A program made the translations under genes and the position numbers. Below, piece after piece: positions 1-28,953 of a stretch of DNA of 28,953 bases; the first letter of the stretch is position 1, and the number at the start of each line of letters is the position of its first letter. Below the pieces are notes generated by a model that was not told where the DNA came from, searched no databases, and was given only the letters and a program-made list of their open reading frames with translations. Source of the stretch: a virus. Location of the stretch: IMG/VR virus record IMGVR_UViG_3300047388_000113, positions 1 through 28,953 of that record; one strand, 5' to 3'.

Positions 1-109
1 GCCCACTTCCGTCAAACGAAACGGTCTGACCAGAAATCCCCTGTGTAAAACCGTTCACAGAAATACTTCCAGCACCTCCTGTGAACGGCTCTAATTTGGG
101 AAGCGCCAC
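1..109 (-). CDS. Partial virion/tail-fibre-like protein (N-terminus only)
   Basis: An open frame begins with GTG at 109-107, three bases after the stop of the preceding gene, and runs off the left edge (36 codons seen, beginning VALPKLEPFTGG). No strong ribosome site is visible, so initiation is probably coupled to the gene upstream. Its position after tail-type genes and its Gly/Ser-rich start suggest another structural or fibre protein, but nothing in 36 residues proves this. A perfect 10-bp inverted repeat (51-60 and 79-88, CCGTTCACAG/CTGTGAACGG) lies inside it. Confidence 0.5.
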   Translation of the reverse strand, partial: MALPKLEPFTGGAGSISVNGFTQGISGQTVSFDGSG

Positions 110-112
110 GGA

Positions 113-1114
113 TTAGTAATACTCTGTGATGACGATGACGCCAGAGCCTCCTGCGCCTCCCGCGACTGCCGCGCCTGCTGAGACTGAGGCGCCACCAGAA
201 CCTCCTGCCCCAGTATTCGCTACTGCTGCTACGCCTGCGCCTTGTGCGGTTACGCCATTACCACCACCACCTGCCTCACTGCTTCCTCCTGCCCCTGAGG
301 CCACAAGGGCAGCAGTCGTATTAAGTCCTACCGATCCTGGGGAGCCGGGCGCATTTTCGTCGCCACCTGACCCGGCGATACCTCCAGCACCTCCCAGCGC
401 TCTGGTCGCCACTGCCGATGCAGCGAACGCGCCCCCCGTTCCACCTTTGGCGGTCAGCGTGCCAAATGTAGTGTCAGCGCCGCTGCCGCCGACCGCGCCC
501 GAGGCCCCAGCCCCGCCACCACCGACGGTGTATGTATAGGTCGCGCTTGGTGGGGAAAACAGTTTGCGTGTGTACCCACCCGATCCACCACCACCACCTC
601 CACCACCGGATGAAGCTACCGAAGTAGCCCCACCACCCGCGCCCCCTCCTCCATAACATTCCACATCAATCGCCCGACATCCAGCGGGCACTGTGTACGT
701 TGACCCAGCTCCAGAGATTAGAGTTGTGCGCGTTGATGGAATTGCCTGCGCTGCCTTCAACGCACCGTTGGATGCGTAGACAAAAAGTGTTCCGTTCTCA
801 TTCCAGACGCAATACTCGCCGGGGAGAAGGCCAACAACCTTGAACACACGAACGGTTGTGCCGCCTACATGATTGACAGTTACATCTTCTGCTTGAGTCG
901 CGTGGACGTTACACAACGTAATGCATTCAACGGTATCAACGTCTGTTCCACCTGGCACAGCACATAAATCAGTGGCAGCTACCGTTGTGGCATTTCCTTT
1001 CGTCGGAACTGGCGTCTGCGGCGACGCGTTCCGAATTTTGGAAACGATGTAGTCAATACTCCCTACAGCAGAGAGCGTTAACTGAAGTTTTGATGCTGCG
1101 TCGAGTAGTAGCAT
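113..1114 (-). CDS. Glycine-rich virion/tail fibre protein
   Basis: A 333-residue protein in two parts. Residues 1 to about 130 form a Thr/Val-rich, beta-like N-terminal region. From about residue 135 (ISGAGSTYTVPAGCRAIDV) to the end it matches the pattern of the phage glycine-rich C-terminal domain: a short beta lead-in (tYTVPaGC, DVECYGGGGAGGG) followed by many GGxGG/GGAGGSG runs and the closing GVIVITEYY. Such domains sit at the tips of tail fibres or adhesins and are thought to fold as polyglycine-II bundles that contact the host; that is family knowledge. The gene starts 4 bp after the upstream stop with no clear Shine-Dalgarno, so coupling is likely. It follows a Gp80-like protein, which fits a tail or adsorption module. 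Confidence 0.82.
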   Translation of the reverse strand: MLLLDAASKLQLTLSAVGSIDYIVSKIRNASPQTPVPTKGNATTVAATDLCAVPGGTDVDTVECITLCNVHATQAEDVTVNHVGGTTVRVFKVVGLLPGEYCVWNENGTLFVYASNGALKAAQAIPSTRTTLISGAGSTYTVPAGCRAIDVECYGGGGAGGGATSVASSGGGGGGGGSGGYTRKLFSPPSATYTYTVGGGGAGASGAVGGSGADTTFGTLTAKGGTGGAFAASAVATRALGGAGGIAGSGGDENAPGSPGSVGLNTTAALVASGAGGSSEAGGGGNGVTAQGAGVAAVANTGAGGSGGASVSAGAAVAGGAGGSGVIVITEYY

Positions 1115-1118
1115 TGAC

Positions 1119-1778
1119 TTAGTCGTCGGTATTGGCGAGCTTGTTCGCGGCGAAGGTTGGCGCGTCGTTCTGGTTCACGATCACCGACACCACCTTCATT
1201 ACCAGCATCCTGCCAGCCGCAGTAATGTCGATGGCCGCGCCACCCTGCGTCGCAGAAAGCTCATATACATCCGCAGTGAGTCCTGTTGCGATGACGAAAT
1301 ATGTGGTGTTCTCCGCCAGTCCGGCTGGCAGCGGAGTGTCGCCTGGGAACTGTTCGATGCGGACCGTGTCATTGGTCGTCAGCCCGTGAGCCGGAGACTG
1401 GATCGTGTTGCCTGCCACGTCGCTGTTGTTAACGATGGCGGCGAGCGGCGAGCCGTCAAAGAGCATGATAACGTCGAGCAGATTGCCTGCGGTGATGGCG
1501 TCGTAGATACCGACCGCGACAATTGTGACGCTCCCAGCGTCGGACTTCGCGGGGAAGGTTATGGCACTGGCGAGAATTTGCCGACCTCCGAGGCTCGCGG
1601 CTGGAGCGCCAAAGGTGATTGCTTGGCGCGCGTATCCGCCATATGCCGTCTCCGTAACTGTCCCAGCCTCGGCATCCGTGACAGCCGTCAGGAGTCCAGC
1701 ATACACCGTGGCGGGAGCGGTGAAAGTGGTTCCCCGATACAGGTTGAGAATCTTGTCGCTCGTGTAAGTTGTGCGCAT
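1119..1778 (-). CDS. Phage tail-fibre-like structural protein (Gp80-like)
   Basis: A 219-residue protein. The N-terminus (NLYRGTTFTAPATVYAGLLT, then YARQAITFGAP, ITFPAKSDAG and VAVGIYDA) matches from memory a widespread phage family often annotated as tail fibre protein or mycobacteriophage Gp80-like. Residues about 120-190 look like a second beta domain (HGLTTNDTVRIEQFPGDTPL, TTYFVIATGL) of the kind seen in fibre and baseplate proteins. The start ATG is preceded by AAGGAGAAGGAGTAGCCC, a strong ribosome site that overlaps the end of the 56-residue gene upstream. The virion role is inferred from family and neighbours; the exact location in the particle is unknown. Confidence 0.8.
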   Translation of the reverse strand: MRTTYTSDKILNLYRGTTFTAPATVYAGLLTAVTDAEAGTVTETAYGGYARQAITFGAPAASLGGRQILASAITFPAKSDAGSVTIVAVGIYDAITAGNLLDVIMLFDGSPLAAIVNNSDVAGNTIQSPAHGLTTNDTVRIEQFPGDTPLPAGLAENTTYFVIATGLTADVYELSATQGGAAIDITAAGRMLVMKVVSVIVNQNDAPTFAANKLANTDD

Positions 1779-1781
1779 GGG

Positions 1782-1952
1782 CTACTCCTTCTCCTTGTCG
1801 GGAAACACGTGAACTGTCAGGCTGTAACTGTTCTCCGGAGCATTTGAACTTTCATCAGGTACAGCATCCGCTAACGACCGAGCGGTGTCACGCAGCGCCT
1901 TCACCACCGCGTCGTCAGCCTCGGCTGGCAGTTCAATCTTGATACGATACAT
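1782..1952 (-). CDS. Small acidic protein of 56 residues, function unknown
   Basis: An ORF of 57 codons beginning MYRIKIELPAEADDAVVKAL and ending HVFPDKEKE. The start is supported by CCGTAGGAGTTCCACTATG (AGGAG, good spacing), just after the portal stop, and its tail contains the ribosome site of the next gene. The predicted fold is beta-strand, helix, beta-strand. It sits where a head-tail connector or small capsid protein might be expected, but it resembles no family I recognise. Confidence 0.72.
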   Translation of the reverse strand: MYRIKIELPAEADDAVVKALRDTARSLADAVPDESSNAPENSYSLTVHVFPDKEKE

Positions 1953-1962
1953 AGTGGAACTC

Positions 1963-3651
1963 CTACGGTTTAGGTGGTGTGGACGGTGCTGGTGCTGGCT
2001 TCGGAGGAGTAGGACCTCCTCCGGCTGCTGGCTGTGTAGCGCCAGCCTTCATCAACGCGGTTGCCTCTGCGAGACTGGCAGCCTTCTCATCCGCGATGTT
2101 CTGCTTGATCTTCTCAAAGTCCAGGTCCTCTGGAAGCGCGCCGCGATTCTGGAGGATTGTGTAGAGCGTGTCAAGGTCGAGCTGGTTCGCCGCGACCATG
2201 TCACTGTAGACCTTGATCGTGTTGGCGTCGAGAGTGATGTCCTCGTAGTCGTCATCAATGAAGATGGACCCGCCAGTCGGCTCCTTGTAGTAGTTGGCGT
2301 GGAACTGGAGCGCCATCTCCATGGAGTCCTGCCAGCTGCGCGCGGGAGACTTTACAATTGCATCTTTCTCCGTCTTATCAATGCGCTTCGCTTCCGCGCT
2401 CTCGGCTGGCCGAACCATCTGCTGTAGAAGCGAGAGCCCCAACGCTGACATTCTCCGCTCTAGGTCCTGTAGCTCCTCGCGTGTAGCTCCGAGCGCGTGG
2501 CCTTGGTGCTCGACATACTTAACGTCGCCACCAATAGGTACGTCGAGCCCGATACTGGATCCAACCTCTTGCGTCTTTGGGTTACCATCCTCATCCTGCT
2601 GAGCGGAGATTGGCCTGCCGATAAATACCAGGATCGGCACACTGCCGATGTGAAGGCTGTGGCGTCGGTCACTGAGGACCTGAACGTGCGCAATGTTGCT
2701 GTATGCAAGGTCGAGCAGCGGTGGCTCGGTGTGAAGAGGACCGATGCGGTGGCCAGCGTAGAAGGCTGTGAAGGGAATGCGAATCTGATTTGTGACTACT
2801 CCGCTCGCAATCTTTATTGGCGGCTCCGCGAGCGACGCGCCAACTGCGTCTTCCCATAGCTCCCACGTCACGCTGTCCGTCTCCGTATCACAACGAAAAA
2901 CTCTGTAGCGGCTGATCGTGTAGGTAAGGAACTCGCCAGCGCTCTCCTCGGTTGCCTCATGGAACACGATCTGCGTCAGCGTCACCACGCCACCAATCGT
3001 CTTAAACCGCGCGCTGTAGATATTCTCCGCATGGATCAGCATCCAATACGCTCTCAGCCCGAGGTCGTTCTCATCCTTGAGCGAGAGCTTACCAGCTTCG
3101 AGCGTCTTCGCGCCAATGGACTCCTTCGGTGCCGGAGGCACATCGATGAGGATGCCAGCGTGGCCAACTGTCAGTCCGTCTGTAAAATAGTTCTTGGCGA
3201 ATACGGCGAAGTGCGAGCCTTGCCCGTCTACGTCTTCGAGGTCTGCCGCTATGCGAGGTGGAACGTCATCCTGCAGGACAGGGTCCTTACGTGTTACAAT
3301 TCCAGTCAGCCCCTTGACGCTGTGCTGGAAGCCAGGAAAGCACTCCGTCCGCTGGATGCGGTTGACATACTCTTGTGCGGTCTCGCTGCCATTCTGCGGG
3401 ATGTACTCCTCGGCATAGGCGCGGATGGCTTTGGTGCCGCTGAATAGATCGCGGCATATCTTCCAGAACGGCGCCATGTCGAAGTAAAGCGACGACCGAA
3501 AGCGTGGTGTGTCCGCGAGGAGCGCGGTTGGCGAGCTGACACGGTCGTCGGGATTGGTACTGCCCATCTGGATCTGGCTCGCGGCGATAGCAGCTGCGGT
3601 TGCGGCACGCGCTGCGTCGGCATTGCTGTCTGGGGTTATGGGACCGCTCAT
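1963..3651 (-). CDS. Portal protein, DUF4055 family
   Basis: About 562 residues from the ATG at 3651, whose ATGA overlaps the terminase stop and which has GAGGATT upstream. An in-frame start 24 bp earlier has a poorer ribosome site. Features that recall DUF4055 portals include the N-terminal region RSSLYFDMAPFWKICRDLFSG, the FPGFQHSVKGLTGIVTRKDP segment, a central beta domain around HAGILIDVPPAPKES and a helical segment ending LSLLQQMVRPAESAEAKR. The Ala/Pro-rich tail (TQPAAGGGPTPPKPAPAP) is typical of a disordered C-terminus. As portal it would form the dodecameric vertex through which the terminase drives DNA. Its place directly after the large terminase supports this. No protease, scaffold or major capsid gene follows it here. 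Confidence 0.88.
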   Translation of the reverse strand: MSGPITPDSNADAARAATAAAIAASQIQMGSTNPDDRVSSPTALLADTPRFRSSLYFDMAPFWKICRDLFSGTKAIRAYAEEYIPQNGSETAQEYVNRIQRTECFPGFQHSVKGLTGIVTRKDPVLQDDVPPRIAADLEDVDGQGSHFAVFAKNYFTDGLTVGHAGILIDVPPAPKESIGAKTLEAGKLSLKDENDLGLRAYWMLIHAENIYSARFKTIGGVVTLTQIVFHEATEESAGEFLTYTISRYRVFRCDTETDSVTWELWEDAVGASLAEPPIKIASGVVTNQIRIPFTAFYAGHRIGPLHTEPPLLDLAYSNIAHVQVLSDRRHSLHIGSVPILVFIGRPISAQQDEDGNPKTQEVGSSIGLDVPIGGDVKYVEHQGHALGATREELQDLERRMSALGLSLLQQMVRPAESAEAKRIDKTEKDAIVKSPARSWQDSMEMALQFHANYYKEPTGGSIFIDDDYEDITLDANTIKVYSDMVAANQLDLDTLYTILQNRGALPEDLDFEKIKQNIADEKAASLAEATALMKAGATQPAAGGGPTPPKPAPAPSTPPKP

Positions 3652-5021
3652 TGAGCAATCCTCGTGACTCCCCATCTTCCAACAGCCTTATCGCTCGGCA
3701 CAATCTCAATTGCCATCATACTCCCAGTGTCCACAATGTCATCGTGATCTTCCGGATAGCGGCTGTCCTTCTTCCCGTTAGGGAACTTCAAGTGCTGCTT
3801 CACCGCAACGTCCAACCATCCCGATTGACGTGGCCACCAAACATCCGAGCGACTCATCGCAGTTGCCCAAGGCACTGCGCGACTCCGTTTGTCCTTGTCA
3901 GGGTATACAGCTTCAATAGTAGTCTGAGGACACTCGCGACGTAAGGTCTGGACTGCTGTCAGTTGGTATTGGACTGCTTCGAGCCGGACGCGGTTTGGCC
4001 GCAGACGCTTGATCATCTCCTTGAGCTTGATGATTTGGTCTGGTCCCTCCATACGCTCATTCACTAGTTCGAGGATGCCAGCCTTCCGATAGCCATGCGC
4101 ATTGGCAACGGTGAGCCCTGCGGCCATGAATGCGGTATAGTCCGCCTTCTCCTTCAGAGAGGATGCGAGGTCGCCTGTGATTACTATCTCGGTGAACGGA
4201 TAACGAACGTGGCCAACCTGCATACTGTACTGGTCGGCGCTGTCGTAGTAATGGAAGAACTCGCTCTTGAATAGCTCGCCATGAGCCTCTAGGCGCTTCG
4301 CTTCGAGTTCTTGGAGCGCGTCCGTCGAGCCAGGCGGATACTCCGCGTATAAATCGGCAACCTCGGAAGGCGAGAGGAGCGGATTGTCGCCGCTCTTACC
4401 CTCATACATTCCCCACGTTGGCGCGGTCCGCTCGCCAGTCTCAATATCTGTGCACAGGCGATTGAAGAAGGATCCAATTTCAGTCGTGCTAATGAAGATG
4501 GCCCAGCCGATGTTGTCGGTGAGCGCTGGACGGACGACGCGCCGCCACGCATACTCTAGGTCGTAGTGTGCGCACTCGTCCAGTATGATCCCGTTTGGCT
4601 TCTTGCCTCGGATAACGTCAATGTTGTTGGAACTTATGATCTGGAGCCGACCATTGCCGATGTACAGCGTGCGGTGCTTCTCGGAGATTGTGCATCCGAG
4701 CTTGTTGAGGAAGCGCGGCTTGATCTCCTCCTCCCAAATCTCCTGCGCTTGGCCATAGTCCAAGGCAACCCAAATGATGTATATCTTCCGGTCCGGAGTC
4801 GCGTCAATAATGCCAGGCCACTTGTAGTGCCAGACTCCGTTCTCGTCATAGACCTTTGGCCCATGCCCGAGGATGGCGCAGCGTAAGCCATGGCGCGTCT
4901 TCCCCCACCTGCGTCCGCATGGCTCAACTTTGAAGCGCTCCTCTCCGAAGGTGGCTGGGACTTGATTGGAGAGAGGTGTTGGTATCTCTACAACTGCCTC
5001 ATCCTCAACAATCAGCGCCAC
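3648..5021 (-). CDS. terL: Terminase large subunit (packaging ATPase and nuclease)
   Basis: A 457-residue packaging motor. The N-terminal ATPase has a Walker A-like P-loop GRRWGKT (residues 36-42) and a Walker B IILDECAHYD (about 145-154), with the coupling-type motif FISTTE after it. The C-terminal RNase H-like nuclease has the first acidic motif VITGDLASSLKEKADYTAF and the late DHDDIVDTGS. The length is normal. Translation starts at GTG 5021, one base after the TAG of the upstream gene. It would cut concatemeric DNA and pump it through the portal encoded immediately downstream. It is separated from the small terminase by seven tiny genes, an unusual gap. Confidence 0.97.
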   Translation of the reverse strand: MALIVEDEAVVEIPTPLSNQVPATFGEERFKVEPCGRRWGKTRHGLRCAILGHGPKVYDENGVWHYKWPGIIDATPDRKIYIIWVALDYGQAQEIWEEEIKPRFLNKLGCTISEKHRTLYIGNGRLQIISSNNIDVIRGKKPNGIILDECAHYDLEYAWRRVVRPALTDNIGWAIFISTTEIGSFFNRLCTDIETGERTAPTWGMYEGKSGDNPLLSPSEVADLYAEYPPGSTDALQELEAKRLEAHGELFKSEFFHYYDSADQYSMQVGHVRYPFTEIVITGDLASSLKEKADYTAFMAAGLTVANAHGYRKAGILELVNERMEGPDQIIKLKEMIKRLRPNRVRLEAVQYQLTAVQTLRRECPQTTIEAVYPDKDKRSRAVPWATAMSRSDVWWPRQSGWLDVAVKQHLKFPNGKKDSRYPEDHDDIVDTGSMMAIEIVPSDKAVGRWGVTRIAQ

Positions 5022-5022
5022 T

Positions 5023-5283
5023 CTATGCTTTACTCCAGATGCCAGCTTTCAAGAAGCCATGCCAACCGCGCGGAGTATTGAACCAGATACTTGGCGAGAC
5101 AGTAATGGTGCCGTCCTCGTGCTCAATGACTGTCCATCTCTCGTTCACCGCGCCATGCTCACCGTCCGGAGAGTTGAGATAAAAGCTGCCATCCCGTCGC
5201 TTCCAATAGTCGCCAGGCAAGACCTCCGCCCAAGTGAACTCTGGACGATCATCAAAGCCATCCGGCAGTCGCCTACCCTTCAC
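5023..5283 (-). CDS. DUF6527-like small protein
   Basis: 86 residues from GTG 5283, which overlaps the upstream stop as GTGA. The C-terminal half (WTVIEHEDGTITVSPSI, then GWHGFLKAGIW) follows the pattern I recall for DUF6527-type phage proteins, in which a 'TVSPSI...HGFL.nG' core recurs. The N-terminal part (FTWAEVLPGDYWKRRDG, FYLNSPDG) also fits that family. The function of the family is not established. It lies between a zinc-ribbon protein and the large terminase, and its stop is one base from the terL start, so the two are translationally linked. Confidence 0.7.
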   Translation of the reverse strand: MKGRRLPDGFDDRPEFTWAEVLPGDYWKRRDGSFYLNSPDGEHGAVNERWTVIEHEDGTITVSPSIWFNTPRGWHGFLKAGIWSKA

Positions 5284-5456
5284 TTGCCGAACTCGCGGAT
5301 GTCGTTCATGTACCCACAGGCCGGACACTTCACCTCGGGGCAACCCTTCGGATAGACCACAATCCACGACTCACTACAGATCGCACAACGCATCGTCCGC
5401 TTGTAGTGAGTCGGGCTCGGGAGCTTGAGCGGTTGTTCATCTCCGGACGCAGTCAT
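5280..5456 (-). CDS. Zinc-ribbon protein of 58 residues
   Basis: Starting at ATG 5456, which overlaps the stop of a membrane peptide as ATGA. Two cysteine pairs, C24-x2-C27 (CAIC) and C44-x2-C47 (CPACGY), are spaced like a zinc ribbon, with a Trp (ESWIVV) shortly after the first knuckle, as in the two other zinc ribbons of this cluster. A longer in-frame reading to 5522 exists, but the upstream part is better explained as a separate 27-residue peptide in another frame. Zinc binding is inferred; the partner is unknown. Confidence 0.72.
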   Translation of the reverse strand: MTASGDEQPLKLPSPTHYKRTMRCAICSESWIVVYPKGCPEVKCPACGYMNDIREFGK

Positions 5457-5536
5457 GTACCATCCCAGGTGAAGCACAGCCAGATAGCAGCCAAGATCGT
5501 TATTGGCAACGCGAGAAAACAAAGTGCAAGTTTCAT
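5453..5536 (-). CDS. Single-span membrane peptide, 27 residues
   Basis: Reads MKLALCFLALPITILAAIWL and then CFTWDGT. It is almost wholly hydrophobic, with one lysine at residue 2, so a single membrane segment or a signal-like anchor. It begins two bases after the TAA of the secreted-type gene upstream and ends in ATGA overlap with the zinc-ribbon gene downstream. There is no independent ribosome site, so coupling is likely. It could be a small lysis or envelope factor, or simply a membrane tether; no family is recognised. It is easily missed because it is so short. Confidence 0.55.
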   Translation of the reverse strand: MKLALCFLALPITILAAIWLCFTWDGT

Positions 5537-5537
5537 T

Positions 5538-5894
5538 TTACTGGACAACTATTGACTCAGCTGGATGTATCTCGAACCACCCATGCTCTGGATCCAAGCG
5601 CGTGATGCCGCGAACTACGAGTGATTGGCCAGCCTTCACTCCAGCACATGGCAAAGGTAGAAGCGGGATGCACTCCACAATAACAAATCGTCCGCTCGGA
5701 GAGAGGAGCTTGATGTGCCTGTCTCCGTCGCTCTCCGTCTTCGGATAGAATGGAGCTACCTTGCCGCTCACCTCGACATGCGTGTGGCGAGCGTGGCCAA
5801 CAGAGAGCGAGTCCAGCGGCACCTTCCAATAGGTCCGCTGCGCACTCGCTAACGTGGGCGCCAAGAGGAGTAGTAGGATCGCAACCACTCTCAT
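5538..5894 (-). CDS. Secreted or periplasmic protein with signal peptide
   Basis: 118 residues from ATG 5894 (ATGA overlap with the upstream stop). The N-terminus MRVVAILLLLLAPTLASAQ is a textbook Sec signal peptide with an ASA cleavage site. The mature part (VEVSGKVAPFYPKTESDGD, HIKLLSPSGRFVIVECI, VRGITRLDPEHGWFEIHP) is beta-rich and reads like a small OB-fold of the type that binds or shields ligands. The HPAE ending is also seen in such proteins. A phage gene for an exported protein next to membrane peptides suggests an envelope role, for example superinfection control or lysis support. This is inference only. Confidence 0.78.
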   Translation of the reverse strand: MRVVAILLLLLAPTLASAQRTYWKVPLDSLSVGHARHTHVEVSGKVAPFYPKTESDGDRHIKLLSPSGRFVIVECIPLLPLPCAGVKAGQSLVVRGITRLDPEHGWFEIHPAESIVVQ

Positions 5895-6115
5895 AGGCCA
5901 GTCGAGTGACGGAAGTTGCAGTTGGGGCAGCGCGCGTATTTGTCCGGATCGGAGCCTTGCTTGACGGTTGGTGACCAAGCGTATCCGCACAATGCACATG
6001 TCAGTGCGAGCGGCTTGTTGACATTTGTGATTGTGGGTGAGAGGAACTGCTTTGGTGGTACACCTCCGTCGTTCCGGAAGTCGTCAATGTAGTCGCGCTT
6101 CGCTCCTGTTGGCAC
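5891..6115 (-). CDS. Zinc-ribbon protein of 74 residues (paralogue of 6236-6445)
   Basis: Starts at GTG 6115 behind a near-perfect AGGAGGACAAA ribosome site. Cysteines C40, C43, C63 and C66 form a zinc ribbon (CALCGYAWSP, CPNCNF). The N-terminal DYIDDFRNDGGVPPK and the pattern CxxCxYxWxP...CPxCxF closely match the 69-residue protein encoded at 6236-6445, so the two are duplicated copies separated by a membrane peptide. The role is unknown. Lying between the terminase genes they may act in packaging or late transcription, but nothing here shows it. Confidence 0.8.
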   Translation of the reverse strand: MPTGAKRDYIDDFRNDGGVPPKQFLSPTITNVNKPLALTCALCGYAWSPTVKQGSDPDKYARCPNCNFRHSTGL

Positions 6116-6125
6116 TTTGTCCTCC

Positions 6126-6230
6126 TTAGTGCAAGTGGGTAGCTATGAATGTGTCGCCGGAAATTGCGAGGAGCGCGAGGACCACCAGCACGGTCACCGC
6201 TACGATTGTCCACTCTCTGCGTGTGAGCAT
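6126..6230 (-). CDS. Single-span membrane peptide, 34 residues
   Basis: Reads MLTRREWTIVAVTVLVVLAL and then LAISGDTFIATHLH. A basic N-terminus is followed by an unbroken hydrophobic stretch of about 20 residues, giving an N-in, C-out single membrane span. It lies 5 bp after the stop of one zinc-ribbon gene and 10 bp before the start of its paralogue; its stop codon region supplies the AGGAGG of the next gene. The small size and the charge layout recall holin- or pinholin-like peptides, but no lysis enzyme is adjacent, so the function stays open. Confidence 0.6.
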   Translation of the reverse strand: MLTRREWTIVAVTVLVVLALLAISGDTFIATHLH

Positions 6231-6235
6231 GGTTC

Positions 6236-6445
6236 TTAGTTTCCGGTTGGGGTTTCAAAGTCGCACTGTGGACAGTGGATGTTGTGATCGTTGGTGGCGA
6301 CAACCGGAGTCCAGTTGTATGCACAAACGATGCACGTGATGTTGCAAGGAACGTACACAGCAGTGTCAGTTGGGTTGGCGTTCATCTTTGGGTAGACTCC
6401 TCCGGCCATCATGAAGTCGTCCACCGAGTCTCTACAATTGGCCAT
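6236..6445 (-). CDS. Zinc-ribbon protein of 69 residues (paralogue of 5891-6115)
   Basis: MANCRDSVDDFMMAGGVYPK start, then C38, C41, C58 and C61 as CIVCAYNWTP and CPQCDFETPTG. Comparison with the 74-residue neighbour shows the same order: a DDF..GGV.PK segment, an Asn-rich linker, the first knuckle with Y-x-W-x-P and a closing CPxCxF. The ribosome site GGAGAGAAGCG lies within the last codons of the small terminase gene, whose TAG is two bases upstream of this start. Metal binding is inferred from the cysteines; the target is unknown. Confidence 0.8.
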   Translation of the reverse strand: MANCRDSVDDFMMAGGVYPKMNANPTDTAVYVPCNITCIVCAYNWTPVVATNDHNIHCPQCDFETPTGN

Positions 6446-6447
6446 GG

Positions 6448-7134
6448 CTATCGCTTCTCTCCACCAGTGGTTTCGTCAACCTCTCGCACGATCAGCACAG
6501 CTGCTGTCGGGATCGGGTTGCCGTTCGGATCACCTATGCGAATGTGCTCGGGGAGCGCGCCGAGGTGCTGGAGCAGCGTGCGCGCGCTCGTGTTCTTGTC
6601 GTGTATCTCGTAGTCCACCGTATGCTCAACAGTCGTCTCGTCTCCGATGGTGGTCGAGGAGACCTTGTGTTTGATCTTCCGGATCGCACGCGTGGCGAGA
6701 GGATTACGACCCTCGACGGACTTGATCTTGCCACGGTCGGTGACCTCGAAGTCCTTGGTGATGTCGGTGTGAACTAGGTTGCCGAGTTCGAGGATGATAT
6801 TTTCCTGCTGCTGCTTGAGGCGCTTGATGCGCTCGACGCGAAGCTCCTCAATCGCTGCGGCCACCTTCGGAACTCTCATCACATCCGCTGCGCGTTGCGA
6901 AGCATTCTTGCCACGACCTCCAGCACGGATGTATGCATGCGTAGCTACAAAGTCAATTTGATACTCGTTGACAAACGTCTCTTGGAAAGCAGTCAACTGC
7001 TCGCGCGGAGGTTTGCCAGCACGCATGTAGCGGCAACGCTCGTATGCGTCGCCCCAGTTGCGGAGCTTCGCGACGCGGATGTCTTCCTGATCTGGTGATA
7101 ATGCCGGAGGAGTCGGCAGATCGTTGTCAGCCAT
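6448..7134 (-). CDS. terS: Terminase small subunit (Terminase_2-like)
   Basis: A 228-residue protein. Residues about 45-100 (LTAFQETFVNEYQIDFVATH, AYIRAG, KNASQRAADVMRVPKVAAAI) carry the DNA-binding helix-turn-helix signature of the Terminase_2 small-subunit family. A helical region (ERIKRLKQQQENIILELGN) for oligomerisation follows, then a beta-rich C-terminal part that would contact the large subunit. It would recognise the packaging site and load TerL. The ATG has no visible Shine-Dalgarno (CTATTCTTTCAGC precedes it), unlike nearly every other gene here. The 407-bp non-coding region directly upstream is the likeliest place for its recognition site and promoter. Confidence 0.93.
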   Translation of the reverse strand: MADNDLPTPPALSPDQEDIRVAKLRNWGDAYERCRYMRAGKPPREQLTAFQETFVNEYQIDFVATHAYIRAGGRGKNASQRAADVMRVPKVAAAIEELRVERIKRLKQQQENIILELGNLVHTDITKDFEVTDRGKIKSVEGRNPLATRAIRKIKHKVSSTTIGDETTVEHTVDYEIHDKNTSARTLLQHLGALPEHIRIGDPNGNPIPTAAVLIVREVDETTGGEKR

Positions 7135-7299
7135 GCTGAAAGAATAGTCTGGCGGATGTACTTGGCGCTACGGCGGGATGCGTGCCAAATTACGCCAGCA
7201 GTGTCCTATTAGCTCCACCGCTATATAGGGACACTTTTCACTACATACAGCTCAACAGTACAAGGGTCGCGCGCGGTTGGAGAGAGTAAACACTAATTC

Positions 7300-7336
7300 T
7301 ATTAGATCGTATTAGCTACTATTACTCTGATATTAG
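7300..7336. repeat. Helically phased TATTA(G/C) iteron array
   Basis: Four hexamers TATTAG, TATTAG, TATTAC and TATTAG start at 7300, 7310, 7320 and 7331, that is at 10, 10 and 11 bp spacing, so they face the same side of the helix. This is the arrangement expected for cooperative binding of a multimeric protein such as a small terminase ring, an initiator or a repressor. Further copies at 7207-7212, 7375-7380 and inverted at 7449-7454 lie in the same region. Confidence 0.7.
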
Positions 7337-7413
7337 ATAGCTAAGTATCTCTAGTTACATTGCTTAGTAGTTGTTATTAGTAGTTTCTATTATCTGAGGT
7401 CTGTACATTTCAT

Positions 7414-7426
7414 TTCATGTCATGAA
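7414..7426. promoter_or_regulatory. Palindrome TTCATGTCATGAA
   Basis: A 13-bp dyad with six-base half sites around a central T, between the iterons and the right outer repeat. It is a possible operator for a dimeric regulator such as the helix-turn-helix protein at 11056-11427. No experimental or comparative support is available here. Confidence 0.35.
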
Positions 7427-7480
7427 TAGTAACCCTATATAGGAATAGCTAATAGGACCGCTCCGGAGCCAATATGTGAG

Positions 7481-7522
7481 TCGGGCTCGGACCTCGCAAG
7501 AATCGCGGAGCCCCGAGCCCGA
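7481..7522 (-). terminator. GC-rich hairpin after the lipoprotein gene
   Basis: Perfect 10-bp arms TCGGGCTCGG (7481-7490) and CCGAGCCCGA (7513-7522) with a 22-base loop, 20 bp beyond the stop of the lipoprotein gene on the transcribed strand. No U-run follows, so it would be a poor intrinsic terminator. It may act as an mRNA 3'-end stabiliser or a protein site. Confidence 0.35.
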
Positions 7523-7541
7523 GTTGACGCGTCGCGGCGAG

Positions 7542-7886
7542 CTATTTTATCTGGACATCAACAAACGCGCTGTCGAGATAAGCATCAATTCCGTTCAGCG
7601 GCACGAGCTTTACGCGCGCCTGATCACCGACCGCGTACACGCATCCGGAGCTTTTCGTCCGCGTCGAGTCCGTCACCACGCTCACCTGTTGCGCTCCTTT
7701 CAGGAAGATGGCACTCCACTGCCAACTCACCCAGCTCACCTGAAGATTGCGTTGCGTCGGATTGGCGCACGTTACCACATTCGTTACTATGGCGTGCTTG
7801 CGGGCATACGGATCGGGTCCAATCGCGTTTTGCGAGCAAGCCACTACGAGCGCCACGAGCGCCACCAGCATGATCATCCTTCTCAT
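7542..7886 (-). CDS. Lipoprotein, function unknown
   Basis: 114 residues. The N-terminus MRRMIMLVALVALVVACSQN has a basic start, a hydrophobic core and a lipobox (VVAC), so the mature protein would be lipidated at Cys17 and anchored in the envelope. The mature part has two more cysteines (VVTCANP, SSGCVYAVGD) that could form a disulfide, and beta-type strands (LQVSWVSWQW, ARVKLVPLNG). The AAGGAGAGTAAG ribosome site fixes the start. Phage lipoproteins often block superinfection or alter the host surface; that is family-level speculation. The CSQNAIGPDP start resembles Gemmatimonadota lipoproteins and may hint at the host. Confidence 0.82.
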   Translation of the reverse strand: MRRMIMLVALVALVVACSQNAIGPDPYARKHAIVTNVVTCANPTQRNLQVSWVSWQWSAIFLKGAQQVSVVTDSTRTKSSGCVYAVGDQARVKLVPLNGIDAYLDSAFVDVQIK

Positions 7887-7956
7887 CTTACTCTCCTTGT
7901 CAGTACAGTTCTATTTGAGTGCTGTCGCCTAAGTGCTCAGCGCTCCCCTCGGTCCT

Positions 7957-8139
7957 TCATCTCGGCATCTTACTCCACGGCGTCCGAGCCCGCAGCTCTC
8001 CCTTCAGCGGATCACCTTCAACGTAAAAGTACCACTCGTCATCCGTAATGTAGCGCGTCAGCACCACTACGCCCAGCGGCTGATAGCGTCCGCTGAAGAA
8101 CTTGCTCAAGCGCTTCTCTCCGGTCCGAGGCTCAGCCAT
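7957..8139 (-). CDS. Hypothetical protein, 60 residues
   Basis: MAEPRTGEKRLSKFFSGRYQ start, with VVVLTRYITDDEWYFYVEGD in the middle, suggesting a small beta-sheet protein. GGAGGTGAAACACC immediately upstream is a strong ribosome site, inside the end of the preceding gene (8-bp overlap). No family is recognised. It is the last small gene before the lipoprotein and belongs to the same transcript as the AAA+ ATPase. Confidence 0.68.
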   Translation of the reverse strand: MAEPRTGEKRLSKFFSGRYQPLGVVVLTRYITDDEWYFYVEGDPLKGELRARTPWSKMPR

Positions 8140-8365
8140 GGTGTTTCACCTCCGTCCTTTTGACATATTGTACTCTCCCAAACCGATCAAACACAAACAC
8201 ATACAGCGCGGTCCGGACCTTCATCGCTCTCTCCACCGCGTCCCGTCTCAGCCGGAACTTCTTCAGCACTCGCGTCGTCCGGCCAGCCCTACGCACAGCC
8301 CATCCCTTTCCACCGTAGTCCGGCACCACATCCATGCTCCATATCCTATCCGGAGGATTGTACAT
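8132..8365 (-). CDS. Small basic protein, DUF2188-like
   Basis: 77 residues. The layout DVVPDYGGKGWAVRRAGRTT, a helix (RRDAVERAMKV) and a final strand with a DRFGRVQYVKR turn matches the DUF2188 pattern of 'W.V...g.....f.tk.eAi..a......v.v...dGri'. DUF2188 proteins are small, often stress- or phage-associated, and of unknown function. The start ATG overlaps the AAA+ ATPase stop as TAATG, with GGAGGGAAGAAGT as the ribosome site, so it is translationally coupled to that gene. Confidence 0.65.
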   Translation of the reverse strand: MYNPPDRIWSMDVVPDYGGKGWAVRRAGRTTRVLKKFRLRRDAVERAMKVRTALYVFVFDRFGRVQYVKRTEVKHHG

Positions 8366-10137
8366 TACTTCTTCCCTCCGTCAAAGTCCGTTGTGGGTTT
8401 GAACACCTTCACTTCCTTGATCAATTTCGCGGTGATCGGCTCGTCACGCGCTACGGACATCAGCATCGCGAGCTTGAGGAGGTTCTTGACGTCGCGCCCC
8501 GATAGCTCGGGATGTTCCGTAGCGAATACTCCAATGTCCTTGTCCGACAGCTTCGCTCCCGCGTTATCTGCGAGGATACGCCATATGCGCTTCTGATCCG
8601 GCACGGTTGGGATCGCATAGCTGATTCGAGCGATACAGCGCGAGGCTATTGCGTCGTCCACCAGGTCCGCACGATTGGTCGTCATGAACATGACTCCCTT
8701 GTAGTATTCGAGCGTGCGGAGGAAGACACCCACAATTGCGTTCTGCTGGAGGTTATCGCCGCGCGTATGGACGTAGACATCCGCTTCGTCTAGGAGGAGG
8801 ATGCTGTCCCACCTTGCGGATCGGGCGAAGGTTTTGAGCAGGTTGTCTTCGAGGTCGTCCGGATCGGTGCCGAGCTGAGAACACTGGACCGTATAGAGTG
8901 GGCGCGAAGTGACCTCAGCATAGGCTTCGGCTGTAAGAGTCTTACCAGTTCCTGGTGGGCCTGCGGAGAGAATGATGCTGCCGGAGCCTTTGCCCTGAAT
9001 GATGTCTCTGAATCCTCCGTCCTTCTGTGCGAGGAGGATGTCGATGAGAACACGCTGCGCATCCGGCAGCACAAGCTTCTCGCCCAGTTTCGGATCATAT
9101 ACATACTCCGTCAATTGGTCAATATGGATCCTGAGCCGCATGTGGCGCTGGAGGTCGAAGCACGCGAGCGTCGGATGAACAGGGAGCACGAGCTGCGCAA
9201 CATCTGCCTCGTCAGCAGCGGTAGCTTCCAGCTCCTCGTCATCATCGTTATAGTCCCCATCATCATCCGCACTCGTAGTCTTCACCTTCAGGCGCTTCCA
9301 GAACAGCGCGTCAACTGTATCCTCTCGGCTCCGGCTATTGCGGCTGTCGTCATCCTCAGTGTCATCTTCCTTGAATACATCAATCACCACCCGCGTCGGT
9401 ACATCCTCGCGGTCGAGCGCGATAGTGTTGGTGCGACGATACCACCAGCTGTCGCTCTGCTTCTTGTTCCCGTCAAGATCGTCGGTGGCTTCGCCGCGCG
9501 CGAGGAACTGTTTGCCAATCTGGTCCACGTTCGCGATAAAGCGCTCGTGCGAGGCCATGTACATGGCGCGTAGCTCCTGAGTCTCGCCAATGTATCCCTT
9601 GTCGGTAAGGGATTGCGAGACTGGACGGTGGCAACAGTGCTCTGCGTGAAAGGAGACTGAATCTTTGTGGCGCTTGCCAAACTCCTCGTAGAATATGTCC
9701 ATGGAGCAGTAAGCCGGAGCGAAGCCTCCGCCACTGTAGTGCTGAGGACGATGATACCGGACATCCTCGACGTAGTAGGCCCACCAGCAGTTGCGCTTGT
9801 CGTCTTTGAAGTAGACGCGGTGACCAGGCACCTTGCTCAAGTAGCGCATCAGCATACTGCTGAAGGCTTCGACGGTCCGAGGCTTCGCACCCTCGGTGTT
9901 CTTAATAGCTGCGAGCCAGCTGTCAATGTCGCGGAGGAGTATTTTGGTGCCCTTGATCTCCGTATGATCAGTGATCAAAGACTTCAGCTCCATGATCTTC
10001 ATCGGTGTATAGCCAGCGAGGTCGATGCCCACCCCGCCATTGCCCATGTAGCGAAAGCGGTCGAAGTCCACCCCGAACGGCTTCAGCTCCTTCGCTCCGA
10101 TTACTTCCGCAAGCGCCTTATTGATTTTGATTTCCAC
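8365..10137 (-). CDS. AAA+ ATPase with large N-terminal domain
   Basis: 590 residues from GTG 10137 (GGAG nine bases upstream). The C-terminal third is a classical AAA+ module: Walker A GPPGTGKT (393-400), Walker B ILLLDEAD (about 446-453), sensor-1 FMTTNRAD (about 484-491), a likely arginine finger in ASRCIARISY, and a small helical lid with sensor-2-like SGRDVKNLLKLA. The first 280 residues form a separate domain rich in aromatic residues and cysteines (SFHAEHCCHRPV), followed by an acidic linker (DDDGDYNDDDEELEA). The AAA part resembles the BCS1/FtsH-like remodeller group more than clamp loaders or helicases. It probably remodels a protein or nucleoprotein target. The partner is unknown. 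Confidence 0.9.
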   Translation of the reverse strand: MEIKINKALAEVIGAKELKPFGVDFDRFRYMGNGGVGIDLAGYTPMKIMELKSLITDHTEIKGTKILLRDIDSWLAAIKNTEGAKPRTVEAFSSMLMRYLSKVPGHRVYFKDDKRNCWWAYYVEDVRYHRPQHYSGGGFAPAYCSMDIFYEEFGKRHKDSVSFHAEHCCHRPVSQSLTDKGYIGETQELRAMYMASHERFIANVDQIGKQFLARGEATDDLDGNKKQSDSWWYRRTNTIALDREDVPTRVVIDVFKEDDTEDDDSRNSRSREDTVDALFWKRLKVKTTSADDDGDYNDDDEELEATAADEADVAQLVLPVHPTLACFDLQRHMRLRIHIDQLTEYVYDPKLGEKLVLPDAQRVLIDILLAQKDGGFRDIIQGKGSGSIILSAGPPGTGKTLTAEAYAEVTSRPLYTVQCSQLGTDPDDLEDNLLKTFARSARWDSILLLDEADVYVHTRGDNLQQNAIVGVFLRTLEYYKGVMFMTTNRADLVDDAIASRCIARISYAIPTVPDQKRIWRILADNAGAKLSDKDIGVFATEHPELSGRDVKNLLKLAMLMSVARDEPITAKLIKEVKVFKPTTDFDGGKK

Positions 10138-10141
10138 AGTT

Positions 10142-10678
10142 CTATACTCCGGTGAGTTGGTCTATTACGTTGAGTGGTTCCTTACCTTCGAGGATGTCGT
10201 GGAAATGATCGTGGCACTCCGCGCGAAGCTCGCCTGGAAATAGGCGACGATGCTTGAGCCGGATACGCGTACCAAGGAAGATCATTGTGTTAACCTGCGT
10301 GGCGTCGCGCTTGTTGGCGCGCCATATCTCCTCCTCGGGTTGCTCGGGGATGTCCTCAGGTCCCACCACTTGCCGCAGTAGGTCCAGCCCCACCACCGCA
10401 TACAGCTGCCCAAAGAGATCACCACCATCAGTTTCGAGTCCGTGGTAAGCGACGCTGCAAGCTCTGGGATCCAAAAACAACGCACGCATCTTCACGAAAG
10501 CCTCCGTGGGCATCGTCTGGGTGGCAAGGGTAGTAGCTCCCCTTGCCACCCGAGTTTCGACAACCGACTCGTTGGCCACACCTCCAGTCCGCTGCCATAT
10601 TATCGGCACCGGACGCTCCGCAAGGATCATCACACCGTTCTCCCTCGCGTTCTGTGGCGCGTTCTCGTCTAGTTCCAC
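10142..10678 (-). CDS. Hypothetical protein, 178 residues, upstream of the AAA+ ATPase
   Basis: Starts at GTG 10678. Segments MILAERPVPIIWQRTGGVAN and VETRVARGATTLATQTMP look beta-structured, and the C-terminal part (RIRLKHRRLFPGELRAECHD, HFHDILEGKEPL) is helical. The gene ends four bases before the ATPase start, so the two proteins are made together and may be partners. I do not recognise a family. The ribosome site is weak, which suggests coupling to the 66-residue membrane gene it overlaps by 10 bp. Confidence 0.75.
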   Translation of the reverse strand: MELDENAPQNARENGVMILAERPVPIIWQRTGGVANESVVETRVARGATTLATQTMPTEAFVKMRALFLDPRACSVAYHGLETDGGDLFGQLYAVVGLDLLRQVVGPEDIPEQPEEEIWRANKRDATQVNTMIFLGTRIRLKHRRLFPGELRAECHDHFHDILEGKEPLNVIDQLTGV

Positions 10679-10869
10679 CGTGCCCGTCCCTGCCCAAAGA
10701 CAAACCGAGCTGACGCGCGGCGCGCGGCGTTCCGCGTCAACAGTCCGGAGAAGAAGGCCACAATGGCCCAGAGGATCGTAGCGAGCCCGAAGACACGGAG
10801 AGCTACGAGCACAAACACGCTCGTGGAGCTGAGGTTGTGTAGGTACAGTCCGTCAGGGGATAAGGTCAT
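10669..10869 (-). CDS. Small membrane protein, 66 residues
   Basis: After MTLSPDGLYLHNLSS comes a long hydrophobic stretch (SVFVLVALRVFGLATILWAI and on to VAFFSGLL), enough for one long or two short membrane spans, then a basic tail (RNAARRASARF). The tail would lie in the cytoplasm. The AAGGAGGTGGGAA ribosome site supports the start. No family is recognised. Confidence 0.7.
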   Translation of the reverse strand: MTLSPDGLYLHNLSSTSVFVLVALRVFGLATILWAIVAFFSGLLTRNAARRASARFVFGQGRARWN

Positions 10870-11059
10870 TTCCCACCTCCTTCAAAGCAATCTTGATTAC
10901 TTCCTGAAGCACCTTGGCCTGAGCGACGGTAACCAGATGGTCAATGGACTTGTTGTTCTCGGAGCAAGCGGTACAGTTCTCCTGATTACATCCACTCATC
11001 CGCTCCAGCACGTCATTCTTCGCGCGCGTCAGCGCGTCCTCTCCCTCGAATCGCTTCAT
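10853..11059 (-). CDS. Hypothetical helical protein with cysteine cluster, 68 residues
   Basis: Begins MKRFEGEDALTRAKNDVLER, then CNQENCTAC (C24, C29, C32) and a helical second half (SIDHLVTVAQAKVLQEVIKI). The cysteine cluster may bind a metal. ATGA overlap joins it to the helix-turn-helix gene upstream, and GGAGGAAGGTAGC gives a good ribosome site. It overlaps the next gene by 17 bp. Function unknown; a partner or modulator of the regulator is possible. Confidence 0.7.
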   Translation of the reverse strand: MKRFEGEDALTRAKNDVLERMSGCNQENCTACSENNKSIDHLVTVAQAKVLQEVIKIALKEVGNDLIP

Positions 11060-11427
11060 GCTACCTTCCTCCGTTTTGCCCAGCTGTTAAGATACTCTAG
11101 CATTAGGTCCTGCGGCATCTTTGCTCCATCGATGTCGTGTTCACGATTGAAGATTGTAACGCGCGACACGTTCAGCCTGTCTGCTAGTCCGTCGAGCGTA
11201 ATGCCAAGCCGTTTGCGGAGGATCGTTATCATCTCCCCCTTAGTGGGACGGAGCCCACGCGCCACAAACGACAGTGGCGAGGTCCCGTAGCCATCTGCTA
11301 CAGGCTTTCCCTTCTCAATCTTACTCAGCGTATCATGCGACATACTCATTCGCCGCGCGGCATGCTCCTGCGTCAGCCTGTACCTGCGCCGCTGCAAGAA
11401 CACTCGCTCACCCTTGGTCAGTTTCAC
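11056..11427 (-). CDS. Tandem helix-turn-helix (XRE-like) regulator
   Basis: 123 residues from GTG 11427, chosen because AAGGAGGAACGC sits just before it; a longer frame to 11526 exists but overlaps the upstream gene. Two Cro/CI-type domains are seen: residues about 4-40 (GERVFLQRRRYRLTQEHAAR, MSMSHDTLSKIEKGKP) and about 62-100 (TKGEMITILRKRLGITLDGL, NVSRVTIFNREHD). Two such units in one chain would allow monomeric recognition of a direct repeat or an asymmetric site. It probably regulates phage promoters, for example the repeated promoter cassettes in this window; that link is inference. Confidence 0.85.
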   Translation of the reverse strand: MKLTKGERVFLQRRRYRLTQEHAARRMSMSHDTLSKIEKGKPVADGYGTSPLSFVARGLRPTKGEMITILRKRLGITLDGLADRLNVSRVTIFNREHDIDGAKMPQDLMLEYLNSWAKRRKVA

Positions 11428-11641
11428 GCGTTCCTCCTTCAATTCTCTTATCCTCTGGTAGAAGTAAGTCAACGAGCGGCTGGCCACACTCCTCCGGAAC
11501 TGATAGAACTCCGGCGCAGCTGTCACCGCAGAATACTACGATGTGCCACTCCTTATGCTTCGCTCCCTTCTCCACATGGAGCCGCGTGATACACGGAGGA
11601 GTTAGGGACTCCGTCAGCGCGTGGAAGAAGGTCCGCTCCAT
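11408..11641 (-). CDS. Hypothetical protein, 77 residues
   Basis: MERTFFHALTESLTPPCITR start, then HKEWHIVVFCGDSCAGVLSV and a charged tail. Three cysteines could bind metal. It follows the membrane gene upstream by a TGATATG junction and runs 20 bp into the regulator gene. There is no strong ribosome site, so it is probably coupled. No family is recognised. Confidence 0.62.
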   Translation of the reverse strand: MERTFFHALTESLTPPCITRLHVEKGAKHKEWHIVVFCGDSCAGVLSVPEECGQPLVDLLLPEDKRIEGGTRETDQG

Positions 11642-11642
11642 A

Positions 11643-11831
11643 TCAGATACGGAAAGCCTTTAGACCAGCCAGCAGTGACGCTCCGAAGCAAGCTGCTGCC
11701 ATTGCCCATACTATCGCCGCGAGCCACACATGTAGGTAGAGGAGCGTCAGCGCCGCTACTCCGCAGACGCAGACTCCCACAACCGACAACACCAGCGCGA
11801 GGTACAGCATTACAGTTCTCTCGTCAATCAT
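11643..11831 (-). CDS. Two-span membrane protein, 62 residues
   Basis: After MIDERTVM come two hydrophobic helices (LYLALVLSVVGVCVCGVAAL and HVWLAAIVWAMAAACFGASL) joined by a short turn, then a short basic end (GLKAFRI). This is a small hairpin-type inner-membrane protein. ATGA overlap with the upstream gene. Phage proteins of this size and shape include holins, but there is no endolysin nearby, so the role is open. Confidence 0.68.
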   Translation of the reverse strand: MIDERTVMLYLALVLSVVGVCVCGVAALTLLYLHVWLAAIVWAMAAACFGASLLAGLKAFRI

Positions 11832-12046
11832 CGTCTCTCCACTTGGTCGAGGTAACGGAGCAGCGCACCGCGCGCTTTCTCCACAGTACTGATGTCGGTC
11901 GGATCGGGTCGTCCTTTGTTCTCGTTGGCACCCATCTTGTAGTTGGCTATTCCGAACTGCCCAAGAAAGCTCAGGAACTTCGGATCAAGGGAGAGCTTGC
12001 CACGCTTCCCCTTCGGAGCTTTCGCGAGCGGATTAGGTCCTGGCAT
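11828..12046 (-). CDS. Hypothetical basic protein, 72 residues
   Basis: Starts MPGPNPLAKAPKGKRGKLSL, a basic Pro/Lys-rich tail, then a compact helical part (FLSFLGQFGIANYKMGANEN) and a helix at the end (VEKARGALLRYLDQVERR). The GAGGATGCTCA ribosome site lies in the overlapping upstream gene (14-bp overlap). The basic N-terminus may touch nucleic acid. No family is recognised. Confidence 0.65.
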   Translation of the reverse strand: MPGPNPLAKAPKGKRGKLSLDPKFLSFLGQFGIANYKMGANENKGRPDPTDISTVEKARGALLRYLDQVERR

Positions 12047-12251
12047 TGAGCATCCTCACTGTTTGGTCCATGTCGTAGGTATAGCCAGCCCCGATCAGGT
12101 TGGCCTCGAAATTCATCCGGCTCATCTCGCGCTCCCGCGTCTCATCCTGCCACCGCCACGTTACCATCCCATACATGCGGTCCACCTTGATGACCACAAT
12201 CCACGGCTCGCGGAGGTCGTGCGGTTTGTACACACCCTCCTTGACAATCAC
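12033..12251 (-). CDS. Hypothetical protein, 72 residues
   Basis: Starts at GTG 12251 with GGAGGAGAA upstream; GTGA overlap with the preceding stop. The strand pattern PWIVVIKVDRMYGMVTWRWQ, then a charged turn and MSRMNFEANL, gives a small beta-rich fold of a kind common in phage accessory regions. No function can be assigned. Confidence 0.65.
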   Translation of the reverse strand: MIVKEGVYKPHDLREPWIVVIKVDRMYGMVTWRWQDETREREMSRMNFEANLIGAGYTYDMDQTVRMLNART

Positions 12252-12583
12252 TTCTCCTCCAGTCGGTAAATACGATACACCAGCACATTGTCCTTCCCTT
12301 CCTCCAGCTCCACCCGAACTCCGAGGATCGCAGCCGAGGACGCCAGCCGCTCCGAGGACCAGCCAGCCTCGGATACGGTCACTTGGACCGTATCCGGAGC
12401 CAGCGGCTCGACGCGAGCGCCTAAACCAGCGCCTAGCACCGCTAGGCGCTCCGCTACGGTGTAAACTGGCGGAGGCCCATACTTCCTAAGCCTCTCGCGA
12501 TAGTCCTCCATGCTAGGTCCCTTCCGAGCCTCATCGCAGATGTAGCAGTCGTCATGGCCGAAGTCTTCCGGTTGGTTTGCCAT
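12248..12583 (-). CDS. Hypothetical protein with N-terminal CxxC, 111 residues
   Basis: Begins MANQPEDFGHDDCYICDEAR, so a single CxxC knuckle (C13, C16). A helix follows (MEDYRERLRKYG) and the second half alternates strands and helices (VQVTVSEAGWSSERLASSAA, ILGVRVELEEG, VLVYRIYRLEE), possibly a ferredoxin-like fold. Starts at a TAATG junction. The coding sequence contains two strong RNA hairpins (12371-12395 and 12428-12450). No family is recognised. Confidence 0.68.
   Translation of the reverse strand: MANQPEDFGHDDCYICDEARKGPSMEDYRERLRKYGPPPVYTVAERLAVLGAGLGARVEPLAPDTVQVTVSEAGWSSERLASSAAILGVRVELEEGKDNVLVYRIYRLEEK
12371..12395 (-). other. Strong coding-region hairpin A
   Basis: Perfect 10-bp arms GGATACGGTC and GACCGTATCC around a 5-base loop, inside the 111-residue gene. 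It would fold in the mRNA. It might slow translation or mark an RNA processing site. Confidence 0.5.
12428..12450 (-). other. Strong coding-region hairpin B
   Basis: Perfect 10-bp arms AGCGCCTAGC and GCTAGGCGCT around a 3-base loop, 33 bp from hairpin A in the same gene. Part of the arm (TAGGCGCT) is repeated again a few codons later as TTAGGCGCT. Confidence 0.5.
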
Positions 12584-12771
12584 TAGAACCTCAACAGCGC
12601 CTTCAGCTCGCTTGGTCCCGTTACATCCTCGACCTTGACGATGGTGATCAGCTCATTAGCGGTTGCTGCGATCCGCTCTACCTTCCGAACGGCTGAGGCT
12701 TCCTTCGGAGCTTCGAGAGTGATGCTCCTGGTCCGCGAGCCTACGGTGTAGGTGACTGTGAACGTCTTCAT
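12583..12771 (-). CDS. Small beta-rich protein, 62 residues
   Basis: From ATG 12771, directly after GGAGAACTGAC, and overlapping the HNH gene stop as ATGA. Reads MKTFTVTYTVGSRTRSITLE, a beta hairpin, then a helix (KEASAVRKVERIAATANELI) and a final strand (IVKVEDVTG). A longer frame to 12927 lies inside the HNH gene and is unlikely. No family is recognised. Confidence 0.72.
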   Translation of the reverse strand: MKTFTVTYTVGSRTRSITLEAPKEASAVRKVERIAATANELITIVKVEDVTGPSELKALLRF

Positions 12772-13229
12772 GTCAGTTCTCCTTCCGAGGAGGAGGCCAC
12801 TGGGACCTCGATGAGTGGGACATCGCCGCGTATGATGGCGCGCGCGAGGACTAGCTGACGGGTAATGCTCCGGCGTCGGTTGCGGAGTATCCGCTCCACC
12901 GCGCCTGGAGCGCAGAAAGCGCGCCACGGCTTATGCTGGCGCTTCGAGTTACACGTATGGCACGCAGTCACTAGGTTACGCTCGTGGTGCGATCCTCCGT
13001 GGATCTGAGCGACTAGGTGGTCCAAGGTAACGTCGCGGCGATTGGCAGCGTGGAGGTCGGTGCCGCAGTAGGCGCACAGGAAGCCATCCCGCAGGTAGAT
13101 GGCCAGTCGGCGCGGAGGAGCTATCTCAGCCAGCTCACACTCGCTCGGATCGGTCCAGAACTGGATCATCGCGTCCTGCGCCCAGGCAACAACCTCGCGC
13201 TGGGCGGGTGAGAGAGCGACGGTGATCAC
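12768..13229 (-). CDS. HNH endonuclease
   Basis: 153 residues from GTG 13229 (GGAGGTCAA ribosome site, GTGA overlap). The central HNH fold has zinc knuckles C52-AY-C55 and C90-HT-C93, the first catalytic pair in VTLDHLVAQIHGGS (D70, H71), the ERNLV asparagine (N85) and the closing CNSKR, all in the usual order. An N-terminal helical part (QREVVAWAQDAMIQFW) and a basic C-terminal tail flank it. It could be a free-standing homing nuclease, or a packaging-associated HNH protein, which usually lies next to the terminase genes. Here it sits far from them among accessory genes, so a homing or DNA-processing role is as likely. Confidence 0.92.
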   Translation of the reverse strand: MITVALSPAQREVVAWAQDAMIQFWTDPSECELAEIAPPRRLAIYLRDGFLCAYCGTDLHAANRRDVTLDHLVAQIHGGSHHERNLVTACHTCNSKRQHKPWRAFCAPGAVERILRNRRRSITRQLVLARAIIRGDVPLIEVPVASSSEGELT

Positions 13230-13510
13230 TTGACCTCCGCACGCTGGACGTAGGCCACCTTGCACTTCTCGAACGTCTCGAACCAGTTAGCAGTCGCATA
13301 CATCTTTGCGTCGCGCGGCTGGATCAGTTGCGTCTCCAGCTTCTCCCCCTTCCACGAGAACTTCGAGACTTCGATCAGCTCGCCGCGACGGAGGTGCATC
13401 TTCTGGTGAGCCGAGAGAGCGAAACCCGCGTTGCTCACGATCTTAGTGCAGCGGCTGCCATCGTTAGTAATCACGGCGCAGCGGTCGCGGTTGTAGGTGC
13501 AGTTCGCCAT
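13226..13510 (-). CDS. Zinc-finger-like protein, 94 residues
   Basis: From ATG 13510, with GGAGGGAAAGTAACC upstream. The N-terminus has C4, C11, C21, H35 and H39 (SRCTKIVSNAGFALSAHQKM), close to a classical C2H2 finger spacing after the second pair. The rest is beta-rich (GELIEVSKFSWKGEKLETQL) with a Tyr/Trp-rich helix. A nucleic-acid or protein-binding role is possible. It begins 3 bp after the stop of the upstream gene. Family not recognised. Confidence 0.7.
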   Translation of the reverse strand: MANCTYNRDRCAVITNDGSRCTKIVSNAGFALSAHQKMHLRRGELIEVSKFSWKGEKLETQLIQPRDAKMYATANWFETFEKCKVAYVQRAEVK

Positions 13511-13512
13511 GG

Positions 13513-13803
13513 TTACTTTCCCTCCAGCAGCTTCGAGCCTGGGACCACCGAGCCTTCGCGAACGCACTCGGCAACGTAGTCGGCGCGACGCTGTTCGATA
13601 GCAACCCGCTTCTGCCGAGCGAGGAGCGTCTGATTGATTCCGGCATAAAGATCACCAGAGGCTTTCCGAAACTTCGGCATCAGATCCAGTTCACCAGCAG
13701 CTTCGAGCTGGGCGACAATTGCATTGATCTCATTACGAGCCTTCGTTGCGCGAGTCTGAAGCTCGGTCAATTCGGCTGGCGAGAGGAAAGTTGGAAGAGG
13801 CAT
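13513..13803 (-). CDS. Coiled-coil protein, 96 residues, first gene after promoter P1
   Basis: Reads MPLPTFLSPAELTELQTRAT and continues as near-continuous amphipathic helix (KARNEINAIVAQLEAAGELD, LLARQKRVAIEQRRADYVAE). GGAGAACTGACCG precedes the ATG. It is the first gene of the operon that runs from promoter P1 through the HNH, helix-turn-helix and AAA+ genes. Function unknown; an oligomerising or adaptor protein is suggested by the coiled coil. Confidence 0.75.
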   Translation of the reverse strand: MPLPTFLSPAELTELQTRATKARNEINAIVAQLEAAGELDLMPKFRKASGDLYAGINQTLLARQKRVAIEQRRADYVAECVREGSVVPGSKLLEGK

Positions 13804-13910
13804 CGGTCAGTTCTCCATTTCTAGGGTTTTCGCTACTGGTGGCGTCCGCCACTCCGATAACAATACGCGTCACAGCGTTAAAAGTAAAGGGTTTCCGGAA
13901 AGATTTTTCA
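13804..13910 (-). promoter_or_regulatory. Promoter-leader cassette P1
   Basis: Minus-strand promoter with -35-like TTTACT (13883-13888), 17-bp spacer and -10-like TATTGT (13860-13865). The expected start of transcription falls right at the 5' arm of a hairpin GTGGC-GGAC-GCCAC (13839-13852), followed by GTAGCGAAAACCCTAGAAATGGAG and the ATG. The block CCCTTTACTTTTnACGC is shared by four such units in the window. The bases upstream (AAATCTTTCCGG) also resemble the other copies. Confidence 0.75.
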
Positions 13911-13923
13911 CGGCTTTCCTAAC

Positions 13924-13940
13924 TGGTGTAATTCCAACAG
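13924..13940 (-). promoter_or_regulatory. 17-bp upstream box, copy 1
   Basis: TGGTGTAATTCCAACAG is present here and again at 16127-16143, 36-37 bp upstream of the -35 boxes of P1 and P2. Reads as the imperfect dyad TGTTG-GAATTA-CACCA on the transcribed strand. Probably an activator or repressor site. Confidence 0.6.
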
Positions 13941-13990
13941 GTTATGTGAAAAGTCTGTTTTATGGCCTCTAGGCGCTGATTTAGCCCCAT

Positions 13991-14017
13991 TCCGGCTCCC
14001 GATATAGCGGAGCCGGA
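13991..14017 (-). terminator. Hairpin between operons, upstream of P1
   Basis: Perfect 9-bp arms (TCCGGCTCC and GGAGCCGGA) with a 9-base loop, about 25 bp after the stop of the 152-residue gene. The U-tract after it is poor (GGAATGGGGC on the transcribed strand), so termination may be partial. It has the same stem and loop lengths as the hairpin at 16171-16197 and the same position relative to the promoter cassette. Confidence 0.5.
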
Positions 14018-14039
14018 CGATCCAGCCTCCTACGCGAAG

Positions 14040-14498
14040 CTAGGTGGGTAGGCCAGCCGTTAAACGACCTCCGGTCAAGCGCTCCGCTAGGGCAGCGTCG
14101 AACTCCTCCGGGGAGTATCCGGTCAGCTGGGCGTAGAAACGAGCGGGGTGAGTGTCGGTGGGGAACAACCGAGCGCTGACGGTGGTGCCGTTGACGGAGA
14201 CGGTAACCACAGTGGCGTCTCCGCGCACTTCTTGGATCTTGATAGCGAACTTGGTACCATCAGTGTAGAGGAGCGTCACAATCCTCTCGTCCATCTCCCA
14301 CATCGCGTTCGGACCGACCATGTCCGCGACAAATGACAGCTTTGTCTTCGCGAGGACCATCTTGTCCGCGTAGCGGAGGACCGCGTTGACAATCTGGTCT
14401 GGCGTATGGTTCTGTTCATTCGGGCAGGTAAACCGTCCGCGAACAATTGACCAGTTCTCGTTGCGGCATATCGGGCACTCAATCGGTCTATTTGACAT
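14040..14498 (-). CDS. Protein with N-terminal zinc knuckle, 152 residues
   Basis: MSNRPIECPICRNENWSIVR, with C8, C11, C25 and H31, forms a zinc-ribbon-like start (CPIC..., FTCPNEQNH). The middle is helical, then a beta part (ERIVTLLYTDGTKFAIKIQE, TVVTVSVNGTTVSARLF). The last gene of the P2 operon, before the hairpin at 13991-14017. GGAGAACTGTCA is its ribosome site. No function is recognised; the N-terminus suggests nucleic-acid or polymerase contact. Confidence 0.75.
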   Translation of the reverse strand: MSNRPIECPICRNENWSIVRGRFTCPNEQNHTPDQIVNAVLRYADKMVLAKTKLSFVADMVGPNAMWEMDERIVTLLYTDGTKFAIKIQEVRGDATVVTVSVNGTTVSARLFPTDTHPARFYAQLTGYSPEEFDAALAERLTGGRLTAGLPT

Positions 14499-14715
14499 TG
14501 ACAGTTCTCCGGAGGAAGTAAACAGCTATGGCGCCTTTGCGCTTTTTGGTCATTGTGTCCTTCACGTGCGGTCGAAGTCTCTCCATCACCTCCTCCGCTT
14601 CTGCCGAGGTCCGGCAGAGAGCGGAGAGTTGCCAGCCAGGTCCGTCGCACATCGGACATTTTTGGCGCGGGACCTTCGCATGCTTCCCTGCGGCGTGGTC
14701 CTCAAACATCGTCAT
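14488..14715 (-). CDS. Protein with CxxC knuckle, 75 residues
   Basis: From ATG 14715 (ATGA overlap). Contains CPMCDGPGWQLSALC (C20, C23, C34), a helix rich in Glu (SAEAEEVMERLRPHVKDTM) and a basic end (KKRKGAIAVYFLRR). A longer frame to 14850 covers the neighbouring zinc-ribbon gene and is a shadow. Overlaps the next gene by 11 bp. Function unknown. Confidence 0.7.
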   Translation of the reverse strand: MTMFEDHAAGKHAKVPRQKCPMCDGPGWQLSALCRTSAEAEEVMERLRPHVKDTMTKKRKGAIAVYFLRRTVNVK

Positions 14716-14897
14716 GAGCGCATCCTCATCGGCACATGGAGCAAGAACTCCAGACCGCAGCTGTAGCATTTCAGCTCCGTCCCATGCCGTAGCTCGCTCA
14801 CCTCCCACATGAGCGAGCCGGAGTCTGGTTGTGCGGTCGGCTCTTTGCACTTCGGGCAGCTCACCTCGACCGCAACCACCTTCACAATTGCAAGCAT
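14712..14897 (-). CDS. Zinc-ribbon protein, 61 residues
   Basis: MLAIVKVVAVEVSCPKCKEP then a 26-residue loop and CYSCGLEFLLHVPM: cysteines C14, C17, C44 and C47 in zinc-ribbon spacing. GAGGAGCTGACCA is the ribosome site. It lies between a helical gene and the 75-residue CxxC gene. No family is recognised. Confidence 0.74.
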   Translation of the reverse strand: MLAIVKVVAVEVSCPKCKEPTAQPDSGSLMWEVSELRHGTELKCYSCGLEFLLHVPMRMRS

Positions 14898-14900
14898 TGG

Positions 14901-15185
14901 TCAGCTCCTCGTGATGTAGGCCACCACATCCGCAATCATCTGAGCGCGAACGGTGGAGTGAGTGTTCTGGTACGCGGTCCGGATCGGGTCCAGCGCTTCA
15001 TACATCGCATTCGCCTTCACATCCTTCAGCAACCGCTCCTTCGCATCCGCATCCGCGCGGAACTCCGGAGAGTCGGACGCCACGGCTGCTTCGAGCTTGC
15101 GGCGCCGCGTCGTGCTCGCGTTGGCTTTGATGCGGCGAGCTACGGCATCTTGGTAGGCCTGCGGGTTGCGGATGTCTTCTCTCAT
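14901..15185 (-). CDS. Helical protein, 94 residues
   Basis: From ATG 15185 after GGAGAACTGACCAA. Mostly helix (NPQAYQDAVARRIKANASTT, RRRKLEAAVAS, ADAKERLLKDVKANAMYEAL), strongly charged, with RRRK in the middle. May bind nucleic acid or oligomerise. No family recognised. The leader in front of it carries a hairpin and GTAGCGAA box like those of the promoter cassettes. Confidence 0.72.
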   Translation of the reverse strand: MREDIRNPQAYQDAVARRIKANASTTRRRKLEAAVASDSPEFRADADAKERLLKDVKANAMYEALDPIRTAYQNTHSTVRAQMIADVVAYITRS

Positions 15186-15248
15186 TTGGTCAGTTCTCCT
15201 GTTCGCTACGGGAAGGCGCGCGGTCATTCGCCGCGCGCCGTTCGATCC
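15186..15248 (-). promoter_or_regulatory. Internal leader: hairpin, GTAGCGAA box and ribosome site without promoter
   Basis: Between two genes of the P2 operon the transcript has a perfect 9-bp hairpin (15215-15223 with 15231-15239, arms GGCGCGCGG and CCGCGCGCC, 7-base loop), then TTCCC, GTAGCGAA and AGGAGAACTGACCAAATG. The order hairpin, GTAGCGAA, ribosome site is that of the P1-P3 leaders, but no TTTACT/-10 pair lies upstream. It may be an RNA processing or translational control element. Confidence 0.6.
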
Positions 15249-16007
15249 TTACGCAACCACTTCTTCGGTCAACGGCTTGCCGAGGAGCTTCCAGCCCAAC
15301 AGCGTCTCGAAGTGCTCAACCTGCTGCTTCTCGCGCCACACCAAGTTCGACAGCTGCGAGACTTCCTGCTTGGTCTTCTCGACTGCGGCGGTGAGCGGGA
15401 ACTTCTTGGTCCAGACCTTCATCGCGGCTCTGTAGGTGGCGACTTCTTCAGCGAAAGGAGCTTGGCTAGCGTAGCGAGTTCTCGGAGCGTGCGGCATCTC
15501 GGTGTAAGCATTCCGCTCAACTTCCCTCTTGTAGTTGTTGCCATACTTCGCGGCCTGTGCGCTCTCGTGAGCTGTCGTCGCGTTCGCCAGCTGCTCTTCC
15601 AGTCTCGCTAGATCGCCGCGAGCTACGCCCAAGTATGCGTTCGCCAGCATCTGGTCAATTTCGAGCGGAGCCTTGCCGACGCATGGGCACTCGTTGAAGA
15701 TGTAGCCATCGCCAGGGCGCGTGTAGCCATGGAGAACCATCACACCGTCTTGGACGACCTGCGAGTTGCCGCAGAACTGGCAGTGACCACGGTGGCGGAG
15801 CCGACCTTCCACCTGCGTTACGGAGTAGACGCTGACGCTCTGATACGATCCGTTGCCGACGATCTTGCCGGAGAAGCCAGGCCGCGCGTTCACTTCGGCC
15901 ACCGTCGCTGCCAGCCACTCGCGGCGAGCTTTCGTGATCTCACGAATCTCGCGCGGTGGGTAGAGGTCCTCAACCTTCTTGGTCTTGGTCTTCGTCGCTG
16001 CGGTCAT
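15249..16007 (-). CDS. Conserved phage-type protein with HC-xx-C and CPC cysteines, 252 residues
   Basis: First gene of the P2 operon. After a Lys/Thr-rich start comes an N-terminal helix, then the core GRLRHRGHCQFCGNSQVVQD, MVLHGYTRPGDGYIFNECPC: H75, C76, C79 and C107, C109 in a pattern I recall from conserved phage and proteobacterial proteins ('GHCQxCG...lalHGY.rpg.G...g.C.G'). The C-terminal half is coiled coil (LARLEEQLANATTAHESAQA, VEKTKQEVSQLSNLVWREKQ). Probably a metal-binding protein with a dimerising tail. Function unknown. GGAGCACTAAG precedes the ATG. Confidence 0.78.
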   Translation of the reverse strand: MTAATKTKTKKVEDLYPPREIREITKARREWLAATVAEVNARPGFSGKIVGNGSYQSVSVYSVTQVEGRLRHRGHCQFCGNSQVVQDGVMVLHGYTRPGDGYIFNECPCVGKAPLEIDQMLANAYLGVARGDLARLEEQLANATTAHESAQAAKYGNNYKREVERNAYTEMPHAPRTRYASQAPFAEEVATYRAAMKVWTKKFPLTAAVEKTKQEVSQLSNLVWREKQQVEHFETLLGWKLLGKPLTEEVVA

Positions 16008-16115
16008 CTTAGTGCTCCAGTTCTGAGGTTTTCGCTACCTGCGCCGTTCGGCGCTTCTAGGATATTACGAGCCAGAGCGTGAAAAGTAAAGGGTAGGAAG
16101 CAAAGATTTTCAACA
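16008..16115 (-). promoter_or_regulatory. Promoter-leader cassette P2
   Basis: TTTACT (16085-16090), 17-bp spacer, TAATAT (16062-16067), hairpin GCGCC-GAAC-GGCGC (16041-16054) at the expected 5' end of the transcript, then GTAGCGAAAACCTCAGAACTGGAG and the ATG of the 252-residue protein. Upstream TTGAAAATCTTTGCTTCC matches the other copies. It has the best -10 of the four. Confidence 0.8.
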
Positions 16116-16126
16116 TTTTCGCTAAG

Positions 16127-16143
16127 TGGTGTAATTCCAACAG
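16127..16143 (-). promoter_or_regulatory. 17-bp upstream box, copy 2
   Basis: Identical TGGTGTAATTCCAACAG to 13924-13940, 37 bp upstream of the P2 -35. Both are followed by related TTTAGCCCC stretches, so the whole terminator-box-promoter block looks duplicated. Confidence 0.6.
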
Positions 16144-16170
16144 TTTAGCTTTAGCCCCTAGAGGCAGAAA

Positions 16171-16197
16171 GGCTCCGCACCGGAATGATGCGGAGCC
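16171..16197 (-). terminator. Intrinsic-terminator-like hairpin upstream of P2
   Basis: Perfect 9-bp arms GGCTCCGCA and TGCGGAGCC with a 9-base loop, followed on the transcribed strand by TTTCTGCC. The U-run is short but present. It would end the transcript that carries the genes at 16342-16853 before P2 starts the next one. Confidence 0.65.
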
Positions 16198-16341
16198 CCG
16201 CCTGACGTTCCACTAGCGTTTCCTACCCAACGCAAAAATACAATGACGATCCCTTCAATTGTGCGAACCAAACTGCTTCTAGCTTACGACATAATCCTCC
16301 GTCTGTTGGTACAGGTCCAGCCTAGCTCCGATAAATCTACT
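16198..16341. other. Gene-free stretch between terminator and 80-residue gene
   Basis: The gap from 16008 to 16341 holds P2, its upstream box and terminator; the remaining 144 bp contain no convincing gene. One oddity: GTCGTAAGCTAGAAG on the transcribed strand (about 16271-16285) resembles the P3 -10 region GTCGTAATGTACTAGAAG, so it may be a decayed promoter copy. An open frame starting TTG with a hydrophobic stretch (EGIVIVFLRWVGN) runs through the hairpin but has no ribosome site. Confidence 0.4.
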
Positions 16342-16584
16342 CTACCACCGCTCCTCGGGGAACTCCCTCCGGAGAGCCGCAAACGTCTTCTTCAGCGGAC
16401 GATCTAGCTCAGTCGCGTCGTCCAACGTCAGCTCCCGTCCGAACTGCTCAATGAACCAAGCTCTCATCTCCGAGCGACCCACACGCTGCTCCGGTAGCGC
16501 GCTGAGGATGTCAGTGCTCGGCGTCCGCTCACGGAAGCGCCGCGCGAACTCCGCGACATAGGCACTCCGCTCGGAGCGGGTCAC
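16342..16584 (-). CDS. Hypothetical charged protein, 80 residues
   Basis: Starts at GTG 16584 (GTGA overlap). Helical throughout (ERSAYVAEFARRFRERTPST, MRAWFIEQFGRELTLDDATE, KKTFAALRREFPEERW) with many Arg and Glu. It is the last gene of the P3 unit before the hairpin at 16171-16197. No family is recognised; a small DNA-mimic or adaptor cannot be judged from composition alone. Confidence 0.68.
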   Translation of the reverse strand: MTRSERSAYVAEFARRFRERTPSTDILSALPEQRVGRSEMRAWFIEQFGRELTLDDATELDRPLKKTFAALRREFPEERW

Positions 16585-16853
16585 TTGGAGAACTCCGCGA
16601 CGTCATTCACCAGTACCGTTCCCGTCACCGGATGAACCTTGGTCGGCCACGCCGCAAAGAACTTCCAGCACTCGTTGTGGGCGAGGTGCGTGTACCAGTG
16701 GACGTTCCGTACCTCGGTGCTCAGCTTCCGATTCTTATACTGAGCAAAGTGATAGTCAGAGGCTCGCTTGTGAGCCTGCTCTAGTTCCGGAGTCATGATC
16801 ATGGCTACTTCCCTCCAATGATGACGAGTGTGACCTGCGAAGGTTTTTGCCAT
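16581..16853 (-). CDS. Hypothetical protein, 90 residues, first gene after P3
   Basis: Begins MAKTFAGHTRHHWREVAMIM behind GGAGCCGCAA. A second in-frame ATG at 16802 (MIMTPELEQAH) has an even better site, GGAGGGAAGTAGCC, so a 73-residue form is possible. The body is helical with many aromatic and histidine residues (RNVHWYTHLAHNECWKFFAA) and ends in a hairpin (VHPVTGTVLVNDVAEF). No family is recognised. Confidence 0.68.
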   Translation of the reverse strand: MAKTFAGHTRHHWREVAMIMTPELEQAHKRASDYHFAQYKNRKLSTEVRNVHWYTHLAHNECWKFFAAWPTKVHPVTGTVLVNDVAEFSK

Positions 16854-16960
16854 TTGCGGCTCCAGTTCTAAGGTTTTTCGCTACATGCGCCGTTCGGCGC
16901 TTCTAGTACATTACGACCGAGAGCGTGAAAAGTAAAGGGGTTTATACCAATTATTTCTCA
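16854..16960 (-). promoter_or_regulatory. Promoter-leader cassette P3
   Basis: TTTACT (16931-16936), 17-bp spacer, TAATGT (16908-16913), hairpin GCGCC-GAAC-GGCGC (16887-16900), then TGTAGCGAAAAACCTTAGAAC and TGGAG before the ATG at 16853. Its upstream part reaches the stop of the nuclease gene at 16958, so no terminator separates them and read-through from the replication operon is possible. Confidence 0.78.
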
Positions 16961-17392
16961 CAATTTCATAAGTGCCTTTAATATCAACACTTTAGAGAAC
17001 TCCGGACCGAAGCGAACTTGGGCCACTTCGAGGAGCGCGGGACGCGCCACCAGCCCGAGGTACTGGCTCGCCGCGTACCCTTCAAACAGCAGATACTCGC
17101 GGCGCGGGTTGTGGACGCGGAGGAGGACAAAGACAGAGCCGCCTGCTCTGCGGCGGGTCCGCCACCATTCGCGCTGGACCTCGGTGACGTGTTCGATCCT
17201 CACTATAGTATCGTCATGCGCTGGCCACCGCTCAATGTCCTTCAGCTCCAGCCATCCCTCTCCTCTGGATCCATTCCAGCAGTAGTTGACATCTGGAGTT
17301 CCTTCATTGACGCGATTCTCGACGCGCTCCAAATGTCCGAACGCGCCGACCTCCTTGCGCACTAGGTCCCACAGGCTTGCTTCCTTACCCAT
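16958..17392 (-). CDS. PD-(D/E)XK nuclease (VRR-NUC or resolvase-like)
   Basis: 144 residues from ATG 17392, which overlaps the upstream stop as TGATG. Motif GTPDVNYCW (P33, D34) and GEGWLELKDIE (E49, K51) give the PD...ExK catalytic core, with the N-terminal helix (SLWDLVRKEV) and a preceding ENRVNEG turn. The later helix VQREWWRTRRRAGGSVFVLL and strand YLLFEG are typical of phage VRR-NUC-type nucleases. It would cut branched or damaged DNA in recombination or replication. It ends the polymerase operon and overlaps P3 with its last codons. Substrate is inferred from the family. Confidence 0.85.
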   Translation of the reverse strand: MGKEASLWDLVRKEVGAFGHLERVENRVNEGTPDVNYCWNGSRGEGWLELKDIERWPAHDDTIVRIEHVTEVQREWWRTRRRAGGSVFVLLRVHNPRREYLLFEGYAASQYLGLVARPALLEVAQVRFGPEFSKVLILKALMKL

Positions 17393-17574
17393 CAGAGTAT
17401 CCCGCTCCCCCGCATTTTGCGGATGGTGATGCGACACCGATTACAAGTCACATTGATACGGACCTCGCGCCAATGTGACTCAACTGTTTTGCCGCAGTAA
17501 GTCCTGCCGTGGTCGTCTACAGGAATTGCGTGAGCACTGTGCGAGTCGCGATGGGCTGGGACAACGGGCTCCAT
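17392..17574 (-). CDS. Small zinc-binding protein, 60 residues
   Basis: From ATG 17574 (a GTG directly before it could also serve). Reads MEPVVPAHRDSHSAHAIPVD and on to RTYCGKTV, NVTCNRCRI: C27, C44 and C47, plus His residues near the start, in a pattern common to small phage proteins ('H...g.t.CG......vtC..C'). The GGAG nine or ten bases upstream is acceptable. Longer frames to 17682 run into the HD gene. Function unknown. Confidence 0.7.
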   Translation of the reverse strand: MEPVVPAHRDSHSAHAIPVDDHGRTYCGKTVESHWREVRINVTCNRCRITIRKMRGSGIL

Positions 17575-17608
17575 CACGATGAATCTCCGCGAGCCTTTGA
17601 AGGTTGTG

Positions 17609-18343
17609 TCAGAGCGTGACACCGGAGTCCGTGATTGGAGTTCGAGACTGAGCAGCGGTCCACGTATCGTCCGAGCCATCACGGTGTTGCTGTACCCAGT
17701 CGTTCATATACTTCTTCAGATCGGTGAACCAAAGCTCCTCGCGCTGGCGCCACCGAGCCTCGTGCTCATAGCTAATCTCGCGCCGATTCTCGCCAGCTTG
17801 GCGTCGCGTCAGATCCATTATCATGTACTCTCGAATCTCGCCAGTGGCTCGAACAAAGGGCAAGTAGAGAATGCGAGGTGTGAGCACAAAGCTGTATTTG
17901 TCCGCGAGGCAGAGGAGCGAAGGCTGAGCACCGCTAGCTTTTGCGAGGTAGCGCGAGTGATACAGAACGAAGTAATACCAGCCAGGTCCAAACACGCTCC
18001 GGAGGATCGCGGCGCCAGTGTAGGGATGGCGCTCTCCGCTCGGGTCATCCATCTTCTCCTTGCCGATGTAGCCAATGTCGTGGAGGAAGAACGCGAGCCA
18101 CAGCCTCGGGTCCTTCAGCGAGACATAACCAACATAGCGGTCGATGACTGGCTTCCAGCCGTACAGCGCGTGCCAAGCCTTCGCAACAAAGAACCAATGC
18201 CAAAGGAAACAGTGCGCTCCATATAGAACCGAGCGCGTGCCCATGCTCGCGTTACGGACTCTCCGCAGCAGCAGCCCCAACGGTATCCCTATCATCAGCC
18301 CCAGTGTTATCAGATAGCCCATCGATGCCCATTTGCTTGTCAT
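17609..18343 (-). CDS. Membrane-anchored HD-domain hydrolase
   Basis: 244 residues from ATG 18343. The N-terminal YLITLGLMIGIPLGLLL is a membrane span followed by RRVR. The rest is an HD phosphohydrolase: a first His-rich helix (YGAHCFLWHWFFVAKAWH), the HD pair in WLAFFLHDIGYIG (H88, D89), GERHPYTGAAIL (H106), FVLYHSRYLA (H129) and SLLCLADKYSF (D148). HD proteins remove phosphates from nucleotides or cyclic dinucleotides; the substrate here is unknown. This start lies 92 bp inside the polymerase gene; a start at 18244, 7 bp after the polymerase stop, would omit the anchor. Each has only a modest ribosome site, so the membrane anchor is not certain. Confidence 0.82.
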   Translation of the reverse strand: MTSKWASMGYLITLGLMIGIPLGLLLRRVRNASMGTRSVLYGAHCFLWHWFFVAKAWHALYGWKPVIDRYVGYVSLKDPRLWLAFFLHDIGYIGKEKMDDPSGERHPYTGAAILRSVFGPGWYYFVLYHSRYLAKASGAQPSLLCLADKYSFVLTPRILYLPFVRATGEIREYMIMDLTRRQAGENRREISYEHEARWRQREELWFTDLKKYMNDWVQQHRDGSDDTWTAAQSRTPITDSGVTL

Positions 18344-21239
18344 CTTTCACCTTCCGCTTACGCGGTGTCTTAGGTTTGTACTTCTCCTCTAACGCATTGA
18401 ACAGCTCGGGATGATCCTGCGTGGAGGGAGCCGCGTCCTCCATAGGGAGCTTGAGCCAGCGCCGCACAAGGACCACCCTCCATCCGTCGCTCTTGATAAT
18501 CCCTTTCCACAGGTACCACTCTCCAATCCTACCTTCCTCCACGAGCGGTTTACCGAGCGTCGCGTATAGTTCGCGCTGAATCTTTACGATGATTGATCCT
18601 GTGTCATCCTCCACAATCATGTTCAGGAACTGCGAATTGCCCTTGATCATCCGACCTCCGCGCTTCACTACGCTCTGATACTCGTTCAGATCGCGGAGAT
18701 TCTTTTCCATCAACCTACCAATGAAGATGTATTCGCCAGGCTCACTCGTAATGTCGGAGATATAGGTGAGGTTGCCGGAGAGGATGTTGTGATCCTTTGG
18801 ATTCTTGTACCAGTCACCATAGCGACGCTCTGCCTCGAAGATGTCGTCAAAGGGTGTGCGAGGCTGGGCTAGGAGCTTTGCTTGGCCAGGTTGGTAACCA
18901 ATATTGGCTCGGCGTCTCCGGATAACGTCCTCCGCTTTGCTCTTGCCCATGCCCTTGATATTGGTGAGACCTCCGAGGAGCTTCCCATCTACCACGCTCC
19001 AATTTACATCGCTTCGGAGCGGGTCAACAGGTACAAACTCGAAACCTTCCTTCACTAACTCGCGGAGGAGCTTGACAGGCTGGTCGTCATCCTTCGGGTT
19101 ACGCAAACACGCTGCCGCGAACTCTAGCGGATAGTGAGCCTTGAGCACGGCGCACCAGTAGCTGATAAGTCCGTAGGATACAGCGTGGCTCTTATTAAAC
19201 GCCCACGATCCAAATGTGCACAGCTTCTCCCAAATGCGCCGCGAGTCCAGCGGCTCAATCCCGTTCTCCTTCGCGCCGACCTTGAAGCGCTCCCAGTACT
19301 GATTGAAGAACTCCTCACCGAGAGACTTACTCATGGCGCGGCGAAGCTGGTTGACATCCTCCCAGTTTAGTTTGCCGAGCACACGACACATGGACATCAC
19401 CTGCTCTTGGTAGATGACGGTGCCGAACGTCTCGTCAGTCAGTGGCTCCGCGAGCTTGTGGATGTAGGTGACGGGCACCTTCCCCGTCCGACGCTCAATG
19501 AACTCGCTTGCGGCTCCGCAGTGAAGCGGACCAGGCCGAGCGAGAGAGGTAATGGCAACAATGTCATTGAACTCGTGCACCTTCATCTGGCGCGTTAGAA
19601 TCTGGAGCGCGTAACCCTCGAACTGGAAAATGCCGCTGTACTTCTCGTCATTGAAGATTTCAAATGCCTTCTGGTCGTCCAGCGGATACTCCACCAGCCA
19701 CTCACGATCCTTTCCAATTTGGTCGAGAGCGTCTTGCAAGACACTCAAAGTCCGGAGTCCCAGTGCGTCAATCTTGAGGAGGTTTAGGACCTCGGCATCC
19801 TTCTTGTCTATGCAAGAGACACCGTGCTCAGACACACTGCAATAATTGCGGATCGGTTCATTAGATAGAACCACTCCTGCGGCATGCTTTCCGGTGTTAG
19901 TGGCGTGGCCTTCAAGCTCGCCTGCGAGAGCGATACCTGGATACTTAGCAAGGAGAGCTTTGCCGATGTCCAAACCCTCAAGGGTGTCTTTAATACAGAA
20001 GGTGGCTCTAGCGTCGCCACCACTTCTCTCAACAATAGCGCCTTTGACATCTTTGATCTCCCATTCGGGGATGCTCAATTCCTTCGCGACATCACCCAGT
20101 GCTGATTTGGCTTTGTACCGACTGACCGTGCCAAGTCTTCCAACTCTATCGGCTCCGTACCTCTGTTCAAGATACGGAAACAGGAGGTCACGCTTAGTGT
20201 CTTGGAAGTCAATGTCGATGTCAGGTAGATCAGCCCGAGTAACATCAATGAAACGCTCGAACATAAGATCATGACGTATGGGATCCACATCCACAATGCC
20301 AAGTAGATAGCACACGAGACTACCAGCACTGCTTCCCCGAGCAGGGCCCACGAGCATTTGCGTCTTTGCCCAAGTGACGAGGTCCGCGATAACATAGAAG
20401 TAGTCCTCAAAGTTTTTGGAGGTGATCATCTCTAGCTCACGATCTAAACGAGCTTGATATTCGTCATTCCATTCGAGCTTGCGTGCTGAAATGCCCTCGA
20501 CACACATCTGCCGCAAACTCTTCAACTTCTCCGGTGCCACAATCTCCGCGCGTGGTAGCTTCGCGTTGCAGTCGTCCGCAATCGTATGCGTCAACCGAAA
20601 GTGCTCGTCCTTGGCCTCTGGGATTGCGCTCCGCAGTTCCCACTCGCTCGCTATATGGGTGATGGTCGTCCTGCTATCCCGATTCTGCCATGCGAGGACC
20701 TCATATGCTGCGGAGTCCTCGGGACGCGGATGTGTGTTGTCGCAGCAGACCACCTTCGGATAGGGAAGGTCTACGGCGCGCTTATTCCATGGCGAGCTTC
20801 GAGGGGAGAGGATGAGTGCTAGTCGGGTCCGTCCGTTCGGCAAGAGGTCCATCCTTGCATTTTCCCCGACTAGCACCCACAAGTTCTCCGAGACCTCGCA
20901 CATCTGCTTGTAGGAGATACGCGGCACGTAGTAGAATTGATCATTGGCCTGCGACACCAGCTGGTACATCTCCCTTAGCCCGTCATTGTTACGCGCGAGG
21001 AAGATGAACGGAGTTCCTACAGGCTTGCTTCCCTTGTCGAGCGTGAGGCACACTAGTAGCTCCGCGCCGAAGATTGGCTTGATGCCGAGCTTCTTAGCCT
21101 CCTTTGCGAATGGCGCATGACCCCAAGTTCCGAGGTCGGTGATGGCCATAGCTCCTCCGGTAGCGAGCGCCAACACCTGCTCCATTCGCCCGTAGGCTTT
21201 CCGGAAACTGTACTCAGTTCTAATGCGAAGGTGAATCAA
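18252..21239 (-). CDS. dnaE: DNA polymerase III alpha subunit (family C replicase)
   Basis: 995 residues, starting at TTG 21239 (GGAG seven bases upstream; TTGA overlap). Domains: a PHP domain at 1-200 whose ligand positions are degenerate (HLRIRTEYS, ITDLGTWG); palm with GPARGSSAGS (298-307) and PDIDIDFQ (D342, D344), and the third catalytic Asp in KIDALGLRTL (D491); fingers including FGSWAFNKSHAVSYGLISYW (676-695); a helix-hairpin-helix (GGLTNIKGMGKSKAEDVI, about 756-773); an OB fold (about 835-930) and a Lys-rich, low-complexity tail. It is shorter than E. coli alpha (1160) and lacks a clear tau-binding domain. With the exonuclease at 21897-22430 it would form a phage replicase core. Confidence 0.96.
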   Translation of the reverse strand: MIHLRIRTEYSFRKAYGRMEQVLALATGGAMAITDLGTWGHAPFAKEAKKLGIKPIFGAELLVCLTLDKGSKPVGTPFIFLARNNDGLREMYQLVSQANDQFYYVPRISYKQMCEVSENLWVLVGENARMDLLPNGRTRLALILSPRSSPWNKRAVDLPYPKVVCCDNTHPRPEDSAAYEVLAWQNRDSRTTITHIASEWELRSAIPEAKDEHFRLTHTIADDCNAKLPRAEIVAPEKLKSLRQMCVEGISARKLEWNDEYQARLDRELEMITSKNFEDYFYVIADLVTWAKTQMLVGPARGSSAGSLVCYLLGIVDVDPIRHDLMFERFIDVTRADLPDIDIDFQDTKRDLLFPYLEQRYGADRVGRLGTVSRYKAKSALGDVAKELSIPEWEIKDVKGAIVERSGGDARATFCIKDTLEGLDIGKALLAKYPGIALAGELEGHATNTGKHAAGVVLSNEPIRNYCSVSEHGVSCIDKKDAEVLNLLKIDALGLRTLSVLQDALDQIGKDREWLVEYPLDDQKAFEIFNDEKYSGIFQFEGYALQILTRQMKVHEFNDIVAITSLARPGPLHCGAASEFIERRTGKVPVTYIHKLAEPLTDETFGTVIYQEQVMSMCRVLGKLNWEDVNQLRRAMSKSLGEEFFNQYWERFKVGAKENGIEPLDSRRIWEKLCTFGSWAFNKSHAVSYGLISYWCAVLKAHYPLEFAAACLRNPKDDDQPVKLLRELVKEGFEFVPVDPLRSDVNWSVVDGKLLGGLTNIKGMGKSKAEDVIRRRRANIGYQPGQAKLLAQPRTPFDDIFEAERRYGDWYKNPKDHNILSGNLTYISDITSEPGEYIFIGRLMEKNLRDLNEYQSVVKRGGRMIKGNSQFLNMIVEDDTGSIIVKIQRELYATLGKPLVEEGRIGEWYLWKGIIKSDGWRVVLVRRWLKLPMEDAAPSTQDHPELFNALEEKYKPKTPRKRKVKDDKQMGIDGLSDNTGADDRDTVGAAAAESP

Positions 21240-21421
21240 GTGGTGTCTCCGTTCTGTAGTCTTCTGGTGAGCGTGAACTCAATCTCTCGAATCTGCTTTA
21301 GTATGGACCTCTCGCCTGCGCGAGGAGTCGTGAAAATCTTTTGCTTGAGGATGGCCAGTTCTGCTCGAAGCTCGGCGCTCGTCCGCTCGTCATCAGCGCT
21401 CGAATACTGGCCACCCTTCAT
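21236..21421 (-). CDS. Coiled-coil protein, 61 residues
   Basis: From ATG 21421 (ATGA overlap, AAGGAG upstream). After MKGGQYSSADDERTSAELRA the protein is one long helix (ELAILKQKIFTTPRAGERSI, LKQIREIEFTLTRRLQ). It sits immediately before the polymerase, and its stop overlaps the polymerase TTG start, so the two are made together. It may be a small polymerase accessory, but nothing in it shows that. Confidence 0.72.
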   Translation of the reverse strand: MKGGQYSSADDERTSAELRAELAILKQKIFTTPRAGERSILKQIREIEFTLTRRLQNGDTT

Positions 21422-21561
21422 TTCCACTCCTTACGCTCAGCATCTTCCTCACGAGCTTCCTTACATGGGCATGGATAAAAACCAACATATGTCGGTTCAC
21501 CATCCCACCTAGCAGGACAAGGTGTCAGCTTCCTTCCGCAATCAGGGCAGCGCTTTGTCAT
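21418..21561 (-). CDS. Zinc-ribbon protein, 47 residues
   Basis: Reads MTKRCPDCGRKLTPCPARWD, then FYPCPCKEARE and a charged tail (EEDAERKEWK). C5, C8, C15, C31 and C33 can form a zinc ribbon. ATGA overlaps at both ends and AGGAGGAGGAAAA upstream show that it is a real gene although very short. It is the third of three tiny cysteine-pair genes in a row before the polymerase. Confidence 0.72.
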   Translation of the reverse strand: MTKRCPDCGRKLTPCPARWDGEPTYVGFYPCPCKEAREEDAERKEWK

Positions 21562-21704
21562 TTTTCCTCCTCCTCGGTCCCACACGGCTTACAGAGCAAC
21601 TGGCCAGGCTCCACCTTTGAGTAAGCTGCCCAGTCACCTTCTTCGATTGGATCCAAACAATTTGCACAGCGCGAACGGAACTTGCACCGGAACCAATTAA
21701 GCAT
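21558..21704 (-). CDS. Zinc-ribbon protein, 48 residues
   Basis: MLNWFRCKFRSRCANCLDPI, then WAAYSKVEPGQLLCKPCGTE: C13, C16, C38 and C41 (with C7) in zinc-ribbon order. It starts within the last codons of the preceding gene (8-bp overlap) and ends in ATGA with the next. Overlapping longer frames in this region are rejected because three consecutive small frames share start/stop overlaps and cysteine pairs. Confidence 0.7.
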   Translation of the reverse strand: MLNWFRCKFRSRCANCLDPIEEGDWAAYSKVEPGQLLCKPCGTEEEEK

Positions 21705-21900
21705 TGATCAATCCCGTCCGGAGGATTGTGAAGCGCTTCCACTTCTTCATCCGCGTCGGCGCTGCGCTCTTTGGCTTCTGGCGGTGCGACTGATACCAGC
21801 GGTGGCCACAGGAGCAGCGGCAGCGGCGATTGCTCCGCTTGTGATCCTCGGCGCTGAACTGGCATTGGTGGAGGTGGAGCGGGTTGTGGGAATGTTTCAT
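21697..21900 (-). CDS. Cys/His-rich basic protein, 67 residues
   Basis: From ATG 21900 (ATGA overlap with the exonuclease stop; AAGGAGAACCTCAT upstream). Reads MKHSHNPLHLHQCQFSAEDH then RRCRCSCGHRWYQSH, with C13, C27, C29, C31 and many His residues, followed by a strongly basic tail (RQKPKSAAPTRMKKWKRF). It may bind zinc and nucleic acid. No family is recognised. Confidence 0.7.
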   Translation of the reverse strand: MKHSHNPLHLHQCQFSAEDHKRSNRRCRCSCGHRWYQSHRQKPKSAAPTRMKKWKRFTILRTGLINA

Positions 21901-22430
21901 ATGAGGTTCTCCTTGCGGCACCACTTGACAATGTCCACGAGCGCGAACACATCATCCATCGCGCGGTGCTTCTGAGCGAGAGGCTTGCCCATTGCCTTCG
22001 CGTAAAGCTCTGTCATATGGAGTCGGTGGCCTTCGAGATGGGCTGTGGCCTCGACCGTGCAAATTTGCACCGGAGGCCAAGGGAACTTTGTGGTGCGAGC
22101 TAGGCGAGCTAGCTCCAACTGGAGCATGTCATGATCAAAGGAGCAATTGTGCGCCACCATCGTCCGCTCTCCGAGGAAGAACTCCACGAGGTCATTCAGA
22201 TAGGCGCTGAACGGTTTGGCATCCTTGAGATCATCATCCGTCAGTCCAGTGATGTCGGTGATGATCTTGTCGAGCGGGATGCCAGGGTTGCACTTGAAGT
22301 TGATCTCCTTGTAAGGCTCGAAGCTCGGGTCAAGTTTAACGGCAGCAAACTCGATGATGTGCGGCTGCTGGGGGAGAGGAAGGGACTTGCTCTTGATCAG
22401 TCCGGTAGTCTCTGTGTCGAATACTATCAC
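21897..22430 (-). CDS. DnaQ-like 3'-5' exonuclease (proofreading subunit)
   Basis: 177 residues from GTG 22430 (GGAGGAGTTGAC; GTGA overlap). All DEDDh motifs are present: ExoI FDTETTG (D5, E7), ExoII HNCSFDHDML (D99), ExoIII KHRAMDDVFAL (H155, D160). The segment DITGLTDDDLKDAKPF is also typical of epsilon/DnaQ proteins. Since the polymerase at 18252-21239 has a degenerate PHP domain and cannot be expected to proofread itself, this enzyme is the natural candidate. The two genes are separated only by four tiny ORFs. A DNA-repair or RNase T-like role is the alternative. Confidence 0.93.
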   Translation of the reverse strand: MIVFDTETTGLIKSKSLPLPQQPHIIEFAAVKLDPSFEPYKEINFKCNPGIPLDKIITDITGLTDDDLKDAKPFSAYLNDLVEFFLGERTMVAHNCSFDHDMLQLELARLARTTKFPWPPVQICTVEATAHLEGHRLHMTELYAKAMGKPLAQKHRAMDDVFALVDIVKWCRKENLI

Positions 22431-22720
22431 GTCAACTCCTCCAGCATCGCGCCATACACGATCAAGTCGTGTGCCGAGTCCGCGTGCCCAGTGTTACCGC
22501 GCGCGGTGTAGCGGCAAATCTTCGAGACGATCATATTCACTACCCCAAATTTAGCGAAGTCCTCGGGAGAGAGAAGGGTGAGCCCATGTGGATAGATTGC
22601 CGCCATAACTGGTCCATGACGAACATATGTGTCGCCATAAACCTTACCACGTTTACGGAAGGTCACCGAGGCCCAAGCAAGATTGTCGAGCGCTCTGTTG
22701 ATTCTTTTCTTCTTCTTCAT
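22427..22720 (-). CDS. All-alpha NTP-pyrophosphatase-like protein (DUF6378/MazG-like)
   Basis: 97 residues from ATG 22720 (TGATG junction). After a basic start (MKKKKRINRALDNLAWAS), the order KVYGDTYVRHG, VNMIVSKICRYTARG, DSAHDLIVYGAMLEEL follows that of DUF6378 proteins ('r...YG......m...Ki.R........Ds..D...Y..l'), related to the MazG/dUTPase all-alpha group that hydrolyses nucleotide triphosphates. This would fit its place among ThyX, HAD phosphatase and replicase genes. The usual EExxD metal motif is not evident, so enzymatic activity is unproven. Confidence 0.7.
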   Translation of the reverse strand: MKKKKRINRALDNLAWASVTFRKRGKVYGDTYVRHGPVMAAIYPHGLTLLSPEDFAKFGVVNMIVSKICRYTARGNTGHADSAHDLIVYGAMLEELT

Positions 22721-23217
22721 CAGTAAGCCCCAGGTTGATTTTGGAAACACGTCAATCCGCCTTTGCGCCAGAAGGCCACCATTTTGTCGCGGTCCTCTAG
22801 TACAAAGCTGATATTCCTGAACGGGAGCCCAGCATCCGTCGCTAGCTCTCCCTTTACGATTGTGTCCGGTCGGTGATCACCTACGGCGCGCATGTGAAGC
22901 TCGTCATAGGGGATGCCATGCTTTACTAGCCACTCCTCTGTCTGCGGTCGGTAGTCATCAGAGCGTCCGGTGATGATCATGATGCGATGGTGCGGCATGT
23001 GCGAGTGGACCATCCGTGCCAGATAGCACTCCGCTTCCTTCGGCGTGTCGTGGATACAGTACATATTGAATGACACCCAGTCCTTCTCCTCTGCGTAACG
23101 GAGCCGATGCGTTACGTCCGCGAGCGTGCCGTCAAGATCGAAGACAAACCATAACTGTTCGTCCATGGGTGTGGCCTCGCGGACTGCCTCCCATTGCTCT
23201 GCGGTCAGGTTCATCAT
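22720..23217 (-). CDS. HAD-family phosphatase (polynucleotide-kinase 3'-phosphatase-like)
   Basis: 165 residues. HAD motif I FVFDLDGTLADVTHR (D27, D29), motif II IMIITGRSDD, a motif III lysine in TIVKGELATDAG, and motif IV FVLEDRDKMV are in order; the cap is small. The form resembles the phosphatase half of T4 polynucleotide kinase and phage nucleotidases, here without a kinase domain. It would remove 3' phosphates from DNA or RNA, or phosphate from nucleotides. ATGA overlap with ThyX, in the nucleotide-metabolism operon. Confidence 0.88.
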   Translation of the reverse strand: MMNLTAEQWEAVREATPMDEQLWFVFDLDGTLADVTHRLRYAEEKDWVSFNMYCIHDTPKEAECYLARMVHSHMPHHRIMIITGRSDDYRPQTEEWLVKHGIPYDELHMRAVGDHRPDTIVKGELATDAGLPFRNISFVLEDRDKMVAFWRKGGLTCFQNQPGAY

Positions 23218-24008
23218 TTGGTTGGCGCTCCTTGTGCTGGTCTCGCCTCATAGCGCGTGATCTGCCACAGCTGCTGAATCTCCTCGCGAGTCCGCGCGTC
23301 GCCACCATCCCACGCGTCGCCAGTGTCCGCATTGAACACCGCTCCCTTAATCGGGCATTCCATGAAGTTCGGGAAGGCGCAGACTCCGAGCGCGGCGCAA
23401 TGGACACGGATGAATGGCTCCGCCCAAGGGTGGACCTCTATCACCCGCTCGCGCATCGCCCGAAACACATCCTGATACTCGCCCTGCGTCCTCGTGCACA
23501 AGCGCACCTTCGCCATCTCGGAGAGCGTCCGGAGCGAGAACTTGCCGACAATGTTGGTGGCAATGTTGGTGGGAAGAACTCCGCGCGCGTCTTGCGGAGG
23601 GACGCCATCTTCAATCATAAGCTGGTATCCGGATTGGATCAGCCTCATTGTCGTCCGATACTGTGACGCGGCGCTCGACTCTTCATCACTGAAGGACTCT
23701 GGTGTGATGTAATCAAACCCGCTCATGTCCACGGTCCGCTGCGACTGTTGAGCGTAGCTCCCTTGGCGAGTCCGAACGAATTGATGAGTGAAGGCGCGCG
23801 ACACCTCGTCAATTAGGAAGGTGTAGTCAACAAACTCCCAGCTGCTTTGGATCGTCCCACGCATGTAGTCCAGCTCTTTCTGCTTCCGTTCCGGAGGCCA
23901 AGCCTTTATCTCGTCCAGTAGGCCAGGCTCCATCGTCAGACGCGTCTGCTTAGTCATCAGCAGCAATTCCAGCGCGTCCGGAGTATAGCTAAGCAAAGTT
24001 ACTTTCAC
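23214..24008 (-). CDS. thyX: Flavin-dependent thymidylate synthase (divergent)
   Basis: 264 residues from GTG 24008 (GTGA overlap, GAGGAGG upstream). The ThyX motif is present as RTRQGSYAQQSQR (79-91), with S84, S89 and R91 conserved, as is ARGVLPTNIATNIV. The family motif RHRxxS usually has His at position 80, here Thr; the upstream 'EH' histidine (His53 in Thermotoga) is Phe in SSWEFVDYTF. The dUMP-contact arginine region (KVRLCTRTQGE, R169) is kept. ThyX makes dTMP from dUMP with methylenetetrahydrofolate, FAD and NADPH. The changes could mean an altered mechanism or another pyrimidine substrate, or may just mark a phage subfamily. Confidence 0.9.
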   Translation of the reverse strand: MKVTLLSYTPDALELLLMTKQTRLTMEPGLLDEIKAWPPERKQKELDYMRGTIQSSWEFVDYTFLIDEVSRAFTHQFVRTRQGSYAQQSQRTVDMSGFDYITPESFSDEESSAASQYRTTMRLIQSGYQLMIEDGVPPQDARGVLPTNIATNIVGKFSLRTLSEMAKVRLCTRTQGEYQDVFRAMRERVIEVHPWAEPFIRVHCAALGVCAFPNFMECPIKGAVFNADTGDAWDGGDARTREEIQQLWQITRYEARPAQGAPTK

Positions 24009-24313
24009 AGTTCTACATCCTCCTCTGGTAAGACTTTGGATTGTTTCCGCTTCCTCTTGGCATGCTTCTTCGCAGCCTCGTCTCTGAAGTTCTTTTTGCT
24101 GGATCCAATTTTCTCCTTGGGGTTGTGATATTCCGGAGTGTTGCAGAGCGCCACGCAGTCGGGACAAAACGGTTGCGGAGGAAATGGCGGCTGTGCAATC
24201 CGAATGGGTGTGCCTTCGGGCTTGGACTTCATACATGACCAGCAGTATGGAGCTTTCGGTGTTGTCTCCGGTCCGAAGGTGTAGCGCACTGTCACCAGTA
24301 GCTCCTCAGACAT
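24005..24313 (-). CDS. Zinc-ribbon protein with basic tail, 102 residues
   Basis: From ATG 24313 (GGAGACATT upstream; 8-bp overlap with the oxidoreductase gene). MSEELLVTVRYTFGPETTPK, then CWSC (C24, C27) and CPDC (C50, C53) around a Pro-rich loop, and a strongly basic tail (KKNFRDEAAKKHAKRKRKQS). A zinc-ribbon plus basic tail suggests nucleic-acid binding. Its GTGA overlap links it with ThyX. Confidence 0.75.
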   Translation of the reverse strand: MSEELLVTVRYTFGPETTPKAPYCWSCMKSKPEGTPIRIAQPPFPPQPFCPDCVALCNTPEYHNPKEKIGSSKKNFRDEAAKKHAKRKRKQSKVLPEEDVEL

Positions 24314-25241
24314 AATGTCTCCGTCGAGAAAAGGAGGAGCGCTGGTCAATGAACCGTTCGATGACCTCGACATCATGCACAACGTCATCCAGCAGAATCT
24401 GGCGCCAAGTGGCGAAGCGACCGAGGCTGTAAATGTTGTAGCGGTCCGACATCGCGAGAATAAAGCGCTGGCGCTCCTCCTCCGGTATCGGCAGGAGCTT
24501 CCCGAACTTCTGATGCTTTATCTCGGCCACGCCAAAAGTGTTCTTGGATAGCCCGAAGAAGAACAGCGCGGTGAAGATGTGTGAGTCAATTCTCCCTTTG
24601 TCCGGTTGCTCCGCGTATTCGAGAATGAGCTGTGAGCCTGTGATGCTGGCGCGATAAAATGGCACATCTGGGCCAGGAAAGTAGATGGTCTGATACAAGT
24701 TTACCGGAGGGGAGATAATGCGGACGCGTGCGCTCCAGATTGGTTTGTAGCGGAAGTTCGGCATGTCCTCCCAGTCCGCCATCACTGCGAGCGCTGGCAT
24801 GGGGATGGTGCTGATGATCGGGTCGGAGTCCGGAGAGCGCAGCTGCACTTCCTCCTTCGCCAACACGGCTCCGTATCCGATGGAGATGCCGCGCGCCAGT
24901 GTCTCAATGAAATCGTCTGGAGCTATGTAGCGCTCCCCTCCGGATAGATTGAGGATGCTTCGGCTCATTGCCTCTCCCGAGACCTTGAGCGAATATGCGT
25001 TGGCGTCAGCGAGCGTGGCTTCATTGCGGAGCAGTCCGTCCCACGCCACTGCCTTCTGAACCTCGACGCGAGTGAGCCGCTGACCGACTGCTTTGCCGAC
25101 CGCGTTAGATCGGAAGCGGAGGAGAGCGCCGTGGTTATCCGGCAGTTTTTCTTGAGCCTCGTGCACGAAAGGTTGATGGCGGCGCATCATCTGCGCCGCC
25201 ATCAGGCCAGCCATGCCAGCTCCGTAGATGCGGAGCGCCAT
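24306..25241 (-). CDS. FAD-dependent oxidoreductase, Rossmann type
   Basis: 311 residues from ATG 25241. The N-terminal dinucleotide-binding fold has LRIYGAGMAGLMAAQ (G7, G9, G12) and the acidic residue E28 at the end of strand 2. The segments DNHGALLRFRSNAVG, ATLADANAYSLKVSGEAMSR and ERYIAPDDFIETLA are features I recall from a phage protein family annotated as FAD oxidoreductase or likened to UDP-galactopyranose mutase; its reaction is not established. It is encoded just before ThyX, another FAD enzyme, so a linked step in nucleotide or flavin chemistry is possible. The longer frame to 25304 overlaps the upstream gene and lacks support. Confidence 0.82.
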   Translation of the reverse strand: MALRIYGAGMAGLMAAQMMRRHQPFVHEAQEKLPDNHGALLRFRSNAVGKAVGQRLTRVEVQKAVAWDGLLRNEATLADANAYSLKVSGEAMSRSILNLSGGERYIAPDDFIETLARGISIGYGAVLAKEEVQLRSPDSDPIISTIPMPALAVMADWEDMPNFRYKPIWSARVRIISPPVNLYQTIYFPGPDVPFYRASITGSQLILEYAEQPDKGRIDSHIFTALFFFGLSKNTFGVAEIKHQKFGKLLPIPEEERQRFILAMSDRYNIYSLGRFATWRQILLDDVVHDVEVIERFIDQRSSFSRRRHYV

Positions 25242-25242
25242 A

Positions 25243-25818
25243 CTAGGCGCTCTTGACTTCGACAAACTTATGGTCGATGTCCCACTGGAGGTGCTTCGGC
25301 TCACCGCCAGCTTCGATATACGTCTCGTAGAGCATGCCGCTGGTGATCAGGTCGAAGGCTTTGAAGCCGTGGGTGCCCTTCCGACGCGGATTGTCCTTGA
25401 CCAGTTTGTAGAGCTTCTTGCCAGCATACTTCGAGATGCGACCGCGCTGACCTTCCGGTCCATTGGCGCGCGTCTTCTTGGTCTTCTTGCCCTTTGTTGC
25501 CATGTCTCCCTCCTCGGAAGATGAAGCTATTGGAGCCGCTGGCGGAGTGCCAGGCTTGGCTAGGTACTCGATGACTGGCCAGGTCCGCTTTTCAGCCACT
25601 GCACGGTCGGAGAATTTGGTGATCGTTTTCGCGTGGCTCTCCGGCTCCGACGCGGCGATGTTGTAGAGAACTATCAGGAGTGTGGTTGGGACATCCTTCA
25701 GAGCGGTCTGAGAACTCACGCACCAGGCACCTTCGCCAATTTCGGCTCGGCGCGCGTCTGCCACTGTGGCCTTGCCGAAAGATTCCACGCGACCGTCTGG
25801 AGAGATGACGTAATACAT
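25243..25818 (-). CDS. Basic-linker protein, 191 residues, first full gene after P4
   Basis: N-terminal domain MYYVISPDGRVESFGKATVA, with a later hydrophobic strand (TTLLIVLYNIAAS). A Pro/Ser linker and Lys-rich stretch (MATKGKKTKKTRANG) lead to a C-terminal domain (KLVKDNPRRKGTHGFKAFDL, then EPKHLQWDIDHKFVEV). That last part resembles a domain seen in several phage proteins ('eNPkRkGsk...r..ly..GmT......G....l.wD..hgfi.v'), possibly DNA-binding. GGAGG for its start lies in the end of the 18-codon leader ORF. Function unknown. Confidence 0.75.
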   Translation of the reverse strand: MYYVISPDGRVESFGKATVADARRAEIGEGAWCVSSQTALKDVPTTLLIVLYNIAASEPESHAKTITKFSDRAVAEKRTWPVIEYLAKPGTPPAAPIASSSEEGDMATKGKKTKKTRANGPEGQRGRISKYAGKKLYKLVKDNPRRKGTHGFKAFDLITSGMLYETYIEAGGEPKHLQWDIDHKFVEVKSA

Positions 25819-25820
25819 AA

Positions 25821-25877
25821 CTAACCTCCGAGGAAAGTATGGGAGCCTCTGGCTAGCCTTTCGATTTGAATGGTCAA
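25821..25877 (-). CDS. Possible leader peptide, 18 codons
   Basis: TTG start at 25877 with GGAG eight bases upstream, reading MTIQIERLARGSHTFLGG and ending at TAG two bases before the ATG of the 191-residue protein. Its last codons contain the GGAGG of that gene. It lies directly downstream of P4, where the other cassettes start their first gene. It may couple or attenuate expression, or be a chance frame. Confidence 0.45.
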   Translation of the reverse strand: MTIQIERLARGSHTFLGG

Positions 25878-25985
25878 GTTCAGTGCTCCAGTTCTATGGG
25901 GTCGAACTACCTGATATGAATGTAGTGTGTTCGCGTCAAAAGTAAAGGGTCAAAAGCAACTAATTTTCAAGAGGGTAAAACTGGT
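25878..25985 (-). promoter_or_regulatory. Promoter-leader cassette P4 (hairpin-less variant)
   Basis: TTTACT (25941-25946) inside the shared block CCCTTTACTTTTGACGC. The best -10 is TACATT (25919-25924) at a 16-bp spacing. The leader goes straight to GGTAGTTCGACCCCATAGAA and CTGGAGCACTG; the hairpin of P1-P3 is missing. Upstream TTGAAAATTAGTTGCTTTTG matches the P2 copy. It drives the nucleotide-metabolism and replication operon. Confidence 0.68.
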
Positions 25986-27447
25986 CACTACATGGTCTTA
26001 CGATGTGGAGTGTTTTACGAGCCCTAGTAGCAGCCACGTAAAACACCCGATGCTCAGCGTCCGGATCGGCTCGAAAGCCAGCCCAAGTCCGTCCGCTCAT
26101 GTCCGGAAGGAGGAGCACATTATCAGCCTCCGCTCCCTTCACACCATGGATCGTTTCAATGCGCACGCGCGGCAACCCAACCAGCTTCTCGCCGCGACGT
26201 AGACATGTGATATAGTAGTCGCGACGCTCCTCCGGAATGCCCACGAGCGCTTTGTACCAGACGACTCCGACAGGCCAGCGGTATAGCATCCGCATCTCCT
26301 CCACTGTGTACCGCGTCAATTCCTTCAGAGCGGGTTTCGGGAGAGCGAGCGCTTTGTTTATACCTCGGACCTCGGATGCCGAGAGGTCTACGACCTTATT
26401 GTTGTTGATCCGCTCCCAGAGCTTCATTGTGAAGATGTCATCTGGCTTTATCGCGGCTCCTTCGCGTCTTCTGTAATTGACTCCGAGCCCACGCACCATC
26501 CGCTCCAACTCTCCAAGCATGTAGTTGTTTCGAGCCAACAGCAGCCAGCTTCCCTCGTGCGAAAGGTCTACGCTCTCCGAGGTCATGTGCCAGTGAAGCT
26601 CGCCATCCTCGGAGCGCGGCGCGTAGGGTTTGCGGTAGCGATTTTGGATCCTGTGTGCAATCTTCTCGCCTAGCTCGAAGACGACCTTGGGAAGGCGCCA
26701 GCTCTGATGTAGCACCTCTGGGTCCGATGATAACGTGAGGAACTTTCCAACGTCCGCACCAGCCCAGCGATAGATTGCCTGGTCATCGTCACCTGCCGCG
26801 TAAACTCGCTCACAGCCACTGAAAGCTCGCTCCACAACTGCCCATTGCGCAGCAGTAAGGTCCTGAGCCTCATCGATGATGGCGACTCGGACTGGCACTG
26901 GCTTTCCTTCGCGGATGTATCCGTGGAGCATGTCGCTGAAGTCAACTTTTCCGGTGTCATTCTTATACTCCCTGAGAGCATCATTGAACTGTTTTAGATC
27001 GTGCCACGGTACTGCCTCGGCCAACTCGTGCCACGCATCTTCGAGCGAGGTCATCGTTGTGGATGCATAGTCCACCACTCGGAGCATCTTATCCCCACGC
27101 GAGCCCGATACTATAGGAGTATCTGAATCGTAGCGTCCGGATAGCTCGTATCCAATCAGCTCCGAGAACGCAAACCAGTCCGCTCGGTTCATTACTTCCT
27201 CATGCGACATTCCCAACTGGCGGTAAGTAAGAGAATGGATGGTGCGATACCAAGGCAGGTCCTCGTCAGGATCAAGCCCAAACCGAGCGGACGCGCGGAG
27301 CTTCGCTTCCTCCGCGCCAGCCTTGGTGAAAGTGACAAAGGCCACCTCCTTCGGGCTCACACGCGTCATCTCCTCCTCTGCGATGTCGAGCAATCGCGTC
27401 GTCTTCCCACTGCCAGGAGGTCCGAGAACCAAGTGGAGATTATTCAT
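25960..27447 (-). CDS. UvrD/Rep-like SF1 DNA helicase
   Basis: 495 residues. Motifs in order: I LGPPGSGKTTRLL (9-16 P-loop), Ia EVAFVTFTKAGAEEAK, II VAIIDEAQDLTAAQW, III YAAGDDDQAIYRWAGAD, IV HQSWRLP and SWLLLARNN, V RIETIHGVKGAEADNVLLL, VI HRVFYVAATRARKTLHIV. It is shorter than UvrD (about 720), with reduced 1B and 2B insertions, as in many phage helicases. It would unwind DNA 3' to 5' in replication or repair. ATGA overlap with a 55-residue gene upstream. P4 begins close to its stop codon. Confidence 0.95.
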   Translation of the reverse strand: MNNLHLVLGPPGSGKTTRLLDIAEEEMTRVSPKEVAFVTFTKAGAEEAKLRASARFGLDPDEDLPWYRTIHSLTYRQLGMSHEEVMNRADWFAFSELIGYELSGRYDSDTPIVSGSRGDKMLRVVDYASTTMTSLEDAWHELAEAVPWHDLKQFNDALREYKNDTGKVDFSDMLHGYIREGKPVPVRVAIIDEAQDLTAAQWAVVERAFSGCERVYAAGDDDQAIYRWAGADVGKFLTLSSDPEVLHQSWRLPKVVFELGEKIAHRIQNRYRKPYAPRSEDGELHWHMTSESVDLSHEGSWLLLARNNYMLGELERMVRGLGVNYRRREGAAIKPDDIFTMKLWERINNNKVVDLSASEVRGINKALALPKPALKELTRYTVEEMRMLYRWPVGVVWYKALVGIPEERRDYYITCLRRGEKLVGLPRVRIETIHGVKGAEADNVLLLPDMSGRTWAGFRADPDAEHRVFYVAATRARKTLHIVRPCSDQFYPLEN

Positions 27448-27611
27448 TTTTCACGAGCGAGCTTCATGAGTGTAAGAACTGCTGTGACTAATGCGCGACC
27501 TTGCTCTGGCGTCCCTCTACTTACAGCAGAGTAGATAGGATTGTACACACTGGCTCCTATACCAGTCAATGGTCGCATGATTTCATCAACCCACCGCTCT
27601 CCTTGGCTCAT
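27444..27611 (-). CDS. Hypothetical protein, 55 residues
   Basis: MSQGERWVDEIMRPLTGIGA start, then VYNPIYSAVSRGTPEQGRAL and VTAVLTLMKLAREK. ATGA overlaps with both neighbours establish the frame although the gene is short. Two short helices with a Pro/Gly-rich middle. No family is recognised. It is coupled to the helicase. Confidence 0.66.
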   Translation of the reverse strand: MSQGERWVDEIMRPLTGIGASVYNPIYSAVSRGTPEQGRALVTAVLTLMKLAREK

Positions 27612-27859
27612 GGCTTCACCTGTTCAAACTTCTTCGGATCGTGCACGGAGAGATTGAACCAGTTGTTTTGGCTCGGAAGAATGTGGCGCGAGCCTTCGAG
27701 GTGGTAGGTGAAATGATACTCATCATCCCACTTCACAAGGATAATGTAACAGCCGAAAGCTTCCGACCACCTGCGAGTGCCAGGCAGCGGAGCTACACGG
27801 CATGTACATTTGTTGACCTCGGGACGGTCCTTGCCGCACTTAGCGTCATGATGGTTCAT
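27608..27859 (-). CDS. Hypothetical protein, 83 residues
   Basis: MNHHDAKCGKDRPEVNKCTC start (C8, C18, C20), then a beta-rich body (FGCYIILVKWDDEYHFTYHL, SQNNWFNLSVHDPKKFE). The N-terminal Cys/His residues may hold a metal ion. The start overlaps the upstream stop as ATGA and has only a weak ribosome site. Function unknown. Confidence 0.68.
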   Translation of the reverse strand: MNHHDAKCGKDRPEVNKCTCRVAPLPGTRRWSEAFGCYIILVKWDDEYHFTYHLEGSRHILPSQNNWFNLSVHDPKKFEQVKP

Positions 27860-28005
27860 GGCTCAATTACACGCAATGGAGCTAATGTGGATTGGCCTTC
27901 CCATTTGCAGTTTGTACAATGGTACGGTTTGTCTGATCCTCTAGGACGTTTTGCATAGTATCTGCACACCGGACAAACAATTGCTTCCTCATTGGGACGC
28001 TTCAC
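27856..28005 (-). CDS. Zinc-ribbon protein, 49 residues
   Basis: GTG start at 28005 with GTGA overlap. VKRPNEEAIVCPVCRYYAKR then YHCTNCKWEGQSTL: C11, C14, C30 and C33 make a compact zinc ribbon. It ends in ATGA with the next gene. Too short for family assignment, but the overlaps at both ends and the cysteine spacing support it. Confidence 0.72.
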   Translation of the reverse strand: MKRPNEEAIVCPVCRYYAKRPRGSDKPYHCTNCKWEGQSTLAPLRVIEP

Positions 28006-28496
28006 TTGAGCCTCCCAATAGCCTTGGCGAAGGCGTCGAGGTACTTGTCGTTCATCATCTCAGCGTCGGCCACCAGCTCTGCGACGTACAGTTCTATGCT
28101 GGAACGGGCTGCGTCGTAGCGTTCCCTTGCCGAGTCCCAGTCGAAGTCCTCGTCAGTCTCGCCCGCTTCCAGATTCGCTTCGTGGAGGATGCAGACTGCC
28201 CTCTCGTAGTCATTGAGCAAATCCTTGACGGTCGGCCTTTCCGGTGTACCGGGGGAGACGGAATCGGGGGAGGCAGCCAAATTATCCTTGTGATTGGGGC
28301 AGGTGACTTTATGCGTCAACGCACCGTAGCGCCCACAGTGCTCACAAGGCCGAATTTGGACGTGAAGCGGCGTCATCTCCCTCGCAGCGCATGGGCCTTT
28401 ATGTCCGGGCTCACGCGAGCAATACCAGCCCACGGGCGGCAACTTGCATCCCAAATCCGGCGGTGTCTGGGGTACTGATTCTGAGGGGAGGGTCAT
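28002..28496 (-). CDS. Protein with two N-terminal zinc-binding motifs, 164 residues
   Basis: From ATG 28496 (ATGA overlap; a start 12 bp upstream is possible). The first motif GWYCSREPGHKGPCAAR is the widespread small phage/actinobacterial 'C....gH.GpC' knuckle. The second, CEHCGRYGALTHKVTCPNH, has C51, C54, C66 and H69. A helical C-terminal half follows (VKDLLNDYERAVCILHEANL, ARERYDAARSSIELYVAELV), probably coiled. Function unknown. Confidence 0.74.
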   Translation of the reverse strand: MTLPSESVPQTPPDLGCKLPPVGWYCSREPGHKGPCAAREMTPLHVQIRPCEHCGRYGALTHKVTCPNHKDNLAASPDSVSPGTPERPTVKDLLNDYERAVCILHEANLEAGETDEDFDWDSARERYDAARSSIELYVAELVADAEMMNDKYLDAFAKAIGRLK

Positions 28497-28717
28497 CCGG
28501 GCGTCCATTCTCGAAGATGTTTTGGGTTACGACGTTCTTGGCACACGCCACAGGCGCATATCGGATAGCGGCGAGGTGCAATCCAACGGTGAATTAGGCG
28601 CGTCCACCAGTGAAGCTCCCAACTGGCCTTGAGCGGTACAGCGGGAACCCATCGCCCGCTGAGTAATTGCTGCACAGATGGCTCTGTCTCTGGCGGTACG
28701 CCGGAGGGGGCGGTCAT
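28493..28717 (-). CDS. Basic protein with CACxxC cluster, 74 residues
   Basis: From ATG 28717 behind GGAGGGTGCCC, overlapping the upstream stop. MTAPSGVPPETEPSVQQLLS, then a Trp-rich middle (VPAVPLKASWELHWWTRLIH) and CACGVCQERR (C54, C56, C59). The tryptophan-rich part may sit at a membrane or bind a partner. No family is recognised. Confidence 0.66.
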   Translation of the reverse strand: MTAPSGVPPETEPSVQQLLSGRWVPAVPLKASWELHWWTRLIHRWIAPRRYPICACGVCQERRNPKHLREWTPG

Positions 28718-28923
28718 GGGCACCCTCCGGGGAAAATCTTCACATAGCGTTCACGGTTCCCCTCGTCCCACTCTTGATGACAGGCGAGGCAATCGTGGTA
28801 CATGAGGATCTTGGAGGACTGGGTATTCCGACTGCCACACTGCGGACATTGCACGTTCGGCCAAAGCGCCACGGTGATGAGACAAAGCACCACCAACGCC
28901 CCGACTGCATAAAGGGCTGTCAT
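28714..28923 (-). CDS. Membrane-anchored zinc-ribbon protein, 69 residues
   Basis: MTALYAVGALVVLCLITVAL is a single membrane span at the very start, directly followed by a zinc ribbon, CPQCG (C26, C29) and CLACHQEW (C45, C48). GAGGAACAA precedes the ATG. The fusion of an anchor with a ribbon mirrors, in one chain, the alternating membrane peptide and zinc-ribbon genes found near 5.4-6.4 kb. Confidence 0.72.
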   Translation of the reverse strand: MTALYAVGALVVLCLITVALWPNVQCPQCGSRNTQSSKILMYHDCLACHQEWDEGNRERYVKIFPGGCP

Positions 28924-28953
28924 TTGTTCCTCTTTTTGGGTACGCCGGAGGAA
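28920..28953 (-). CDS. Partial 3' end of an upstream gene
   Basis: An open frame entering from the right edge reads SSGVPKKRNK and stops at TGA 28922-28920, giving the ATGA overlap that is usual in this genome. Only about 10 codons are visible, so the product cannot be named. Confidence 0.4.
   Translation of the reverse strand, partial: SSGVPKKRNK

Follow-up and report, generated by a model that had tools for sequence, protein, structure and literature searches.

The DNA analyzed here, referred to as the window, was the whole 28,953-nucleotide stretch of IMG/VR virus record IMGVR_UViG_3300047388_000113. Its main genes all lie on the minus strand and encode, in order, UvrD, ThyX, an exonuclease, DnaE, a two-HTH protein, an AAA protein, and a small protein of no known function, followed by an AT-rich intergenic island and then terS, terL, and the portal gene. 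The small gene beside the island (positions 7542 to 7886) belonged to no Pfam family and matched one phrog weakly, with no function assigned. The features considered below are as follows.

1963 to 3675, minus strand: portal gene (DUF4055, phrog_145)
3648 to 5021, minus strand: terL (phrog_38, phrog_2)
6448 to 7134, minus strand: terS, the first gene of the late operon (PF03592, E value 1.8e-18; phrog_51)
7203 to 7246, plus strand: left module GTCCTATTAGCTCCACCGCTATATAGGGACACTTTTCACTACAT, from alignment
7283 to 7432, no strand: core of the AT-rich island, 28.7% G+C over 150 bp, from the composition profile
7300 to 7336, plus strand: phased array TATTAG-TATTAG-TATTAC-TATTAG, with starts at 7300, 7310, 7320, and 7331 (spacing of 10, 10, and 11 bp)
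7375 to 7393, plus strand: two extra TATTA elements, TATTAG at 7375 and TATTAT at 7388
7417 to 7458, minus strand: right module, the inverted copy, read on the minus strand as GTCCTATTAGCTATTCCTATATAGGGTTACTATTCATGACAT, from alignment
7434 to 7443, no strand: palindrome CCTATATAGG within the right module
7460 to 7469, no strand: palindrome GCTCCGGAGC abutting the right module
7481 to 7522, minus strand: G+C-rich hairpin located between the island and the gene upstream of it; it resembles a terminator but has no T run
11056 to 11526, minus strand: two-HTH XRE-like protein, the candidate binder (Pfam HTH_31 at 25 to 76, HTH_3 near 103 to 131)

Several other features of the window were recorded. 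A promoter-leader cassette, consisting of a TTTACT-N17-TAATAT-like sequence followed by a G+C hairpin, was repeated on the minus strand at 13809 to 13892, 16011 to 16094, 16857 to 16940, and 25933 to 25966, with the first three copies ending at start codons; it was absent from the island. The C-terminal part of the AAA ATPase (8365 to 10137) was 45% identical to a protein of Bacillus phages AR9 and PBS1 annotated as an ATP-dependent protease, and relatives of this ATPase occurred in nonsyntenic phages. The replication genes (18252 to 27447) matched those of Cronobacter phage Ss1, Vibrio phage VA-RY-3, and PB1-like phages; the portal and terminase genes were related to other groups, indicating a mosaic genome.

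Composition and repeats of the island

The initial annotation had described the region upstream of terS as the sole strongly AT-rich stretch, at 29% G+C, and the composition profile bore this out. G+C content was 29.3% over 7291 to 7440, and the minimum for any 150 bp of the whole window was 28.7%, at 7283; the next lowest value elsewhere was 40.7%, and the window mean was 56.4% (standard deviation, 4.6%). The four TATTA(G/C) hexamers noted in that annotation were likewise recovered at the same spacing directly upstream of the small terminase gene, 166 bp from the start of the PF03592 terS. Four-copy chains of any 5-mer at 10- or 11-bp steps were found in none of 2,000 dinucleotide shuffles of the island, and four-copy 5-mer chains with any period were found in 0.25% of 400 island shuffles; the phased array is therefore beyond chance and is not a product of composition. 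TATTA[GC] was counted 5 times, against a shuffle mean of 0.76, and 0 of 2,000 shuffles reached 5. TATTAG or its complement CTAATA occurred six times in the 28,953 bases, every time inside 7207 to 7454. Beyond the four hexamers, additional copies were located at 7207, 7375, 7388, and, in reverse orientation, 7449, and the TATTAT at 7388 overlapped a weak sigma70-like −10 element, GATAAT, on the minus strand and directed at terS. No Rfam family or tRNA was detected in the island.

The island is bracketed by two face-to-face copies of a 42- to 44-bp module, which align as GTCCTATTAGCT--CTATATAGGG--ACTnTTCAnnACAT. Their local alignment score of 37 was reached by 0 of 2,000 shuffles (shuffle maximum, 33). 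The left module together with 7200 to 7202 was predicted to fold as a hairpin (z = −3.8). The hairpin at 7481 was considered as an intrinsic terminator, a role that was unsupported given the absent T run.

The motif in related phages

Syntenic relatives were reached via the replication module. These were IMG/VR 3300035698_019976 (G001; 51 kb), the nearest relative by replication genes, and IMG/VR 3300020016_000006 (G003; 67 kb). Single-protein scans with TerS, TerL, and AAA returned no close relatives, and none of the AAA relatives (L011 to L019) or portal relatives (L041 to L120) were syntenic. An exact-pattern search of viral contigs for the double motif found nothing, a blastn search of phage records with the cassette returned a single match at chance level, and no close relative was found on bacterial genome contigs.

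The eight sites of the window were used to build a weight matrix, which was run against about 2.95 Mb of phage DNA, both related and unrelated, and scored relative to local composition. The island upstream of terS in G001 ranked 3rd among all 300-bp segments scanned. It had been chosen before the scan, as the low-GC region preceding the terminase genes, together with the corresponding regions of other relatives (seven fetched in all). The test is therefore nearly independent, with a factor of about 7 to be allowed for the relatives inspected. The core CCTATTAG clusters in this island, and the only three copies of CCTATTA in 51 kb of G001 are found upstream of terS, within 170 bp of the genome's lowest-GC stretch.

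Two cassettes were identified in G003. The first, heading the late genes (9.5 to 9.8 kb), is the lowest-GC island of that genome and carries CCCTATTAGG. The second, at 40.3 to 40.6 kb, precedes an early helicase operon and contains a 15-bp perfect inverted repeat, AATATTCCCTATTAG, which is among the genome's two longest of that class. In these cassettes the palindrome CTCTCGCGAGAG adjoins CCCTATTAGG. A 31-kb fragment, G038, has the motif at this helicase operon as well. Both this site and the second G003 cassette were found via the motif, so that the evidence lies in their locations and their placement is not fully independent.

Across 1.72 Mb in 40 related records, seven occurrences of CCCTATTAG were counted, forming three close pairs plus a lone site and confined to three records; in 200,000 trials that placed seven sites at random, no more than one close pair ever arose. 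All of these sites fell in intergenic regions at operon heads, at the late operon in G001 and G003 and at the early helicase operon in G001, G003, and G038. The sole 8-mer common to all five cassettes was CCTATTAG, and sites with at most one mismatch from the motif exceeded composition shuffles in each of the five (P at most 0.002). The relatives thus share the motif and its AT-rich location at an operon head; the strict 10-10-11 phasing was found in the window only. The TerS proteins encoded behind the three late cassettes were assigned to PF03592/phrog_51 (window), phrog_309 (G001), and, by a weak match, phrog_9231 (G003), and no BLASTP similarity was detected between the window and G001 TerS proteins. 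As judged from these sequence comparisons, functional conservation of the island appears well supported.

Other records fetched in these searches had features of their own. The TerL reading frame at L097:4903-7569 encodes 889 amino acids, with an apparent intein insert mid-frame. In the relative L180/G021, inverted repeats of CCACTTTCCA occur in two cassettes that are homologous to each other (L180:15452-15657 and L180:2162-2274), one heading the terminase operon and the other preceding another gene block, and their motif is unrelated to CCTATTAG. At L223:4537-4659, a 19-bp perfect inverted repeat, TTTCCATTTTCCATTTTTG, lies upstream of the terminase genes.

Candidate roles of the island

The arrangement found here, with a short motif repeated in two opposed clusters in an intergenic region heading an operon, is that expected of an XRE-type multi-operator. 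We lean toward reading the island as a multi-copy operator that heads the late operon and is composed of CCTATTAG-type elements, through which a putative phage HTH regulator would control the late and early helicase operons. This reading is preferred because the position of the motif is tied to operon heads and not to TerS. The island would then be the control region heading the late (terminase and structural) operon, with two face-to-face modules 170 bp apart and, as spacer, AT-rich DNA in which half-matching sites form a phased row. Several copies would be bound cooperatively by a DNA-binding protein of the phage (most likely the two-HTH protein encoded at 11056 to 11526), which would either bridge both modules by looping or coat the phased array on one face of the DNA. 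Binding would time the transcription of the late operon and, behind the sister cassette, that of the early helicase operon, the direction of this regulation being conjectural. The proposal in the initial annotation that the array is a multimer-binding site is thus well supported as regards a candidate multi-copy protein-binding site, at which we infer that a protein binds. No strong sigma70-like promoter was detected in the island, where the best match ranked 16th on the coding strand; the matches were weak, which could reflect activator dependence or a host with another promoter consensus.

Homologues of the two-HTH protein were detected in G001 and G003 and in none of 36 other records. The gene therefore co-occurs with the motif in the window, G001, and G003, a link that rests on three close relatives; the exception is G038, which has the motif and no HTH homologue in its 31-kb fragment. 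The protein was modeled as two three-helix units at low confidence (mean pLDDT of 65), and fold matches to the model were weak, with many XRE-type domains among the matches listed. No copies of CCTATTAG were found upstream of the HTH gene. The cassette is probably bound by a phage regulator, for which the two-HTH protein is the most likely candidate. A second, broken copy of the two-HTH gene, with one internal stop, was observed at G003:63018-63311; the intact copy is at 5911 to 6297.

The main alternative to an operator is an origin of the SPP1 type, which we regard as unlikely; packaging and stacked promoters are less likely. An AT-rich unwinding region would be accompanied by iteron-like repeats bound by an initiator, possibly twice per genome like oriL and oriR of SPP1. 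Direct repeats and an AT-rich stretch do follow the SPP1 origin plan, of which SPP1 has two examples 13 kb apart (PMC6316719). G003 also has two cassettes, and the lowest-GC interval of each genome coincides with a cassette. However, the neighbors of the island are terS and the small gene, with no adjacent initiator or helicase loader, and the cassettes are placed at operon heads. The best skew changepoint in G003 (9,844) is beside its first cassette, but this shift also separates early from late genes and so does not discriminate; strand-skew analysis of the window gave a changepoint at 21,752, which is away from the island and not significant. Of the iteron idea in the initial annotation, the combination of direct repeats and AT-rich DNA stands and an adjacent initiator gene is absent, with the skew values pointing neither way.

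That annotation had also expected a packaging site at this position, with the phased hexamers serving as TerS-binding sites for packaging initiation (pac or cosB). The array does lie directly upstream of a PF03592 TerS gene, and its phasing is specific to the window; packaging and promoter functions could moreover coexist, as in SPP1, whose pac site shares sequence with the late promoters and with the start of gene 1 (PMC6316719). The motif itself did not track a cognate TerS family. It has the same sequence and position in G001, whose TerS is unrelated (phrog_309), it accompanies the weak phrog_9231 match in G003, and it recurs at early-operon heads in G003 and G038, far from the terminase genes. 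Because the motif keeps to operon heads whichever TerS family is encoded, it is unlikely to be a TerS recognition element. A TerS packaging site is accordingly disfavored for the motif and distinctly improbable for the hexamers overall; TerS could still make use of the phased array, which is specific to the window.

A reading of the island as stacked weak terS promoters, in which the hexamers would be overlapping −10-like boxes (TAATAG, TAATAC, and TAATAT on the minus strand), is very improbable: the minus-strand reading resembles the TAATAT −10 element of the repeated early promoters at 13809, 16011, and 16857, and the −10-like GATAAT overlaps the site at 7388, but a good −35 element at proper spacing is missing (scores rank 16th, 33rd, and 58th), and the conserved CC before TATTAG and the inverted modules are left unexplained. 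A T7-type promoter, prompted by the resemblance of CTATATAGGGA to TATAGGGA, was dropped, as the two modules would converge and as no phage RNA polymerase was present among the genes examined in a nonexhaustive search.

Comparison with known control regions and wider pattern

The motif appears to be undescribed, and the kind of system is already known; the system is probably a phage control region of an ordinary type. The operators OI and OII of Rco on pLS20 are similar in that opposed clusters of an 8-bp motif flank an AT-rich spacer at an operon head and in that the element encodes its own XRE-type HTH regulator (PMC4207663). Intersite phasing matters in that system, and both phasing and looping are experimentally supported (PMC4207663). 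The motif and host context differ, and the pLS20 promoters are mapped and divergent, whereas the region described here is known from sequence alone. In SPP1, control sequences also lie immediately upstream of terS, where pac and the late promoters PL1 and PL2 overlap (PMC6316719); here, in contrast, the motif is common to phages with unrelated TerS proteins and recurs at early operons. The SPP1 oriL and oriR sequences likewise place direct repeats beside AT-rich DNA twice per genome (PMC6316719), as in G003, but the cassettes here have no adjacent initiator gene and are located at the heads of transcription units. JG024 and other PB1-like phages share DnaE-type replication genes and have conserved AT-rich intergenic motifs with no function assigned (PMC3008698); CCTATTAG is not among the motifs given in the available part of that report.

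By inspection, long TTTCCATTTTCC-type inverted repeats were seen at the head of the terminase operon in two relatives whose motif is a different one, L223/G027 and L222 or L180/G021. This suggests that the architecture may be kept while the motif sequence changes between lineages. More broadly, it is conceivable, if rather doubtful, that an uncultured phage lineage coordinates its early and late operons via sister cassettes with an AT-rich spacer and inverted modules. Module sequence would vary (CCTATTAG here, CACTTTCCA in G021), each phage would have a matched pair of regulator and site, and the phased array would be a face-specific platform for the tandem-HTH protein.

A repeat array beside terS need not mean a packaging signal, as the motif here goes with operon heads whatever the TerS family. 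In this group of phages, which carry DnaE-type replication genes and are known here from metagenomes only, the island offers a cis element that can be tested, and the two-HTH protein is a candidate regulator of the early/late switch.

Follow-up and report, generated by a model that had tools for sequence, protein, structure and literature searches.

What is the function of a sequence block that stands four times in front of operons of an uncultured phage? The window, i.e., the whole stretch of DNA that was analysed (29 kb), is a fragment of a phage encoding a DnaE-type DNA polymerase. Four exact CCCTTTACTTTTnACGC blocks were located in it, all on the minus strand and each directly upstream of an operon, at the places given in an earlier note on this DNA. 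The four units (P1–P4) form a genuine control system whose general type is known; judged by their sequence, they are probably sigma70-type promoters for early and replication genes, joined to a start-associated leader and, optionally, to a 5' hairpin.

The cassettes and their invariant block

The following features were assigned:
13924–13939 (−): P1 upstream near-palindrome TGTTGGAATTACACCA, candidate operator
13875–13891 (−): P1 block CCCTTTACTTTTAACGC, −35 TTTACT at 13883–13888 (repeat search, weight matrix)
13860–13865 (−): P1 −10-like TATTGT, 17-bp spacer
13839–13852 (−): P1 5'-terminal stem-loop GTGGCGGACGCCAC, two compensatory changes vs P2/P3
13825–13836 (−): P1 leader element GTAGCGAAAACC
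13813–13822 (−): P1 start-associated ribosome site AGAAATGGAG, before ATG 13803 (ORF 13513–13803)
16127–16142 (−): P2 upstream near-palindrome TGTTGGAATTACACCA
16077–16093 (−): P2 block CCCTTTACTTTTCACGC (repeat search, weight matrix)
16062–16067 (−): P2 −10-like TAATAT, 17-bp spacer
16041–16054 (−): P2 5'-terminal stem-loop GCGCCGAACGGCGC
16027–16038 (−): P2 leader element GTAGCGAAAACC
16015–16024 (−): P2 ribosome site AGAACTGGAG, before ATG 16007 (ORF 15249–16007)
16923–16939 (−): P3 block CCCTTTACTTTTCACGC, downstream of the VRR-NUC-like gene 16958–17437
16908–16913 (−): P3 −10-like TAATGT, 17-bp spacer
16887–16900 (−): P3 5'-terminal stem-loop GCGCCGAACGGCGC
16860–16869 (−): P3 ribosome site AGAACTGGAG, before ATG 16853 (ORF 16581–16853)
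25933–25949 (−): P4 block CCCTTTACTTTTGACGC, downstream of the UvrD-like helicase gene 25960–27447
25919–25924 (−): P4 −10-like TACATT, 16-bp spacer, the weakest −10 of P1–P4
25886–25895 (−): P4 ribosome site AGAACTGGAG
25821–25877 (−): possible TTG-start minicistron of 18 codons at P4 (MTIQIERLARGSHTFLGG), suggested by the sequence
11056–11526 (−): tandem helix-turn-helix protein (Pfam HTH_31 + HTH_3), a candidate regulator only

A chance repeat was ruled out: no further block matches with ≤3 mismatches were found in the window (chance expectation 0.15); four matches were reached in no shuffled window sequence; the weight matrix built from the four blocks gave them 29.5–30.5 bits (next-best window site, 9.5); and CCCTTTACTTTT was the only 12-mer with four copies in the window, a number attained by no 12-mer in 60 first-order Markov simulations. 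The exact block as a widespread element was rejected as well, IMG/VR giving a single match (L005, an unrelated phage) and bacterial genomes four scattered single matches, about chance level by estimate. A self-controlled IMG/VR spacing scan (block + 0–30 nt + TATWAT) showed TATWAT 8–9 nt from the block in 6/30 non-redundant matches (p ~0.01, uncorrected, the distance being picked post hoc); this signal is suggestive only.

The block takes in the −35 hexamer with 3 nt on its upstream side and 8 nt on its downstream side; the hexamer is TTTACT in 4/4 cassettes, preceded by C in all of them, and does not match the consensus TTGACA. When the window was scanned for consensus promoters, P1–P4 were not flagged because TTTACT is off-consensus. 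The −35/−10 separation, read correctly in the earlier note, is 17 bp in P1–P3 and 16 bp in P4, within the sigma70-type range of 16–18 bp; sigma70-type recognition is deduced from this geometry. Host RNA polymerase would recognise a family-specific −35, the TTTACT of CCTTTACTTTTN, with a spacing of 17 bp to the −10, and the RNA would start ca. 7 nt past the −10. The weak −10 of P4 at 16 bp, together with its lack of a stem-loop, counts against the promoter reading.

Each of the four cassettes stands ahead of the replication/early arm of the window; P3 begins 18 bp past the stop codon of the VRR-NUC-like gene, and P4 10 bp past that of the UvrD-like helicase gene. P4 heads the candidate minicistron, not a long gene; the minicistron stop lies 2 nt before the ATG of ORF 25243–25818.

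The leader and the ribosome site

P1–P3 have in common a stem-loop and GTAGCGAAAA(A)CC; P4 is without the stem-loop. The stem-loop begins 8 nt past the −10, constantly in P1–P3, which puts it at the 5' end predicted for the RNA. Its stems, of which only two are distinct, show two compensatory pair changes. Folding energies were modestly better than those of shuffles (whole leader, z −0.7 to −1.2; first 35 nt, z up to −3.0), so the argument for the stem-loop is carried by the compensatory changes. Strong hairpins follow the −10 in relatives L186 and phage Ss1; hairpins were absent from most other relatives' cassettes, and no Rfam match was obtained in the window. An intrinsic terminator was considered and rejected: in the relative L019, GGGTTTACTTTTT (position 287) resembles a terminator in having a hairpin and a T tail, and the window copies are without the matching upstream arm.

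The ribosome site AGAA(C/A)TGGAG, located at each of the four units as proposed before, was not seen at other listed window starts, and its motif is conserved beyond Shine-Dalgarno pairing in the four copies. P1–P4 would be a single cassette for starting transcription and translation, present four times in this DnaE-encoding phage: in P1–P3 the RNA would open with a GC stem-loop, likely shielding the 5' end from decay, and in each cassette it would run on into the conserved ribosome site and drive the first small gene of the operon. With four copies, promoter strength and timing would be shared across the early and DNA-replication region.

Cassettes in related phages and possible readers of the block

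G027, the closest relative (ca. 57% polymerase identity), has three cassettes. Two of them are syntenic with cassettes of the window, one following UvrD as P4 does and one following the VRR-NUC-like gene as P3 does; these two are spelled CCTTTACTTTTCA(A/G)GA. No cassette was found near the G027 portal and terminase. G029 has one cassette, before the orthologue of ORF 25243, with the hairpin-like GCTCGGGGCGAGC and with CGAACCCAAGAACGGGAG. Closer relatives sought via the terminase or the P2 gene product were not found. The search of related phages for the block, suggested in the earlier note, returned cassettes at the same syntenic places but in another exact spelling: the bases after the core are AAGA or AGGA in G027, CCGC in G029 and ACGC in the window phage. 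What the relatives share is (C)CTTTACTTTTN, placed 17 bp from the −10, i.e., the −35 region; since the G027 spelling differs after it, (C)CTTTACTTTTN is taken as the conserved core. As far as the sequences compared go, ACGC is specific to the window phage, and the idea that ACGC itself is a protein site is unsupported in that form.

A count over 171 noncoding upstream regions from relatives, which left the window out, gave 13 sites with TTTACT 16–18 nt from a −10-like hexamer, 13/13 at exactly 17; other permutations of its letters occurred ≤3 times, except for the one-base-shifted TTACTT, and TTGACA 3 times. Wider relatives carry a TTTAC(T/A)-type promoter with a AGAAAGGA start leader, which has many copies in relatives, after UvrD and at other genes; promoters of similar architecture were found in two distant relatives that are in culture, Cronobacter phage vB_CsaP_Ss1 and Vibrio phage vB_ValP_VA-RY-3. 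Repeated TTTACTTTT promoters of their own occur in the unrelated phages G010 (64% GC) and G016 (55% GC); this −35 type is therefore not restricted to the DnaE group.

The flanks of P2 and P3 (89% identity across 45 nt following the block) and of P1 and P2 (80% across 46 nt upstream) speak for recent duplicates of one promoter, the conservation of which would be functionally uninformative. This reading is disfavoured as highly improbable, for the flanks of P4 resemble those of the other cassettes at a random level (27–33% identity upstream of the invariant block), and cassettes are syntenic in G027 and G029 at 55–57% polymerase identity, which makes the cassette positions old. The view of the units as a coordinated set of promoter-leaders at operon heads is upheld by the same two observations.

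Cassette copies are uniform within each genome and different between genomes: block differences amount to 0–2/17 within the genome and to 3 in each syntenic pair (P4–C1, P3–C2), and spacers are near-uniform within other phages too (TTTACTTAACTGCTCAAATAAGA occurs twice in L168). Together with the extension of the invariant block beyond a −35 that is off-consensus in 4/4, this uniformity would suit a phage activator or sigma-appropriating factor contacting −38 to −22, as in a MotA-like middle system; such a factor would evolve with its sites and give each phage its own spelling. Recombination between cassettes could also make the copies uniform; uniformity fits either a lineage-specific factor or sequence homogenisation. 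Besides, an intact −35-like hexamer is retained at a distance of 17 bp from the −10, in contrast to T4 middle promoters (PMC1524935), and no candidate is tied to the block. The factor reading is possible but is not the favoured one; the promoter reading allows for a phage factor that reads the spacer and does not need one.

The helix-turn-helix protein, the ORF of which is longer than the 11056–11427 first given, was detected in the window and in four relatives (G027, G029, G004, L006), with a weak partial match in L010. Its conservation in the closest relatives favours a phage factor; in the wider group, where TTTACT promoters persist, the protein went undetected, hence it cannot be the general −35 reader and is disfavoured as a universal reader of the box. 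The protein is of Cro/CI type, the −35 lies inside the presumed footprint, and the near-palindrome stands upstream of P1 and P2, as might be expected of a repressor operator over the −35 that shuts early genes later or in a lysogen. This is unlikely: the block is not palindromic, the near-palindrome is absent at P4 and weakly aligned at P3, the window proteins examined included no integrase, and the core is found again as a −35 in relatives where the protein was undetected.

Comparison with known systems and meaning for the phage group

In the T4-like early promoter system, a phage Alt ADP-ribosyltransferase acts on RNA polymerase alpha. T4-like early promoters are sigma70-type, repeated at many early operons, with GTTTAC at −36 to −31 and with sequence preferences that vary per phage (PMC1524935). 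P1–P4, as probable sigma70-type promoters, resemble them in being repeated at early operons, in having a −35 that contains TTTAC and in their per-phage sequence preferences, but have C, not G, before TTTAC, an invariant spacer half (TTTnACGC) and a conserved leader with ribosome site fused to each promoter; the phage family and polymerase type are unrelated. T4 middle promoters carry the MotA box TGCTT 11–13 nt from the −10 (PMC1524935); a conserved box at about −38 to −22 before a sigma70 −10 is common to both, whereas the block reads TTTACTTTTnACGC, without TGCTT, and the −35-like hexamer is kept at 17 bp.

SAS/ESAS (Start-Associated Sequences and their extended form) of cluster K mycobacteriophages is a repeated ribosome-site motif, unusually conserved and reaching beyond Shine-Dalgarno pairing, with an inverted repeat upstream of only a subset of copies and a motif that differs between phage clusters; a similar set is known in Microbacterium cluster EF (PMC3203893, PMC7302621). 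AGAA(C/A)TGGAG likewise recurs four times with an inverted repeat only in a subset (P1–P3), but here a recognisable promoter belongs to the unit, only four copies are in the window, and the inverted repeat takes the form of a short stem-loop where the RNA is predicted to begin. The leader differs from the cluster K 13-bp consensus GGGATAGGAGCCC (PMC3203893); the cassette thus works like SAS and is not a member of the SAS set. In its predicted position, the P1–P3 stem-loop also resembles ompA-type 5'-terminal mRNA stabilisers (Emory, Bouvet and Belasco 1992, as cited in PMC3997798), a putative role here; P4 and most relatives' cassettes differ in having no stem-loop.

A described TTTACT regulon of DnaE phages was not found in the open-access literature searched, and the P2 cassette had no match in a phage collection. 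The earlier statement that the regulon is unfamiliar from known phages is right as to the exact sequence; the kind is recognisable. That DnaE phages possess a promoter-leader regulon not described before, with a −35/spacer box read by a phage-specific factor and with box, leader and factor co-evolving, is rather doubtful; if true, each phage would keep one uniform spelling at conserved genome positions.

An orphan repeat is turned into a searchable family-wide feature, and the cassettes mark out what look like the early/replication promoters of a phage group that has been little studied. With positions fixed, and copies uniform within a genome but not from one genome to the next, regulator-site co-evolution can be tested naturally against homogenisation by recombination, and the similar architecture in cultured vB_CsaP_Ss1 and vB_ValP_VA-RY-3 makes it testable in the laboratory.

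Blocks and their genome setting

An earlier note had placed a repeated promoter-leader cassette (P1–P4) at four sites on the coding strand; the four 17-nt blocks, each containing the -35 hexamer TTTACT, were found there far above chance:

13875–13891, minus strand, P1 block, exact match
16077–16093, minus strand, P2 block, exact match
16923–16939, minus strand, P3 block, exact match
25933–25949, minus strand, P4 block, exact match

No further copy was found in the window at ≤3 mismatches (chance expectation 0.15); weight matrix: 29.5–30.5 bits for the P1–P4 blocks vs 9.5 for the next-best window site; CCCTTTACTTTT is the sole 12-mer with four copies in the window, and 0 of 60 simulated windows had any 12-mer at four. 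The -10-like hexamer claimed 16–17 bp past TTTACT is present: 17-bp spacer and TATTGT/TAATAT/TAATGT in P1–P3; 16-bp spacer and TACATT in P4.

The window is a virus record of IMG/VR, and no close relatives of it were found in the phage collection. Nearly all its genes lie on the minus strand; products: DnaE-type DNA polymerase, UvrD-like helicase, HNH nuclease, AAA ATPase, tandem helix-turn-helix protein, terminase and portal, with putative exonuclease-like and VRR-NUC-like proteins whose names come from inspecting the sequence and from the gene order usual in phages rather than from a family search. The cassettes do stand at operon heads, as had been proposed: P4 heads the replication genes, and P3, P2 and P1 the small-gene operons that follow, that of P1 also containing the ATPase gene and the one for the helix-turn-helix protein. 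The structural-gene part has none of the blocks.

Other features of the window: 24306–25304, PHROG 4828 protein (function unknown) in the replication module, conserved in several larger relatives examined; its gene adjoins ORF 23214–24236, whose counterpart by gene order in phage vB_CsaP_Ss1 (Ss1) is annotated thymidylate synthase. 7203–7458, nested inverted repeats GTCCTATTAGCT.../...AGCTAATAGGAC and CTATATAGGG.../...CCTATATAG flanking an AT-rich noncoding stretch of ~170 nt that separates terminase-side genes from the early arm; it might act in late control or as an origin, or be a small mobile element. 11-mer CCGATCCGGAC, four copies, all minus strand (5942–5952, 8857–8867, 14977–14987, 26059–26069), and one with a single mismatch at 6506; 0 of 100 shuffles gave as many.

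Cassette anatomy and the -35 hexamer

The full cassette (P1, P2) begins with a near-palindrome, TGTTGGAATTACACCA, ~50 bp upstream of the block, and an A/T tract (e.g. GAAAATCTTT) lies between; then follow block, remaining spacer, -10, stem-loop, leader element, ribosome site and ATG. P3 is complete but for a clear palindrome. In P4 the block is kept, the leader is shortened (CAGGTAG...CATAGAACTGGAGCACT) and the stem-loop is missing. The 14-nt stem-loop starts exactly 8 nt past the -10; downstream of it stand GTAGCGAAAACC and (C/T)AGAA(C/A)TGGAG, which bears out the proposed AGAA(C/A)TGGAG ribosome site, and ATG is 6–9 nt further on. The stems differ at two compensated pairs (GTGGC/GCCAC in P1 vs GCGCC/GGCGC in P2/P3), so an RNA hairpin fits better than a fixed-sequence protein site; folding energies are unremarkable (z ~ -1, whole leader; -1.1 to -3.0, first 35 nt of P1–P3). 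The P4 ribosome site precedes a putative TTG-start minicistron of 18 codons, with its stop codon 2 nt upstream of the start (ATG) of ORF 25243–25818; this spacing would allow translational coupling to that ORF.

TTTACT was examined in 171 noncoding regions upstream of relatives' genes, window excluded. It occurred 16–18 nt from a -10-like hexamer in 13 cases, and the distance was exactly 17 in all 13; the six letters in any other order gave ≤3 such cases each, the one-base shift TTACTT excepted, and TTGACA gave three. On this evidence the phage family has in TTTACT a genuine -35, though one off the consensus.

Relatives and the candidate regulator

Relatives were surveyed by polymerase profile, giving 80 loci. 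The closest genome, G027 (57% DNA polymerase identity), has three cassettes (C1–C3) reading (G/C)CCTTTACTTTTCA(A/G)GA, with near-identical leaders that end in CCTCTGACGGAGATTCCGACC-ATG preceded by AAAAAGATTTTCACCCA; C1 is directly 3' of UvrD, as P4 in the window, C2 directly 3' of VRR-NUC, as P3, and C3 follows the HNH orthologue. In genome G029 (55%) the interval from UvrD to the orthologue of ORF 25243 holds TTTACTTTTCCCGC, a GCTCGGGGCGAGC resembling a stem-loop, and CGAACCCAAGAACGGGAG. A look at related genomes, as suggested earlier, shows cassettes at syntenic positions in both of these, with a different block spelling. In more distant members the post-UvrD segment often has a AGAAAGGA start leader and a promoter, either of TTTAC(T/A) type or another with a 17-bp spacer; the leader is found at several starts per contig (maximum eleven, L168). 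The cultured distant relatives Ss1 and vB_ValP_VA-RY-3 have TTTAC-type promoters, with stem-loops right behind some -10s; one Ss1 promoter is exactly TTTACT-17-TATACT.

Other start-associated repeats: GAATACT, just upstream of many starts in Ss1 (L260) and vB_ValP_VA-RY-3 (L261); six CAACCCAGAAAGGAACCG-type start leaders in a relative, L020 (G008), minus strand, 10209–13842, two of them under a 100-nt promoter-like repeat (97% identical); TTTACTTTT-type promoters in L141 (G010; 1127, 1576, 2842, 9972) and L142 (G016; 4989, 5584, 6875), on one strand, most directly before genes, no polymerase relative being detected in G010 or G016.

Among the 17 block positions, 0–1 differ between copies in the window and 1–2 between copies in G027, against 3 in each syntenic pair of the two genomes (P4–C1 and P3–C2); the copies are therefore uniform per genome, yet their positions are old. 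This pattern is expected alike under a co-evolving phage factor and under homogenisation by recombination. ACGC, earlier taken for a probable protein site, is invariant in the window but not family-wide, and falls in the phage-specific part of the block. The tandem helix-turn-helix protein (ORF 11056–11526), detected in G027, G029, G004 and L006, may read that part or the upstream palindrome; as general -35 reader it is ruled out, since it was not detected in the wider family that still has TTTACT promoters.

Proposed mechanism and known systems

Repetition, geometry, shared leader, synteny and within-genome uniformity are demonstrated. The geometry suggests that host sigma70-type polymerase recognises the cassettes; RNA would begin ~7 nt past the -10, and its 5' hairpin may be protective, considering position, compensatory changes and the ompA-type 5' stem-loop precedent cited in PMC3997798. 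Gene content points to early timing common to the cassettes.

In its TTTAC, here preceded by C in place of G, the -35 resembles that of T4-like early promoters (GTTTAC; PMC1524935); the conserved ribosome-site leader with optional inverted repeat resembles the start-associated sequences (SAS) and extended SAS of cluster K mycobacteriophages (PMC3203893) and a similar set in cluster EF Microbacterium phages (PMC7302621). The cassette would function like T4-like early promoters and SAS/ESAS, and belongs to neither. The earlier note did not recognise the regulon from known phages. The cassette is a real, functional-looking, family-wide regulatory unit whose general kind is known and whose combination of parts is new; it is not a categorically new system.
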